Shown here: piece by piece, positions 1 to 60,881 of the stretch
Layout: every line of letters starts with the position of its first letter
Position numbering within the stretch: the stretch's first letter is position 1
NCBI GenBank assembly: GCA_020859995.1
Contig: JAJBVE010000023.1
Span: forward strand, 1 to 60,881
Reading direction: 5' to 3'
Length of the DNA stretch: 60,881 nucleotides
DNA from: Clostridiales bacterium
Lineage (GTDB): Bacteria; Bacillota; Clostridia; Lachnospirales; Lachnospiraceae
Notes under the pieces: model-generated
Databases searched by the model: none
The model's input: the letters and a program-made list of their open reading frames with translations, nothing else
Told to the model about the DNA's origin: nothing
Program-made: the position numbers and the translations under genes

Positions 1-25
1 GTGAGCCAGGAAACCTGCTTGGTGT
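1..25 (+). ncRNA. Probable 3' end of a cobalamin riboswitch (cut by the window start)
   Basis: The first bases contain GAGCCAGGAAACCTGC, which is almost the conserved 3' box of adenosylcobalamin riboswitches (AGCCAGGANACCTGCC). The rest of the aptamer would lie before the window. A 7-bp hairpin (ACAGCCA/TGGCTGT, 63-89) follows and could be part of the expression platform. No cobalamin-related gene follows, so the regulated gene is unknown. The call rests on one short motif. Confidence 0.5.
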
Positions 26-314
26 GAGAGAAGAGCTTCCGAGTAAAGCTGAACATTCCGGCACAGCCAATCTTATTTCTGATGGCTGTTAAAGCTTGTG
101 ATGGGGAAACAGGCACATGAAAATCAAATGGAATGTTGTCTCGAGGCAATGAGCAATACACAACTTACCTCCTTGTGTCAGAAGGATTTCTGGTGCTCCG
201 CAATCATCATGAATCCTTTTGAAACACGTACAGATGACGTTCCGCAAGCTGATCTGTACGCATGGCACAGTCTTTCGGAAACAATCCGCAATGTTTTCGG
301 AGATTGTGCCTTTT
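26..314. other. Non-coding stretch before spoIVA
   Basis: Open frames exist on both strands here, but none has a ribosome binding site or a recognisable protein. Apart from the 63-89 hairpin I see no conserved element. It could be the decayed remains of a gene once controlled by the upstream riboswitch. Confidence 0.4.
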
Positions 315-343
315 TCATATTTTTCATCCCTCCCGCATATATT
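315..343 (+). promoter_or_regulatory. SigmaE-type promoter for spoIVA
   Basis: TCATATT (315-321), a 14-base spacer and CATATATT (336-343) match the sigmaE consensus KMATATT-N14-CATACAAT well. spoIVA is a known mother-cell sigmaE gene in Bacillus and Clostridioides, so motif and gene agree. The -10 lies about 50 bp before the spoIVA ATG. Confidence 0.7.
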
Positions 344-392
344 TAAAGCAGTGACACCCACGATGTGGGCAGTATATGCAGGGGGTCTTTTT

Positions 393-1868
393 ATGGAAAA
401 ATTCGATTTATACAGAGACATCCGCACGCGGACGAACGGTGAGATCTACATAGGTGTTGTAGGCCCTGTGCGGACTGGAAAGTCAACATTCGTGAGGAAA
501 TTTATGGAGCAGATGGTTCTTCCATCCATTGGGGAGGCGGACGGGAAAACTCTCAGAGACGAATTGCCTGCAAGCGCGTCTGGAAAAACGGTTACCACAG
601 TAGAACCCAAATTTGTTCCAAAGGAGGCATTCCCAGTCGAAGTCGAAGACGGGGCTGCAATGAAAATACGACTGGTGGACTGTGTAGGGTTTCTCGTACC
701 GGGAGCAGAAGGCGTGACAGAGGATGGGAAAGCCCGAATGGTAAAGACTCCATGGAACTCCCATCCGATTCCTTTCGAAGAAGCCGCTCGAACTGGCACC
801 AAAAAAGTGATCACCGACCATGCTACGGTTGGCCTGGTCATTACTTCAGACGGAAGTTTTGGAGAATTACCCAGAAAGAGCTTTTTAGAAGCGGAAAAAG
901 AAACGATCGGGCTGCTAAGACAGATGGGAAAACCATTTTTTGTGATAGTGAATTCCTCCCGGCCACACTCCAGGGAAGCTGAGACTGTTTCTAAACAGAT
1001 TTCTGAAAATTATGGAGTACACACAATGATTCTGGATTGTGAGCAGATGGGCGCGGCCGAGCTTCGCATGGTCCTGGAACAGTTCCTGATGGAATTCCCT
1101 CTTACACGAGTAAGTTTTCAGTTACCAAAATGGGTAGAAACGCTGGAAGACGGGCATTGGCTGAAACAATCTCTTTTCGAAGCTGTGAAAAAGGCAATGC
1201 AGTCAGTTCATACCATGCGCGATATCACAAAAATGGGAAGTATATTTCCAGTTGAATGTAAAAATATTACGCAGGCCCAGTTGGTACAGACAAATCTGAA
1301 TGATGGAAGTGCGCAGGTGCTGCTGTCCCTGCCTGGTTCTTTATATTATGAAATATTAAGTGAAATGACAGGGGCGAATATTAACAGTGAGTATCAGCTG
1401 ATATCATTGATCAGGGAGATGTCCATAAAGAAAAAGGAGTATGATGCCGTCGCGCAGGCTCTTGCTTCTGTCCGCGCTACCGGATATGGAACAATTGCGC
1501 CTTTGAGAGAAGAAATTACAATGAGAGAGCCGGTGATTATCAGGCAGGGCAATCGTTATGGTGTGAAAATCGCGGCAGAGGCGCCGTCGATCCATCTGAT
1601 CCGCGCGGATGTGACCGCGGAGGTATCTCCGATAGTGGGAAGTGAAGAGCAGGCAAAAGATCTGGTCTCTTATATCAGCGGGAAGGAAAATAGAAGTGAG
1701 GAAATGTGGAATACGCTGATTTTTGGAAAATCTGTTGATCAGCTTGTAGAAGAAGGTATTCGCGCAAAGTTGTCTTCTGTGAACGAGGAATGTCAGAAAA
1801 AGCTTCAAAATGCCATGCGGCGGATCGTAAATGAGACAAATGGGAAAATAATATTTATAATTATTTAA
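393..1868 (+). CDS. spoIVA: Stage IV sporulation protein A (spore coat morphogenetic ATPase)
   Basis: SpoIVA polymerises with ATP hydrolysis on the outer forespore membrane and forms the base on which the spore coat is built; it acts in the mother cell. The N-terminus MEKFDLYRDI and the Walker A motif GPVRTGKS (residues 24-31) match the family, as do the later stretches around TPWNSHPIPFEEAA and TSDGSFGELPR. The ATG at 393 gives 491 residues, the usual length. The frame stays open to 219, but those residues have no SpoIVA similarity. The C-terminus, KIIFIII, is hydrophobic as expected for the membrane-targeting end. A sigmaE-type promoter lies at 315-343. Confidence 0.96.
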   Translation: MEKFDLYRDIRTRTNGEIYIGVVGPVRTGKSTFVRKFMEQMVLPSIGEADGKTLRDELPASASGKTVTTVEPKFVPKEAFPVEVEDGAAMKIRLVDCVGFLVPGAEGVTEDGKARMVKTPWNSHPIPFEEAARTGTKKVITDHATVGLVITSDGSFGELPRKSFLEAEKETIGLLRQMGKPFFVIVNSSRPHSREAETVSKQISENYGVHTMILDCEQMGAAELRMVLEQFLMEFPLTRVSFQLPKWVETLEDGHWLKQSLFEAVKKAMQSVHTMRDITKMGSIFPVECKNITQAQLVQTNLNDGSAQVLLSLPGSLYYEILSEMTGANINSEYQLISLIREMSIKKKEYDAVAQALASVRATGYGTIAPLREEITMREPVIIRQGNRYGVKIAAEAPSIHLIRADVTAEVSPIVGSEEQAKDLVSYISGKENRSEEMWNTLIFGKSVDQLVEEGIRAKLSSVNEECQKKLQNAMRRIVNETNGKIIFIII

Positions 1869-1876
1869 GTTAGTAA

Positions 1877-1905
1877 TTGACATTTTAAATAAAGTAGCAT
1901 ATAAT
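1877..1905 (+). promoter_or_regulatory. Perfect consensus sigmaA promoter
   Basis: TTGACA (1877-1882), 17 bases, TATAAT (1900-1905). The leader of about 125 nt to the next start contains a CGGCAAA/TTTGCCG hairpin near 1966-1984. It should drive the SleB-type hydrolase gene strongly in vegetative cells. Confidence 0.8.
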
Positions 1906-2036
1906 ATGAATAAAATATTACAAATTATTAAATTTAGTTTCAAAAAAGACTGGCGGAATGGTTTGCGGCAAATCTTTTTGCCGTTCACTAAAAGCAGCAG
2001 ATCGAAGGATTTGCGGGTATTTGCGAGGAAATGTAC

Positions 2037-3281
2037 ATGACAGTTCAAAACACGTGCAGAAAAAGGCTGATCGTAGCAGGATTCTTTTTTATCCTGATGT
2101 TTTTATGCATTCATGTGAAAGCAGACGCGGCCTGGAAACAGAATACCGATGGGAGTTATTCATGGTACAGCAGCAGCGGAAAACTTGCCCGGAGCAAGTG
2201 GATCAAGAGTAAATATTATGTGGATGCCGACGGCATTCGCGTGACCGGACTGCAGAAAATTGGAGACAACTATTATTACTTTAATAAATCAACTGGGGAA
2301 TTACTCACCGGTACCTGGATTAAATCCGGGACAAAATATTATTACGCAAGAAAAAGTGATGGCGCGCTCTATACCAGCTGTCGGAAAAAAATCAGCGGAT
2401 ATTATTACTATTTTAACGCGAAAGGTGTCCGCACTTCAGGGAAGAAGACAATAAACGGAAAGACCTATTATTTTGCCAAATCTACTGGTAAGATGGTAAC
2501 GGAGAAATGGGTCAGTATCAGTAAAAAATATTATTACTTCGGCAGTGACGGAGTAATGGTAAAAAGTTCCTGGGTCGGCAGGTATTATGTCGATTCGAAA
2601 GGAGTTCGCCTGACCAGTCAGTGGAAGGGCAGCAAGTACCTTGGAAGTGATGGACAATGCGTTTCCGGCCTTCAGGAAATTGATGGTGTATACTACTACT
2701 TTAATACCAAAACTTATAAAAAAGTTACGAATAAAACGGTTACCATTGGACTGTATACATATGAGTTTGACAGCACGGGTGCCGGTACTCTCACTCTGGT
2801 AAACGGGCGGGAGCTCGCTTCCATCTCTGTAGAAGAAACCTACTATACGGATGATATCGTGGACGATGAAACTCTGCTGGCGGCAATTATCTACTGTGAG
2901 GCGGGCAATCAGTCCTATACCGGGCAGCTGGCTGTTGGCATAGTGATCCTGAACCGGCTTAACAGTGATTTGTTCCAGGCTTCTACTTTACGGGAAGTGA
3001 TCTATTCGGTCAGCCAGTTTGAACCGGCTCGGAACGGCCGGCTGACAAGCGCGCTTACCGGCGCTATCACTGTAAGTTCCAGCTGCCAAAAAGCCGCCAA
3101 GAAGCTGATCACTCTTAATGAAAAATATAAAATCGGCAAGACTCCGACCCTGACTGTAGATGGGGAAAAAGTAAAATTTACTTATCTGTTTTTTATGACT
3201 CCCGCAGCATATAAAAGGCTTGGATTGACAGCTGAGTATCTGACGATTGGCGGCCATGTGTTCTTTAAGACGTGGAAATAA
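2037..3281 (+). CDS. Secreted cell wall hydrolase: wall-binding repeats plus SleB-type domain
   Basis: The product has a signal peptide (hydrophobic VAGFFFILMFLCI, then KADAA), about ten aromatic wall-binding repeats of the CW-binding_1 type (GxxYYYxxxGxxxTG, roughly residues 30-260), and a C-terminal SleB/Hydrolase_2 domain with LLAAIIYCEAGNQSYTGQLA (the family's catalytic Glu is in YCEAG). SleB-family enzymes cleave peptidoglycan, classically spore cortex. The ATG at 2037 is preferred over 2031 because GAGGAA (2025-2030) is then 6 bases away. The consensus sigmaA promoter and the binding repeats suggest a growth-phase wall-remodelling enzyme rather than a germination enzyme. The exact substrate is not evident. 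Confidence 0.85.
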   Translation: MTVQNTCRKRLIVAGFFFILMFLCIHVKADAAWKQNTDGSYSWYSSSGKLARSKWIKSKYYVDADGIRVTGLQKIGDNYYYFNKSTGELLTGTWIKSGTKYYYARKSDGALYTSCRKKISGYYYYFNAKGVRTSGKKTINGKTYYFAKSTGKMVTEKWVSISKKYYYFGSDGVMVKSSWVGRYYVDSKGVRLTSQWKGSKYLGSDGQCVSGLQEIDGVYYYFNTKTYKKVTNKTVTIGLYTYEFDSTGAGTLTLVNGRELASISVEETYYTDDIVDDETLLAAIIYCEAGNQSYTGQLAVGIVILNRLNSDLFQASTLREVIYSVSQFEPARNGRLTSALTGAITVSSSCQKAAKKLITLNEKYKIGKTPTLTVDGEKVKFTYLFFMTPAAYKRLGLTAEYLTIGGHVFFKTWK

Positions 3282-3357
3282 ACGTCCAGAATGAAGGAAA
3301 ATACCGTATAATTAATAACGGTAAAATGACACGCAAAGATCGAAAAGAAAGCCGAAG

Positions 3358-3402
3358 TGAAAAAAGGATGGAATCGAACATATGATTGATTTTGTCCTTT
3401 TT
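3358..3402 (+). terminator. Intrinsic terminator after the wall hydrolase
   Basis: A stem of AAAAAGGA with TCCTTTTTT, with an inner AATC/GATT pairing, ends in a T run. It overlaps the promoter of the next gene. Confidence 0.6.
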
Positions 3403-3414
3403 TTATGCTATAGT
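3386..3414 (+). promoter_or_regulatory. SigmaA-type promoter for the NusG-II protein
   Basis: TTGATT (3386-3391), 17 bases, TATAGT (3409-3414). The -35 lies within the descending arm of the preceding terminator, so termination and initiation share sequence. Confidence 0.6.
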
Positions 3415-3488
3415 AAACATCGTTGGCTATTCGCCATAGAATTCCTTCGCGTCTTTTTGACGGATGATTGCTCAATCAGGAGAGACAG

Positions 3489-3848
3489 ATGAAAAAAGCG
3501 GATATAAAACTGATTTTAATTGTAGGAGTTCTGTGTGCCATATTTTTTATCTGGCGAATCTGTACACAGAGCACAGGAAAAACTGTGGTTGTGCAGGTCA
3601 ACGGGACAACCTGGGGGACCTATTCCCTGTCCAGGGATCAGACGATCGAGATTAACGGCACCAATGTACTGGTCATAAAAGATGGTGAGGCCTATATGTC
3701 TGAGGCCAGCTGCCCAGACGGATTGTGTATCAGTCAGGGGCACATTTCCATCGTTGGTACGATGATTGTCTGTTTGCCAAATCGTGTGGTGGTTCAGGTT
3801 ACAGAAGATGACGCAAATGAAGATGGACTGGACGCGGTAACTGGATAA
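3489..3848 (+). CDS. NusG domain II-containing membrane-anchored protein
   Basis: A small protein of 119 residues with one N-terminal membrane segment (LILIVGVLCAIFFIW) and an extracytoplasmic beta domain of the NusG_II family, including the typical SCPDGLC motif and the VCLPNRVVV strand. Members usually neighbour Gx-transporter-like genes and FMN-transferase or Rnf-type genes; their role is not established. The ATG at 3489 has AGGAGA at 3478-3483; the longer frame from 3468 has no binding site. The next gene codes for such a Gx transporter, so the pair is probably co-transcribed. Confidence 0.82.
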   Translation: MKKADIKLILIVGVLCAIFFIWRICTQSTGKTVVVQVNGTTWGTYSLSRDQTIEINGTNVLVIKDGEAYMSEASCPDGLCISQGHISIVGTMIVCLPNRVVVQVTEDDANEDGLDAVTG

Positions 3849-3916
3849 AGGTTTCTTTTATGCCTGGGACCTGTTCATTTTAGTCACACATGGATGTCTA
3901 TATCAGAGGATGATTT

Positions 3917-4447
3917 ATGAAATACAAAACAGCTTATCTGGGAATGTTTACCGCGCTGGCTATGATACTCAGCTACGTAGAGTCTCTGTTTCCTTCTTTT
4001 TACGGAATACCCGGCGTAAAGCTGGGGCTGGCGAACAGCATGTCACTGGTGATACTTTTTTTAATCGGTACTTCGGGAGCATTCTGTGTATCTGTATTGC
4101 GCGTGATTCTATCAGGGTTTTTATTTGGAAACCTGTTTTCCATTGCCTATAGTCTGGCTGGTGCCCTGCTGAGCCTGTCAGTGATGGCAATCGCCAAAAA
4201 GACCAGGACTTTTTCCGTGGTTGGTATCAGCATGCTGGGAGGGATATCTCATAATGTCGGACAGCTCCTTGTCGCGATCTTTCTGGTGGAAAATCTGAAT
4301 CTGCTCTATTATCTGCCTTTGCTGCTTTTGTCTGGACTGTTGACGGGGCTGATTATTGGGATTCTTTCCAGGGAAATATTGAAACGTCTGCCAGGAGATT
4401 TATTAAAGAAGAACTCTGTGCCTGACTCCGGCAACGACAACACCTGA
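3917..4447 (+). CDS. Gx transporter family / heptaprenyl diphosphate synthase component I-like membrane protein
   Basis: A protein of 176 residues with five or six hydrophobic segments and the family signature GIPGVKLGLANSMSLV near residue 30. The family carries the name heptaprenyl diphosphate synthase component I, but most members are ECF-type S-component-like membrane proteins of unknown substrate. It follows the NusG-II gene by 68 bp. Enzymatic activity should not be assumed: no prenyl-synthase DDxxD motif is present. Confidence 0.8.
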   Translation: MKYKTAYLGMFTALAMILSYVESLFPSFYGIPGVKLGLANSMSLVILFLIGTSGAFCVSVLRVILSGFLFGNLFSIAYSLAGALLSLSVMAIAKKTRTFSVVGISMLGGISHNVGQLLVAIFLVENLNLLYYLPLLLLSGLLTGLIIGILSREILKRLPGDLLKKNSVPDSGNDNT

Positions 4448-4519
4448 AAATTTCACAGCATTTGACGGCATTGGATCTATGTCTGATAAATGGAAATGAC
4501 TACAGGAGGGCAAGTTTAA

Positions 4520-5128
4520 ATGATAGCATATTTAAAAGGAACAGTAGCTTCTGTTTCGGAATCAGTTCTGATTCTGGATGTGAATCAGGTGGGCTACCGG
4601 ATTTTTATTTCTTCTCGTGACGCGCGGGAAATGCCGCCGCGCGGACAGGAAACAAAGGTATATATCTGGATGAGTGTCAGCCAGGACGCGATTCGCCTTT
4701 ATGGATTCCTGAAAGAGGAAGACCAGGATTTGTTTAAGCTGCTGATTAATGTAAGCGGTGTCGGTCCAAAGGCTGCTCTTGGAATCCTCTCCGCACTGAC
4801 AGCGGATGACCTGCGTTTTGCTGTCCTTTCAGATGACGCGAAAACGATCACACAGGCTCCGGGCATTGGAGCGAAAAGCGCGAAAAAGATTATTCTTGAA
4901 TTAAAGGACAAGCTGAGTCTCGAAGACGCGTTTGAACATAAATTAGCTTCCACGGAATCGGCTTCCGCGGGGAACACCATTCATTCGAACGCGGCGGATG
5001 AGGCAGTGCAGGCACTTGCGGCGCTTGGCTATTCATCCAGTGAAGCGCTGCGTGCGGTCAGAAAATGTGCTGTTACAGAGGATATGGATACCGAGACAAT
5101 TTTAAAGCTGGCGCTGAAACAAATCTGA
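4520..5128 (+). CDS. ruvA: Holliday junction branch-migration protein RuvA
   Basis: RuvA tetramers bind four-way junctions and load the RuvB motor. The 202-residue product has the N-terminal OB fold (MIAYLKGTVASV), the helix-hairpin-helix repeats (ISGVGPKAALGIL-like at about residue 75 and PGIGAKSAKKIILELKDKL at about 112) and the C-terminal RuvB-binding domain (DEAVQALAALGYSSSEALRAV). AGGAGGG precedes the ATG. ruvB follows after 105 bp, the standard ruvAB pair. Confidence 0.97.
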   Translation: MIAYLKGTVASVSESVLILDVNQVGYRIFISSRDAREMPPRGQETKVYIWMSVSQDAIRLYGFLKEEDQDLFKLLINVSGVGPKAALGILSALTADDLRFAVLSDDAKTITQAPGIGAKSAKKIILELKDKLSLEDAFEHKLASTESASAGNTIHSNAADEAVQALAALGYSSSEALRAVRKCAVTEDMDTETILKLALKQI

Positions 5129-5233
5129 GTATTGCGATAGAAGCAGACCGCGCGCAAGCGAGGGTCTTTACTGACCAGGATACAGAATGTTGTTGTGGTA
5201 CGCCGCAAAGACCGGCGGGCAGGGAGGATTTGC

Positions 5234-6229
5234 ATGGCAAAACGAGTGATCGCTACTGACGCGACAGAAGAAGATATCCGGTTGGATGCAGGGCTGCGTC
5301 CGCGTCTTTTACAGGATTATATCGGACAGGAAAAAGTGAAAAGTACATTAAAAATATATATAGAAGCCGCAAAGGCCAGGGGAGACGCGCTGGACCATGT
5401 CCTTTTTTACGGGCCTCCTGGTCTGGGGAAAACGACGCTTGCCTGCATTATCGCGAATGAGATGGATGTAAATATTAAAATTACGTCTGGTCCTGCGATC
5501 GAAAAACCGGGAGAAATGGCCGCCATTCTGAATAATCTGCAGGAAGGGGATGTCCTTTTTGTCGATGAAATTCACCGCCTGAACAGGCAGGTTGAGGAAG
5601 TCCTATATCCGGCTATGGAGGATTTTGCCATTGATATCGTAATTGGAAAAGGGTCCGCGGCACGTTCTGTAAGACTGGATCTGCCGCATTATACATTGAT
5701 TGGGGCTACGACCAGGGCCGGCATGCTCAGCGCGCCGCTCAGAGATCGCTTCGGAGTGGTGAATCATCTGGACTATTACTCTGAAAAAGAATTGCAGACG
5801 ATCGTTCAGCGTTCGGCTGCCGTGCTGCAGGTGGACATTGACAACCGCGGCGCCCTGGAAATTGCGCGCCGCTCCCGAGGAACGCCAAGGCTTTCCAACC
5901 GCATGCTGAAGCGTGTCAGAGATTATGCCCAGGTGCGTTATGACGGACGTATTACTGCTGCCATAGCTTCTGAAGCGCTGGATCTGCTGGAAGTGGATCG
6001 ATTCGGTCTGGATTCCGTTGATCGTTCCATCCTGACCCTCATGATCGATAAATTCGACGGAGGTCCGGTGGGCCTGGATACGTTATCTGCCGCGATCGGA
6101 GAAGATTCAGGTACAATTGAAGACGTTTATGAACCATATCTGATAAAAAATGGCTTTATTAATCGTACGCCTAAAGGAAGGGTAGTAACCCCTCTGGCGA
6201 GGGAGCATATTTTGGAAACGGGGAAATAG
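5234..6229 (+). CDS. ruvB: Holliday junction branch-migration DNA helicase RuvB
   Basis: The hexameric AAA+ motor that pulls DNA through the RuvA-bound junction. The 331-residue product contains Walker [10 protein letters not shown], Walker [12 protein letters not shown], sensor 1 IGATTRAG, the arginine-finger segment APLRDRFG and a C-terminal winged helix ([12 protein letters not shown]). The ATG at 5234 has GGGAGG 7 bases upstream and begins MAKRVI; the frame open back to 5195 has no support. Confidence 0.97.
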
Positions 6230-6239
6230 AAAGAAGTAG

Positions 6240-6268
6240 TTGTAATTTCGCGAATCAGCGTTTATAAT
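6240..6268 (+). promoter_or_regulatory. SigmaA-type promoter for zapA
   Basis: TTGTAA (6240-6245), 17 bases, TATAAT (6263-6268), immediately after ruvB. Confidence 0.7.
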
Positions 6269-6369
6269 GATTCGAACAGAGAATACAGACACTCGTGTAA
6301 CTATTCAGAACGGGTTTTCAAGCTTACAGCAGAGTTTTATGAAAACCGGAAGTATTTGGGGAGAATCAT

Positions 6370-6780
6370 ATGTCAGCCAAAAACAGTACCCAGGTGATTA
6401 TAGCCGGGAAAATATATACACTGAGCGGATATGAGAGCGAAGAATATCTGCAGCGCGTCGCAGCTTATCTGAATGGCAAAATTTCGGAACTTCGGAATCT
6501 GGACGGATACCAGAGGCTTTCCCCGGATATGAAGTCCATTCTTCTGAACCTGAATGCGGCGGACGATTATTTTAAAATGAAAAATAAAGTCGATGAGCTG
6601 GAGCAGATCCTTTCAGAAAAAGACCGGGATATCTATGAACTCCGTCATGAGATCATCAATTCTCAAATCCGCCTGGAAAACGCGCAGAAGCAGATACAGA
6701 CGCTTGAGGATCGAAGCGCGGAACTGCAAAAAGAGATTATACAATTAGAAACCCAGCTGAAGACCAGTCATAGACCGTAG
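6370..6780 (+). CDS. zapA: Cell division protein ZapA
   Basis: ZapA binds and bundles FtsZ filaments at the division ring. The 136-residue product has the ZapA globular start (VIIAGKIYTLSGYESEEYLQRVAAYLN) and a long C-terminal coiled coil (residues about 75-130, heptads rich in E, L, Q and I), longer than in many family members. A GGGGAG site precedes the ATG and the gene has its own promoter. The following U32 gene starts 92 bp later on the same strand. Confidence 0.88.
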   Translation: MSAKNSTQVIIAGKIYTLSGYESEEYLQRVAAYLNGKISELRNLDGYQRLSPDMKSILLNLNAADDYFKMKNKVDELEQILSEKDRDIYELRHEIINSQIRLENAQKQIQTLEDRSAELQKEIIQLETQLKTSHRP

Positions 6781-6872
6781 GAGGAGCTTTATAAAAACCA
6801 GGAATTCCAGCGGCAGTTGAAAATCTGAATATGATACAGGTCCGTGATTGACTGATTGAAACGGGAGGAGCC

Positions 6873-9188
6873 ATGACAGAATTGCTTGCGCCGGCAGGGT
6901 CTCTGGAGGCGCTGCGTCAGGGGGTAGACGCAGGCGCGGATGCGGTTTATATTGGCGGTCAGATGTTCGGCGCCAGAGCTTACGCGGATAATCCAGATGA
7001 AAACGGTTTGATAGAAGGTATCGAATATTGTCACCTGCGCGGCAGAAAAATATATCTTACAGTAAACACCCTATTAAAAGAACGCGAGCTGAGGAATCTG
7101 TTGATTCCCTGGCTCGTCCCATTATATAAGCATGGTCTCGATGCGGTGATTGTGCAGGATATCGGTGTGCTGCGCATTTTGCGCGAGACTTTTCCTGATC
7201 TGGAGCTTCATGCGAGTACGCAAATGAGTGTTACAACCCCCGCCGGAGCTTTGTGGCTGAAACAACATGGAGTCAGCCGTGTGGTGCCGGCCAGGGAGCT
7301 TTCACTTGCTGAAGTACAGGCAATCGCGCGTACTGGCGTGGAAGTGGAGACATTTATCCATGGCGCCATGTGCTATAGTTATTCCGGCCGCTGCCTGTTC
7401 AGCAGCGTGCTGGGCGGAAGGAGCGGAAACCGCGGCCGCTGCGCGCAGCCATGCCGACTCCCTTATGATTGCCTGAGTCTTTCTGATAAGGTTGGCACGA
7501 AGTGTTCATCCGGATCAAAAAAACATCTGCTCGGTATGAAAGACATGTGTACACTGGATATATTGCCGGAATTGATAGATTCCGGAATTTCCTCATTTAA
7601 AATTGAAGGCAGAATGAAACAGCCTCAATATACAGCCGGAGTCACAGCTATATACCGCAAGTATATGGATCTTTATGCGCAGGTCGGGCAGAATGGCTAT
7701 CTTGTAAAGGAAAAGGATCGCCAGGCTCTGCTGGATTTATTTGACCGCGGAGGCTTCTCCAGCGGATATTATTTTGTAAAAAATGGCCCTTCTATGATTA
7801 TGGAAAATCCGGCGACGGAAAGAAATACGGATAACGCCAGGCAAAAAAGCGACCGGAATCAACGATTTTTGCAAGAAAAATCTACAGTAAAAATTAATGG
7901 AGACTTAAGGATTTATCCGAATCAGCCTGTTATACTGAGGATATGGACTGCCGACCCTGGCGCTGAAAAAGTTTTTGAGGCTGAAGTTCATGGTGATTTT
8001 CCAGAAGCAGCCCGAACAAATGCTGCTACCTCCGATGACGTTTCCCGCCAGATACGAAAAACAGGCGGCACACCTTTTGAGTTTAATCAGTTAACGATTG
8101 ATCTGGCGGATGGCCTTTTCCTGCCGGTGCGAATGCTTAATGAACTGCGCAGAAATGCTCTTGAGCAGTTGAAAACACGAATTCTCAGTGAACGAGGGCA
8201 CCTGGAGAAGCGTCTGGCTTGCGGTATATACGCAGACACGGCTGCCCTTGCCGGGTCCGACGCGGATTTTTCTCAAACAGTTTTCAGGCATGTAAAAAAC
8301 ATACTTCCCTGCCTGAATATTCTTGTTACGACCATGGAGCAGCTTGACGAAGTGCTTCGCTGGAGAAAAGAGACTGCATCGGTCTGCCAGTCCTGTCATG
8401 TTGATACGATCTATCTGGATTCTTTTCTGCTGGGCGGCAGAGAAGGACTTTCAAAAGCCTGTGTTCTGTTGAAAGCGCGGATGGATATTGCGCGAAAGCT
8501 GGGAATAAAATGTATGTTTTGCCTGCCGCCTATATTAAGAGAATCGGGTCGCGCCGTATTGGAACATCCGGCTGTAAGCGATTTGCTGGGCGGTATGGAT
8601 GGATTTCTGGTACAGACGATTGACGAACTCTCCTGGCTTCGGGAGCAGCCGTTTAGCGGAGCAGTTGTTTCGGAGAGCTGCCTGTACACGTTTAATCAGG
8701 CGGCCAGAGCACAGCTTCTGGAAGAAGGCATTTCCCGCCTCACATTTCCTGCCGAGCTGAACGCGAGGGAACTTATGTCTTTGGATGGAGGCAGCAATAG
8801 TGAGCTTGTCGTCTATGGCCGGGAGGCTCTGATGCAGTCCGCTCAGTGCCTGAGAAAAAACACCTCCGGATGCAAAAATGGCGGGCTTTTGTATCTGCGA
8901 GATCGAAAGGGGATTTCGTTCCCTGTGCTTACACGTTGTCTGTTCTGCGTGAACACCATTTATAATTCGGTTCCTTTGCATCTGGCAGGGTGTTTTGATG
9001 ATATCAGGAAGATCGCTCCATCGTCCGTCCGACTCTCATTTACGATTGAGACAAGAGACGAAACAAGACACATACTGCGTATTTATGAACAGCTTTTTGA
9101 CACAATTTCATCTGGAAAGAGCCCGGTCAATCTGGCTGGCGCAGGCTTTCAAACGACGAAAGGTCACTTTAAAAGGGGAGTTGAGTAG
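6873..9188 (+). CDS. U32 family peptidase-like protein (likely tRNA/rRNA hydroxylation enzyme)
   Basis: The N-terminal half is a typical U32 barrel (MTELLAPAGSLEALRQGVDAG) with the conserved cysteine region HGAMCYSYSGRC...RGRCAQPCRLPY at about residues 160-200. Though named peptidases, the characterised members RlhA and TrhP introduce 5-hydroxy groups into 23S rRNA C2501 or tRNA U34, and these cysteines are thought to hold an iron-sulfur cluster. At 771 residues it is of the long type with a DUF3656-like second half, closest in shape to RlhA. Which RNA it acts on cannot be told from sequence alone. It ends 3 bases before the next start. Confidence 0.85.
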   Translation: MTELLAPAGSLEALRQGVDAGADAVYIGGQMFGARAYADNPDENGLIEGIEYCHLRGRKIYLTVNTLLKERELRNLLIPWLVPLYKHGLDAVIVQDIGVLRILRETFPDLELHASTQMSVTTPAGALWLKQHGVSRVVPARELSLAEVQAIARTGVEVETFIHGAMCYSYSGRCLFSSVLGGRSGNRGRCAQPCRLPYDCLSLSDKVGTKCSSGSKKHLLGMKDMCTLDILPELIDSGISSFKIEGRMKQPQYTAGVTAIYRKYMDLYAQVGQNGYLVKEKDRQALLDLFDRGGFSSGYYFVKNGPSMIMENPATERNTDNARQKSDRNQRFLQEKSTVKINGDLRIYPNQPVILRIWTADPGAEKVFEAEVHGDFPEAARTNAATSDDVSRQIRKTGGTPFEFNQLTIDLADGLFLPVRMLNELRRNALEQLKTRILSERGHLEKRLACGIYADTAALAGSDADFSQTVFRHVKNILPCLNILVTTMEQLDEVLRWRKETASVCQSCHVDTIYLDSFLLGGREGLSKACVLLKARMDIARKLGIKCMFCLPPILRESGRAVLEHPAVSDLLGGMDGFLVQTIDELSWLREQPFSGAVVSESCLYTFNQAARAQLLEEGISRLTFPAELNARELMSLDGGSNSELVVYGREALMQSAQCLRKNTSGCKNGGLLYLRDRKGISFPVLTRCLFCVNTIYNSVPLHLAGCFDDIRKIAPSSVRLSFTIETRDETRHILRIYEQLFDTISSGKSPVNLAGAGFQTTKGHFKRGVE

Positions 9189-9191
9189 CAT

Positions 9192-10817
9192 ATGAGCAGC
9201 TTACTCTACGAGATTTCAAAATATCTGATGCTTGTATTAATGGCGTTTTATACCATGCAGTGTTATACCGTTTTCCGCAAAAAAGATGAAGACTCAAGAC
9301 AGTATCTGTTTTTGCGCCAGAATATGCTGATGTTTTTCCTGCATTTTGTGGGATATGCGCTGATTTATCTGGAATTACGGGAAACAGAAGTACTGTTTTT
9401 TTATGGCGCTCAGGTATTGTACCTGTTTCTGACTCTGGTTTTGTTCCGCCTCATTTATCCGATGGCCTCCAGGCTGTTGATTAATAATATGTGTATGCTC
9501 CTTAGCATCGGCTTTATTATGATTGCCAGGCTGGATTATGATGAATGCCTGAAACAGTTTGTGATTGTTGTGGCAGCTACTGTGCTTGCGCTGCTGATTC
9601 CGGTTATTATACGCAAACTGCGCTTTATTACGAAAATGTACTATGCGTATACACTGCTTGGAATTGGGCTGCTTGGCCTTGTGGCAGTTGCCGCGCGCAC
9701 GACTTATGGCGCGAAGCTTACTATTTCCATAGGTGGTTTTTCCTTTCAGCCGTCCGAGTTTGTGAAGATTGTTTATGTTTTTGCTATAGCCGGACTACTC
9801 TGTCACGCAAAAGATTTTCGCAGGATTGTGATTGCGACCTGCCTTGCCGCAGCTCATGTATTGATTCTGGTTGTGTCAAAAGATCTGGGAAGCGCGGTCA
9901 TATTTTTTGTTACATATCTGGTCATGATTTTTATCGCTACGAAAAATCCGTTTTATACACTTGCCGGGATTCTTGCTGGCAGTGTTGGAAGTGTTGGCGC
10001 GTACTTTTTGTTTTCTCATGTCCGAGTGCGTGTACAGGCATGGCTGGATCCTTTTGCGGATTATCAGCTTACTGGATATCAGGCGGCGCAGGCTCTGTTT
10101 TCTATTGCGGCCGGAGGCTGGTTTGGTACGGGACTCTATCAAGGCTCACCGACCGCTATCCCGGTAGTAGAACAGGACATGATGTTCGCGGCTATTGTGG
10201 AAGAACTGGGGATTATTTTCGGCATTTGCCTGATTCTGGTCTGTATGAGCTGTTTTATTATGTTTATAAACATTGGCATGCAGCTGACAAATAAATATTA
10301 CCGTCTGGTGGCGGTCGGGCTTGGCACTACTTATGGAGTGCAGGTCTTTTTAACAATCGGAGGCACGATCAAGCTGATACCGCTCACTGGTGTTACTCTG
10401 CCTTTGGTGAGTTATGGCGGAAGTTCTGTTCTCAGCACGATTATTATGTTTGCGATCGTACAGGGGCTGTATATGCTGCGCAGCGATGAAGAAGTCAAAA
10501 GAGAACAGAAGGAATCTATGCGCATGCAGACAAGTAATATTCCCTATGGGCAATATACCCGGCCGGATGGTCAGCAAAGCTCCGTTTCTTATGGGAGAAG
10601 TGTGTATCCGCCGGCGGGAAATGATTACCAGAGGGGAAGACGGCAATCTTCTGCTTCTTATGGAGAAAGCAGATATCCTTCTGCCAAAGATATGGATTAT
10701 TATGATGAGGATCAGCAAGTCTATTCCTCTTATCGAAAGGGAGAGCCTTCCGAAATAAACAGAAAGTCTGATGAGTTCGCATCTTCAAAATTCCCAAAAC
10801 GCGGAAACAATCAGTAA
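9192..10817 (+). CDS. FtsW/RodA/SpoVE family peptidoglycan glycosyltransferase
   Basis: A SEDS-family polymerase of lipid II with about twelve membrane segments and the family motifs FQPSEFVKI, KDLGSA and a C-terminal LPLVSYGGSS loop. At 541 residues it exceeds the usual 370-420: there are extra N-terminal membrane segments (common in Clostridia) and a hydrophilic tail of about 110 residues containing two SYG(R/E)S-type repeats. It pairs with the class B PBP next door, the usual SEDS-bPBP synthase arrangement. Whether it serves elongation, division or sporulation is undecided. GGGGAG lies just before the ATG. Confidence 0.9.
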   Translation: MSSLLYEISKYLMLVLMAFYTMQCYTVFRKKDEDSRQYLFLRQNMLMFFLHFVGYALIYLELRETEVLFFYGAQVLYLFLTLVLFRLIYPMASRLLINNMCMLLSIGFIMIARLDYDECLKQFVIVVAATVLALLIPVIIRKLRFITKMYYAYTLLGIGLLGLVAVAARTTYGAKLTISIGGFSFQPSEFVKIVYVFAIAGLLCHAKDFRRIVIATCLAAAHVLILVVSKDLGSAVIFFVTYLVMIFIATKNPFYTLAGILAGSVGSVGAYFLFSHVRVRVQAWLDPFADYQLTGYQAAQALFSIAAGGWFGTGLYQGSPTAIPVVEQDMMFAAIVEELGIIFGICLILVCMSCFIMFINIGMQLTNKYYRLVAVGLGTTYGVQVFLTIGGTIKLIPLTGVTLPLVSYGGSSVLSTIIMFAIVQGLYMLRSDEEVKREQKESMRMQTSNIPYGQYTRPDGQQSSVSYGRSVYPPAGNDYQRGRRQSSASYGESRYPSAKDMDYYDEDQQVYSSYRKGEPSEINRKSDEFASSKFPKRGNNQ

Positions 10818-10894
10818 TCAGTTAACGACAGATTCGTCAGATTCTGGAGATTATGAGAATCATAATAAAGGAATAACAGAAAGAGAATGATAAT

Positions 10895-12424
10895 ATGGCA
10901 ATGAAGCTTTTTCAAAAAAAAAATAAAAAAGAGCAAGACAAAGAAAAAAAGCCGCCTGTCAGAGAAATTCATTTCGAACAGGAGTCTGAACCTGTAGACG
11001 CGAAGGGGCGCAATACAGAACTTGGAATTGTAACGTATGTTTTTGTGCTTTTGTTTATTGTTATGATTGGATATCTTGTTTATCTTAATGTATATAAAGC
11101 GGATTCTCTGAATTCCAGTTCTTATAATACAAAGCAGGACGCGAACGAGGACAAGTATGTCCGGGGATCGATCTATTCTGCTGACGGGCAGACACTTGCA
11201 TATACAAGCGTGGCTGAAGATGGAACAGAGACACGTGTCTATCCATATGGCAATGTATTTTCTCATGTAATCGGTTATTCATCAAATGGAAAATCTGGTC
11301 TGGAATCCACCTGCAATTCAGACCTGATGACTTCTCACACATCTGTTCTGACACAGCTTCGCGAGGAATCGGATGAGAAACAGCTTGGAGATTCTGTATA
11401 TACGACTTTGAACACGACACTGCAGCAGGCAGCTTACAGCGCTCTTGGGAGCTATAATGGAGCTGTGATCGCGATGGAGCCCGATACCGGAAAAATCCTC
11501 GCTATGGTTTCAAAACCGGATTTTGACCCAAATTCCATCTCGGATATCTGGGAACAGGTTGTAAATGACAGTTCCAGCAGCGTATTACTGAATCGGGCTA
11601 CACAGGGGCTGTATCCGCCTGGATCTACCTTTAAAATACTTACGACCCTTGCTTATATTCGAGAAAACCCAACGACCTGGTCCGATTTTTCTTTTACATG
11701 CGAGGGAATTCTGGAAGAGAGCGGAGCTTCCATTCATTGCTATAATAGTAAAGTACATGGGGTTGTGGATCTGAAAACCGCTTTCGCAAAATCGTGCAAT
11801 ACGACTTACGCAAGCATAGGTCTGGGATTGGAAAGCGGAAGTCTGGCCTCCGTCTGCGAGGAATTCCTGTTTAACTCTGCGCTTCCCACTTCTCTGCAGC
11901 ACAGTACCTCCCAGTTCAGTCTGTCTGATAATGCTTCCTACGGAGAAATCATGCAGACCGCTATCGGCCAGGGAGATACGCTTGTGACTCCGCTTCACAT
12001 GGCTCTGATCACGGCGACTGTCGCAAATGACGGCGTGATGATGCGCCCTTATCTGGTGGATTATGTCGAGGCCAGTGACGGTTCATCTGTATCCTCTAAT
12101 AGTCCTTCTAAATACAAGCGGCTTCTTACAACAGAGGAAGCCAGTATTTTGCAGGAATTCATGGAAGAAACTGTTATCAGCGGCACCGCGACTTCTTTGA
12201 GCTGGTATGATTTTACGGTCGCGGGAAAAACGGGGTCAGCGGAATATGGCTCCGATGACAATGGCGGTACGCACTCCTGGTTTGTCGGATATTCCAGGGG
12301 CAGCAGCGGTCAGGCAGATCTTGTAGTGGTGGTAATCGCCGAGGACGGCGGTGCCGGAAGCGATACGGCCGTGCCTGTCGCGTCCCAGATTTTTCAATCC
12401 TATTACAATTATGTGGCAGAATAA
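10895..12424 (+). CDS. Class B penicillin-binding protein (peptidoglycan transpeptidase)
   Basis: The partner transpeptidase of the preceding SEDS protein. It has a basic cytoplasmic start, one membrane anchor (YVFVLLFIVMIGYLVYL) and a transpeptidase domain with all three active-site motifs: STFK (Ser244, Lys247), SCN (300-302) and KTG (445-447). The 509-residue length and short N-terminal domain match the PbpA-like proteins found beside FtsW/RodA genes in Clostridia and Actinobacteria. The ribosome binding site is weak. No clear terminator is visible in the following 180 bp. Confidence 0.93.
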   Translation: MAMKLFQKKNKKEQDKEKKPPVREIHFEQESEPVDAKGRNTELGIVTYVFVLLFIVMIGYLVYLNVYKADSLNSSSYNTKQDANEDKYVRGSIYSADGQTLAYTSVAEDGTETRVYPYGNVFSHVIGYSSNGKSGLESTCNSDLMTSHTSVLTQLREESDEKQLGDSVYTTLNTTLQQAAYSALGSYNGAVIAMEPDTGKILAMVSKPDFDPNSISDIWEQVVNDSSSSVLLNRATQGLYPPGSTFKILTTLAYIRENPTTWSDFSFTCEGILEESGASIHCYNSKVHGVVDLKTAFAKSCNTTYASIGLGLESGSLASVCEEFLFNSALPTSLQHSTSQFSLSDNASYGEIMQTAIGQGDTLVTPLHMALITATVANDGVMMRPYLVDYVEASDGSSVSSNSPSKYKRLLTTEEASILQEFMEETVISGTATSLSWYDFTVAGKTGSAEYGSDDNGGTHSWFVGYSRGSSGQADLVVVVIAEDGGAGSDTAVPVASQIFQSYYNYVAE

Positions 12425-12532
12425 TTGCTTTATACCGTATTATGTCCAGTAATATTATTCAGAATATTTACGCGGACAATTATCTTCGAAATCTGTTCTT
12501 GAAATTTGTCCCAATTTTCAGACGAATTTCGG

Positions 12533-12561
12533 TTGAATGTTTTTCTGAAAAGAGTTATACT
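12533..12561 (+). promoter_or_regulatory. SigmaA-type promoter for the NUDIX gene
   Basis: TTGAAT (12533-12538), 17 bases, TATACT (12556-12561), about 45 bp before the start codon. Confidence 0.65.
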
Positions 12562-12605
12562 GTCTCCAGTTTGATCGAACAAACAAAGCTACAGGAGGGA
12601 TTGCA

Positions 12606-13058
12606 ATGATTGAAGCAACAAGCTGTGGCGGTGTTGTGATATTCAGGGGAAAGGTACTTGTTTTATACAAGAGTTATCGGAATAAATATGAAGGCTGGGT
12701 TCTGCCAAAAGGAACCGTCGAAGAGGGCGAGGATTTTAAAGAGACCGCTTCCCGCGAAGTCCTTGAAGAAACGGGGGTCAGGGCCGCCATTATTAAATAC
12801 ATCGGAAAAAGCCAGTACACATTTAATGTGCCGGATGATGTCGTATCCAAGGATGTCCATTGGTATTTGATGATGGCAGACAGCTATTACAGTAAACCAC
12901 AGAGAGAAGAGTATTTTGTTGATTCCGGATACTATAAATATCACGAAGCCTACCACTTACTGAAGTTTTCTAATGAAAAAATGATTCTTGAAAAAGCATA
13001 CGGCGAGTATTTGAATTTAAAAAAGAACAATCTTTGGGGCAGCCGGAAATATTTTTGA
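12606..13058 (+). CDS. NUDIX hydrolase
   Basis: A 150-residue hydrolase of nucleoside-diphosphate-linked compounds. The Nudix box is complete: GTVEEGEDFKETAS followed by REVLEETGV, fitting GX5EX7REUXEEXGU, with the preceding LPKG. The substrate (oxidised nucleotide, diadenosine polyphosphate or other) cannot be deduced. AGGAGGG precedes the ATG. A small hypothetical gene follows 22 bp later. Confidence 0.9.
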   Translation: MIEATSCGGVVIFRGKVLVLYKSYRNKYEGWVLPKGTVEEGEDFKETASREVLEETGVRAAIIKYIGKSQYTFNVPDDVVSKDVHWYLMMADSYYSKPQREEYFVDSGYYKYHEAYHLLKFSNEKMILEKAYGEYLNLKKNNLWGSRKYF

Positions 13059-13080
13059 CGCTTAGAGACAGTTAAGGAGT

Positions 13081-13440
13081 TTGGCGAAAATCCAAATGAA
13101 ATGGTATCGAAATCTATATATTGGAAAGACTTTAAAAGGAAAAAAGAAAAAAATCATGCGCAGCGTCCAGCATGGGAAGCCGGTCAGGGATCTGTATCTG
13201 ATTCTTCTGCGCGAGGATCAGGAACACAATCAGCTGGAAATCATGAAGCAGTCTTTTCTCTATACGATTTTGCCTGATACGGACTCTGTGCTGGTAGTAG
13301 GGGCAGCTTCCGGGAGGCTGGAAGCAATGGATCTTTTACTTGAAATAACAAATGAAGTGTATCGCGCGACTGGCGGAGCCCTTTTGCGGGAGTATATTTT
13401 AAAGTGCCAGACGGGAGATATGACACAGTCCCCATCGTGA
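13081..13440 (+). CDS. Hypothetical protein of 119 residues
   Basis: I do not recognise this protein. It is basic at the N-terminus (GKTLKGKKKKIMR), soluble, and ends near residue 119. The only starts are TTG 13081, which is too close to AAGGAG (13074-13079), and ATG 13096, which is 16 bases away, so the start is uncertain. It sits tightly between the NUDIX and DUF2953 genes on the same strand, which supports it being real. Confidence 0.6.
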   Translation: MAKIQMKWYRNLYIGKTLKGKKKKIMRSVQHGKPVRDLYLILLREDQEHNQLEIMKQSFLYTILPDTDSVLVVGAASGRLEAMDLLLEITNEVYRATGGALLREYILKCQTGDMTQSPS

Positions 13441-13480
13441 TGATATGAATGTGGCTGCAAAGCGAGGGTTGCGAATAGAC

Positions 13481-14569
13481 ATGATTTCTATTATTCTGCT
13501 CATTTTTAAAATAATAGGTTTCGTTCTTCTTGCAATGCTGCTTCTGGTACTGCTGATTTTATTTTCGATCCTTTTTGTACCGCTGCGATATGATGCCAGG
13601 CTGATCAAAACGGAAGAGGCGTTCTCTGGCGAAGTTCATCTGACCTGGATGCTGCATCTGATTTCCGTGCGTGCCCGTTTTGACGTACTGAAGAAAAAAT
13701 CAGATATGCAGTTTCGCGTATTAGGAATTTCTCCTGCGGACATAACGAGTTTCATTAATAAAAGAAAACACGAAAGAAAACGTATAAGAAAACGAAAAGG
13801 ACAGCCAAAAAAGAATACGCATACGGTCAATAACAGTAAGAAACCTTCGCAAAACTCTGACAGCAGCAGGAACGTGACGTCTAGGACCCCAAAAGCGCCT
13901 TCATCAGCGCGAAATGCATTGGAGAGCGAAAGTAAAAAGACTGATGAACGCATGATAACACATTCTGGCACTGATCCAGGTGCCAGTAAACAGGGGGTGT
14001 TTTATTCTCCTCCAGATCCAAATGTCAGCAAACAGGAGACATCGCGTCCCAGTCTTTTAGCACCTGATGTCAAATCTCATGGAACTTCTCGGCGCTCCCG
14101 GATTTGGCAGAAGCTATTGGCCTATGTGAACAAGATAAAGCTGATCCCGGCGAAAGCGAAACAGATGATTCGGACGATCCGTTCATTCCTGAAAAAACCA
14201 GCCAGTTTTTTGAAAAAAATAGAAGATTTTTGCCGGATTGCGAAAAAAAATGACTTATCTGCGCTATGTAATGAACTATGGAGTATGCTCAAAGATTTGC
14301 TGAGACATTTCCGTATCAGACACGGATCCGGATTTCTTCAGTTCGGTACTGGAGACCCGTCTTTCACTGGTGAGATTACAGGTATGATTTATTTGCTTTT
14401 GCCGGCTGCGTGCGGTGATATACAGATACAGCCTCAGTTTACAGAGAAAGCATTCAGGATGGATATTCGTATTCGCGGACATATCCGCATGATTCATATT
14501 GTACGAGCTTTATGGAGTGCTTTCCGAAACACAAAATTACGTGGTTTGCTCCGAGATCTTCGCTCGTAG
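13481..14569 (+). CDS. DUF2953 domain-containing membrane protein
   Basis: An N-terminal membrane segment (residues 1-28, very hydrophobic) is followed by VPLRYDARL and, at the C-terminus, the DUF2953 signature region around RIRGHIRMIHIVRALW. The centre, about residues 100-200, is a hydrophilic Lys/Ser/Pro-rich insert probably disordered, which makes it longer than typical members. DUF2953 genes usually sit directly before gerW in Bacillota, as here, suggesting a sporulation or germination role. ATG 13481 is chosen because the hydrophobic segment starts there; ATG 13445 is possible. Confidence 0.8.
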   Translation: MISIILLIFKIIGFVLLAMLLLVLLILFSILFVPLRYDARLIKTEEAFSGEVHLTWMLHLISVRARFDVLKKKSDMQFRVLGISPADITSFINKRKHERKRIRKRKGQPKKNTHTVNNSKKPSQNSDSSRNVTSRTPKAPSSARNALESESKKTDERMITHSGTDPGASKQGVFYSPPDPNVSKQETSRPSLLAPDVKSHGTSRRSRIWQKLLAYVNKIKLIPAKAKQMIRTIRSFLKKPASFLKKIEDFCRIAKKNDLSALCNELWSMLKDLLRHFRIRHGSGFLQFGTGDPSFTGEITGMIYLLLPAACGDIQIQPQFTEKAFRMDIRIRGHIRMIHIVRALWSAFRNTKLRGLLRDLRS

Positions 14570-14731
14570 TTTTTTGAACAACTGACAGTCTCCGCTTACC
14601 AATAGTTTTTTATACGATCTTTGTTTTATCTGTTTGTGTGATTTTACTTTTTCATAAATTGAAGACATCGACTTGTTTGAATTAAGGTATCTAATCATTG
14701 TATCTCACAGTATATAGAAGAGGAGAGGGAT

Positions 14732-15136
14732 ATGGCAGAGAATTTTCAGAATACGGTTGCTTCCTTATTTAAAGGAATGGATAATTTTATTACCACGAAA
14801 ACAGTAGTAGGTGACCCGATTACAGTATGTGATACTATCATCCTCCCGTTAGTAGACGTTTCGTTTGGTGTGGCTGCATCCGCAAAATCGGAGGACAAGA
14901 AAAACTCCGGCGGCGGTGGGATGGGCGGTAAGATTTCACCGAGTGCTGTATTGGTAATCTCAAATGGCTGCACAAAACTGGTAAATGTAAAGAATCAGGA
15001 CGCAGTTACAAAAGTGCTGGATATGGTGCCGGATCTGATTAATCGTTTCACGTCAGGCGGAAAAGATGAGGAACACACGGACTCAAAGGTGGATGAGGCG
15101 ATACATGCCGCATCTGAGGAAGAGACCACATTTTGA
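14732..15136 (+). CDS. gerW: GerW family sporulation protein
   Basis: GerW (YtfJ) is a forespore protein needed for L-alanine-triggered spore germination in Bacillus. The 134-residue product shows the family order: FKGMDNFITTKTVVGDPI, a glycine-rich loop (SGGGGMGGKI) and the hydrophobic ISPSAVLVI segment. GAGGAGAGGG precedes the ATG. Its position after DUF2953 is the conserved order. Confidence 0.92.
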   Translation: MAENFQNTVASLFKGMDNFITTKTVVGDPITVCDTIILPLVDVSFGVAASAKSEDKKNSGGGGMGGKISPSAVLVISNGCTKLVNVKNQDAVTKVLDMVPDLINRFTSGGKDEEHTDSKVDEAIHAASEEETTF

Positions 15137-15248
15137 TTACATTCTGATACGCATCAGGAAAAACGACTTGATACAGTTTGAAACCGCTATGTATTTTCTG
15201 ACCATACTTGGCATATAATGAACAAAAGATAATAAGGTTTTTGTAGAG

Positions 15249-15386
15249 ATGCAGAAGCTGATTGGGTATACAATTTTCTGGATTGCCATCGGAATGACGA
15301 TCGGAATGTTTGTCAATAGTACCCTGCTATGCGTTCTGATTATTCTGCTTTTGCTCCTGGCAGGATATAATCTGTTTATGAATTAA
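15249..15386 (+). CDS. Small membrane protein of 45 residues
   Basis: This short frame runs MQKLIGYTIFWIAIGM to GYNLFMN and is almost wholly hydrophobic: two membrane segments or one hairpin. The Shine-Dalgarno is weak (AAGG about 12 bases upstream). It lies 112 bp after gerW and before the shared terminator at 15571. Similar tiny membrane proteins occur next to sporulation genes in Clostridia, but I cannot assign a function. Confidence 0.6.
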   Translation: MQKLIGYTIFWIAIGMTIGMFVNSTLLCVLIILLLLLAGYNLFMN

Positions 15387-15430
15387 AGAGCTGTCTATAA
15401 TGATGAATATTTATTCCCGCGAACCTTTTA

Positions 15431-15494
15431 TTCCCGCGAAGCAGCGAGCCAGGTAGCCGGAGATCCGTCGGCAAGCCGACACCTTATGACATAG
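15431..15494 (+). repeat. Dispersed intergenic repeat, family 1, short copy
   Basis: It shares the blocks CCCGCGAAGCRRCGAGCC, GTAGCCGGAG, ATCCGTCGGCA and CCGACACCTTATGACATAG with 39512-39683 in the same order. Here the GCCGGAG and ATCCGTC blocks are adjacent; in the other copy more than 100 bases lie between them. Confidence 0.75.
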
Positions 15495-15570
15495 CCTGCA
15501 CGGGTATTTGACTTGTATTAGTTTCATTAATTTCCTTTTGCGGTCTTGCGCATCATATATGCACAAAAAA

Positions 15571-15600
15571 TGTCAGGAAGGTTAACTCCTGACATTTTTA
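15571..15600. terminator. Bidirectional intrinsic terminator
   Basis: Perfect stem TGTCAGGA/TCCTGACA with A6 before and T5 after, so it can end both the gerW-side transcript (plus) and the rpmB transcript (minus). Confidence 0.8.
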
Positions 15601-15646
15601 TGCACAGAGCCGGGCGGGGGTTTTTATGGCTAAAGCCGCACCTGGC
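15600..15646 (+). repeat. Dispersed intergenic repeat, family 2
   Basis: ATGCACAGAGCCGG, then a T-rich link, GGCTAAAGCCGCACC and CAGG. The same order is found in reverse orientation at 21292-21342. Both copies directly follow a terminator T run and both lie between convergent genes. Confidence 0.65.
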
Positions 15647-15733
15647 TCGCGCAGGAAGATAGGGGAGAAAGACGTTTCCCTATCTGATTATATGCCTTCG
15701 CAATTGGAAGGTGCTTCCGTGGAAAATGCCATT

Positions 15734-15922
15734 TCAGGCTCTTTCTACTCTGCCAGATCTCAGGCAGTTTGTACATACATAAATCTTCCTGGCAGAAGTC
15801 GGGCCGGTTTTTACTTTGACCTTCTGGATATTGGACTTCCAGATTTTATTGCTTCTTCTGTGGGAATGGCTCACCTGATTGCCGAAATGTACGGATTTAT
15901 CACAAATAGCACATTTTGCCAT
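15734..15922 (-). CDS. rpmB: 50S ribosomal protein L28
   Basis: A 62-residue basic protein of the large ribosomal subunit. It begins MAKCAICDKSVHFGNQVSHSHRRSNKIWKSN and ends with the CTNCLRSGRVERA motif; the paired CxxC motifs make it the zinc-binding form of L28. AAGGAGGT lies 8 bases before the ATG. The gene is a single unit facing the gerW group, with its own promoter at 15999-16027. Confidence 0.97.
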   Translation of the reverse strand: MAKCAICDKSVHFGNQVSHSHRRSNKIWKSNIQKVKVKTGPTSARKIYVCTNCLRSGRVERA

Positions 15923-15998
15923 GACTGCACCTCCTTGATATAAATTCAGCCTTTTTAACAGCAGGCGATATACCGCTTAAAGACTCACAACAAAATGT

Positions 15999-16027
15999 AT
16001 TCTACCAGAAGGATGATCAATTTGCAA
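15999..16027 (-). promoter_or_regulatory. Promoter for rpmB
   Basis: On the minus strand TTGCAA (16022-16027), 17 bases, TAGAAT (15999-16004). It lies back to back with the Asp23 promoter. Confidence 0.65.
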
Positions 16028-16059
16028 GCGGAAATTATAAATTTCACGTAAAAAGATAT

Positions 16060-16087
16060 TTGCAAATAGCTGTATTTCTGTTAAAAT
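16060..16087 (+). promoter_or_regulatory. Promoter for the Asp23/FakA/recG group
   Basis: TTGCAA (16060-16065), 16 bases, TAAAAT (16082-16087), followed by AAGGAGG and the Asp23 start. Confidence 0.55.
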
Positions 16088-16122
16088 AATGAGCAAAGAA
16101 TATCTGAAGGAGGTTCCCGGCT

Positions 16123-16479
16123 ATGAAGGGACGCATGAATAGTGAACTTGGCTCCATTGTAATTGACGCGAATGTAATAGCCACCTATGCGGGCAGTGTA
16201 GCGGTTGAGTGCTTCGGCATCGTCGGAATGGCTATAGTAAATATGAAGGACGGTCTGGTAAGACTGTTAAAAAAAGACAGCCTCGAGCGGGGGGTAAGCG
16301 TGAGGATTGAAGATAATCGTATCACGATCGATTTCCATGTGATTGTTTCCTATGGAGTAAGCATTTCCGCGGTTGCGGACAATCTGTTTAGCAGCGTGAA
16401 ATATCGAGTGGAAGAATTCACTGGTATGGAGGTTGAACAAATTAATATGTACGTAGAAGGCGTACGAGTAATTGACTGA
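16123..16479 (+). CDS. Asp23/Gls24 family envelope stress response protein
   Basis: A 118-residue member of the YloU branch of the Asp23/Gls24 family, shown by GSIVIDANVIATYAGSVAVECFGIVGMA and the C-terminal VEEFTGMEVEQINMYVEGV. It is typically paired with the fatty-acid kinase-like YloV, as here (15 bp before the next gene), and then recG. Some relatives are membrane-associated stress proteins; the function of the YloU group is unclear. Confidence 0.9.
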   Translation: MKGRMNSELGSIVIDANVIATYAGSVAVECFGIVGMAIVNMKDGLVRLLKKDSLERGVSVRIEDNRITIDFHVIVSYGVSISAVADNLFSSVKYRVEEFTGMEVEQINMYVEGVRVID

Positions 16480-16494
16480 TGGAGGATTCTGATC

Positions 16495-18339
16495 ATGGAT
16501 ACGAAGGCGATTTTGCAAACACCCCCGAAGGCCGATCAGGCTGATCAATGCCCAGAAAGCAATATTATGGCTATTGACGCGTCTCTCTGCGCGAAAATGT
16601 TTCTGGCAGGCGCCAGTAATCTTGAAGCAAAAAAAGAATGGATCAATGAATTGAATGTTTTTCCGGTACCAGATGGTGATACCGGCACAAATATGACTCT
16701 TACCATTATGTCTGCGGTAAAGGAAGTGCAGGCGTTGGATCCGCTGACGATGGAATCTTTTTCAAGGGCAGTTTCTTCAGGTTCCCTTCGGGGAGCGCGG
16801 GGAAATTCCGGTGTTATTCTTTCTCAGCTTCTGCGCGGCTTTACGAAGGTGATCCGCACGGAAGAATTCATTACTCCGGTTGTTTTGACAACCGCATTTC
16901 AAAAAGCGGTAGAGACCGCATATAAGGCTGTAATGAAACCGAAAGAGGGGACGATTCTGACAGTAGCCAGGGGCGGAGCAGAGCGCGCTGCAGAATTACT
17001 GGAAGAAAATCCGGATATCTCACTTTACGAATTGATGAAAAAAGTGCTTGAACGCACGGAAGAAGTCCTTGCGAAGACTCCTGACCTGCTTCCAGTATTG
17101 AAGGAAGCTGGTGTAGTCGATTCCGGCGGACAGGGACTTGTGCAGGTTCTAAAAGGCGCGTTTGACGCGTTTAATGGGTTGGAGCTTTCACCAGCTATTG
17201 ATCAAGCTTCCGAAGCGGCGAATACTGGTGATGCTGATTCCAGAGGGGAAGAAACTGCTTCTTCCGATTCTGCCCAAACGGCGGAAAACGGCTCGCCTTT
17301 GATTAAAGCGGAAGGGGACTCCGAAATCCGTTTTGGATACTGCACAGAGTTTATCATTCTTTTAAAAGCGGAATACACACCAGAAGCTGAGCAGGAGTTA
17401 AAATCCTGTCTGGAATCTATTGGAGACTCTCTGGTGCTTGTAGCAGATGACGGATTGCTCAAGGTGCATGTTCATACAAACGACCCTGGTCTGGTTCTGC
17501 AGCGCGCGTTGGAGCTGGGGGATTTGACTAAAATTAAGATAGATAACATGCGGATTGAGCATCAGGAGCATGTTGCCGCCAGCCAAGAAAAAGCTTCCTT
17601 AAAGGAAAATGCCACACAGGAAGAAAAAACGGACTCTTCATACGAAAATTCGACGACGCCTGACAATGCGCGGGACTGGAAGGAGGCAGGATTTATTTCT
17701 GTTTCAATTGGTGAGGGAATCGCGGATATTTTTCATAGCCTCGGAGTGGACTGCCTGATAGAAGGCGGGCAGACGATGAATCCCAGCACCGAAGATATGC
17801 TGAACGCAATTTCGCGGGTTCCTGCAAAAAATATTTTTATTCTTCCTAATAATAAAAATATCATTCTTGCCGCAAATCAGGCTCAGTCTCTGGTAAAGGA
17901 CAAAAATATTTTTGTTATTCCGACGAAGACTGTGCCGCAGGGCATCACCGCGATCATTAATTATGTTCCAGAGAAAACGCCGGAGGAAAACGCCAAAATC
18001 ATGGAGCAGGAAATTGAGAATGTGCGGACCGGTCAGCTGACCTACGCTGTGCGCGACACACACATCGAGGATAAGGTGATTTCCGCAGGAGATATCATGG
18101 GCGTTGGGGATCATGCGATTCTTGCTGTGGGAAAAGACATTGATTCTGTCGCGGAGGAGACGGTCCGGGAAATGATGAACGATGAGGCGGAACTCATCAG
18201 TATCTATTATGGAGAGGACATGCGTCAGGAAGAGGCGGAACAGTTCTGCAGCCGTATGGAAGAGCTCTATCCGGACTGTGATGTTGAATTGAACTATGGC
18301 GGCCAGCCGATCTATTATTATATTATATCTGTAGAATAA
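16495..18339 (+). CDS. fakA: DAK2 domain fatty acid kinase A-like protein (YloV/FakA)
   Basis: FakA phosphorylates fatty acids bound to a DegV-like FakB protein, feeding exogenous acyl chains to phospholipid synthesis. The 614-residue product has the DAK2 kinase domain with VFPVPDGDTGTNM (about residues 54-66) and GARGNSGVILSQL (about 100-112), a middle domain, and a DegV-like C-terminal domain (VSIGEGIADIFHSLG, FILPNNKNIILAA). Two acidic Ser/Glu-rich linkers (about 245-280 and 360-390) are longer than usual. No FakB gene is in the window. Confidence 0.92.
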   Translation: MDTKAILQTPPKADQADQCPESNIMAIDASLCAKMFLAGASNLEAKKEWINELNVFPVPDGDTGTNMTLTIMSAVKEVQALDPLTMESFSRAVSSGSLRGARGNSGVILSQLLRGFTKVIRTEEFITPVVLTTAFQKAVETAYKAVMKPKEGTILTVARGGAERAAELLEENPDISLYELMKKVLERTEEVLAKTPDLLPVLKEAGVVDSGGQGLVQVLKGAFDAFNGLELSPAIDQASEAANTGDADSRGEETASSDSAQTAENGSPLIKAEGDSEIRFGYCTEFIILLKAEYTPEAEQELKSCLESIGDSLVLVADDGLLKVHVHTNDPGLVLQRALELGDLTKIKIDNMRIEHQEHVAASQEKASLKENATQEEKTDSSYENSTTPDNARDWKEAGFISVSIGEGIADIFHSLGVDCLIEGGQTMNPSTEDMLNAISRVPAKNIFILPNNKNIILAANQAQSLVKDKNIFVIPTKTVPQGITAIINYVPEKTPEENAKIMEQEIENVRTGQLTYAVRDTHIEDKVISAGDIMGVGDHAILAVGKDIDSVAEETVREMMNDEAELISIYYGEDMRQEEAEQFCSRMEELYPDCDVELNYGGQPIYYYIISVE

Positions 18340-18421
18340 TGGTAATTATTCATTACAGTATTTCGGATTTGCCGCACAGCGGATATAAAAATGCGTTTAT
18401 GATCCGCAGCAGGAGTAGAGT

Positions 18422-20488
18422 ATGAACCTGGATTCACCAATTGATTCTATCAAAGGAATCGGTCCCAAAACGAAGCAGCTTTTTTCAAAACTGGGAATCG
18501 AAAACGCGCAAGATTTGTTAAATTATTTTCCTCGATCGTATGATCAGTATCAGGCACCGATATCTATCACGGACTTGACAGAAGGAGAGATAGCCGCGGT
18601 AGAAGGAAGACTGATATCGCCAATTACGAATCGCTATTTTAAAGGACGCTGTATTTCCACAGCGTCCTGTTCTGATGGAAACGGCGTAATCTGTCTGAAC
18701 TGGTACAACATGCCCTATCTGAAATCATCACTGAAAGCAGGGATGACTTTCGTATTCCGAGGCAGGCTAAAGAAAAAAGGCTCCCGGATGCTGATGGAGC
18801 AGGCTGCTGTTTTTCAAAAGGATCAGTATCAGTCTCGTACATCCACCTGGCAGCCAATCTATTCTCTCACAAAGGGACTTACCGAAAAAACGGTGCAAAA
18901 AGCTGTCAGAGAGGTCCTTCGGAATTTACCTGCGTCTACAGATTATTTGCCAGAGCGTGAGAGAACGCGCTACCACCTTTGCGGCTGTACAGAAGCAATT
19001 AGTCAGATGCATTTTCCTCAGAATCAGGAAAAGCTGATTGAAGCGCGCAGACGACTGGTTTTCGACGAGTTCCTTTTTTTTCTGCTGCGTCTGCGCACTC
19101 TGAAAGAGCATAAACAGGACCTTCATAATGCTTTTCATATCAGCCCAAGAGGAGCAGCCGACAAACTGATCGCTTCACTTCCTTATGAATTAACCTCCGC
19201 GCAGCGCCGAGTTTGGGCGGATATTGAGCGGGATCTGCAGGGAGATAAGGTTATGGCCAGGCTGATTCAGGGCGATGTAGGATCCGGAAAAACGATTCTT
19301 GCTGTACTGGCACTTTTCGAAACGGCAGAAAATGGCTATCAGGCAGCTCTGATGGCTCCTACGGAAGTCCTTGCAAGGCAGCATTATCAGACGATTCAGG
19401 CACTGATAGCCCAAAACGATTTTCCATTTGAAGTCCTTTGCCTGACCGGTTCTATGAGCGCGTCTGAAAAACGACTCGCTTACGCGAAAATGGAATCGGG
19501 CAAAGCATCAATTATTGTCGGGACGCACGCATTGATTCAGGATAAAGCGATTTATCACAATCTCGCGCTGGTCATTACAGACGAACAACATCGTTTTGGT
19601 GTACGTCAGAGAGAGACGCTGGGAAAAAAAGGATATACTCCTCATACACTTGTCATGAGCGCCACTCCGATCCCCCGCACGCTTGCGGTGATTCTCTATG
19701 GGGATCTGGACATTTCTGTTCTGAATGAGATGCCTTCAGAGAGACTTCCGATTAAAAATTGTGTCGTTCATACGGGCTACCGTCCAAAAGCGTATGCTTT
19801 TATAGAATCAGAGGTGAGAAAAGGACACCAGGCTTATGTGATCTGTCCAATGGTGTATGACAGCGATATTGTTGATTCCGAAAATGTTACAGATTACGCA
19901 GAAACACTAAGAGAAAACCTGGCACAGGATATTTGCGTCGGATGTATGCATGGCCGAATGAAACCGGATGAAAAAAATGAGATCATGGAACGGTTCCTGC
20001 ACAATGAAATCCAGGTGCTTGTTTCCACCACGGTTGTAGAAGTTGGCGTAAATGTGCCGAACGCGACTGTCATGATGGTCGAAAACGCACAGCGTTTTGG
20101 GTTGGCCCAGCTTCATCAGCTCCGCGGACGAGTGGGACGCGGAGCCGCGCAGTCTTACTGCATATTTATACAGACAGATAAAAATGAAGCGAACCAGAAA
20201 CGTCTGGATATTCTGAATCACTCTAACGATGGCTTCGAAATAGCTGCTCAGGATCTGAAACTGCGCGGCCCCGGAGATATCTTCGGTACTCGTCAGAGTG
20301 GTCTGATGAATTTTCAGCTGGCTGATATCTATCAGGACGCGGACATCCTGCGGCAGGCTAATGAAGCGGCAGAATACATTCTGACAGTAGACCCGTCACT
20401 GTCTCTCCCCGAACATGCCGGGTTGAAAACACAGTATGAACGGCTGGAGAAAAAAACAGGGCAGACCGATCCAGGATTGGGACTTTAG
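18422..20488 (+). CDS. recG: ATP-dependent DNA helicase RecG
   Basis: RecG remodels stalled replication forks and Holliday junctions. The 688-residue product has the N-terminal wedge/OB domain (residues 1-160), Walker A GDVGSGKTI, the DEQHRFGVRQR box, motif III SATPIPRTLA, and the C-terminal helicase lobe with VVEVGVNVPNATVMMVENAQRFGL-type motif and GRVGRG. CAGGAG precedes the ATG. Position after the yloU-yloV pair is the usual Bacillota order. Confidence 0.96.
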   Translation: MNLDSPIDSIKGIGPKTKQLFSKLGIENAQDLLNYFPRSYDQYQAPISITDLTEGEIAAVEGRLISPITNRYFKGRCISTASCSDGNGVICLNWYNMPYLKSSLKAGMTFVFRGRLKKKGSRMLMEQAAVFQKDQYQSRTSTWQPIYSLTKGLTEKTVQKAVREVLRNLPASTDYLPERERTRYHLCGCTEAISQMHFPQNQEKLIEARRRLVFDEFLFFLLRLRTLKEHKQDLHNAFHISPRGAADKLIASLPYELTSAQRRVWADIERDLQGDKVMARLIQGDVGSGKTILAVLALFETAENGYQAALMAPTEVLARQHYQTIQALIAQNDFPFEVLCLTGSMSASEKRLAYAKMESGKASIIVGTHALIQDKAIYHNLALVITDEQHRFGVRQRETLGKKGYTPHTLVMSATPIPRTLAVILYGDLDISVLNEMPSERLPIKNCVVHTGYRPKAYAFIESEVRKGHQAYVICPMVYDSDIVDSENVTDYAETLRENLAQDICVGCMHGRMKPDEKNEIMERFLHNEIQVLVSTTVVEVGVNVPNATVMMVENAQRFGLAQLHQLRGRVGRGAAQSYCIFIQTDKNEANQKRLDILNHSNDGFEIAAQDLKLRGPGDIFGTRQSGLMNFQLADIYQDADILRQANEAAEYILTVDPSLSLPEHAGLKTQYERLEKKTGQTDPGLGL

Positions 20489-20834
20489 CCCGAATATCCG
20501 GCCGGATTGCCCTATTTTGACTATTGTTCCATATAATAGTGGTTACATATATCGTTGATTTATCTGGAAAATACGTTGTTTGGAAAATAATTTTGTCAAA
20601 TTTTCGACTTGTATTGCTTTTGGATTTGTTATATCATGGCTACGTAATGAGTTATAAATATCGTAACTGTTTAAACATCGTTATACGCGGAACTTTTACA
20701 CAACCTGTGCAGGCTTCGCGTGTCGAGTAAATTCCCTGCGCAATTGAAAGGCGGGGAGCCGTCCGGAGAGGAAATGCCTCACCTGGCAGGTAAAAGCTCA
20801 TCTGCAGCAAATATTTGATGGGCGCAAATCAGAA
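20489..20834. other. Intergenic region between recG and the DUF6465-like gene
   Basis: An AT-rich first half and a more GC-rich leader (20735-20815). Short open frames here lack binding sites. I could not match the leader to a known riboswitch class, and no strong promoter stands out. Confidence 0.4.
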
Positions 20835-20863
20835 ATGAATGGAATGAAATTGGAGGAAGAAAA

Positions 20864-21242
20864 ATGCCAACAGGAAAAAAAGAGTTCGGAAGAATTTGTG
20901 GGAGAAATGATAGAGTCAGCGAAAAAAGCTACTAAAAAGGCTACCGCAAAAGCAGAAGTGGCTGCAAAAGAAGCGGCAAAGAAAGCAGATACAATGACAA
21001 CTGAGGCAAAAAAAGCTGTCGCGAAAGCGACCAAAAAGCCGCTGAAGGAAGAAATTTATCTGCAGTACGCTGGGAAGGAAATCAGTAAAGACGAGCTGAT
21101 CAAAAGAATTAAGGATATCTGGACCAAGGAACTGAATAAAAAAATTGGCGATATCGTCACGATCACTGTATATCTGAAGCCGGAAGATAATAAGGCTTAT
21201 TATGTAATCAACGGAGAATATTCTGACAGTATTGATCTGTAA
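20864..21242 (+). CDS. DUF6465-like protein with an apparent frameshift near the start
   Basis: The body is a Lys/Ala-rich helical segment (KKATKKATAKAEVAAKEAAKK) followed by a small globular domain ending TVYLKPEDNKAYYVINGEYSDSIDL, as in DUF6465 proteins of Lachnospiraceae. The best start is ATG 20864 with GGAGG (20852-20856) 7 bases upstream, giving MPTGKKE. That frame stops after 24 codons, while the conserved protein continues in the +1 frame. Losing one A of the A7 run at 20875-20881 would join them. The ATGs in the body's own frame (20835, 20844) have no binding site. Function unknown; the basic helix suggests nucleic-acid contact, which is inference. Confidence 0.7.
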
Positions 21243-21261
21243 AAACAGCTTACAAAAGATC

Positions 21262-21291
21262 GAGCAGGAGACTGATTGCGGGCTCCTGCTT
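21262..21291 (+). terminator. Hairpin after the DUF6465-like gene
   Basis: Stem AGCAGGAG/CTCCTGCT about 20 bp after the stop. The T run is weak (TTGCCTGTT). Confidence 0.5.
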
Positions 21292-21342
21292 GCCTGTTCG
21301 GGGCGGGTGCGGCTTTAGCCGCAAAACATCCGGCTCTGCGCA
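21292..21342 (-). repeat. Dispersed intergenic repeat, family 2, reverse copy
   Basis: Read on the minus strand it runs ATGCGCAGAGCCGG, T-rich link, GCGGCTAAAGCCGCACC, matching 15600-15646. The palindrome GCGGCTTTAGCCGC gives a hairpin. Confidence 0.65.
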
Positions 21343-21394
21343 TTAAAAAGAAAGGCAGTTCTTGTATTTTCTACATGGACTGTCTTTTTATAGC
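21343..21394. terminator. Terminator between convergent genes
   Basis: AAAGGCAGTTC pairs with GGACTGTCTTT (two G-T pairs), flanked by A-rich and T-rich ends, so it can serve both mgsA (minus) and the plus-strand gene. Confidence 0.6.
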
Positions 21395-21433
21395 GCACAT
21401 AAACATAACACGCGCAAACTGAATTTCAAAAAT

Positions 21434-21841
21434 CTACAGGTCATCTGAACGAACATTCAATCTCCAGTCCAAATCTCCCCTCGCAAGTCCAAGAACCAGA
21501 GATTCGGCAGTAGCGATATTTGTCGCAATCGGGATATTATACTCATCACAGCATCTGGAAATAGCAAAAATATCCGGATCATTTGGGCTGGCCGTAATCG
21601 GATTATAGAAAAATATAACCATATCCATGCTGTTGCGCTCGATCATATCTATAAATTGTTTGTCTCCGCCCACACTGCCAGGAAGAAACTTATATACCTT
21701 GAGATTGGTGACTTCTTCAATTCGTCTTCCTGTGCCTCCGGTAGCGTACAGGTTGTGTCTGGAGAGAATGTATTTATATGCAAGGCAAAAATTCTCGATG
21801 AGTGTCTTCTTGTTGTTATGCGCTATAAATCCAATGTTCAT
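21434..21841 (-). CDS. mgsA: Methylglyoxal synthase
   Basis: Converts dihydroxyacetone phosphate to methylglyoxal and phosphate, a glycolytic bypass that relieves sugar-phosphate stress. The product (135 residues) begins MNIGFIAHNNKK, with the phosphate-binding ATGGTGRRI, the PGSVGGDKQ motif that separates it from other MGS-fold proteins, and DMVIFFYNP. ATG 21841 is chosen over GTG 21853 because the latter lies inside the AAGGTGGAGG binding site. Promoter at 21900-21927. Confidence 0.95.
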   Translation of the reverse strand: MNIGFIAHNNKKTLIENFCLAYKYILSRHNLYATGGTGRRIEEVTNLKVYKFLPGSVGGDKQFIDMIERNSMDMVIFFYNPITASPNDPDIFAISRCCDEYNIPIATNIATAESLVLGLARGDLDWRLNVRSDDL

Positions 21842-21899
21842 CTGGGCCTCCACCTTTCTGCGCTCAATAATACTCCCTTATATCATATCTACGCAATCC

Positions 21900-21927
21900 A
21901 TTATAGCAACTTTTTCTGAAATTACAA
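21900..21927 (-). promoter_or_regulatory. Promoter for mgsA
   Basis: On the minus strand TTGTAA (21922-21927), 16 bases, TATAAT (21900-21905). Confidence 0.65.
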
Positions 21928-22035
21928 GAATTTTTTTATCTGTTTTTAGCGAAAATTAATAAAAAAACTAAATAGGATGGGATATGTGATCAATTGAAAG
22001 GAAGACCTGAGTAAAAAGATGATATGCAGAAGGCT

Positions 22036-22066
22036 CCTTCGCTCCGCAGTTTGCGCGGAGCGAAGG
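22036..22066. terminator. Strong hairpin after the SASP gene
   Basis: Perfect 12-bp stem CCTTCGCTCCGC/GCGGAGCGAAGG with a 7-base loop, 26 bp past the SASP stop. There is no T run on either strand, so it may protect the mRNA 3' end as much as terminate. Confidence 0.55.
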
Positions 22067-22091
22067 ATAGATTGGCAATTGCTGAAACCGA

Positions 22092-22343
22092 TTACATCAT
22101 TGTGCTGTTCGCAGAGCCGGTGCCGGTGCCTGCTCCAGTAGTGCCGGACATCTGGCGCTCCTGGGATTCAATCATCTTTTTCACCATATAGCCCCCGACG
22201 GATCCATTCTGCTTCGAAGTCAGATTTCCGTTGTAACCATCGCTGAGCGGAACACCCAATTCACTGGCTACTTCAAATTTGAAACGGTCCATTGCGCTCT
22301 TTGCCTCCGGTACTGCTGTGGTATTTCCTGAACGATTAGACAT
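22092..22343 (-). CDS. Alpha/beta-type small acid-soluble spore protein
   Basis: SASPs coat and protect DNA in the dormant spore and are degraded at germination. The 83-residue product has KFEVASELGVPLSDGYNGNLTSKQNGSVGGYMVKKMIE-type sequence, the conserved family core, including the EVASELG cleavage-site region for the Gpr protease. An unusual Gly/Thr-rich tail (SGTTGAGTGTGSANSTMM) follows the core. AGGAGG lies before the ATG. A forespore sigmaG promoter is expected but I could not place one securely. Confidence 0.93.
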   Translation of the reverse strand: MSNRSGNTTAVPEAKSAMDRFKFEVASELGVPLSDGYNGNLTSKQNGSVGGYMVKKMIESQERQMSGTTGAGTGTGSANSTMM

Positions 22344-22478
22344 ATTAAACGCCTCCTTTGTTTATAATCTTTTTTATCTGATAGAGTAATATCCGCAGCT
22401 GATTGCTGCATTTGTAGTATATCCGTCGGCGCGGGATCTAAACTGGAAATTGCTGCCTGATCGAATATGTGTTTTGTA

Positions 22479-22507
22479 TTGACAGCACGGCATGAAAAAT
22501 TTATAAT
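22479..22507 (+). promoter_or_regulatory. Perfect consensus sigmaA promoter for rsmD-coaD
   Basis: TTGACA (22479-22484), 17 bases, TATAAT (22502-22507), about 50 bp before rsmD. Confidence 0.8.
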
Positions 22508-22556
22508 AGTCACCGTGAAAAAGCTTTTAAAGAATTGAGAATGGATATTTAGGCAG

Positions 22557-23135
22557 ATGAGAGTGATTGCTGGCAAGGCACGGGGGCTGCCTCTTGTTAC
22601 AGTCAAAGGGGATCATACCCGGCCGACGACTGATCGGATTAAAGAAACTCTTTTTAATATTTTACAAAACGACCTGTACGGAATTCGATTCCTGGATTTG
22701 TTTGCGGGGAGCGGCGGTATTGGGATAGAGGCATTAAGCCGGGGAGCAGCTTTTTCCTGTTTCATTGACAATGATCGTTCCGCATTGGCCTGCATTAGAA
22801 AAAACCTGTCATTCACTCATCTGGAGAACCAGGCAGAAGTGATCTCAGCTGATGTACTTACAGGGCTTTCACGCCTTGAAGGTAGCGAACCGTTTCACAT
22901 AATATTTATGGATCCTCCTTATGGGAAGGGACTGGAGCATCTGGTGCTGGAGTATGTGGCATCGCACAGACCATCCTTCGCTGATACACAGACGCTGTTT
23001 ATTGTTGAGACGACGCTTCACGCGGATGTGTCCGGACTGACTGATCTGGGCTATTGTCTGTACCGTGTAAAAGAGTATAAGACCAATAAGCATGTTTTTC
23101 TCACAATGAGATCGCCGGAAAAGGAGACACTATGA
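22557..23135 (+). CDS. rsmD: 16S rRNA (guanine-N2)-methyltransferase RsmD
   Basis: Methylates G966 of 16S rRNA. The 192-residue product has [10 protein letters not shown] at the start, the SAM-binding [19 protein letters not shown] (about residues 44-62) and the catalytic DPPY motif (MDPPYGKG, about 119-126). The stop overlaps the coaD start by 4 bases (ATGA), implying coupled translation. This is the ylbH-coaD-ylbJ order of Bacillus. Confidence 0.94.
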
Positions 23136-23635
23136 AACGTGCTGTATATCCCGGGAGTTTTGACCCGGTGACCAAAGGACATCTGGATATCATAGAGCGC
23201 GCCGCGAACCTTGCGGACGAGCTGATTGTAGGTGTTTTGAATAATAATGAAAAAACACCGTTGTTTTCTGTCGAAGATCGTGTTAAGATGTTAGTTGATG
23301 TGACTGAACATATCCCGAATGTGAGGGTAGAAGCGTTTTCCGGACTTTCCGTTGAGTTTTGTAAAAAGTGCGACGCTTCGTTTCTTGTAAGAGGTCTTCG
23401 TGCCGTGACTGACTTTGAGTATGAGCTTCAGATGGCGCAGACCAATCGAAGTCTCGACCGGGATGTGGACACTTTATTTCTTACGACCGCGCTGAATTAT
23501 GCGTATATCAGTTCAACGATCGTAAAAGAAGTTGCATTTTACGGCGGTGACATTTCCGGATTTGTACCGCCGCAGATAAAGGAACGCGTATACGCGAAAA
23601 TTGATGCTTTTCGCGCGGCGCAAAAAGGAATCTGA
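23132..23635 (+). CDS. coaD: Phosphopantetheine adenylyltransferase
   Basis: Transfers AMP from ATP to 4'-phosphopantetheine, the penultimate step of coenzyme A synthesis. The 167-residue product shows [16 protein letters not shown] with the T/HxGH nucleotidyl motif, [12 protein letters not shown], and the ISSTIVKE motif near the end. GGAGA lies before the ATG inside rsmD. Confidence 0.96.
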
Positions 23636-23676
23636 TGGCGCGTATATCATAAAGCATCATTAAGGAGAGGAGTATC

Positions 23677-24285
23677 ATGGCAAGCAGCAGAATCGAGCAG
23701 ATTATTGAAGAAATTGAGGAATTTATAGACAGCTGTAAATTCCAGCCGCTATCTTCCACAAAGATTGTCGTAAATAAGGAAGAGTTAGAAGAACTTCTTC
23801 GGGAACTTCGTATGAAGACTCCGGATGAAATCAAACGTTATCAGAAAATCATCAGCAATAAGGACGCGATCCTTGAGGACGCGCAGTCCAAAGCAGACGC
23901 AATTATCGCGGATGCGAAAACGCAGGCCGAAAAAATTGTCAGCGAGAGCGAGGTCATGCGGATCGCGGTGGAACAGTCGCAGCAGCTGATTGAGGAAACA
24001 AACAGGCAGGCACAGGATATCATGGATCGCGCGACCGAAGATTCCAATAACATTCGCATGAGCGCAATTCGTTATACGGATGATATGCTTGGAAATCTTG
24101 AAAAAATCATGAGTCATACGATCGATACGGCCGGGACAAAATACAGCAATTTTATCAACTCGATTCAGTCCTGCTATGACATTGTGAGCAAGAACCGCTC
24201 CGAACTTTCGCCTTCTGTCGAACCTTCCGGATATACCCAGCCAGATACATCGGAAACTCCCGAACTGCCGGACGAGGAAGAGTAA
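23677..24285 (+). CDS. Coiled-coil protein conserved after coaD (function unknown)
   Basis: A 202-residue protein with no membrane segment. Residues about 1-50 contain two Glu-rich helices (IEQIIEEIEEFIDSC); residues 50-165 are a continuous coiled coil (AQSKADAIIADAKTQAEKIVSE), and the C-terminus is Pro/Glu-rich. It resembles DivIVA-like or ATP-synthase-stalk-like coiled coils and is often annotated as an ATPase, but no nucleotide-binding motif is visible. AAGGAGAGG precedes the ATG. Terminator at 24388-24415. Confidence 0.7.
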   Translation: MASSRIEQIIEEIEEFIDSCKFQPLSSTKIVVNKEELEELLRELRMKTPDEIKRYQKIISNKDAILEDAQSKADAIIADAKTQAEKIVSESEVMRIAVEQSQQLIEETNRQAQDIMDRATEDSNNIRMSAIRYTDDMLGNLEKIMSHTIDTAGTKYSNFINSIQSCYDIVSKNRSELSPSVEPSGYTQPDTSETPELPDEEE

Positions 24286-24329
24286 TATTCAGGCTGGCTA
24301 CATTGTCACGGAGAGATAGAATGAATGGA

Positions 24330-25283
24330 TCATGGAAGAGATATCCATGAATGCGCCCATAGAACAGCACAGGACAGTCCAATAGCAAGCAGGGTGATTT
24401 TCACCCTGCTTTTTATATAATGAAAAAGCATGCTTTGATCCATCCTGGCGATACCGACGCTCTGAGCCAGAGCTGACAGACCTCCGAAAGCGCCTAAAGC
24501 GGACACTGCTATATATTTTACGGATACGGATAAGCCTGACTCCGCGATCATACGTATTCCCGCAGTTACTTCAATGCCGGAGGTCAGCAGCAGAATAACC
24601 GGGTTTGCGGAAGGCACAGCTGTTTTGATCGCTCCGGAGAGAATCGTGAACAGCATGATATACGCGCCCAGGCGCAGCGCACTGCTCATCGCGTCATAGA
24701 TGCAGCTGTCAATCAGTGAAAACAGGTTTGTGTTCCGCACTGGTTCACTGCCGGTTTCGCAGGTATCGGCGTCGTCAGTTATCTGTATACTGTTTTTTCT
24801 TGCGTCTATCCAGCCGTTTATCACTGCCGCTCCCAGTATCTGAAACAGAAACCAGCCGGCTTCCCGGGGAAGCTGCATTTGCTGAACGGACAGATAGGAG
24901 AGAATAAATCCAGGACTCAGATTATTGGCGAACCCAAGCAGCAGATGAGCTTCATTTCGACTGATTTTACCATTTTGATAGAGATCAGCCGTCAGGAAAG
25001 CTCCCATTGGAAATCCGCACAGAAAGCCGGAAAGGATGACGAACGCGCCATAAGCCGAGCAATGAAAAGCCGCCATCAAAGGCCTGGTTACCAACCGGGG
25101 CAGATCGGATGCTCTTACAGCGCGCACAGCCAGAGTACTAAGAAACATAAATGGAAAAATAACCGGGAGCACCTGCTGGTACCATAGAAGGAGACCGTCC
25201 CTTGCGGATAGAAGGGCTGTCTGTGGAAAGAGCAGAAGATAGCCAAAGGCCGGAAGAATCAGAACAATTATTCTTTTTGCCAT
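24330..25283 (-). CDS. ylbJ: YlbJ-like sporulation integral membrane protein
   Basis: A 317-residue protein with about eight membrane segments of the nucleoside-recognition (Gate) type: VLPVIFPFMFLSTLAV, ILSGFLCGFPMGAFLTADLY and FANNLSPGFILSYL are typical of YlbJ. In Bacillus ylbJ is a sigmaE gene needed for spore cortex integrity. It is shorter than Bacillus YlbJ (about 400). It faces the rsmD-coaD operon, and the plus-strand terminator of that operon lies inside its last codons. Confidence 0.82.
   Translation of the reverse strand: MAKRIIVLILPAFGYLLLFPQTALLSARDGLLLWYQQVLPVIFPFMFLSTLAVRAVRASDLPRLVTRPLMAAFHCSAYGAFVILSGFLCGFPMGAFLTADLYQNGKISRNEAHLLLGFANNLSPGFILSYLSVQQMQLPREAGWFLFQILGAAVINGWIDARKNSIQITDDADTCETGSEPVRNTNLFSLIDSCIYDAMSSALRLGAYIMLFTILSGAIKTAVPSANPVILLLTSGIEVTAGIRMIAESGLSVSVKYIAVSALGAFGGLSALAQSVGIARMDQSMLFHYIKSRVKITLLAIGLSCAVLWAHSWISLP
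24388..24415 (+). terminator. Intrinsic terminator lying inside the antisense ylbJ reading frame
   Basis: Perfect 10-bp stem AGCAGGGTGA/TCACCCTGCT, loop TTT, then TTTTT. It is about 100 bp after the coiled-coil gene on the plus strand and encodes part of the YlbJ C-terminus on the minus strand. Confidence 0.75.
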
Positions 25284-25512
25284 ATGCGGTCCTGACTCAC
25301 ATATCTGGTTCGTTATGTCATTTTATGAGTGCTCTGGTTCTGGTATGCGCAGGGACAGCGCCCTGGATGGCAGGTATCAATATCCATCGTCCATCGCTGA
25401 TATGCCCAAAGAAGTATGGGGTCGTAAAAGATAAAAAATACAGATGCGGTTGTTGTCATAAATCATCCTTATCAGAAATATACTAAAAGTAACTGCTTTG
25501 TGGAGGCGCATC

Positions 25513-26367
25513 ATGACGCGTCCGGGAGACAGCATTCGAAAACGAATGCCGGAATATCTGGCTTTCCTGATTTTTTTACTGGTTGTATCCAGCTGGCTTT
25601 CTTCACGGTTGTATCTGTATTCTGCCGCGGAAATGTATACAGAGCGGGTAATGGAAACAGATTCTTTCCGCAGGATGAGTCTGACAGATGAGTCACTCGC
25701 AATGCTTCTGGAAATAGTAAATGAGGGCGGGATGACACCAGGTACTGTTCTTGGCGTGCTGTACCCCTTTTATCCAAATGGATATTCCTCGCTTTCTAAC
25801 GGCATCAATCTTTCAGGGATCGGACTGCTCCGGAAATCTTTTCTTGGCAGAAACCGTGATGGATACCAGGCTGTTTCGGACGCATTCGCGGCCATATGGG
25901 ACGATGTCCGGTGCTTTCCGGTCTCAGGAGAGGGTTTTTTCTATGAAAATACCTGGATGTACGAGCGGGCTTACGGTGGAATCCGGGGACATGAGGGGAC
26001 GGATATCCTGCCTCCTGAAAATCTGTCCGGGATTTATCCGATCGTGAGTATGACAGACGGAGTTGTGGAAAAAATTGGCTGGCTTGAAAAAGGCGGATAC
26101 CGAATTGGGATACGCAGTGAACACGGCGGCTACTTTTATTATGCCCATCTGGATTCGTATGCACGCGACTTTCAGGTCGGAGATGAAATTACTGTCGGCG
26201 AGCTGCTCGGCATGATGGGAGACACCGGCTATGGTGTGGAGGGAACCCGCGGACAATTTGATGTGCATCTTCATCTGGGAATCTATATTCAGACGGAACG
26301 GGTGGATGAGCTTAGCGTCAATCCTTACTGGGTGCTTTGTTATTCGCAGAAGCTGCAAAGCGAATAA
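25513..26367 (+). CDS. M23 family metallopeptidase, membrane-anchored
   Basis: A 284-residue protein with one N-terminal membrane segment (LAFLIFLLVVSSWLS), an extracytoplasmic helical region and a C-terminal LytM/M23 domain. Zinc ligands are visible in HEGTD and in HLHLG, with FYYAHLDSY between, so the domain should be an active peptidoglycan endopeptidase. ATG 25513 has TGGAGG 6 bases upstream; the open frame from 25498 is not preferred. A sigmaE-like TCATAAA sits near 25458 but its -10 partner is poor. It diverges from ylbJ, which fits but does not prove a sporulation role. Confidence 0.86.
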   Translation: MTRPGDSIRKRMPEYLAFLIFLLVVSSWLSSRLYLYSAAEMYTERVMETDSFRRMSLTDESLAMLLEIVNEGGMTPGTVLGVLYPFYPNGYSSLSNGINLSGIGLLRKSFLGRNRDGYQAVSDAFAAIWDDVRCFPVSGEGFFYENTWMYERAYGGIRGHEGTDILPPENLSGIYPIVSMTDGVVEKIGWLEKGGYRIGIRSEHGGYFYYAHLDSYARDFQVGDEITVGELLGMMGDTGYGVEGTRGQFDVHLHLGIYIQTERVDELSVNPYWVLCYSQKLQSE

Positions 26368-26384
26368 ATACTATTTATCCCGCA

Positions 26385-26413
26385 TTGCAACTTTTGATTT
26401 TATATGTTATGAT
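26385..26413 (+). promoter_or_regulatory. Promoter for the alarmone synthetase group
   Basis: TTGCAA (26385-26390), 17 bases, TATGAT (26408-26413). Confidence 0.65.
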
Positions 26414-26451
26414 ACGCAGGATGGCTGTGCGCTGATCGAGGTGAGAATGAT

Positions 26452-27282
26452 ATGAAAATACAGCTGTGGAGGGAAATCTTAAGCCCGTATGATCTGGCAG
26501 TGAAAGAGCTGATCATAAAATTTGAACATCTGATGCATGAATATAGAGAGCAGGGGCGATATTCCCCGATTGAGCAGGTGACCGGCCGTGTAAAGACGGT
26601 ATCCAGCATTCTGGATAAGGCGCAGAAAAAGGGGATCGCCGCAGATGAGATTGAGGAACGTATTACTGATATTGCCGGAGTCCGCATTATCTGTCAGTTT
26701 GTAGAAGACATTCAGAAGGTCGTGGACATTATCCGTGCGCGCTCGGATATGGAAATTGTCAGTGAACGGGATTATGTCAGCCACATGAAGGAAAGTGGTT
26801 ACCGCAGCTACCATATCATTATCCTTTATGAGGTACATACGGTGAAGGGACCGCAAAAACTCCATGCGGAGATACAGATCCGTACACTTGCCATGAATTT
26901 CTGGTCTACGATCGAACATTCACTGCAATATAAATATAAAGAAAATATACCGGATCACATCAGTCAGAAGCTGACAAATGTGGCTAACGCGATTATTTCC
27001 CTGGACAATGAGATGTCTTCCGTGCGCAGTGAAATAATGGACGCTCAGATCTCATCGCACATAAGATCCAGTTTGGTCTCTGACGTTCTGACGACGATCC
27101 AGAATCTGTATCGGGTCACCACCAAACGCGAAGTACAGAAAATCCAGGATGAGTTTTACCGGATATACGAGCTGGATGATATTGATCAGCTTCGCCAATT
27201 CGCCAGAGAACTGGATGTCATCGCGGAAGGATATCGTGTACAGTCGGTGGAGCAGGGAGGTTCCGAAGATACATGGCCTTAA
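26452..27282 (+). CDS. Small alarmone synthetase (RelQ/YjbM-type GTP pyrophosphokinase)
   Basis: Makes (p)ppGpp from ATP and GTP or GDP. The 276-residue product is a synthetase domain only: RYSPIEQVTGRVKTVSSIL, ITDIAGVRIICQFVEDI, SGYRSYHIII and AEIQIRTLAMNFWSTIEHSL. The hydrolase, TGS and ACT domains of long RelA/SpoT are absent, so it belongs to the small synthetases and the cell needs another enzyme for degradation. Its stop overlaps the next start by 10 bases. Confidence 0.92.
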   Translation: MKIQLWREILSPYDLAVKELIIKFEHLMHEYREQGRYSPIEQVTGRVKTVSSILDKAQKKGIAADEIEERITDIAGVRIICQFVEDIQKVVDIIRARSDMEIVSERDYVSHMKESGYRSYHIIILYEVHTVKGPQKLHAEIQIRTLAMNFWSTIEHSLQYKYKENIPDHISQKLTNVANAIISLDNEMSSVRSEIMDAQISSHIRSSLVSDVLTTIQNLYRVTTKREVQKIQDEFYRIYELDDIDQLRQFARELDVIAEGYRVQSVEQGGSEDTWP

Positions 27283-28832
27283 AAGACAGACTGCCGGAGG
27301 ATTTTATCCGGCACATGCGCCAACAGCTGCCAAATGAGACGGAAGCATTTTTGAATTCCTGTGAAGAGGAAGCGTATGCCGGTATTCGTGTGAATACCAG
27401 AAAGATTTCTGTTTCTGAAGCGAAGGAAATACTGCCCTTTCCGCTGCGTGAGATTCCCTGGACGGAAAACGGGTTTTATATAGACAAAGACATACCGGCA
27501 GCCAGGCAGCCTTATTATTATGCCGGACTCTATTATCTGCAGGAGCCAAGCGCCATGCTTCCTGCTTCTTTGCTGCCGATCAGTCCGGATGACCGGGTGC
27601 TAGATTTGTGCGCCGCTCCGGGAGGAAAGGCAACGGAACTTGCGTCGCGGCTTTCAAACAACGGCTGGCTGGTCGCGAACGATGTGAGTGCCGGACGCGC
27701 GGGGGCTCTTCTTAAAAACCTGACTATCTGGGGAGTACCTAATACTTGTATTACTGTAGAAACTCCGCAGCGTCTGTATGAAGCGTTTGGCTGCTGTTTT
27801 GATAAAATTCTGGTCGACGCGCCCTGTTCCGGGGAAGGAATGTTCCGGAAAGACAGCCATCTGATTTCTTCCTGGATGGAAAAGGGCCCGACTTATTATG
27901 CGCCGCTGCAAAAAGAGATTCTTTCCTGGGCAGTAAAAATGCTAAAACCGGGCGGGATGCTTCTTTATTCCACATGTACATTTTCGACTCTGGAAGATGA
28001 AGATGTGGTTTCTGACGCTTTACAGAAAAATCCGGATCTGGAGCTGGTATCCTTACCGCTTTTAGACGGCTTCCGGCAGGGCTTTACGTCCGAAACAGGG
28101 ATCGGACCATACCCTGACTGCCTGTCAGGCTGCGTCCGACTCTATCCGCACAGGATTTCCGGGGAAGGGCACTTTGCCGCCCTTCTCCGGAAAAAGAGTG
28201 GCACAGCCGGCAGCAGCGTCTCAGGAGATGAAAGCAGTGGAGCGGACTGGTTCGGTGACTGGAAGGCTTGCGGCGATGCTTCTTATAATAGAAGAGCCAG
28301 CGGTACTGCGTCAGACGGATGGATGACTGGTTATGAGAAAACGCGATCCGCACAAAAACAACAGATTCCAAAGCCTGTCCTTGACTTTTTTTCCGCTGCT
28401 TACGCGGCGGATGCGCGGACAGATATCAATGCCCTGCTGCCAGCCTGGCATTATGAACAGATGGGGGACAAATGTCTGCTGATGCCTCCCTGCTCTTTGC
28501 CGCGGGGGATCCGATACCTGCGCACGGGACTTCTGCTTGGATCACTGAAAAACGGACGTTTCGAGCCTTCCCAGGCTCTGGCCCTGCTGCCGGAAGCGCC
28601 TCTTTCTTTTAAATGTCTGCATTTGCCGGCAGAAGATGAACGTGTCATTCGTTATCTGAAGGGCGAGACACTGGCGCTGACGGACGCGGAAACAGCTGCG
28701 GCGAAGAAGAGTAAAAGCAGCCATTCACCAGACTGGGTACTGGTATGTGTGGATGGCTATGGTCTCGGATGGGCAAGAATCAACGGCAGCGGCCTGAAAA
28801 ATAAATATTATCCGGGCTGGAGATTACAGTGA
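27273..28832 (+). CDS. RsmB/RsmF (NOL1/NOP2/Sun) family RNA m5C methyltransferase
   Basis: A SAM-dependent cytosine-C5 methyltransferase, probably for 16S rRNA. The catalytic domain has DLCAAPGGKATELA, VDAPCSGEGMFRKD (one catalytic Cys) and YSTCTFSTLEDEDVV (the second Cys). The C-terminal 200 residues include the RsmF-type domain and a PUA-like end (GYGLGWARINGSGLKNKYYPGW). A Ser/Gly/Ala-rich linker (about residues 305-365) separates them. Translation is probably coupled to the alarmone synthetase by the 10-base overlap. Confidence 0.92.
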   Translation: MALKDRLPEDFIRHMRQQLPNETEAFLNSCEEEAYAGIRVNTRKISVSEAKEILPFPLREIPWTENGFYIDKDIPAARQPYYYAGLYYLQEPSAMLPASLLPISPDDRVLDLCAAPGGKATELASRLSNNGWLVANDVSAGRAGALLKNLTIWGVPNTCITVETPQRLYEAFGCCFDKILVDAPCSGEGMFRKDSHLISSWMEKGPTYYAPLQKEILSWAVKMLKPGGMLLYSTCTFSTLEDEDVVSDALQKNPDLELVSLPLLDGFRQGFTSETGIGPYPDCLSGCVRLYPHRISGEGHFAALLRKKSGTAGSSVSGDESSGADWFGDWKACGDASYNRRASGTASDGWMTGYEKTRSAQKQQIPKPVLDFFSAAYAADARTDINALLPAWHYEQMGDKCLLMPPCSLPRGIRYLRTGLLLGSLKNGRFEPSQALALLPEAPLSFKCLHLPAEDERVIRYLKGETLALTDAETAAAKKSKSSHSPDWVLVCVDGYGLGWARINGSGLKNKYYPGWRLQ

Positions 28833-28856
28833 AAAAGAGAGGATGCTTTTATACAT

Positions 28857-29525
28857 ATGCTGAAACAGACAGAAGCGGTGATTTTTGATCTGGACGGTAC
28901 CCTGATGGATTCTATGTGGATGTGGGCTGATATTGATATTGAATTCCTTAGCCGGTTCAATCAGGCACCGCCAGAAGATCTTGCTGTCACGATTGAAGGA
29001 ATGGGGTTTACAGAGACCGCGCAGTATTTTAAGGAGCGTTTTGCCCTGCCCTGTACGGTAGAAGAAATCAAGCAGGAGTGGAATCGCATGGCTTTTCAGA
29101 AATATTCGTGTGAGGTTCCGCTGAAGGCGGGCGCGCGGCATTTCCTTAGCTATCTGAAAGAGCGTCAGATTCCTGTCGCGATTGCCAGCAGCAACAGTCG
29201 GGAGCTGATTGTTGCCTGCCTGACGAATAATCATGTTGAGACATTTTTTGATCAGATTGTTATCTCCTGTGAGGTTGCCAGAGGCAAGCCGTCACCGGAT
29301 GTCTATCTGCTCGCGGCTGACAGGCTGGGAGTTTTGGCGGATCAATGCCTGGTCTTTGAAGACGTGCCGATGGGCATTCTTGCAGGAAAAAACGCCGGTA
29401 TGCGGGTCTGCGCGATGGAGGATGACTTTTCCATTGCCAGAAGGCAGGAAATCCGTTCTCTGGCGGATTATTATATTCGCAGCTATGATCAGATTTTTGA
29501 CGGCACATATGAAGTTTTGAAATGA
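28857..29525 (+). CDS. HAD family phosphatase (beta-phosphoglucomutase-like)
   Basis: A 222-residue HAD hydrolase with motif I DLDGTLMDS, motif II ASSNS, the Lys of motif III in GKPSPDVYLLAA, and motif IV FEDVPMGILAGKNAGM. The helical cap between motifs I and II is that of the phosphoglucomutase/phosphatase subgroup. The substrate is not predictable. Confidence 0.9.
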   Translation: MLKQTEAVIFDLDGTLMDSMWMWADIDIEFLSRFNQAPPEDLAVTIEGMGFTETAQYFKERFALPCTVEEIKQEWNRMAFQKYSCEVPLKAGARHFLSYLKERQIPVAIASSNSRELIVACLTNNHVETFFDQIVISCEVARGKPSPDVYLLAADRLGVLADQCLVFEDVPMGILAGKNAGMRVCAMEDDFSIARRQEIRSLADYYIRSYDQIFDGTYEVLK

Positions 29526-29646
29526 CGCATCATGTTAAGGTGACGCGTATTTAAAAAGATTTGTATTAAAAGGATGTTTTATTTTAGAACCGCATGTTTT
29601 CAGGTCGATACGCGCTTTAACGGAAATGCGGCAGATAGGAGCGGAA

Positions 29647-31497
29647 ATGGAGTTTCTGCCAACAACAGCTTTAGAAATGAAGAAACAGAATATTGAAACA
29701 CTGGATTTTGTCTATGTCTGCGGAGATGCTTACGTAGACCATCCTTCCTTCGGACACGCGATTATCAGCCGGGTACTGCGGTCCCGCGGATATTCGGTCG
29801 GCATTCTTGCTCAGCCTGACTGGAGGCGCAAGGAGAGCGTGATGGCGCTGGGGCGTCCGAGACTTGGTTTCCTTGTAAGCGCCGGGAATATGGATTCCAT
29901 GGTAAATCATTATTCTGTATCAAAAAAAAGGCGTTTTTTTGATGCTTACACGCCTGGCGGAAAGACTGGCAGGCGCCCGGATTACGCGGTTGTAGTATAT
30001 TGCAACCTCATCCGGCAGGCTTATCGCGACGTGCCAATCATTGCCGGCGGGATTGAGGCAAGCCTGCGCAGGCTTGCGCACTATGATTACTGGTCGGATT
30101 CCCTGAAACGGTCTGTGCTGATGGATTCGGGAGCGGATCTGATCTCCTATGGAATGGGAGAACGCTCCATCGTGGAAATCGCGGAAGCACTGGATTCCGG
30201 CCTTTCCATTAAAGATATTACGTTCATTGACGGTACCTGTTATAAGACGAAGAAGCTGGAGGATGTTTATGATTATGAACTCCTGCCTTCTTTCGAATCG
30301 ATGAGGGCGGATAAACGCCGGTACGCGCAGAGTTTTTATACGCAGTATCAGAATACGGATCCTTTTACCGCAAAGAGGCTGATTGAGCCTTATGGGACGG
30401 TTTATGTGGTACAGAATCCGCCGTCGAAACCGCTTACGATGCAGGAAATGGATGATATCTATGACCTTCCTTATTGTCGGGCCGCTCATCCGGCCTATGA
30501 CGCAGCCGGAGGAATTCCGGCGCTTGAGGAAGTGAAATTCAGCCTGATCAGCAACCGGGGTTGCTTCGGCGGGTGCAGCTTTTGCGCGCTGACCTTTCAT
30601 CAGGGACGGATCGTGCAGGTGCGCAGTCATGATTCCATCGTACGGGAAGCCACGCTGATGACAGAGGATCCGGATTTTAAAGGATACATCCACGATGTAG
30701 GAGGTCCGACAGCGAATTTCCGGCATCCGGCCTGCAAAAAACAGCTGGAGCATGGCGTATGTAAAAACCGGCAGTGCCTTTTCCCGGAGCCCTGCAAAAA
30801 TCTCGACGCGGATCACAGTGATTATGTCCGGCTGCTGCGCCGCCTCCGAAGTCTTCCGAAGGTAAAAAAAGTATTTATTCGCTCCGGTATCCGCTTTGAC
30901 TATCTGATGGCAGATTCATCGAATGAGTTTTTTCAGGAATTAGTCCGATATCATATCAGCGGTCAGCTGAAGGTAGCTCCAGAGCATGTGTCGGATCAGG
31001 TTCTGGATATGATGGGAAAGCCGCGGCACCGTGTTTATGAAAAATTTACGGATGCTTATCGGAAGATGAATCAATCCTGCGGTATGGATCAGTATCTTGT
31101 TCCTTATCTGATGTCTTCCCATCCGGGCTGCTCGATGAAGGAAGCTGTGGAACTGGCGTGTTATCTGCGGGATATTCACCACATGCCGGAGCAGGTGCAG
31201 GATTTTTATCCGACGCCATCCACGATCTCGACCTGCATGTATTACACCGGTCTTGATCCGAGAACGATGCAGCCGGTGTATGTGGAAAAGAATCCGCACC
31301 GTAAAAAGCTGCAGCGGGCGCTGATGCAGTACCGTAAACCGGAGAATTACGAACTGGTTGCGGAAGCTTTGCGGGAAGCCGGGCGGACGGATCTGATTGG
31401 ATATGGACCGAAGTGCCTGATACGGCCGCCGCGCGCCGGAAAGAAATCAGGCGGAATGTTTTCTGATACACGAAACGATAAGAAAAAGAGGAGATGA
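29647..31497 (+). CDS. YgiQ family radical SAM protein
   Basis: A 616-residue radical SAM enzyme of unknown reaction. The cluster motif is CFGGCSFC (CxxxCxxC) at about residue 306, preceded by a vitamin-B12-binding-like N-terminal region (FGHAIISRVLRSRGYSVGILAQPDW) and followed by a Cys-rich segment (CKKQLEHGVCKNRQCLFPEPC) typical of YgiQ. ATG 29647 is chosen because AGGAG lies 5 bases upstream and the protein then begins MEFLPTTALEM; ATG 29626 is the alternative. Confidence 0.92.
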   Translation: MEFLPTTALEMKKQNIETLDFVYVCGDAYVDHPSFGHAIISRVLRSRGYSVGILAQPDWRRKESVMALGRPRLGFLVSAGNMDSMVNHYSVSKKRRFFDAYTPGGKTGRRPDYAVVVYCNLIRQAYRDVPIIAGGIEASLRRLAHYDYWSDSLKRSVLMDSGADLISYGMGERSIVEIAEALDSGLSIKDITFIDGTCYKTKKLEDVYDYELLPSFESMRADKRRYAQSFYTQYQNTDPFTAKRLIEPYGTVYVVQNPPSKPLTMQEMDDIYDLPYCRAAHPAYDAAGGIPALEEVKFSLISNRGCFGGCSFCALTFHQGRIVQVRSHDSIVREATLMTEDPDFKGYIHDVGGPTANFRHPACKKQLEHGVCKNRQCLFPEPCKNLDADHSDYVRLLRRLRSLPKVKKVFIRSGIRFDYLMADSSNEFFQELVRYHISGQLKVAPEHVSDQVLDMMGKPRHRVYEKFTDAYRKMNQSCGMDQYLVPYLMSSHPGCSMKEAVELACYLRDIHHMPEQVQDFYPTPSTISTCMYYTGLDPRTMQPVYVEKNPHRKKLQRALMQYRKPENYELVAEALREAGRTDLIGYGPKCLIRPPRAGKKSGGMFSDTRNDKKKRR

Positions 31498-31501
31498 TTT
31501 T

Positions 31502-32110
31502 TTGAAAAAAACAGCAAAAGGGAGCTGGGGTTATGTTAAATATGAAAAAAAGAAACGCTTTCTGATTACGTTTCTGATGTTCCTGCTGCCTCTTGGCATT
31601 TACATCATCGGCTATCTCACGGTAAAATCCAGATTGAATCTGTTTACTGTGATCGCGATTCTGGGCTGTCTGCCGGCATGCAGATCGGCAGTCGGACTGA
31701 TTATGATGCTGATGCAAAAATCTATGCCCAGGGAGCGATATGAGGAAGTGAAAAAAGCGGCGGATGGCCTTGTCACGGGCTATGAACTGGTCATTACCGC
31801 TTATGAACACACTTCGCTGGTAGAGGCTGCTGTTGTCTGCGGAGATCAGGTTGTCTGCTATACGCCGGATGACAAGACAGACCCGGCTTATCTGGAAAAA
31901 CACATCCGTCAGATTCTTTCTTCAAACGGATATACGGAAGCTCAGGTCAGGGTCATGAAAAACTGGAAGCAATTTTTGCAGCGGGTTTCTGTAATCGCGG
32001 AGAATCCGGAAAAGTATCGGGAAGGACTTCCCTTTACGCCGGATGACCGCTACCCTTCTCTTAACCGGGATGAAGTGATTTACCAAATTCTGCTGGCCAT
32101 CTCGCTCTGA
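31502..32110 (+). CDS. Hypothetical membrane protein
   Basis: A 202-residue protein of unknown function with two hydrophobic segments (FLMFLLPLGIYIIGYLTV and FTVIAILGCLPACRSAVGLIMML) and a soluble C-terminal domain (TAYEHTSLVEAAVVCGDQVVCYTP...). The start is TTG at 31502, supported by AGAGGAGA 7 bases upstream and 4 bp after the radical SAM stop; no ATG fits. Confidence 0.72.
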   Translation: MKKTAKGSWGYVKYEKKKRFLITFLMFLLPLGIYIIGYLTVKSRLNLFTVIAILGCLPACRSAVGLIMMLMQKSMPRERYEEVKKAADGLVTGYELVITAYEHTSLVEAAVVCGDQVVCYTPDDKTDPAYLEKHIRQILSSNGYTEAQVRVMKNWKQFLQRVSVIAENPEKYREGLPFTPDDRYPSLNRDEVIYQILLAISL

Positions 32111-32241
32111 CAGTGTATTTTTCCTGCAAAAATGCGGGGATGTCAGGGCTTTTATGGTCTGATCTGCGATCTGCGCGTCAGGTGGTGCAGAATGCTTTCG
32201 TTATTTTTGATGAGTTCTTCGTCTATATATGGGAGAGTGAA

Positions 32242-33291
32242 ATGAAGCAGATTCATGTAACAGAAGACAATGCCGGGCAGCGTCTGGACAAGCTGCTGCT
32301 CAGATATATGCGGGAAGCGCCAAAAAGTTTTATGTATAAAATGCTTCGTAAAAAAAACATTACATTAAACGGGAAAAAAGCAGATGGCCGAGAACTGGTG
32401 CAGCCAGGAGATGAGGTAACGTTATTTATTTCGGATGAGACGTGGAGAAAATTCGGAGGGACAGAGGAAGTCCATGCGAACATGGCAGGCTCCCCGTCCA
32501 TACTTCATTGCCCATCGATGAGTCCTGCAGCGGGAAAGCAGAAGGTTCCGGCACTTGTGCCAGGCGTTAAGCCCCCGGACATTGTTTATCAGGATGAACA
32601 TATACTTTTGTTTAACAAACCATCCGGAATGCTTTCCCAGAAGGCTGGTGCGGATGATGTGTCTCTGATGGAATATCTTGAGGCTTACCTGCTTTTGAAC
32701 GGGTGTCTGAGCGAGGAACAGATGCGTCTGGTGCGCCCGTCGATCTGTAACCGCCTTGACCGCAATACAAGCGGCCTTCTGGCGGCAGGCATCAGCCTGG
32801 CAGGTCTGCAGACACTGAACCGTCTGTTCCGTGAACGTTCTGTGCGAAAGTTTTACCGCTGCATTGTCAGCGGTATTTTAACCGGGGAAGGGCATCTTCA
32901 CGGATTTCTTGTGAAAAACACGAAAACCAATACTGTGTCTGTAAGAGAAAACATGGCAGAGGACGCGAAGCCCATCGAGACGGCTTACCGAGTACTTTCC
33001 GCGGAAAATGGGCTTTCTTTGCTTGAAGTACATCTGATCACCGGGCGCAGTCATCAGATACGCGCGCATCTGGCGTCCATCGGTCATCCGATTCTTGGAG
33101 ACCGCAAATATGGCGATCCCGCGCTAAACGAAGTGTACTTGCGCTCATATGGCGTCCGCAGTCAGCTTCTGCATGCGTACCGCATGGAGTTTCCTCAGAT
33201 AGAAGGCAGGCTCTCCTATTTGTCGGGGAAACACTTTACCGCTTGCGAACCTGAACTTTTCAGGCGTGTTTTGCGCGCGGACAGGAGGTGA
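32242..33291 (+). CDS. RluA family pseudouridine synthase
   Basis: Isomerises uridine to pseudouridine in rRNA or tRNA. The 349-residue product has an N-terminal S4 RNA-binding domain (QRLDKLLLRYMREAPKSFMYKMLRKKNI) and the synthase domain with NRLDRNTSGLL carrying the catalytic Asp; the first motif residue is Asn where Escherichia coli enzymes have His. TGRSHQIRAHLASIGHPILGD follows. The frame is open to 32113, but ATG 32242 with GGGAGAG upstream gives the proper S4 start. Confidence 0.92.
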   Translation: MKQIHVTEDNAGQRLDKLLLRYMREAPKSFMYKMLRKKNITLNGKKADGRELVQPGDEVTLFISDETWRKFGGTEEVHANMAGSPSILHCPSMSPAAGKQKVPALVPGVKPPDIVYQDEHILLFNKPSGMLSQKAGADDVSLMEYLEAYLLLNGCLSEEQMRLVRPSICNRLDRNTSGLLAAGISLAGLQTLNRLFRERSVRKFYRCIVSGILTGEGHLHGFLVKNTKTNTVSVRENMAEDAKPIETAYRVLSAENGLSLLEVHLITGRSHQIRAHLASIGHPILGDRKYGDPALNEVYLRSYGVRSQLLHAYRMEFPQIEGRLSYLSGKHFTACEPELFRRVLRADRR

Positions 33292-33297
33292 GTCAAA

Positions 33298-33849
33298 ATG
33301 GCTACCTGGAACACCCGCGGCCTGCGAGGGTCTACGCTGGAGGAATTGATCAACCGCACCAACGAGATTTACCGGGAAAAAAATCTTGCCCTGATTCAGA
33401 AAATACCGACGCCGATCACGCCGCTGAAAATAGACAAAGATGAGCGGCACATCACGCTGGCTTATTTTGAACAGAAAAGCACGGTGGACTATATTGGAGT
33501 CGTACAGGGGATTCCTGTCTGTTTTGACGCGAAGGAATGCCATGTGGATACATTCGCACTTCAGAATATTCATCCGCATCAGGTGGATTTTATGACCCAA
33601 TTTGAAAAACAGGGAGGGATTTCATTTTTAATCCTGTTTTTCAGTGAACGAAACGAGCTGTTTTATCTTCCCTACCGGGATATGATGAAATTCTGGAATC
33701 GGGCGCAGGAGGGAGGACGAAAAAGCTTTCGATACGCAGAATTGGATCAGAATTATTATATTCATCCCAGAGGAGGTCTGCTGGTTCCTTATCTGGACGC
33801 GCTGCAGATTGATCTGGATGAACGGGAAGTCTCTGAAAGTAAAATATAA
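33298..33849 (+). CDS. recU: Holliday junction resolvase RecU
   Basis: RecU cleaves four-way junctions in Bacillota, completing the job of RuvAB. The 183-residue product contains NTRGLRGSTLEELIN, the catalytic region STVDYIGVV...CFDAKECHVDTFAL (Asp and Glu-x-Lys acids) and GGISFLILFF. AGGAGGTG precedes the ATG, 6 bp after the pseudouridine synthase stop. Confidence 0.93.
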   Translation: MATWNTRGLRGSTLEELINRTNEIYREKNLALIQKIPTPITPLKIDKDERHITLAYFEQKSTVDYIGVVQGIPVCFDAKECHVDTFALQNIHPHQVDFMTQFEKQGGISFLILFFSERNELFYLPYRDMMKFWNRAQEGGRKSFRYAELDQNYYIHPRGGLLVPYLDALQIDLDEREVSESKI

Positions 33850-33854
33850 TTTTC

Positions 33855-33883
33855 TGGACATCTGCCCCGGTTTTGTGTATGAT
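33855..33883 (+). promoter_or_regulatory. Promoter for the histidine operon
   Basis: TGGACA (33855-33860), 17 bases, TATGAT (33878-33883). The leader to hisZ (about 105 nt) has no T-box signature and no run of histidine codons. Confidence 0.65.
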
Positions 33884-33997
33884 AACAGAGAAAAATAACA
33901 GAATTTATATCCCAAACAGGATGCTGCGGGTTATTTGGGCTGACGTGCCTTTACAGGACTGTCTGTCAGGGTGACCTGTCACGAGGAGATACCATTT

Positions 33998-35176
33998 ATG
34001 AAAAAAATTTTGCACACGCCGGATGGCGTGAGGGATATCTATAACGAGGAATGCGAGCAAAAACAGGCGCTGCAAAACGCGCTCCATTCCGTGATCAAAT
34101 CCTATGGATACCGGGACATTGAGACCCCGACTTTTGAATTTTTCGATGTGTTCAGCCGGGAGGTTGGCACAATTCCATCCAGAGAACTCTATAAGTTTTT
34201 TGACCGCGAGGGAAATACCCTTGTGCTGCGGCCGGATTTTACGCCTCCGGTAGCCCGCGCGGCCTCCAAGTATTTTTTAAATGATAACCGTACCCTTCGG
34301 CTTACTTACCTGGGCAATACTTTTATCAATAATTCCAGCTACCAGGGACGGCTCAAAGAGACGACTCAGATTGGCGCGGAGCTGATCGGGGATGACAGCG
34401 CGGATTCCGACGCGGAAGTGATCGCGCTCGCCATCCAGATGCTGCAGTCGTCCGGCCTTTCGGAATTCCAGGTTACTCTGGGGCACTGCGGATTTTTCAA
34501 TGCTCTGGTACAGGAAGCAGGCCTGGATGATGGGAGTACAGAGGAATTAAAAGAACTGATTTCCAATAAAAATACCTTTGGCGCGCAGAAGCTGCTGGAT
34601 CAGAAAAACATCAGCGATTCTCTGAAGAAATGTTTTGCCGCGCTGCCGGGGCTTTTTGGCACAGCGGAAGTGCTGGATCGCGCGGGAACTCTGACGGATA
34701 ATCCGGAGGCGCTTGACGCTCTTGCCCGTCTGAGAGAGATCTGGGAAATCCTGAAACTCTATGGAGTGGAATCTTATGTTTCTTTTGATCTTGGGATGCG
34801 CAGCAGGTATATGTATTACACAGGCATCCTGTTTCGAGGGTATACCTTTGGTGTGGGCACCGCGATTCTGAAGGGCGGACGCTACGACGGCCTGCTGAGG
34901 CATTTTGGCAAAGACGCGCCTGCGGTCGGATTTGTCGCGGAGATTGACCAGTTGCTTTCGGCTCTGCTGAGACAGAAGATTTCTCCGGATGTGCCGACAA
35001 ATCATTGTATGATTTTGTATGAGAGCGCACAGCTGCCCGAAGCGATCGAACGTGCCCGCGCAATGCGCGCCGAGGGAAAGAATGTGGAGCTTGTCCGTAT
35101 TACAAAAGAGCGGACAAAGGAAGAATGCCTGAAGTACGCGAAAGCATCAGGCTGTGATTTGATCGTGGAATTATAA
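33998..35176 (+). CDS. hisZ: ATP phosphoribosyltransferase regulatory subunit HisZ
   Basis: HisZ is a histidyl-tRNA synthetase-like protein that activates the short HisG and mediates histidine feedback. The 392-residue product starts MKKILHTPDGVRDI, has the class II synthetase-like motifs (REVGTIPSRELYKFFDREGNTLVLRPDFTPPVAR) and GGRYDGLL, but lacks the anticodon-binding domain. ATG 33998 is supported by GAGGAGA at 33983. It is the first gene of the his cluster. Confidence 0.94.
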   Translation: MKKILHTPDGVRDIYNEECEQKQALQNALHSVIKSYGYRDIETPTFEFFDVFSREVGTIPSRELYKFFDREGNTLVLRPDFTPPVARAASKYFLNDNRTLRLTYLGNTFINNSSYQGRLKETTQIGAELIGDDSADSDAEVIALAIQMLQSSGLSEFQVTLGHCGFFNALVQEAGLDDGSTEELKELISNKNTFGAQKLLDQKNISDSLKKCFAALPGLFGTAEVLDRAGTLTDNPEALDALARLREIWEILKLYGVESYVSFDLGMRSRYMYYTGILFRGYTFGVGTAILKGGRYDGLLRHFGKDAPAVGFVAEIDQLLSALLRQKISPDVPTNHCMILYESAQLPEAIERARAMRAEGKNVELVRITKERTKEECLKYAKASGCDLIVEL

Positions 35177-35243
35177 CAGACAATGAAAACGACTTACGTC
35201 GTTTACTATATTTAAAGGATAAACGAAAAGCAGGAGTAATGAT

Positions 35244-35900
35244 ATGGGAGAAAACAGATACCTGACATTTGCTCTTACAAAGGGCCGCCTGGCCAAACAG
35301 ACTCTGGCACTTTTGGAAAGGGTAGGAATTACCTGTGAAGAGATCAATGATCCGGATACACGCAAGCTGATTTTTGTAAACGAAGACTTAAAGCTGAGGT
35401 TCTTTCTGGCGAAGGGGCCGGATGTGCCCACTTACGTAGAATATGGGGCAGCGGATATCGGTATCGTCGGCAAAGACACAATTCTGGAGGAGCATCGCAA
35501 GATATACGAAGTGCTGGATCTTGGATTCGGCCGGTGCAGGATGTGTGTCTGCGGACCGCAGTCTGCCGGGGATTATTTAAAAAGCCAGGAGCGTATCCGC
35601 GTAGCGACGAAGTATCCGAATATCGCAAAGGATTATTTTTATAACCAGAGAAACCAGACGGTTGAAATTATCAAGCTGAACGGTTCCATTGAGCTGGCTC
35701 CGATTGTAGGTCTCTCCGAAGTGATTGTCGACATCGTGGAAACCGGATCGACGCTTCGGGAAAATGGTCTGGTAGTCCTTGAAGAAATCTGTCCGCTCTC
35801 CGCGCGCGTGACCGTAAATCCTGTAAGCATGCGTATGGAAAATGAACGAATTACCAGGATTCTGCAGCTGATGAGCGGCGCGATTGCCATAAACTCTTAA
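35244..35900 (+). CDS. hisG: ATP phosphoribosyltransferase HisG, short form
   Basis: Condenses ATP with PRPP, the first step of histidine synthesis. At 218 residues it lacks the C-terminal regulatory domain of long HisG and therefore depends on HisZ, encoded just upstream. Family marks include FALTKGRLAKQT, YGAADIGIVGKD and the PRPP loop VDIVETGSTLRENGL. Confidence 0.96.
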   Translation: MGENRYLTFALTKGRLAKQTLALLERVGITCEEINDPDTRKLIFVNEDLKLRFFLAKGPDVPTYVEYGAADIGIVGKDTILEEHRKIYEVLDLGFGRCRMCVCGPQSAGDYLKSQERIRVATKYPNIAKDYFYNQRNQTVEIIKLNGSIELAPIVGLSEVIVDIVETGSTLRENGLVVLEEICPLSARVTVNPVSMRMENERITRILQLMSGAIAINS

Positions 35901-36011
35901 GATATCGTTCTTGCCGCCTCAGGGAGCCTTTGACTCAATTTTTAGCCGGATGAACAAAGACTGACATTTTGTCAATTTATACAGACGCAACATAAAGGAA
36001 GGTGTAAAGCC

Positions 36012-37313
36012 ATGAAAATGATTCCATTATCTGCCGAGACCAGAAAGGATATTACCGCTCAACTGCTTAAAAGAAGTCCGGACAGCTATCAGGGATTCGA
36101 AGAGCGAGTAAAGGATATTATTCAGAATGTGAGAGAGCGCCGGGATGAGGCTGTTTTCGGTTATACCAAACAGTTCGATCAGGTGGAAATTGACGCGGAT
36201 ACAGTCCGCGTTTCCCCGGAGGAGATTCAGGACGCCTATGCGGCCATTGATCAGAAGCTGCTCGCCGTGATCCGCAGATCCTGCGCGAATATTCGCGGTT
36301 ATCATGAAAAGCAGCGCCGCTGCAGCTGGTTTGACAGTAAGCCGGACGGCACTATGCTGGGACAGAAAGTCACCGCGATCGGCACTGTCGGGGTATATGT
36401 CCCTGGAGGGAGCGCGCCGTTAGCGTCTTCTGTATTGATGAACATAGTTCCCGCGAAAGTAGCCGGCGTAGAGCGGATTATTATGGCTACACCGCCGGCG
36501 AAGGACGGCAGGGTACCTGTCACTTCTTTGGTGGCCGCCTGTGAGGCAGGCGCGGATGAAATCTATAAGGTTGGAGGCGCACAGGCAATTGCCGCTTTTG
36601 CCTATGGGACGGAATCCATTCCAAAGGTAGATAAAATTGTCGGCCCTGGCAATATCTACGTCGCTCTCGCTAAAAAAGCGGTTTATGGCACCGTCGGGAT
36701 TGATTCCATCGCCGGGCCGAGCGAGATTCTTGTCCTTGCGGATGAGTCGGCCAACGCGCATTATGTAGCGGCGGATCTGCTGTCGCAGGCGGAGCATGAT
36801 CCGCTGGCTTCCGCAATTCTGATTACGACCAGTGATGCTCTGGCACGAAAGGTTTCGGAAGAGATTGAGGAATATCTGAAAACGCTTTCCCGCGCTGAAA
36901 TTATCCGGAAGTCTCTGGATAACTATGGCTTTATTCTGCTGGCGGATTCGATGGAGGACGCGATAGACACAGCAAACCAGATTGCTTCTGAGCATCTGGA
37001 GATTGTGACGAAGAATCCTTTTGAAGTCATGATGAAAATCAGAAACGCGGGCGCGATTTTTATCGGAGAGTATGCTTCTGAGCCGCTGGGCGATTATTTT
37101 GCCGGTCCGAACCATGTGCTGCCGACCAACAGTACGGCCAGGTTTTTTTCACCCTTGTCGGTGGATGATTTTATTAAAAAATCCAGTATCATTTATTATT
37201 CAAAAGATGCGCTTGCCCAGGCAAAGGATGATATCATAGCCTTTGCGAATGCAGAGACTCTGACCGCGCACGCAAATTCGATCCGTGTGCGCTTTGAAGA
37301 CGGACAGAATTAA
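36012..37313 (+). CDS. hisD: Histidinol dehydrogenase
   Basis: Oxidises L-histidinol to L-histidine in two NAD-dependent steps. The 433-residue product has VGVYVPGGSAPLASSVLM, VDKIVGPGNIYV, SIAGPSEILVLAD, and the catalytic Glu-His region ASEHLEIV with GPNHVLPTNSTARF. AAGGAAGG precedes the ATG. Confidence 0.97.
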   Translation: MKMIPLSAETRKDITAQLLKRSPDSYQGFEERVKDIIQNVRERRDEAVFGYTKQFDQVEIDADTVRVSPEEIQDAYAAIDQKLLAVIRRSCANIRGYHEKQRRCSWFDSKPDGTMLGQKVTAIGTVGVYVPGGSAPLASSVLMNIVPAKVAGVERIIMATPPAKDGRVPVTSLVAACEAGADEIYKVGGAQAIAAFAYGTESIPKVDKIVGPGNIYVALAKKAVYGTVGIDSIAGPSEILVLADESANAHYVAADLLSQAEHDPLASAILITTSDALARKVSEEIEEYLKTLSRAEIIRKSLDNYGFILLADSMEDAIDTANQIASEHLEIVTKNPFEVMMKIRNAGAIFIGEYASEPLGDYFAGPNHVLPTNSTARFFSPLSVDDFIKKSSIIYYSKDALAQAKDDIIAFANAETLTAHANSIRVRFEDGQN

Positions 37314-37346
37314 GCTCTGAATTTTATTATATGAGGGAGGCATTCT

Positions 37347-37940
37347 ATGGACAGGATTGCGAAGGTTGAGCGAAATACAAAGGAAACCCGGATCCGAATC
37401 GAGTTAAATCTGGATGGATCGGGAACTGCTAATATCCATACCGGCATCGGCTTTTTTGACCATATGCTGGAAGGCTTTGCCCGACATGGCTTCTTTGATC
37501 TTAACGTGGAAGTGGACGGAGACCTGCAGGTGGACGGTCATCATACGGTGGAAGACACCGGCATCGTGCTGGGGGAAGCCATCCGCCAGGCTTTGGGCGA
37601 TAAAAAAGGAATCCGGCGTTATGGAGACTGCACGCTGCCGATGGATGAGGTACTGGTTTTGTGCGCGTTGGATTTAAGCGGACGCCCGTATTTCTGCTCG
37701 GACGCGGATTTTAAGACCGAACGGATGGGCGGCATGGATACGGAGCTGGTGCGGGAATTTTTCTATGCCATCTCTTATTCGGCCGCAATGAACCTTCACT
37801 TTTGCATGCTGCGCGGCGGCAACAGCCATCATATGGCGGAAGGGATGTTTAAGGCTTTCGCGAAAGCACTTGATCAGGCCTGCAGCCAGGATGCGCGCAT
37901 ATCCGGAGTCCTCTCTACCAAGGGAACGCTGGAGGGATAA
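37347..37940 (+). CDS. hisB: Imidazoleglycerol-phosphate dehydratase
   Basis: Dehydrates imidazole glycerol phosphate. The 197-residue monofunctional enzyme shows the metal-binding GIGFFDHML and [14 protein letters not shown] motifs and the repeat [22 protein letters not shown] precedes the ATG, 33 bp after hisD. Confidence 0.97.
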
Positions 37941-37970
37941 GACACGCTCCTTGCAGGACCAGCAGGGGAG

Positions 37971-37994
37971 CAGGATGTGAAAAACTGCATCCTG
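37971..37994 (+). other. Intercistronic hairpin between hisB and hisIE
   Basis: Stem CAGGATG/CATCCTG with a 10-base loop. There is no T run, so partial attenuation or mRNA processing is more likely than full termination. Confidence 0.4.
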
Positions 37995-38050
37995 TTCTGT
38001 ATAAGATGAAAAAAATATTCTCAAGTCGATGGATAAATGGAGAAATTACT

Positions 38051-39328
38051 ATGAAGAACAGAGAATTAATCGTTCCGGTTTTCTTGAAGGAAGGGAAGAT
38101 CCTGCGCGGTCCGCTGATGACGGATGAGGAAATTACTGACGCGTCATCCTTCGCCTCATCCTGCGAAAATTTCGGGGCGGACGCGTTTCTGATTTTTGAC
38201 TTATCAGATACTGACGCGGAGCATGACCAGTCAATCGGGCTTATAAAAACAATCAGTCGTTCAACCGACCTTCCTTTGTACGGCGGCGGAAATATTCGGC
38301 GCCTGGAGGACGTTAAAAAGCTGATTTATGCCGGATGTAAAAAGGTTTTTTTGAATTTTTCAAAAGAATCGAATGTGAAATTATCCAAAGAGGCGTCTGA
38401 CCGCTTCGGCCATGAGCGCCTGATGGCCTGCGTTGGGACAAAAGAAGAGTATGCGCTTGCTGTTTCCAACGCTGCGTATCTGGAGGGAATTCTGGTACGC
38501 ATGGAATTAACAGTTTCTGCCTGTGAGGATGTCTGGGAAGATATTTACCTGGAAATGGACGAATTCGGAACAGATGCTGCTGCTGTTTCTCTTTCAGAGA
38601 ACGCAGCTACGGGAGTTTTCTGCAAAACCTTTTCCGGAGAAGAATTTCCTTTTCTGGAAGTAAAACATGATCTGATACAAAGAGGGATTCCGGCTAATGT
38701 GTTCGAATCCTCTCTGGCCTGGTCGGATATCAAGACCGGAAGTGACGGCCTGCTCCCGGTTGTTGTCCAGGATTACTGCACTCTGGAGGTTTTGATGGTT
38801 GCTTATATGAACGAGGAAGCCTATCAGACAACGATTCGGACCGGCCGCATGACTTACTGGAGCCGCAGCCGCGGGGAATTATGGGTGAAAGGCCTTACCT
38901 CCGGCCATTTCCAGTACGTAAAAGAGCTGGCGATTGACTGTGACAACGACACGCTCCTCGCAAAGGTCGCCCAGATCGGAGCGGCCTGTCATACTGGTCA
39001 CAGGAGCTGTTTTTACCGTCCGATTTTACAGAAGGAATATGATTCTTCCAATCCTATGAAGGTTTTTGAAGAGGTATTTGCCGTCATCGAGGACCGGAAA
39101 GTACATCCCAAGGAGGGCTCTTACACAAACTATCTGTTTGATAAGGGCATTGATAAAATCCTGAAAAAAGTCGGAGAGGAGGCAGCAGAAATTATTATTG
39201 CCGCGAAAAATCCGGATCCGGAAGAAGTCGTCTATGAAATTTCGGACTTCCTATATCACGTCATGGTTCTGATGGCAGAGCGTGGTCTGACATGGGAGGA
39301 CATTACCAGAGAACTGGCTAAAAGGTAA
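38051..39328 (+). CDS. hisIE: HisIE (PR-AMP cyclohydrolase / PR-ATP pyrophosphatase) with an N-terminal degenerate HisA/HisF-like barrel
   Basis: Steps two and three of histidine synthesis on one chain. HisI spans about residues 230-335 ([26 protein letters not shown], zinc-binding DCDND and [11 protein letters not shown]) and HisE about 338-425 ([32 protein letters not shown]). Residues 1-225 resemble the HisA/HisF barrel, with the phosphate-binding [18 protein letters not shown] near 78-95, but the first catalytic Asp (PxxD in HisA/F) is replaced ([10 protein letters not shown]). ATG 38051 follows GGAGA by 7 bases. hisC, hisH, hisA and hisF are not in the window. Confidence 0.9.
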
Positions 39329-39467
39329 GTCTGGACGGACCGATTTACGGCCTGTATCTGGCATTTTCGATGAGCAAAAGCAAATCGGCGATCTCGATAG
39401 AGAAATTGAGATGATTTGACCTGCCGAATTGAATCCATAATGAAATAGATATCCTGATAAGGATACC

Positions 39468-39496
39468 AGAGACATAGGATCTCTGACATCGTTTTT
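39468..39496 (+). terminator. Hairpin ending the histidine operon
   Basis: Stem CAGAGA/TCTCTG, then ACATCG and TTTTTT. The same sequence can instead pair over a long distance with 39690-39716. Confidence 0.5.
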
Positions 39497-39511
39497 TGCG
39501 ATTATCGTCTA

Positions 39512-39683
39512 TCCCCGCGAAGCAACGAGCCAAGTAGCCGGAGTCATAAGGGCACTGAGTGCCAGTGGCATCTACCCTTCGTTTCGGTCGGTCCTTAACG
39601 CGTGCCACTGGCACGCAGGACCGTTAAGTGCCCACCGGAGCGAAGCGTAGATCCGTCGGCATAGCCGACACCTTATGACATAG
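39512..39683 (+). repeat. Dispersed intergenic repeat, family 1, long copy with internal insert
   Basis: It carries the same blocks as 15431-15494, but 39544-39650 is extra. The insert contains inverted repeats GGGCACT/AGTGCCC and TGCCAGTGGCA/TGCCACTGGCA, and TCATAAGG inside pairs with CCTTATGA at the distal end. Confidence 0.75.
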
Positions 39684-39834
39684 TATATTCGCCAAAAACG
39701 GTCAGAGTTCTATGTCTTTTTTTGATACTTTGTTTTTTCGTTCATACAAAATGAGTGAACTGTAAATTAATTGTAAAACATATCAATGATATAAACACAG
39801 AAATTAAGTTTATACTTTTTTAATAATTATATGC

Positions 39835-39863
39835 GTGACATCTCACAAATATCGTGCTATACT
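39835..39863 (+). promoter_or_regulatory. Promoter for the giant surface protein operon
   Basis: GTGACA (39835-39840), 17 bases, TATACT (39858-39863). The leader of about 250 nt contains hairpins GGCGAC/GTCGCC (39933-39949) and CCGT/ACGG (near 40017-40032). I could not match it to a c-di-GMP or other known riboswitch. Confidence 0.65.
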
Positions 39864-40120
39864 CGATCCATCACATAATTATTTTTTACATATGATCATA
39901 ATCTGCGCACTCCATCGGGGAGATACTCTTATGGCGACGTTCTGTCGCCGCTTTCCAGATTTTGAAAACAGACATTTGCTGATTTGCTGAAAACTGACAA
40001 CCCGGTCTCTGACCTGCCGTTTATTTTACGGTTATCGATGCCGATTAAGGGTATTTCATCCTTTTTACGCTTATATGGTTTCAATGGGCAGGGACTGCTT
40101 AAAGGAAAAGGAGTATCTTG

Positions 40121-43100
40121 ATGCGAAACAAAAAGAATAGAATCACGCGAACTATAATTGCTGCCATTCTGGCGGTTACCCTGACAGTTTCAGCAGCATA
40201 TCCGGGAAACATTCCGTCGCGGGCGATAGAAATTTCCGCTGACACTGCTGCAGAATCTTTAGACGACATGCTTTTAGAGGAAACGACCGTGGAAGACTCT
40301 GATGCTTCTGATTCAGAAACACCTGCCGCGGAACAATCGGACACGGCTGTTTCCGAGAAACCTGCCCTGGAAGAATCTGAGACAGCTGTTTCTGAAGAGA
40401 GTACGGAAGGAAACGATATAACAGAAACGGAATCTGAATCCGGGAATACGACAGAAAACAATAGGGATGCAGCAGAAAATTCTGAGTCTGATGACGTGCA
40501 GGATGACACAGCGGACGAGCAGGATTCTAAGAGCTCTGTTGAGCCGGAGACAGCCTTTGAGCCGGACACGGAAGTATCTGAGAAGGCAGAGGACGATGAG
40601 TCAGAAACCGCCGAAGATACAGTTTCGTTTGCCGACAAGGAAATCGAAACGGAATGCGTAAACGAGACAGATGCTTTAGCTGAAACAGCGTCAGAAACGC
40701 AATCCGCCGCGCAGGCTGCAGATGATGAAGAAACGGTTCAGATGAATGCACTTCCTTTGTCTGAGGAGGAGGACGAATACAACTTTATCCAGTACCTGAT
40801 GACGGAAGGAGGCTGCCTGAACATCTATTACGCGGATGGAACGGCGGAAGTGCTTGTTCCTGAAGATTTCACGGGCGATTACGACGTGGAAGTAAACATG
40901 CCGGTCAGCGAGGAAGTCAGCTACACGGCCTTCGCGTATGACGGGTATGTCGTTGATACGGTTCTCATCACGGATGAGAGCGGCAACGAACTTTCTTCCT
41001 ATGACGGGAATGGCGGGTCCCAGCTTTCATTTTCAGCCATGGCGAAGTCCGACTACAAGGTCATCGTCAGCGTTTCTTTTAAAGAAAGCGAAATGCCGGA
41101 AGGAGGGCAGGTCATCCGTTTCGTAGGAACCGGAACGGGCAGTATAAAGATTTACTCTGATGAATATATGGAGGATCTGATTGCCACCCTGGATGAGACC
41201 GGAGAAGAATATGATGTGTCCGGCCTTGGGACTACCTTTTATCTGTCTGTGACCGGCGACGAGGATTCCGGGACCACGCCTTACGATGTTGTTATGTATA
41301 AGGACGCAGAAGAGGTTTCCAGCGAGTATATTTACAGTTCCGTGAATGCTGATTTTAATGTGGACGTTACGGTATCGTTCGATGGGGACGGTTACGAGGC
41401 GGCTGAAATTGGCCTGAGGACGATCAGCGAAATCGGGGGCATCCCGGAGCTGCTTGGAGACGGGACTTATTATACATATTACAAAAATCTTATTGCGAAT
41501 AATCTGGAAAACGATATCACAAAAATGACATCCAATCCGGAAGTCAATGATGTCTACGCAACAAGGGCTACTGTAATATCCCATTTTTCACCGACGAACT
41601 GGTTTTCAAGCCAGGCACCTTTGTATGTGTCTTTGATTTTAACGCCTGAAAGCCAGCAACAAAACAGTAATTATGTTTATGACCTGTTGGGAAAAAGAAC
41701 TTATAAGTTATATGAGTGCGCAAGCACTCGACACCAATACTGTCCGAAGTATGGTCAGACCGGGTATCTGTATTTCATTGTTACTGATGTTGATGCTACA
41801 ACAGGAGAGGTCAGCCTTGAACTCTTTTTCCTGAACGATAACGGCACACTCTATCAGCATGCCCATAAAGGCTATGAATCATATACGCTGCCGACAGGTT
41901 CGCTGCAGATTATCAAAAGCTGGGAAAAAAACAGCAAGATGGTTACGATTGATACAGATATCTACAGCCTGAAAACAACCTTTACGATTTATTCGGATAA
42001 AGCGTGCAAGACGGTGGTAACAACGGTTACGACGGATGCGGAGACAGGAAAGGCAACTGTGGATGGCCTGGATGCGGGGACGTATTACATTAAGGAGACA
42101 TCCAGCCCGGATTTGGCCCTGGATGACGATACAGTAGATACGATAACCATCAAAACAGGAGAAACCGCAACCTACAAGAAAACCAATACGCCCGGGAAGG
42201 TACGCCTGTCGCTTAAAAAAGTGTCTAGTGAAGACGAGAAGTATTATTCGACCATGAAAGGTGCGGTTTACGGCGTATTTGCCTCGAAGAAAGAAGCCCA
42301 GGATGCCACCGAGGACGATTATAAGGACACTTGTGTCGCATCCATAGAGATAACCGGGGCCACAACGGTGTGCGATGAATATTTCCTCATCGGTAAGACT
42401 TATTACGTGAAAGAAGTTGTAGTTCCGGACAGCGGGGAATGGGCTCTTTCATCTAAGGTTTATTCGTTTAAGGTTACGTCCGCTGACGCAGTGGAAGTAA
42501 TTAAGGATGACGGGAAAGAATATATCGATGTTTCGGTGACAGTTACAGAAAAGGAGCCTAAATACGTCAAGATCCGGATCCTGAAGAAAACCATCAAGGG
42601 TGTTACGGAAGATGTTGACTACGATTCCGATTACGTAGGATACGAGAACTGGCTGAAAGACATCCCGCAGTACACGCTGAAAGGGGCGCAGATCACTTTC
42701 TGGTGGGATAAAGAAGATGCTGAGAAAGGAAATGAAGATACCGCTATCGGCACAGTTACGGTAAAAGCGGCAGATGATAACGGTGATTATTATTCTACCT
42801 GGCTGTACCTGGATACGACAGAGATTGCCCTTGGCGAAACGAAGACGATCTATTTTAAAGAGACAAGCCCCTCAATTTTCGGCTATGCACTGAATAATAC
42901 CGTTTACAATAAAACTGTTGATTATGACGAGGAAAAAAGCGAGAACGGAGCGGTAGCGCTTGAGTATGAGTTTTCCCTGACAAATTATCCGTCATACGTG
43001 ATTCTTGAAAATTACGTGAAGAAAGTAGGCACGGGCGGAGAACCGGTTGAGGGCGCCATCATAAAAGTTACTTACTACCCGTATGCGTATGGTTCGACGG

Positions 43101-46100
43101 ATATCTATACCTGGTATTTCAAAACAGGCGAGAATGGCAGGATCCTGACAGATTTGGATGAAAATGGGAATCCGCAGGTATTAAATAACAGTACGTATTC
43201 ATCAGATTATATTTATTACAGCAAAAGTGAGGGCAATGAAGGAGTGGCTTACTTCCCTATGGGGTTTTATACGATCCAGGAAGTCTACGCGCCGGATCCG
43301 TATGTGCTGGACGATACTGTTTATTATGGGCAGACAGAGGAATTTACAAATGCGACTGAAACGACCAGAAGGTTAAGGCTGCGCGATGTGGAAAACGATG
43401 TTATTGGCGTGACGCTTACAAATGAAGAATATATTCCGTTTGAATTCATGAAGGTTGACGAGGCTGCTCATGAAGCTTTGGCGGGTGCCGAATACAGGGT
43501 ATATTATTATAAGGGCGCGACAACTACGGCTGAAGCCGCAGCAATGGGCAGCGCGACGAAGACCTGGAGATTCAAAAGCGACAGCGACGGTTATGTCATC
43601 TATGATGCGGACCATAAGATATCCGGAGGCAGCCTGTACACGGATGATAACGGTGATTACGGCGTGCCGTTTGGTCTGATGGTCGTCGTGGAGGTCGTAG
43701 CCCCGCCGAACCATGAAGTGAATAACGATTATTACCTGAGCGCGTTTGATCTATACGCAGCGATGGTAATTAAAGTGGACTCTAAAAATGGTGCCAGGTT
43801 CTATTACAAGAGCAGCTGCGGGGAAACATCCAAAGGCGTCGTGTACCATGAGGATCCGGGCCCCGGTTACGTTACCCTTGTAAAGTCTTCCTCCAATACA
43901 TCCATCACGAACGGCAACACCGGCTATTCTCTGATCGGCGCGGAATACACCGTTTACACGGATTCCGCATGCACGACGGTTGCGAAGAACACGGAAGGCA
44001 GCAACGCTGTTTTGACGGTAAAGGACGAAAATGGAACAACCAATACGCTCAGTATGGCAGCGGGGACGTATTATGTGAAGGAGACAAAGACTCCCGCGGG
44101 ATTCATACAGGACACAGAGGTTTATCCGGTTGAACTGAAATCTACCAATACAGAAAGCAATCCTTACAAACTGAAAGTGTCTGATGTTCCTGTTACCTAT
44201 ACAGCAAAATTGGTTCTTGAAAAGACTACGAAAGATAACACAAAACTTTCAATGGCTGGCGCCATCTTTCAGCTGGATTTTTACGCCGGAACGACCAGCG
44301 CGAGCGGAACCGCTGCCAGAACATGGTATCTGACGAGTAAGGATGCGGGAGAAGGAATTGCAGATGTGCTATTAAGCGAAGACTATCTCGCATCTGGTTA
44401 TTCAAACGATAGTTTTTACACGAAATCTGATAACAGTATTTGCCTCCCGATTGGCTATCTCGTAATTACTGAGATCCAGGCACCGGAAGGCTTCGTGAAA
44501 TCAGATGAGACCGTAACATACACATTCACAACCAGTGGCTGGTCTATCGTCAACAGTACGGGAGGTTCGGTGTCGGGTTCGACAGCTACAATTCCGAACG
44601 AAATGGTTCAGAAAGCAGGCTATATTGATAATACAGAAATAGCAGGCGGGCTTTCTGTCCAGAAGATTGATTACATGCTCGGCAGCAGCAATGCCCATGG
44701 AGATACAGATCTTTCCGGCGCGGAATTTACAATCGTAAATGCGACAGGAAGAACAGTTGATAATAAGGATGAAACAGAAATTCCGACATCCGGGTTGTCT
44801 GGCACAAACGTAACCTATGCGGACGTCCTTGCGGCTGCGGCAACAAGTACTATGCAGGTGATTACGACGGACGCGGGTGGATTTGCGACAACGGATATGG
44901 ATGGTGATGAGGTAGATGGCAGCTTGCCATTTGGTACATATTACGTGATCGAGACAAAAGCAGCGACCGGTTATCTCTTAAATGATACTTGGGTAGGCCG
45001 TATTGTTGTGGACGAAAATGGAAATCGCGCAGTCTATCCCGCACAGACAATCCAGGATTCCAAGTCCGGGCAGGAGACAGTGACACAGCAGATTTATCTT
45101 GGCGGGCTCTCTGTTCAGAAAATTGATGCTCTAAACGGCACGAATACGCCGACCGGAAGTTTGTCACTTGAAGGCGCGGAGCTTACCATCGTAAACGCTT
45201 CCGCAAATGCTGCGGAAAACGCATCCGGCACGGTAATCCCGACATCCGGGTTGTCCGGCAGCGTTACTTATGAGCAGGTGCTTGCTGCGGCAGAAACAAG
45301 TACGATGCAGGTAATCACTACAGATGACAGCGGGTATGCTGCAACTGGTTCCGGTGATCTCCCGTACGGTACCTACTACGTAATTGAGACCAAGGCTCCT
45401 GATGGTTACGAGGTGAATACTACGTGGGTAGGAAAAGTGGAAGTTGACAAAAACGGAATTATTAATGCGGCTGAAACAGATGTAGAGGATATGCCGACGA
45501 GAGGCGGTTTATCCGTGCAGAAGATTGATTACATGCTTGGCAGCAATGCAAAGCACGGAGATACCGATCTTTCCGATGCGGTATTTACCATCGTGAACGC
45601 TTCTGCCAGAACGACAACCAATGCGGCGGGGAATAAAGTCGCTACAACCGGCTTGACGGACGAGACTGCCACTTATGCGAAGATAAAGGAATATGTTGAC
45701 AGCAGTTCCGGCGATACGACTTACATCATGCAGACCATCACAACGGATGAAAGCGGTTTTGCAACCACCGACACGGATGGTGATGGCGAAGACTACAGCC
45801 TGCCTTACGGCACGTATTACGTGATTGAGACACAGGCGGCGGCCGGGTACCTTTTAAACGAGACTTGGGTAGGACGCATCGATGTGAGCAAAAAAGGTGT
45901 GGTTTATGCGGCCCAGACAATCCAGGATTCTGAATCAGGACAGGAAACAACTGCACAGCAGATCTATCTTGGCGGACTTTCCGTACAGAAGATTGATTAC
46001 ATGCTCGATCGCAATGCGGATCACGGTGATACCGATCTTTCCGGAGCTGAGTTTACCATCATCAACGCATCTGATGCGGTGGCGGTCAATAAGGATGGGG

Positions 46101-49100
46101 ATGAAATCCCGACATCCGGATTGTCCGGCGCAAGTGTCACCTATGCAGACGCAAAGGTTTCTATTGAATCCGGCAGCGTGATGCAGGTAATCACGACGAA
46201 AAAGGATGGTTCTGCAACAACGGGGACAAAGGATCTGCCGTTCGGTACGTATTATGTGATCGAGACAAAGGCGGCGACCGGATACTTCTTAAACGAGAGC
46301 TGGGTAGGACGCATCGAAGTGCGTAAAAACGGCGTGGTTTACGCAGCAGAGACGATCCAGGACGAAGATTCCGGTGACGAGACAACCGCACAGCGGATTT
46401 ACCGCAGTGGGATCAGCCTGGTGAAGGTGGATCTGGAAATGCAGGAAGGCATCGAACAGGGAGAGGCTTATTTTGCAGGCGCGGAATTTACCATCATCAA
46501 CGCATCCGACGCGTTAGTAGAGAATGCGGACGGGGTGGAGATCCCAAGCGCAAAGAGCAAGATTTCCAGCTCGCCGGATTATGTTGAGCTGCGTGCCCTG
46601 GCGGACGATGGCTCTTATACGGTACAGGTCATCACGACTGATGAGAACGGCCTGGCGGCAACCGGTATCAACGACCTGCCTTACGGCACCTATTACGTCA
46701 TCGAGACCAAATCCTCTTATGGATATTGGATTGATGAGGATTTCATCGGGCTTGCGGTTGTACGCGAAGACAGCCTCAACCTTGCCCTCGGCACATATTC
46801 CGATTCCGGGGACAGCTATTTCATCGATATCAACGACACGTCATCGAACCTGGCGTCTACTGTAGACCAGCAGGTGAGAAGGAAAAACTTAAGCTTCATT
46901 AAAGTCGATATCGACGGAAATTATAAATCTTATATTCCGTTCCTCATTACGGCGATTGCCTTTGATGACCAGGGGAACGAAGTGGAACTGGAAAGCCATG
47001 TGATCGTATCAAACGCGTATGGTTATGTGGATACTTCCCGCACACATTCCGCCAATACGAACGGGTTTGACCAGTACGTGGTGGATGGAAAAGTGACGGC
47101 GGAAGGCGAAGCGCTTCTTAAAGAAGCTTCCGCCTGGGGCGTCTGGTTCCAGGGCAACGGTAAGATGGATACAGCGGATATGACGGTGACGGACAGCTAC
47201 GGCGCGCTGTATACCTGCTATTACCGGATCACGGAGCTGCAGTGTGAGGATAATTCCGATCTTTCGGAAAATCTTCTGAACTCCGACCTGATTTATTTGT
47301 ACAACGATACCGGAGACCTTACGGAGCTGCTTTCGAATAACGCGCAGATGTACGTATACCATCCGCTGGTGGATACGGAGATCGTATTGACGAGCGCGGC
47401 TTCGGATGTGCAGTCCGGCACACAGGTTGTAAGCGCCAATGAATCCGTGGAGGTAAACGATGAAGTATCTTATACGCATGTGTCATCTGACCATACGTAT
47501 CGGATGGAGACACAGTTCGTTGATATTATGGCAGGAAATAAAGTCCTTACAATCCTTGGCACGAACGACGGCGACGCAGCTGTCAGCGATGACGGGCTGT
47601 GGGTAACAAAAGAATTCCAGCCGGAGAAGAAATCTGGTACGAACAACACCTACGGTGACATTACCATGTCAGCGCTGCTGAATACATCCGGCCTGTACGG
47701 ACACACGATCGTCGCGGTTGATTACCTGTACCAGTACGTCAACATCGACAGCACAACCGGATACTGGGTTCTTGTGGCAAAACATGAGGACTATACAGAT
47801 GATGACCAGATGCTTTATGTACCGGATATTCATACGAACGCGGTTGACGGCCTGACGGAGAGTCGTGTAGGCGCGGCGGATGAAGGAGATTATATCGTAG
47901 ATACAGTTACTTATACAAACCTGGCTTCGAAGACCAACTATGTACTTTTGATGTATGTGGCTGACGCGGAGACCGGAGAGGCAGTCGTGACGAATGCGGA
48001 TGGTTCACCGTTCACAGTAAAAGCCCGCATTATGAGTAATTCCACAGCGGCCATGATTTCCGGTACAAAGACCATGCCGTATTACTATATCGACTCCTCC
48101 GAATATTCAGGCAGGACACTCGTAGCAGTCGAGACCCTGTACCTGGCTGACGAGGACGACCAGCCATATGGCGATCCGGTAGTCGAGTCTACAAGTATTA
48201 TCGATGAGGATGAGACCATCCGCTATCCGGTAGTTCATACTTCTGCAAGCGACAGTCTGACAGCGGATGATGTTGGTACTTCTTCTGAAACAGCTATCGT
48301 TTACGACGAAGTTACCATCGAGAATGTTGTTTTTGATGACAACGACCTTGATGGACAGTATACCTATACCGTGACCGGCACGCTGGTTTACCAGCAGGAT
48401 TTCACGGACGCGGACGGCGTAAGCCATACGGCAGGAGAAGAAGTAGAAACCCTTGACGGCACGCTTGATACCGTGACGATTACGTCAGACGCTTCGGGCA
48501 ACGCTACGTTTATGTACGCGGACGGCACGACAGCAAAGGGCAGCGTGAAGATCACGGCCTACGGACAGAATGCAGCAAAGACCATTGGCGGGGATGCGGC
48601 AGACAACAGTTACGCTGTCGATTCCACAGCTGCAATCGCGACTGTTACAGTAGAACTGGCCTATGTCGTAGATTCCTCGAAACTGGAGGGCGGCACAGTG
48701 GTCGTTTTCGAGGACCTGTACCACAATGATGCAAAAGTGGCAGGTCATGCGGATATTACCGACGAAAGCCAGTCCGTCCACTATCCGGAAGTGAAGACTT
48801 CCGCGGCAGACGATTCTACTTTGGATGATGTCGGGACAACGCAGGAAAATGCGATGATTACTGATACCGTGACCCTTACGAACCTCGTACCGGGACGCAC
48901 TTACACGGTAAGCGGAAAACTTGTAAACCAGTCTGACGGCAGCGATGTGATTGTAGACGGCCAGACTGTAACGCAGACAGCAGAAATCACAGTCGGCGAA
49001 GGAACTATCACAGCGGCAAATGGCGAACAGACCACGGTTACGGCATATGACGAAACTTATCATACCGTAAGCGGGACTGTTGATCTGACATTTACCTTTG

Positions 49101-52100
49101 ACGCAACCTCACTTGCAGGAGAGACTGTGGTTGTATTTGAAGACCTGGTGCACAACGACGTGGTAGTGGCAAGCCATGCTGATATCACGGACGAGGGCCA
49201 GACGATCCACTTCCCGGAGGTTCATACAACGGCAGCCGATGATGCAACCGGTGACGATGTAGGAGCGCTGCGTGAAGAAGCAACGATCACCGATACCGTA
49301 ATCCTGAAAAACCTCGTACCGGGACACACGTATACCGTATCCGGCAAACTGGTAGACCAGGAAACCGGAGAGGACTTCCTTGTGAACGGCGAGACTGTTA
49401 CCCGGAGCGCTGTCATCACCGTAGGTGAAGGCACGATCACAGCGGAAGGCGGCGAGGTGACAGAAGTCACGGCGTATGATGAGGAGCATAACAGCGTAGA
49501 CGGCAAAATTGAACTGGTATTCGCGTTTGACGCGAGCGCACTGGCAGACCAGACCATAGTAGTATTCGAAGATCTGGAGCACAACGGTATGACCGTGGCA
49601 ACGCATGCGGATATCACAGACGAAAGCCAGACAGTGCATTATCCGGAAGTGAAGACATCAGCTGTGGATGATTCCACAACAGATGATGTTGGAGCGATCC
49701 GCGAGGAAGCAACGGTCACCGATACCGTGATCCTGAAAAACCTCGTACCGGGACGCACGTATACCGTATCCGGCAAGCTGGTTGACCAGGAGACCGGAGA
49801 GGACTTCCTTGTGAACGGGGAAGCTGTGACACAGACAGCAGAGATCACAGTAACGGAAGATGGCGAGATTGTGGCAGCGAACGGCGAAGTGACGCAAGTC
49901 ACGGAGTACGACGAAGAGCACAATAGCGTGGATGGAACGGTACAGCTGGTATTCATATTTGATGCAGGCGCACTCGCAGGAGAGACTGTGGTCGTATTTG
50001 AAGATCTGGTACACAACAATGTAACTGTGGCATCTCACGCGGATATCACAGACGAAAGTCAGACGGTCCACTTCCCGGAGGTTAAAACGTCTGTTGCGGA
50101 TGATGTGACAATTGACGATGTTGGTGCGATTCGCGCTGAAGCGTCGATCACAGATACTGTCATCCTGTCGAACCTCGTGCCTGGGCGCGAGTATACTGTG
50201 AAAGGACGCCTGGTTAATCAGGAAGACGGAAGTGATTTCCTTGTGAATGATGAGGCGGTGACACAGGAAACAACGATTACTGTAACGGAAGACGGTAAGA
50301 TTGTCGCTTCCAATGGTGAAGTGACAACGGTAACGGAATACGACGTGGATCATAACAGCGTGAGCGGCACTGTGGAGTTAGTCTTCACGTTTGATGCTTC
50401 CAGCCTGGAGGGTGAGACGGCAGTTGTGTTTGAGGATCTGTACCATAACAACGTACGCGTCGCGTGGCATAATGACCTGAAAGATGAAGGCCAGACGGTC
50501 CATTTTCCGGAAATCCATACAACGGCTGCTGACGGTTATACCGAGGACAGCGTAGCCACTGTATCGGGTGAAGCGGTTATCGTTGATACGGTTATCTATT
50601 CGAACCTTATTCCTGGCCGCGAATATACCGTAAGCGGAGTCCTGATGAACAAGGAAACTGGCGAAACCATCCTTGATGCAGAAGGAAACGCAGTAACTGC
50701 GGAGCGTACCTTTACAGCCGGTGTTGTCGAAGACGGCATCACAGCAGAGGTTGATGAGGAAATGAACTCCGTAAGCGGAACCATTGACATTACCTTTACC
50801 TTTGACGGATCCCTTCTGGAAGATACGACAGCCGTAGCTTTCGAGGATCTGGTACACAATGGAATCACCGTTACCACGCACAGCGACATTACTGACGAGG
50901 ACGAGACTGTCCACTTCCCGAAAATACGCACTTCCGCGATTGACGGGAACGTCGGCGACGAGGCAGGTGTGACTGGTAAGACGAGAATTGTTGACACCGT
51001 ATCCCTCTGGAACCTGGAAACCGGCATGACTTATACAGTAAATGGCGTGCTGATGAATAAGAATACCGGAGAAAAACTGCTTGTGAACGGCGAGACGGTC
51101 GCGCAGAGCATGACAATTACCGTAAACGCGGGCGGCACCGTGACAGCTGAAAATGGCGGAACTGTCGGAAATGTTGTATACGACGCGAATATGAATTCCG
51201 TAGACTGCACGGTTGATCTGGTCTATACACTGGACGCTTCGGCACTGGCTGGTGCGACAACGGTTGTGTTTGAGGATCTGGTTCACAACGGCGTGACCGT
51301 AGCAAGCCATGCGGTTATCACAGACCTCGGGCAGACAATCCACTTCCCGGAGATCCATACGACAGCGACTGACCTTAACACCTCTGGCCATGTTGGTACA
51401 GTGAAAGGAACAGCAGTAGTTCAGGATCTGGTATATTTCACAAACCTGGTAGTCGGCAAAGAGTACACCCTGACGGGTACCCTCATGAACCGCAAAACCG
51501 GGCTGCCGTTCCTTGATGAGGCTGGTGCGGAAATCACCGCTTCGGTAACGTTCACGGCGGGAACAGAAAGCAGCGGAAACTATACCGTGAGCGCATACCA
51601 TGAGGACAACAATTCCGTGGATGGTACGTATCTCATGACGTTCACACTGGATTCCAGCCTTCTGGAAGGAAAGACGGTAGTAGCGTTTGAATACCTGTAT
51701 CATAACGACGTCGAAGTAACTACCCATACGGATCTTGGCGATGATGAGCAGTCCGTACACTATCCGGATATCCATACGACGGCAGTAGATTACAACACTG
51801 GCGACCATGTGGGAACTATCTGGGGCGCTCTGATCAACTTTGCAAGAAGCTTATTCGGGCAGGAAACAGAGGAAGACGCAAAACAGGTGATTACGGATAC
51901 TGTGGCGCTAAGCAACCTCGTACCGGGGAAGACCTATGTTGTATCCGGCAAGCTTTATAACGCGACCGAAAGCCTGGCGACCGGCGAGGACACTCCGCTT
52001 GTCATTGACGGAGAGGAGATCGCACAGGCGGTTACCATTACGGTATCGGAAGACGGAAAGAGCATTACGGCTGCGGACGGTTCCGCGACTTCTGTGACGG

Positions 52101-55100
52101 CGTACAATGAGGAACTGAATTCCGTGGACGGCACGGTGGATCTGGTTTATACGCTGGATTCCTCCAAAATCCAGGGCATCGAAGTGGTTGTGTTTGAGAA
52201 GCTTTATCAGGACGCAACCTACACGCCGGAAACCAATCCGGAAGAAGTCCCGGAGGAAGACCTCGTAAACGAGCATTCGGATATCGAGGACGAAAGCCAA
52301 AGTGTGAGTGAGGTTTCCATCCATACCACAGCAGTGGACACCACGACAGGAGATCATGTAGGAAGCGTACCGGACGGCACAGATATTACATCCATCCGTG
52401 ACGAGGTGAACCTAGCGGGACTTGTCTCCGGTATGGAGTACACCATTGACGGCGTACTGGTATCCCTTGGGGACTCTGATCTGTCCGCTGGAAAGATTTA
52501 CTACTTGAAAACGGACGGGACCCTGACGGAGAGTCGTGAGGAAGCTTACACAGAAACCCTGACCTTTACAGCAGAAGAAGCATCGGAGACTTATTACCTG
52601 AACTTTGCAATCAATTCCGACAAGGTACAGGGGAAGAGCCTGACGGTGTTTGAGAATATTTATCATAATGACACACTGATCAGTTCGCACCCGGCAGGGG
52701 ACGGCGATGGCTGGGACGAAGAATCCCTGGCAGAACAGACCGTTGTCTACCCGGCAGGGAAGACAAACGCGACAGATACAGCAACGGATGAGCATTTGTC
52801 CCTGGCTGATACAAACCGTACAATCGTTGACCGTGTGTACTTCGAAAACCTCCTTGTGGGGCAGGAATACACCGTCACCGGACAGCTGGTTTATAAGGAA
52901 GCTTTCACGGACGCAAACGGTGTAAGCCATAAAGCCGGCGAGGCGGTAACAGAGTCTGTGGCAGTAAGCTTCACGGCTTCGGAAGACCTGACGGCGGCAT
53001 TGTATGAGGATGGCAGCGAAGCAGCGGTTGACTCCCTGAATGCGACAACCCTTGCGGATGGCCAGACAGTCATCAGCGGCTACGTGTCCATCAGCTTCAC
53101 AGTAAATGCTTCCAGACTGGCCGGGGCAACGCTTGTGGCGTTCGAGACCTTCCGCCATGACGGGACGGATATTTATACACATAACAACCTTGAGGATCTG
53201 CCGCAGACTATCCGTATCCCAAAGATCGGGACAACGGCGAGCGTGAATGATCTTGACGAGACGGCTATTTATGACGCAGACGGAAACTATATTGATATCA
53301 CCATCACCGACACGGTTACTTACGAGAACCTGTGGACGGCGGATGAGCTTGCGTCTATGGCTGAACAGGCGAAATACATCGTTTACCTGGACGGCACCGT
53401 CCGCGAGCAGGAAAACGTAATCTACACAGTATCTGAGGATGCGGTTTATATGCTGAAAGGCGTACTGATGGACAAGGGGACCGGCGAAGCGCTGGTTAAC
53501 TCCAACGGCAGCATCTATACAGTATACTCAGAACCGTTTACCCCGGATTCCCCAAATGGCACGCAGGACGTAAAATTCGATATCAGTGCCGGTGAATTTC
53601 TTGGTGAGGACAGCGTAAGCCTGCTTGCGGGAGCGACTCTGGTGATTTACGAGGATCTGTACCTTGCAGTGACGAAGGAGGAAGCGGTTGAAGAGAAGCA
53701 TGTGGCGGAACACCACGACATCAATGACGTGGAGCAGGATATCCGAATCCCGGATGGACGCACTCATGCGGTGGACGGAACACCTGGCAAAACGTTGCAT
53801 ACAGAAGATGTAATCAAGGCACTAAATGAGGAGCATGCAGGGGAATCCAGTACTGCACACGAGGCAGAAGCGCAAGCAAGTATGACAATAACAGATCTTG
53901 TCGCGTACGAAAATCTGCATGGATGTACGACCTATACGATAACGGGAACCCTTCAGACTGTCACAGCGTTTGATTCTGAGGGAAAGCCAATTACGTGGGA
54001 AGCCGCAAGGGATGATGACGGAAACGTGATTACTGCGACGGCGGAATTCACGACCAGCGGAAGCTATGATGATTCTGTAAGCGGAACAGTATCGCTCACG
54101 TTCACATTTCCAGGCCTGACACTTGCAGGTAAGACATTGGTGGCATTTGAGAGGATAAGCAGGGACAATGTGACAGTATTTGCGCATGCGGATATCACGG
54201 ATGAAGCACAGACAATTTATGTGCCGGAAATAGGTACGCATGCCTCTGATGCGGAAAACGGTCTGTCTATGTCCCTTGCTGACAAAAATACAATCATTCT
54301 GGATGAAGTGATCTATGAGAATCTTGAAAATGGCAAGACCTATACCATCAACGCAGCGCTTTATAACCGCGAGACGGGCGCGCTGATTGATGGTACGGAG
54401 GTAACCGGCACGTTTATGGCAGGCAAAGAAGGGCAGTATGTGATTCCAGAAGGCGTTGACGACACTACACTTTCCGATGATATTTCCCCGACAGCGGCTG
54501 TGAACGGCTGCAGGGCAAGCGGCACGGTTGTAGTAGCAATTCCTGTTGACACATCCATTCTTTCAGGAAAATCTATAGTTGCGTTCGAGGCAGTTCTGGC
54601 TGCGGATACGGATGGAAATCTGAAAGAAGTTGCGATGCACAAGAATCTTGAAGACGAAGAACAGACGGTACAGATTCCGCTTCTGGGCACCATGGCAGCC
54701 ATTGACGGCGAGAAGAGCGTGATTACGAGCGGGGATGTGGTCATCACCGATACTGTAAGCTATTCGAACCTGATTGCCGGAATGACCTATAAGGTATATG
54801 GTTCGCTGACGGATAAAGAGACCGGAGAAGCTGTTAAAGTGACCGCGGAAACGGAATTTACAGCAGAAGAACCTGACGGCACGGCAGAAATGACCTTTAC
54901 ATTCGAAGCATCCGGTTACGAGGATTACAGACTTGTAGCGTTTGAGAATCTCGTAGTTGTCATGGATGATGGGACAGAATACACGGTTGCCTGTCATGAA
55001 GATCTGGAAGATGAATATCAGACGGTGGAAATACTGGCGCCTCAGGTTGAAATCAGCAAACAGGATATTACGACCAGCGAGGAACTACCGGGAGCGACGC

Positions 55101-55429
55101 TTATTGTGAAGGATAGTGACGGGAACGAGATAGAACAGTGGATATCAACGGATGAACCGCATACCTTCCGCATCCCTGTTGGGGCCTATACACTGACTGA
55201 GATCACGGCTCCAGATGGTTATGAGGTGGCCGAAACCATCGCATTTGAAATTATTGATGGCGATGTACTGACTTCTGTTGTGATGTACGATACACCGAAG
55301 GGCACGACGACCAGTACTGGCTCTGCGCCGAAAACGGGCGACTGGTTCCGCTACGCAGTATCGATCGGGATCGTAGCGCTGGGAATCCTGCTTCTTGTAT
55401 GGCACAAAAGAAGATTCCAGGCCAGATGA
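40121..55429 (+). CDS. Giant sortase-anchored surface protein with SpaA/Cna-B and VaFE repeats
   Basis: A predicted adhesin or stalk of 5,102 residues. Order: signal peptide (about 1-35); acidic Ser/Glu/Thr-rich stretch (40-220); a unique N-terminal region to about 595; about 13 SpaA/Cna-B-type modules (595-2410), five of them near-identical; 17 VaFE modules (2415-4970); one last SpaA module; a Thr-rich linker; the sorting signal APKTG (5069-5073), a hydrophobic helix and a basic tail. SpaA modules commonly carry Lys-Asn isopeptide bonds, and VaFE modules Thr-Gln ester bonds, so the protein should be rigid and protease-resistant. ATG 40121 has AAAGGAG 7 bases upstream. A class B sortase follows. 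The ligand is unknown; no clear thioester CxQ motif is visible. Confidence 0.93.
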   Translation: MRNKKNRITRTIIAAILAVTLTVSAAYPGNIPSRAIEISADTAAESLDDMLLEETTVEDSDASDSETPAAEQSDTAVSEKPALEESETAVSEESTEGNDITETESESGNTTENNRDAAENSESDDVQDDTADEQDSKSSVEPETAFEPDTEVSEKAEDDESETAEDTVSFADKEIETECVNETDALAETASETQSAAQAADDEETVQMNALPLSEEEDEYNFIQYLMTEGGCLNIYYADGTAEVLVPEDFTGDYDVEVNMPVSEEVSYTAFAYDGYVVDTVLITDESGNELSSYDGNGGSQLSFSAMAKSDYKVIVSVSFKESEMPEGGQVIRFVGTGTGSIKIYSDEYMEDLIATLDETGEEYDVSGLGTTFYLSVTGDEDSGTTPYDVVMYKDAEEVSSEYIYSSVNADFNVDVTVSFDGDGYEAAEIGLRTISEIGGIPELLGDGTYYTYYKNLIANNLENDITKMTSNPEVNDVYATRATVISHFSPTNWFSSQAPLYVSLILTPESQQQNSNYVYDLLGKRTYKLYECASTRHQYCPKYGQTGYLYFIVTDVDATTGEVSLELFFLNDNGTLYQHAHKGYESYTLPTGSLQIIKSWEKNSKMVTIDTDIYSLKTTFTIYSDKACKTVVTTVTTDAETGKATVDGLDAGTYYIKETSSPDLALDDDTVDTITIKTGETATYKKTNTPGKVRLSLKKVSSEDEKYYSTMKGAVYGVFASKKEAQDATEDDYKDTCVASIEITGATTVCDEYFLIGKTYYVKEVVVPDSGEWALSSKVYSFKVTSADAVEVIKDDGKEYIDVSVTVTEKEPKYVKIRILKKTIKGVTEDVDYDSDYVGYENWLKDIPQYTLKGAQITFWWDKEDAEKGNEDTAIGTVTVKAADDNGDYYSTWLYLDTTEIALGETKTIYFKETSPSIFGYALNNTVYNKTVDYDEEKSENGAVALEYEFSLTNYPSYVILENYVKKVGTGGEPVEGAIIKVTYYPYAYGSTDIYTWYFKTGENGRILTDLDENGNPQVLNNSTYSSDYIYYSKSEGNEGVAYFPMGFYTIQEVYAPDPYVLDDTVYYGQTEEFTNATETTRRLRLRDVENDVIGVTLTNEEYIPFEFMKVDEAAHEALAGAEYRVYYYKGATTTAEAAAMGSATKTWRFKSDSDGYVIYDADHKISGGSLYTDDNGDYGVPFGLMVVVEVVAPPNHEVNNDYYLSAFDLYAAMVIKVDSKNGARFYYKSSCGETSKGVVYHEDPGPGYVTLVKSSSNTSITNGNTGYSLIGAEYTVYTDSACTTVAKNTEGSNAVLTVKDENGTTNTLSMAAGTYYVKETKTPAGFIQDTEVYPVELKSTNTESNPYKLKVSDVPVTYTAKLVLEKTTKDNTKLSMAGAIFQLDFYAGTTSASGTAARTWYLTSKDAGEGIADVLLSEDYLASGYSNDSFYTKSDNSICLPIGYLVITEIQAPEGFVKSDETVTYTFTTSGWSIVNSTGGSVSGSTATIPNEMVQKAGYIDNTEIAGGLSVQKIDYMLGSSNAHGDTDLSGAEFTIVNATGRTVDNKDETEIPTSGLSGTNVTYADVLAAAATSTMQVITTDAGGFATTDMDGDEVDGSLPFGTYYVIETKAATGYLLNDTWVGRIVVDENGNRAVYPAQTIQDSKSGQETVTQQIYLGGLSVQKIDALNGTNTPTGSLSLEGAELTIVNASANAAENASGTVIPTSGLSGSVTYEQVLAAAETSTMQVITTDDSGYAATGSGDLPYGTYYVIETKAPDGYEVNTTWVGKVEVDKNGIINAAETDVEDMPTRGGLSVQKIDYMLGSNAKHGDTDLSDAVFTIVNASARTTTNAAGNKVATTGLTDETATYAKIKEYVDSSSGDTTYIMQTITTDESGFATTDTDGDGEDYSLPYGTYYVIETQAAAGYLLNETWVGRIDVSKKGVVYAAQTIQDSESGQETTAQQIYLGGLSVQKIDYMLDRNADHGDTDLSGAEFTIINASDAVAVNKDGDEIPTSGLSGASVTYADAKVSIESGSVMQVITTKKDGSATTGTKDLPFGTYYVIETKAATGYFLNESWVGRIEVRKNGVVYAAETIQDEDSGDETTAQRIYRSGISLVKVDLEMQEGIEQGEAYFAGAEFTIINASDALVENADGVEIPSAKSKISSSPDYVELRALADDGSYTVQVITTDENGLAATGINDLPYGTYYVIETKSSYGYWIDEDFIGLAVVREDSLNLALGTYSDSGDSYFIDINDTSSNLASTVDQQVRRKNLSFIKVDIDGNYKSYIPFLITAIAFDDQGNEVELESHVIVSNAYGYVDTSRTHSANTNGFDQYVVDGKVTAEGEALLKEASAWGVWFQGNGKMDTADMTVTDSYGALYTCYYRITELQCEDNSDLSENLLNSDLIYLYNDTGDLTELLSNNAQMYVYHPLVDTEIVLTSAASDVQSGTQVVSANESVEVNDEVSYTHVSSDHTYRMETQFVDIMAGNKVLTILGTNDGDAAVSDDGLWVTKEFQPEKKSGTNNTYGDITMSALLNTSGLYGHTIVAVDYLYQYVNIDSTTGYWVLVAKHEDYTDDDQMLYVPDIHTNAVDGLTESRVGAADEGDYIVDTVTYTNLASKTNYVLLMYVADAETGEAVVTNADGSPFTVKARIMSNSTAAMISGTKTMPYYYIDSSEYSGRTLVAVETLYLADEDDQPYGDPVVESTSIIDEDETIRYPVVHTSASDSLTADDVGTSSETAIVYDEVTIENVVFDDNDLDGQYTYTVTGTLVYQQDFTDADGVSHTAGEEVETLDGTLDTVTITSDASGNATFMYADGTTAKGSVKITAYGQNAAKTIGGDAADNSYAVDSTAAIATVTVELAYVVDSSKLEGGTVVVFEDLYHNDAKVAGHADITDESQSVHYPEVKTSAADDSTLDDVGTTQENAMITDTVTLTNLVPGRTYTVSGKLVNQSDGSDVIVDGQTVTQTAEITVGEGTITAANGEQTTVTAYDETYHTVSGTVDLTFTFDATSLAGETVVVFEDLVHNDVVVASHADITDEGQTIHFPEVHTTAADDATGDDVGALREEATITDTVILKNLVPGHTYTVSGKLVDQETGEDFLVNGETVTRSAVITVGEGTITAEGGEVTEVTAYDEEHNSVDGKIELVFAFDASALADQTIVVFEDLEHNGMTVATHADITDESQTVHYPEVKTSAVDDSTTDDVGAIREEATVTDTVILKNLVPGRTYTVSGKLVDQETGEDFLVNGEAVTQTAEITVTEDGEIVAANGEVTQVTEYDEEHNSVDGTVQLVFIFDAGALAGETVVVFEDLVHNNVTVASHADITDESQTVHFPEVKTSVADDVTIDDVGAIRAEASITDTVILSNLVPGREYTVKGRLVNQEDGSDFLVNDEAVTQETTITVTEDGKIVASNGEVTTVTEYDVDHNSVSGTVELVFTFDASSLEGETAVVFEDLYHNNVRVAWHNDLKDEGQTVHFPEIHTTAADGYTEDSVATVSGEAVIVDTVIYSNLIPGREYTVSGVLMNKETGETILDAEGNAVTAERTFTAGVVEDGITAEVDEEMNSVSGTIDITFTFDGSLLEDTTAVAFEDLVHNGITVTTHSDITDEDETVHFPKIRTSAIDGNVGDEAGVTGKTRIVDTVSLWNLETGMTYTVNGVLMNKNTGEKLLVNGETVAQSMTITVNAGGTVTAENGGTVGNVVYDANMNSVDCTVDLVYTLDASALAGATTVVFEDLVHNGVTVASHAVITDLGQTIHFPEIHTTATDLNTSGHVGTVKGTAVVQDLVYFTNLVVGKEYTLTGTLMNRKTGLPFLDEAGAEITASVTFTAGTESSGNYTVSAYHEDNNSVDGTYLMTFTLDSSLLEGKTVVAFEYLYHNDVEVTTHTDLGDDEQSVHYPDIHTTAVDYNTGDHVGTIWGALINFARSLFGQETEEDAKQVITDTVALSNLVPGKTYVVSGKLYNATESLATGEDTPLVIDGEEIAQAVTITVSEDGKSITAADGSATSVTAYNEELNSVDGTVDLVYTLDSSKIQGIEVVVFEKLYQDATYTPETNPEEVPEEDLVNEHSDIEDESQSVSEVSIHTTAVDTTTGDHVGSVPDGTDITSIRDEVNLAGLVSGMEYTIDGVLVSLGDSDLSAGKIYYLKTDGTLTESREEAYTETLTFTAEEASETYYLNFAINSDKVQGKSLTVFENIYHNDTLISSHPAGDGDGWDEESLAEQTVVYPAGKTNATDTATDEHLSLADTNRTIVDRVYFENLLVGQEYTVTGQLVYKEAFTDANGVSHKAGEAVTESVAVSFTASEDLTAALYEDGSEAAVDSLNATTLADGQTVISGYVSISFTVNASRLAGATLVAFETFRHDGTDIYTHNNLEDLPQTIRIPKIGTTASVNDLDETAIYDADGNYIDITITDTVTYENLWTADELASMAEQAKYIVYLDGTVREQENVIYTVSEDAVYMLKGVLMDKGTGEALVNSNGSIYTVYSEPFTPDSPNGTQDVKFDISAGEFLGEDSVSLLAGATLVIYEDLYLAVTKEEAVEEKHVAEHHDINDVEQDIRIPDGRTHAVDGTPGKTLHTEDVIKALNEEHAGESSTAHEAEAQASMTITDLVAYENLHGCTTYTITGTLQTVTAFDSEGKPITWEAARDDDGNVITATAEFTTSGSYDDSVSGTVSLTFTFPGLTLAGKTLVAFERISRDNVTVFAHADITDEAQTIYVPEIGTHASDAENGLSMSLADKNTIILDEVIYENLENGKTYTINAALYNRETGALIDGTEVTGTFMAGKEGQYVIPEGVDDTTLSDDISPTAAVNGCRASGTVVVAIPVDTSILSGKSIVAFEAVLAADTDGNLKEVAMHKNLEDEEQTVQIPLLGTMAAIDGEKSVITSGDVVITDTVSYSNLIAGMTYKVYGSLTDKETGEAVKVTAETEFTAEEPDGTAEMTFTFEASGYEDYRLVAFENLVVVMDDGTEYTVACHEDLEDEYQTVEILAPQVEISKQDITTSEELPGATLIVKDSDGNEIEQWISTDEPHTFRIPVGAYTLTEITAPDGYEVAETIAFEIIDGDVLTSVVMYDTPKGTTTSTGSAPKTGDWFRYAVSIGIVALGILLLVWHKRRFQAR
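41900..47340 (+). repeat. SpaA/Cna-B-type module array of the giant protein
   Basis: Modules start near 41900, 42196, 42560, 42990, 43435, 43862, 44200, 44645, 45104, 45504, 45973, 46408 and 46885. Each has a hydrophobic strand with a Lys (for example GSLQIIK, VQKID, FEFMKVD) and a later GTYYxxE or equivalent whose Glu is the expected catalytic acid of the isopeptide bond. Confidence 0.75.
44645..46860 (+). repeat. Five near-identical SpaA modules (GGLSVQKID type)
   Basis: Five units of about 130-155 codons begin GGLSVQKID or SGISLVKVD and share GDTDLSGAEFTI(V/I)NAS, PTSGLSG, MQVITTD and PFGTYYVIETKAATGY. Similarity extends to the DNA, so the block arose by recent tandem duplication. Confidence 0.85.
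47355..55035 (+). repeat. Array of 17 VaFE (Thr-Gln ester bond) modules
   Basis: Each module of about 150 residues starts with (I/V)(H/K/G)T(T/S/N/H)A, continues ITDTV..NLVPGxxYTVSGxL and ends L.GxT(V/L)V(V/A)FEDLxHN followed by DxxQT(V/I)xxP. The Thr and the final Gln are the predicted crosslink pair. In two modules (Glu near 48217 and near 50901) the Gln is replaced by Glu. Confidence 0.85.
55325..55426 (+). other. Cell wall sorting signal of the giant protein
   Basis: APKTG, then DW, a hydrophobic helix (YAVSIGIVALGILLLVW) and the basic tail HKRRFQAR. The motif lacks the Leu of LPXTG and resembles the (S/P)PXTG signals used by class B sortases of Clostridioides difficile. Confidence 0.85.
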
Positions 55430-55450
55430 GGAGGAACCAAACAGAAAAAT

Positions 55451-55475
55451 GACAGGGGACGTCAAAAGCGTTCCC
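55451..55475 (+). other. Hairpin between the giant protein gene and its sortase
   Basis: A 9-bp stem CAGGGGACG/CGTTCCCTG (one G-T pair) with a 7-base loop and no T run. It may reduce sortase expression relative to the substrate or stabilise the mRNA. Confidence 0.5.
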
Positions 55476-55500
55476 TGCCGTTAAAATCGAATTGGGAGGG

Positions 55501-56352
55501 ATGAGAAGAGAAATGATTCAAAAGCTCGCATGGCTTCTGATCCTGGCTGGAACTTTCCTTGCGCTCTGGATTTATACAGATGATCAGCATGGGGTGGATG
55601 AGTACGAAGTAATTTCTGATTATTATACTGATACGACAGTACCGCCGGCGGCAGATTCAGACGAACAGACGGTTACAGACAGACTGAAAGCCATAGATAA
55701 GCAGGCAGTTACCATTCCGGAGGACGCGCCAGAGAGATTGTCAATTGACTGGGAGGCGCTATCAGACGAGTATCCAGGCATCGTTGGGTGGATTTTTCTT
55801 CCGGCGTTGGAAATCTCGTATCCGGTCATGCAGGCGGGGGATAATGAGTATTATCTGCACCGGGATCCGTCAGAAAATTACCTGTACGCAGGCAGTATAT
55901 TCATGGATTGTTCCTGCGGTGCTGACCTTACAAACCTCAACACGGTCTTATATGGACATAATATGCGAAACGGAACCATGTTTGGGCGGCTGAAGAAATA
56001 CAACAATACGGAAATCCTGGAGTCATGCCCGTATTTCTGGTATAGTACGCCGAATCAGGATTATCTCCTGCGTATTTTTTCGATCCATGTAGTATCCGTT
56101 AATGGGGAAGCGTACCTGATCTCATTTGAAGACAGTGAGACATATGCAGGATGGGTTTCTGACATGCTTGCCGGCTCGGAAATGGATACAGGCGTGGAGA
56201 CTGTGCCGAAAGACAGCCGTGTGATGACGCTCTCGACCTGTAATAACAACGCTTTGACCCGGCAGATTGTACAGGGATATATTCTGTGGCAGGGGGATCC
56301 TGTGGAAAGTGCGGGTTTTTGTTCTATGACTTCATCTGAAAAAACTGCCTGA
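55501..56352 (+). CDS. Class B sortase
   Basis: A membrane-anchored transpeptidase that should cleave the APKTG signal of the upstream giant protein and attach it to peptidoglycan. The 283-residue product has an N-terminal membrane segment (LAWLLILAGTFLALWIY), the class B core GWIFLPALEISYPVMQAGDNEYYLHRD-like region, catalytic His153 in YGHNMRNGTMFG, Cys247 in TLSTC and Arg254 in TRQIVQG. GGGAGGG lies just before ATG 55501, too close; ATG 55513 is 12 bases away and may be the true start. It lies 71 bp after the giant gene. Confidence 0.93.
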   Translation: MRREMIQKLAWLLILAGTFLALWIYTDDQHGVDEYEVISDYYTDTTVPPAADSDEQTVTDRLKAIDKQAVTIPEDAPERLSIDWEALSDEYPGIVGWIFLPALEISYPVMQAGDNEYYLHRDPSENYLYAGSIFMDCSCGADLTNLNTVLYGHNMRNGTMFGRLKKYNNTEILESCPYFWYSTPNQDYLLRIFSIHVVSVNGEAYLISFEDSETYAGWVSDMLAGSEMDTGVETVPKDSRVMTLSTCNNNALTRQIVQGYILWQGDPVESAGFCSMTSSEKTA

Positions 56353-56517
56353 AAGGTACTTTTCGATAAAATTTCAACCGTCTGGTATGGATTTACCTTC
56401 TGATAAAGGCGGATATATCCGCAGAAAAGGATGCCTGCCTCGCGCTTGCAGCGCGGTGGAAAGTATTGTGATTCTGTCATTTTGAAAGGAGGAGCGGGGA
56501 AGCCCCGCAAAAAAATT
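56353..56517 (+). promoter_or_regulatory. Structured leader of the Cys-repeat protein gene
   Basis: Three hairpin-forming sequences: the palindrome GCGGATATATCCGC (56409-56422), CGCGCTTGCAGCGCG (56441-56455), and GCGGGG-AAG-CCCCGC (56494-56508). The last lies between the Shine-Dalgarno AAAGGAGG (56485-56492) and the ATG (56518). The linear spacing is 25 bases, but about 10 if the hairpin forms. Confidence 0.6.
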
Positions 56518-58959
56518 ATGATTAAGAAAATAAAGTATTTATTTTTCAGCTTGTTGTCTGCTCTGATGTTGATGGGAGCTATGACAGTATCAGCAGATGA
56601 TTGTGACCATGACTGGGAGTATTCTGATAAAATTGCGGCCACATGCAACGATCAGGGTTATACCCTTTATACATGCTCAATCTGCGGCAAGACAAAGAAA
56701 GAAGACTACGTGAACGCGCTCGGGCATGACTATGAATGGAAAGCGAACAACAACGGCACGCATACGGGCACCTGTACGAGGTGCGGGAAACAGGTGAGCG
56801 AATATTGTTCTGAATATTATAAGGATTACGTAACAAAACCGACCTGCGTGGAAAAAGGCTATACATCCCATATCTGCAGCAAGTGCGGCTATGTACTGGT
56901 GGATACTTATCTGGATCCGCTTGGTCATAATTACGTGTGGACGAACAACGGCGACGGTACCTGCTCCGGTATCTGTACCAGGGACAGCTCTCATGTAGTC
57001 ACACAGTCCCATGACTATGAGACAATAGTTGTTGATCCGACCTGCACAACAAGCGGATATACAGCTCATATCTGCAAGGACTGCAGTTATGAGGTCGATG
57101 ACGACTATGTGGCCGCGACAGGTCATGATTACGCGTACACGTCCAATGGCAATGGCACGCATACCGGTGTCTGCAAGAACAACCCATCCCATACGACAAA
57201 AGCGAACTGCACGCATGAGACAACGGTGGTCGCGCCAACCTGTGAGGAACAGGGATATACGCTGCATACCTGTACGGTTTGTGGTTATTCTTACAAAGAC
57301 AATTACAAGGCAGCTCTGGGACATTCTCACGTATATACATCCAGTAATGACGGTTATCATTATGTACAGTGTGAGAATGATCCTTCTGAAAATTACCGTG
57401 AAAAATGCAGTTATACGGAGACCGTAATCGCGCCGACCTGTGAGGAGGCGGGCTATACTCTTTATAAATGCACGGAGTGCGGCTACAGTTATAGGGGTAA
57501 TTATGTCGCGGCCCTCGGCCATGATTATACCTGGGTGTCCGCGAATGATGGAACCCATGTAGGTACCTGCAATAACGATTCAAGTCACATTGCGCGGGAG
57601 CAGTGTAATTATATTACAGAAACGACCGCGGCTACAGCAACCAGCTCCGGATATACAACTCACATCTGCAGCGTCTGCGGGTACAGCTATACAGACGGCT
57701 ATGTCGCTCCACTCGGCCATGATTACAAGTACACGGATCTGGGAAATGGGACGCACCGCGTAACAGACAATAATGACAGCTCTTTAAATTACATCGAAAA
57801 CTGCACTTATACAGAAACGGTTGTAAACCCGACCTGCACTAGTCAGGGCTATACGCTTCATACCTGTCAGAAGTGCGGAGCATCTTATAAAGATAAGTAT
57901 ACGGCAGCTCTTGGGCATAATTATGTATATACATCTGTTGATGAGGCTGCGCACAAAGGAATATGCGAAAACGACTCCAGCCATACCGTCATTGAAGCGC
58001 ATACGGAAGTAACAAAAGTAGTAGCTCCGACCTGTACATCGAAAGGCTATACGCTTCACACCTGCACAGTCTGCGGTTATTCCTATAAAGATACTTATAA
58101 AGCGAAGCTTGGCCACAATTATGTATTCAAATCGAATAAAGACGGCACACACACGAAAACCTGTCAGAACGACAGCAGCCATGTGAAAACATCTAACTGT
58201 ACGTACACCAAGAAAGTAGTAGCGCCAACCTGCACGAAGAAGGGGTATACGGTCTATACCTGTAAATACTGCGGCTACAGCTATAAAGGAAATTATACAG
58301 CAAAGCTTGGGCATACCTATAAATGGGTCATTGACAAGGAAGCGCAGGTTGGAATCGCGGGATCCAAACACAAAGAGTGTACGGTCTGCGGAAAGAAACT
58401 GGCTTCTGTAGAGATTCCGGCAAAGAAGGCTGGCACGCTGCTCCCGAGGGTGACGGACGCGAATGAATCCCAGCTGGTAATCAAGTGGAATTCCCTGACA
58501 GGCGCGACCAAATATGTTGTTTACGGTACAACCTGCGGAGATTACGAGTTCAAAAAGATTACCTCTACGACAGAAACTTCTACGGTTGTGACAGGGTTGG
58601 AAAAAGGAACATATTACAAGTATTACGTCGTAGCCTATAACGGAAAAGTAAAAATCCGTACATCCGAGCTCATCCACGCAACCACTAAAGGCGGAGTAAA
58701 TACGAACCCGACAAAAATCACGGTATCAAAGGATGCTTATACGCTGAAGGTTGGAGCAACCAGGCAGTTAAAGGCTACCGTTACTGTCGGAACCTATGAA
58801 GATTATCATACCACTTTAGTGAGATATAAGAGTTCCAACACTTCTGTCGCGACAGTATCCGGCGCGGGTGTGGTTACGGCGAAGAAGAAAGGAACCTGTA
58901 AGATTTATGTCTATACATTAAACGGCAAGTATACAAAAGTGACAATTACAGTGAAATAA
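56518..58959 (+). CDS. Secreted protein with about a dozen CxxC repeats, an Fn3-like and an Ig-like domain
   Basis: An 813-residue secreted protein. Signal peptide (YLFFSLLSALMLMGAMTVSA), then repeats of about 55 residues built on PTCxxxGYTxHxCxxCGYSYKDxYxAALGHxY (residues about 22-640), each with one CxxC plus another Cys and a His, suggesting metal-binding knuckles or disulfides. Next come an Fn3-like domain (NESQLVIKWNSLTGATKYVVYG) and a C-terminal Big_2 Ig-like domain (ITVSKDAYTLKVGATRQL). There is no sorting signal or anchor. Such repeats are common in Clostridia surface proteins of unknown function. The ATG is the only in-frame start near the signal peptide. Confidence 0.85.
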   Translation: MIKKIKYLFFSLLSALMLMGAMTVSADDCDHDWEYSDKIAATCNDQGYTLYTCSICGKTKKEDYVNALGHDYEWKANNNGTHTGTCTRCGKQVSEYCSEYYKDYVTKPTCVEKGYTSHICSKCGYVLVDTYLDPLGHNYVWTNNGDGTCSGICTRDSSHVVTQSHDYETIVVDPTCTTSGYTAHICKDCSYEVDDDYVAATGHDYAYTSNGNGTHTGVCKNNPSHTTKANCTHETTVVAPTCEEQGYTLHTCTVCGYSYKDNYKAALGHSHVYTSSNDGYHYVQCENDPSENYREKCSYTETVIAPTCEEAGYTLYKCTECGYSYRGNYVAALGHDYTWVSANDGTHVGTCNNDSSHIAREQCNYITETTAATATSSGYTTHICSVCGYSYTDGYVAPLGHDYKYTDLGNGTHRVTDNNDSSLNYIENCTYTETVVNPTCTSQGYTLHTCQKCGASYKDKYTAALGHNYVYTSVDEAAHKGICENDSSHTVIEAHTEVTKVVAPTCTSKGYTLHTCTVCGYSYKDTYKAKLGHNYVFKSNKDGTHTKTCQNDSSHVKTSNCTYTKKVVAPTCTKKGYTVYTCKYCGYSYKGNYTAKLGHTYKWVIDKEAQVGIAGSKHKECTVCGKKLASVEIPAKKAGTLLPRVTDANESQLVIKWNSLTGATKYVVYGTTCGDYEFKKITSTTETSTVVTGLEKGTYYKYYVVAYNGKVKIRTSELIHATTKGGVNTNPTKITVSKDAYTLKVGATRQLKATVTVGTYEDYHTTLVRYKSSNTSVATVSGAGVVTAKKKGTCKIYVYTLNGKYTKVTITVK

Positions 58960-59011
58960 CCGGGACGCAGCTTCTGGAGCATGTAAAGGAAAGGAGAGGG
59001 AAATGGATGCC

Positions 59012-59055
59012 ATGCCATCAGGCATGCATCCGCCCCGGCGGCGTGGATTCTGATC
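59012..59055 (+). other. Hairpins between Shine-Dalgarno and lipoprotein start
   Basis: ATGCC/GGCAT (59012-59025) and CCCGGCGG with CCGCCGGG (8 bp, roughly 59034-59067). Both lie after the Shine-Dalgarno AAGGAGAGGG (58991-59000) and before the signal-peptide ATG at 59082. Confidence 0.45.
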
Positions 59056-59081
59056 TCCGCCGGGTCATCCCGTATACAATT

Positions 59082-60365
59082 ATGAGACGGAACTATATTT
59101 TAGCAGCATGCATGGCAGTGATAACCGCGGCCGTATTGTCCGGCTGTTCAAACACGGCAGAAATGCAGGTGAATACAGAAACAGAGTTACTGTCAGAGAC
59201 CGGGACGGCAGCCGCGATTGATGAAATTAAGAATGCAACGGAAGCGGCAGCCGATGCCGGGACAAAGAATGAGACGGCTGCTGTGACCGCGGAGCTGACA
59301 GAGGAAACCGGGGCGACACCGGAATCAGTGATAGAAAATGAGAATCAGGAAAACGCGGGCTTTGATGTTCAGCTGGGAAATTACACCGGCTTTACCTATA
59401 CGCGCACATACACGGAGCCGGACGTGAACGCCGAAATGGAGAGTATCCTGGGGTATTATATCACCTACGAGGAAAGCGGCGCGGTCGCCGAAGGCGATTA
59501 CATCCTGCTTTCGTTTACCGGCACGGTAGACGGGGAAGAAGTCGAAGGCATTGCCGAGACAGATTCTGAGATTGTTGTCGGTGAGGGCACTTATGGCGGA
59601 GATTTTGAGGAGAAGCTTGTCGGGCTGCCTGTAGGTGAAACGTCCGAGATTGAGGTTTCGTACCCTGATGATTACTGGCAGGAAGACCTGGCTGGCAATA
59701 CTGCGGTGATGACAGTGACGGTATCCGGAAGGGCGGATGCGCCGGCGCTGACGGATGAATGGGTTTCTGAGAATACCGGTTACGAGTCTGTAGAAGCGTT
59801 CCGGGAGTATGTAAAGTCCTACCTGGTGCCGCAGGCGGAAGAGGAAGCGGATTCCGCCGCGATTTACAGTCTCCTGGAAGATTTGTACGCGGTAAGTTCA
59901 GCAAGAGTAAGCGAAGAGGAACTCGCGGAACGGGTAGAAGAAGAAGCTGCCTATTATGAGGCTTACGCGTCAGATCTAGGGATGGATTTCGATGATTATG
60001 TCGAGGCATATTATGGGACAGATACCGATTCTTTTATTGAGATGCTTGAGGAAGAACTTGAGGAAACCATTGCCCAGGAAAAGATTGTTGACACTTTCAT
60101 TGAAGCGGAAGAGATCAATGTTTCTGAGGAGGCATTCGCGGATTACCTCAATACAGAAGCTGCCATTTATGGATATGACAGCGGAGAGGATCTGTATGAA
60201 GAGATGGACGAAATGGGCTATGGCACTTACATAAAGCAGCTGTTTAAAGAATATCAGGCAGGCATGGCTTTGATGGAAATCAGTGAGCAAATCGATCTGG
60301 AGGAAACCGAAGAAATGGAAACGGAACAGGATACAGAATCCATTACGGTCGGGATGAGTGATTAA
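59082..60365 (+). CDS. Trigger factor-like lipoprotein with FKBP-type peptidyl-prolyl isomerase domain
   Basis: A 427-residue lipoprotein. The lipobox LSGC puts the lipidated Cys at residue 22, after MRRNYILAACMAVITAAV. An acidic Ala/Thr/Glu linker follows to about residue 90, then an FKBP-like domain (AEGDYILLSFTGTVDGEEVEG, VVGEGTYGGDFEEKLVGLPVGETSEIEVSYPDDY) and a helical trigger-factor C-terminal domain (residues about 225-415). Cytosolic trigger factor is a ribosome-bound chaperone; this one lacks the ribosome-binding domain and should sit outside the membrane. Its place in the surface cluster suggests folding of exported partners. An in-frame ATG at 59007 is closer to the binding site but would give an overlong signal peptide. 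Confidence 0.85.
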   Translation: MRRNYILAACMAVITAAVLSGCSNTAEMQVNTETELLSETGTAAAIDEIKNATEAAADAGTKNETAAVTAELTEETGATPESVIENENQENAGFDVQLGNYTGFTYTRTYTEPDVNAEMESILGYYITYEESGAVAEGDYILLSFTGTVDGEEVEGIAETDSEIVVGEGTYGGDFEEKLVGLPVGETSEIEVSYPDDYWQEDLAGNTAVMTVTVSGRADAPALTDEWVSENTGYESVEAFREYVKSYLVPQAEEEADSAAIYSLLEDLYAVSSARVSEEELAERVEEEAAYYEAYASDLGMDFDDYVEAYYGTDTDSFIEMLEEELEETIAQEKIVDTFIEAEEINVSEEAFADYLNTEAAIYGYDSGEDLYEEMDEMGYGTYIKQLFKEYQAGMALMEISEQIDLEETEEMETEQDTESITVGMSD

Positions 60366-60376
60366 GGGAGGGCAAT

Positions 60377-60881
60377 ATGATTGATAAATTCAGGCATGGA
60401 TTCCGCCTGGCCCTGATGCTTGTACTGGTGTGCGCCGTGTTTACTGCCGGACGTCCGATAACCGCCCGGGCGGCGGCACAGACAAGCGTGAAGGTACTGT
60501 CAGTTGGGAATTCGTATACAGTTTCCGGATATACAAAAGTGACGTCCGGAACAAAGTCCGTAGCGACCACGCAAAAAAAGTCGTCAAAAAAATATACGGT
60601 GAAAGCCGTAAAAACAGGACGGACGACACTGTGCTGTTATAACAAAAGCGGCAAACTGGTGAAAAAGATTTATCTGCTTGCCACGGATGACAATTCTCTG
60701 TCATATGACAATACTTCGCTGACATTAATAAACGGGAAGACAAAGACGATATCAGCTGCGGCTCCGTCCGGCTGTTCGGTAGTCTATTCCAGCTCGAAAA
60801 AATCTATTGCGGCGGTAAACAGCAATGGTAAAATAACAGCGAAAAAAGCCGGGACAGCGCAGATTACAGTAAAGGTTACCT
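60377..60881 (+). CDS. Secreted Ig-like (Big_2) domain protein, cut by the window end
   Basis: The frame is open to the last base. It has a signal peptide (FRLALMLVLVCAVFTAG, then ARAAA), then Ig-like sequence ending SKKSIAAVNSNGKITAKKAGTAQITVKV, a Big_2-type motif. A first, less clear unit precedes it (VGNSYTVSGYTKV...VKTGRTTLCCY). GGGAGGG lies 4 bases before the ATG, 11 bp after the lipoprotein stop. Total length and anchoring are unknown because the 3' part is missing. Confidence 0.8.
   Translation, partial: MIDKFRHGFRLALMLVLVCAVFTAGRPITARAAAQTSVKVLSVGNSYTVSGYTKVTSGTKSVATTQKKSSKKYTVKAVKTGRTTLCCYNKSGKLVKKIYLLATDDNSLSYDNTSLTLINGKTKTISAAAPSGCSVVYSSSKKSIAAVNSNGKITAKKAGTAQITVKVT

Follow-up and report, generated by a model that had tools for sequence, protein, structure and literature searches.

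A candidate chromosomal slot after hisIE with conserved upstream control and exchangeable surface-display cargo

The chromosomal site after hisIE and before a radical-SAM block marked by TIGR03960 appears to be a slot in which constant control sequences precede exchangeable surface-display cargo, a reading to which we give a probability of about 0.58. In the window, the whole stretch of 60,881 nucleotides that was analysed, this site holds five genes encoding a very large wall protein (giant 1), a class B-type sortase (SrtB), a secreted Cys-repeat protein, a trigger factor (TF)-like lipoprotein and the 5' part of an Ig-like protein (Table 1). All five lie on the plus strand at the positions where the original prediction had placed a same-strand cluster. 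What that prediction took for a self-contained display system with its own foldase is better described as one of several cargoes at a recurrent site. We found no description of the locus in the open-licence literature.

Table 1. Features of the slot and its cargo in the window, with strand where assigned.
Feature	Position	Strand	Remarks
hisIE (N-terminal region HisF/HisA-like), flanking the slot upstream	38006..39328	+	matched in 45/47 genomes of the genus
Strongly folding, repeat-like intergenic stretch	39480..39735	+	fold z-score -7.7; 0/200 shuffles as low
Promoter-like site GTGACA, 17 nt, TATACT, preceded by TG	39835..39863	+	core kept in 12 aligned slots
Structured leader, 62 nt	39900..39961	+	invariant ends AATCTG/CAGATT able to pair; covarying hairpin, TCTG conserved in loop region
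Giant 1 wall protein	40121..55429 (ORF 40118-55429)	+	likely start ATG 40121; 5,102 aa
Giant 1 head	about 40715-42097		
Giant 1 T-Q/VaFE stalk	about 47387-54955		
Giant 1 sorting signal APKTGD	55325-55342		
Class B-type sortase	55492..56352	+	membrane segment at the N-terminus; motifs YGHN and LSTC seen by eye
Cys-repeat protein, secreted, ending in fn3 and Big_2 domains	56431..58959	+	likely start about 56518, by eye
Exported TF/FKBP-like lipoprotein (P0004)	59007..60365	+	start probably near 59083; LSGC lipobox identified by eye
5' portion of a secreted Ig-like (Big_2) protein	60377..60881	+	ORF cut by window end; probably continues on contig C125

Results

Occupants of the slot across the genus

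The queries for a search of 47 genomes of the genus were P0002, P0003 and the N-terminal portion of giant 1; the genomes are assemblies, some of metagenome origin, in which collapsed repeats and broken contigs are possible. The flanking genes were found in most of them (hisIE in 45/47, TIGR03960 in 43/47). The slot or one side of it was fetched in 22 genomes, that of the window (G000) included, and display genes fill it in 13 of these. Relatives of giant 1 occupy it in G000, G042, G028, G021, G027, G014 and G013, where the G021 contig ends within the giant's head, the G013 giant lies in two frames, G027 comes without its upstream side, and G028, presumed to belong to the slot, has hisIE at the end of another contig (L123). 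Proteins ending in PKTGD occupy the slots of G040, G037, G010, G036 and G015; the three scanned (G040, G015, G010) are Cna_B proteins by Pfam, and those of G037 and G036 are related to them at 57-93% identity. In the G039 slot lie a sortase, a SpaA protein and an LPXTG protein of pilin type. Elsewhere the slot is empty (G008, G033), has flank matches 57 bp apart (G025) or contains other genes (G043, G012, G011, G004, G003, G002, G016), and TIGR03960 is turned round relative to hisIE in G037, G010, G036, G015, G014 and G013.

A single contig of G042 carries, in order, hisIE, giant 1 (3,746 aa, ending in VPKTGD), SrtB, giant 2, the Cys-repeat protein, the TF-like protein, the Ig-like protein, a TetR-like gene, a further ORF and TIGR03960. 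Conservation of gene order, proposed as a check on the original prediction, is partial: the same set follows hisIE in G042, with giant 2 (split there over two frames) at a different position in the order from that in G000, and the set occurs in 2 of the 47 genomes. On a TIGR03960 tree G000, G042 and G027 form one clade with support of 1.0, and the G000+G042 pair receives only 0.56. Six slot giants have a visible downstream side, and only those of G000 and G042 are followed by the SrtB, Cys-repeat and TF-like genes. The giant of G028 is followed by another protein and then the contig end, and those of G027, G014 and G013 stand directly before core genes. Giants regularly without lipoprotein and Cys-repeat genes nearby had been named in advance as evidence against a joint system; G027, G014 and G013 show this pattern for the Cys-repeat protein and the supposed foldase, and for the sortase too.

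In G000 the window corresponds to contig C173 in full, and the gene cluster, which reaches the contig end, is cut off there. The window's final 20 bases match exactly the first 20 of contig C125 reversed, and C125 in that orientation probably continues the locus. It holds the remainder of an Ig-like gene, a second giant of 5,331 aa and then a TetR-like gene, for which all NCBIfam matches fall under their cut-offs. Giant 2 is rich in SpaA and DUF5979 domains, and no sorting signal was found in its sequence. Far from being self-contained, as had been claimed, the locus extends past the window and probably includes this second giant. In G000, TIGR03960 sits 234 bp from the end of C148, a third contig, and the downstream side of the slot is thus placed by synteny.

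A promoter-like core and a covarying leader element precede three cargo types

All 12 occupied slots with upstream DNA contain a TGACA...TATA-type core followed by an element of 60-62 nt. Six of them hold relatives of giant 1 (G000, G042, G028, G021, G014, G013), five hold PKTGD proteins (G040, G037, G010, G036, G015) and one a pilin-sortase set (G039). Because the element precedes these three types of cassette, we describe the site as a slot whose control is constant. A promoter scan returned 2 sites, against 2.4 in shuffles; it is conservation that argues for a promoter here. Parts of the repeat-like stretch further upstream recur (blastn) at window positions 15429-15494, in G042 (L066) and in G027 (L069); two DNA patterns taken from it matched 0 of 184 loci.

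Of the 6 pairs in the leader hairpin, 4 have changes on both sides, and 91.7% of the hairpin's cells are paired. For the two helices together the figure is 95.8%, compared with 28-40% when the partners are slid. Three quantities exceed every one of 500 shuffles: cells changed on both sides (11 vs a mean of 3.9), further pair types (13 vs 7.8) and the covariation score (0.293 vs 0.144). Overall, four of five measures were reached by none of the shuffles; the weak one, the number of pairs with two-sided changes (4 vs a mean of 2.6), was reached by 83 of the 500. A hand-shifted second hairpin was dropped, as it did not beat the shuffles.

The element might instead be a DNA operator or a terminator-like repeat rather than a regulatory RNA, which we consider somewhat unlikely. 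The evidence comes from 12 sequences of one genus, two of them nearly identical (G010 and G036), related sequences may exceed shuffles without any structure, and the closing stem is invariant and thus silent on pairing. Against a DNA element, compensatory changes appear only in the named register and fail with slid partners, and the element sits downstream of the promoter-like core at 12/12 sites.

In 61 sources (973,516 bases) a covariance model of the leader recovered nothing beyond the 12 sites on which it was trained, and 63 further sources (817,587 bases) gave two chance-level matches with E of 0.42 and 0.66. Outside the training sites nothing fell below E=0.4 in the 124 sources (1.79 Mb). 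These comprise the window plus 123 of the 184 loci; they overlap one another and include slots that are empty or filled otherwise, as well as further adhesin loci. Rfam 15 gave no match up to E=1 for window positions 39300-40200 or for L104, L110, L067 and L111. A bolder proposal, which we put forward tentatively as possible, is that the 60-62-nt element represents a novel cis-regulatory leader RNA class, fixed at a single chromosomal slot behind a conserved promoter and serving as common control for any recombined-in cassette (VaFE giant, Cna_B protein or pilin-sortase operon), and that the G000/G042 cassette adds a catalytically dead TF chaperone serving two giants.

The giant and its sortase

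Giant 1 is organised as a signal peptide, an acidic spacer, the head, SpaA domains, the T-Q/VaFE stalk, a terminal SpaA domain, APKTGD, a TM helix and a basic tail, and so agrees with the wall protein of about 5,100 residues first described. Scanned as two pieces with an overlap of 200 aa, it contains 8 Pfam SpaA stretches in the first piece and 1 in the second, 2 and 16 Pfam TQ domains, and 2 and 18 NCBIfam VaFE domains; a VaFE profile made from the repeats of giant 1 itself counts 17. An NCBIfam SpaH/EbpB pilin-family match extends across the SpaA domains, and the terminal SpaA domain resembles solved CnaB2/SpyCatcher-type domains. Two of the VaFE repeats found no relative among solved structures with phmmer. 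These families and motifs are consistent with the predicted isopeptide and ester crosslinks that had been attributed to the protein. A Pfam search of residues 1-2700 of the ORF (E up to 0.01) returned SpaA and TQ only and no thioester domain. The head (aa 200-660) matched one other protein, at 29% identity over 29%, among proteins of 0.55-1.75 times the giant's length.

The neighbouring sortase exceeds the PF04203 cut-off (42.7 bits vs 26.6) and falls below that of the NCBI equivalog TIGR03064 (137.7 vs 153.75). Its nearest solved relatives are SrtB-type and it has the catalytic motifs, so the class B assignment holds. It shares 66% aligned identity with the SrtB of G042 (dN/dS 0.22/1.43). In both genomes a PKTGD signal is followed by a TM segment and a basic tail, the first residue being A (APKTGD, G000) or V (VPKTGD, G042) and not S or P. 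With 14 sortase matches in the G000 genome, another sortase may act on giant 1. Other giants of G000, on contigs C77 and C80, bear LPQTG, and C77 also carries two other sortases.

The Cys-repeat and TF-like proteins

Near-full-length Cys-repeat proteins occur in 2 of the 47 genomes of the genus. The protein has no sorting signal in its sequence and shares 75% aligned identity with its G042 counterpart; for the Ig-like part the figure is 57%, and dS is saturated for both. Among the matches listed in a search of 5.8 billion proteins there are 8 further relatives (P0007-P0014), which cover at least 92% of its length at 40-75% identity. A scan of genome contigs with P0003, which may have omitted records nearly identical to G000, found 6 loci, full length in G042 only. 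For P0008 and P0011, two of the full-length relatives, the matches listed were in G000 only, both among 397 family genomes (E<=1e-50) and among 391 class genomes (E<=1e-60), with no more than 2 candidates scored for each genome listed. Cys repeats were also matched at 13 loci on viral contigs, and the G003 slot includes a 342-aa protein with a weak Cys-repeat match.

The lipoprotein P0004 scores above the cut-offs of FKBP_C and Trigger_C and below that of TIGR00115 (137 vs 180.2). It has no match to PF05697, the ribosome-binding domain, and TIGR00115 aligns from model position 106. Its G042 orthologue shares 53% aligned identity (dN/dS 0.41/2.46) and has, by eye, no clear lipobox. We searched for P0004 in 79 genomes including the 47 of the genus, where the locus-type TF occurs in 2/47; among 392 genomes of the order (E<=1e-35, at most 4 candidates scored per listed genome) the matches listed were in G000 only.

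In canonical paralogues the aligned stretches F, FI[DEP]GFE and F are kept in 34/34 rows, a count that excludes tree row L131, which is P0004 itself. We take these stretches to be the FKBP pocket, by which we mean here the residues invariant in the paralogues. All three are changed in P0004 (V, YGGDFE, M) and in its orthologue (V, YTEDLE, I). A second paralogue class (19 rows) has lost the first two stretches and kept the last F, and FastTree places the P0004/G042 pair beside this class with support of 0.94. Judged by eye, many canonical-class loci lie at a region resembling yigZ-murI to gmk-holB, and the pocket-degenerate second class is mostly divergent from a cca-like gene. Because the pocket is degenerate in both orthologues, the foldase originally proposed is doubtful as a catalyst. 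The lipoprotein is a rare add-on that is probably not catalytic, and its most likely role would be that of a membrane-tethered holdase, not a prolyl isomerase.

These findings bear on the view that the locus is a defined display system, with the TF-like lipoprotein as dedicated surface foldase and the Cys-repeat protein as structural partner of the giant, which we think unlikely. In its favour, all the genes co-occur in G000 and G042, dN is below dS for SrtB and the TF-like protein, and the gaps are small, with no plus-strand terminator-like site within them. As a general property of the genus it fails, since the Cys-repeat and TF-like genes are absent beside the giants of G027, G014 and G013. 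The lost pocket and the lack of a clear lipobox in the G042 orthologue tell against it too, as does a promoter-like match at 56254-56283 before the Cys-repeat gene, from a scan that found fewer sites than shuffles.

A sorting-signal protein lies near the TF gene at 2 of 21 other TF-lipoprotein loci, as a dedicated system would have it: a VaFE protein in G026, 0.6 kb away and divergent, and a 1,761-aa protein with VQTGD in G008, 2.2 kb away. In G006, G007 and G046 a more distant SrtB is likewise found no more than about 5 kb from TF-like genes. However, the remaining 19 of the 21 have no membrane-anchored sorting-signal protein, and the G038 locus matching that of G026 is without the VaFE gene; we therefore rejected a dedicated-foldase link by neighbourhood. 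Two TF loci, L086 and L095, have uncharacterised long proteins 5-8 kb off.

Relationship to cassettes on conjugative-type islands

In its last 160 residues giant 1 is 76% identical to its G042 counterpart. Next, at 52-66%, come mainly the C-terminal ends of large SpaA proteins encoded at other places in the genus; SpaA matches resembling the terminal domain, some of them weak, occur in 44 of the 47 genomes. A SpaA giant, an Ig-like protein and an SrtB occur together on G042:C106, G039:C1 and G040:C204. The neighbours on G039:C1 are, by Pfam, ParA, ParB, RepA_N, a helicase, PrgI and a TraG-type protein, and those on the other two contigs were judged by eye to be ParA/ParB/RepA_N/PrgI/TraG-like. 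G014:C16 carries an SrtB, an Ig-like protein and a VaFE giant. An SrtB with a related tail and no detected Ig-like gene is found on G015:C113, G031:C150 and G037:C40, and an Ig-like gene and giant close to a contig end, with no detected SrtB, on G033:C44 and G037:C82. The island SrtBs are mostly 46-50% identical to that of the locus, and the Ig N-termini with signal peptide are 47% and 55% identical in two pairs. The SrtB, the Ig-like protein and the giant's C-terminus are thus similar and homologous to parts of a cassette that the genus has on conjugative-type islands, and this resemblance favours pairing of the sortase with the giant as its substrate.

The slot giants without SrtB (G027, G028, G014, G013) end in the VaFE stalk, have no terminal SpaA domain and carry VKTGD, VQTGD or VKTED. 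That these giants lack the domain as well as the sortase fits an anchor domain exchanged together with its sortase. The fit is not proof: PKTGD endings also occur in slots without a local SrtB (5 genomes, Cna_B-type proteins), and seven island-type giants or tails sharing a contig with an SrtB carry VKTGD, VNTGD or VQTGD and not PKTGD. That the whole locus is a stranded island remnant, its surface genes formerly used for mating-pair contact, is quite improbable, for despite the cassette resemblance and a G042 giant 2 split by a frame change (which may come from assembly), no transfer or partition gene is among the five, frames of 5,102 and 5,331 aa are open, dN is below dS and the upstream leader is conserved.

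Discussion

Taken together, we favour a model in which a constant promoter and a structured leader RNA would drive whichever surface-protein cassette occupies the slot, the cargo in G000 being a two-giant cassette. Giant 1 would be exported and fold into a chain of self-crosslinking domains, with isopeptide bonds in SpaA and ester bonds in T-Q domains, and the adjacent SrtB would cleave APKTGD and link the protein to the cell wall, where it may serve in adhesion. The SrtB, the Ig-like protein and the anchor at the giant's C-terminus would have a common origin with the conjugative-type island cassette; the Cys-repeat and TF-like proteins would be additions of this lineage, the latter acting as a tethered holdase with no part in prolyl isomerisation.

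If this model is true, giant adhesins are swapped in these bacteria behind unchanging control sequences, and adhesive identity can change by recombination while its regulation stays constant. It would also supply a concrete sortase-substrate pair, tie chromosomal adhesins to cassettes of conjugative islands and offer a candidate regulatory RNA open to direct screening for its signal.

Comparison with known systems

The RepA_N/PrgI-type island cassettes of the genus share with the locus a related SrtB, an Ig-like protein and the giant's C-terminus. In contrast to them, the locus has no transfer genes among its five, adds the Cys-repeat and TF-like genes, sits after hisIE and uses PKTGD instead of VKTGD, VNTGD or VQTGD. 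Exported TF-like lipoproteins and PrsA-type foldases offer a further comparison. P0004 is like them in its exported FKBP and TF C-terminal domains and predicted membrane tether, and unlike them in having lost the FKBP-pocket residues and in forming a third class beside the two paralogue classes of the genus. Sortase-assembled pili differ in kind, as the locus encodes an SrtB-type enzyme only and no polymerising class C sortase.

Among giant adhesins, PMC10619420 describes a TIE-type protein of 7,651 residues from Mobiluncus mulieris as well as Cpe0147 of C. perfringens. Giant 1 is similarly a single-chain giant with Ig-like domains, isopeptide and ester crosslink domains and a C-terminal sorting signal, whereas it has no Pfam thioester match, bears another sorting motif and has an SrtB and probably a second giant encoded alongside it. 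The TIE adhesin of pLS20 is required for efficient conjugation according to PMC8092201, and shares with giant 1 a Cna-type stalk and a tie to a mobile element; unlike giant 1, it has a thioester domain and no sortase signal. Finally, Clostridioides difficile SrtB is described in PMC4155245 as recognising (S/P)PXTG substrates. The present locus is like that system in combining a class B-type sortase with a P-K-T-G signal, and differs from it in having APKTGD, 14 sortase matches in the genome and a sortase gene that adjoins its presumed substrate.

Additional giant proteins in the source genome

The source genome, G000, encodes at least four giant proteins near 5,000 aa, because the giants of contigs C77 and C80 add to those of the window contig (C173) and of C125. 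The C77 giant (loci L071 and L072) comprises 5,053 aa and is open at the contig end, that of C80 (L070) is 4,891 aa long, and both carry an LPQTGS signal; C77 additionally encodes two LPATGS proteins and two sortases. A further 1,586 aa, encoded on a contig fragment with both ends open (L122; C22, 1-4760), share 79.5% identity with residues 1577-3169 of the ORF of giant 1, the wall protein of the window, and represent either a second copy or a strain variant. Giant 2 of the compared genome G042 contains a single frame change (L065 5931-5959), attributable either to biology or to assembly.

Shared intergenic element and gene neighborhoods

A repeat-like intergenic element is common in part to G000, G027 and G042. 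Separately, window positions 2031-3281 encode a protein that matches glucan-binding repeats, with a weak match to a SleB-like cortex-lytic domain.

Positions of the folding repeat-like intergenic element
Genome	Element	Position
G000	strongly folding stretch	window 39480-39735
G000	parts of the same element	window 15429-15494
G027	parts of the same element	L069 2836-2963
G042	parts of the same element	L066 16120-16215

Relatives of the secreted Cys-repeat protein are encoded on IMG/VR viral contigs (L153-L165).

A second class of exported trigger-factor-like (TF-like) lipoprotein has a degenerate FKBP pocket, and its genes mostly lie divergent from a cca-like gene (L136-L145, L147-L150). In G006, G007 and G046 (L132, L133, L134), a different SrtB-type sortase is encoded within about 5 kb of TF-like genes, with no giant nearby within the stretch fetched. 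In G008, a canonical TF-lipoprotein gene lies 2.2 kb from a gene (contig C55; L097 116-5398) whose 1,761-aa product carries a VQTGD signal.
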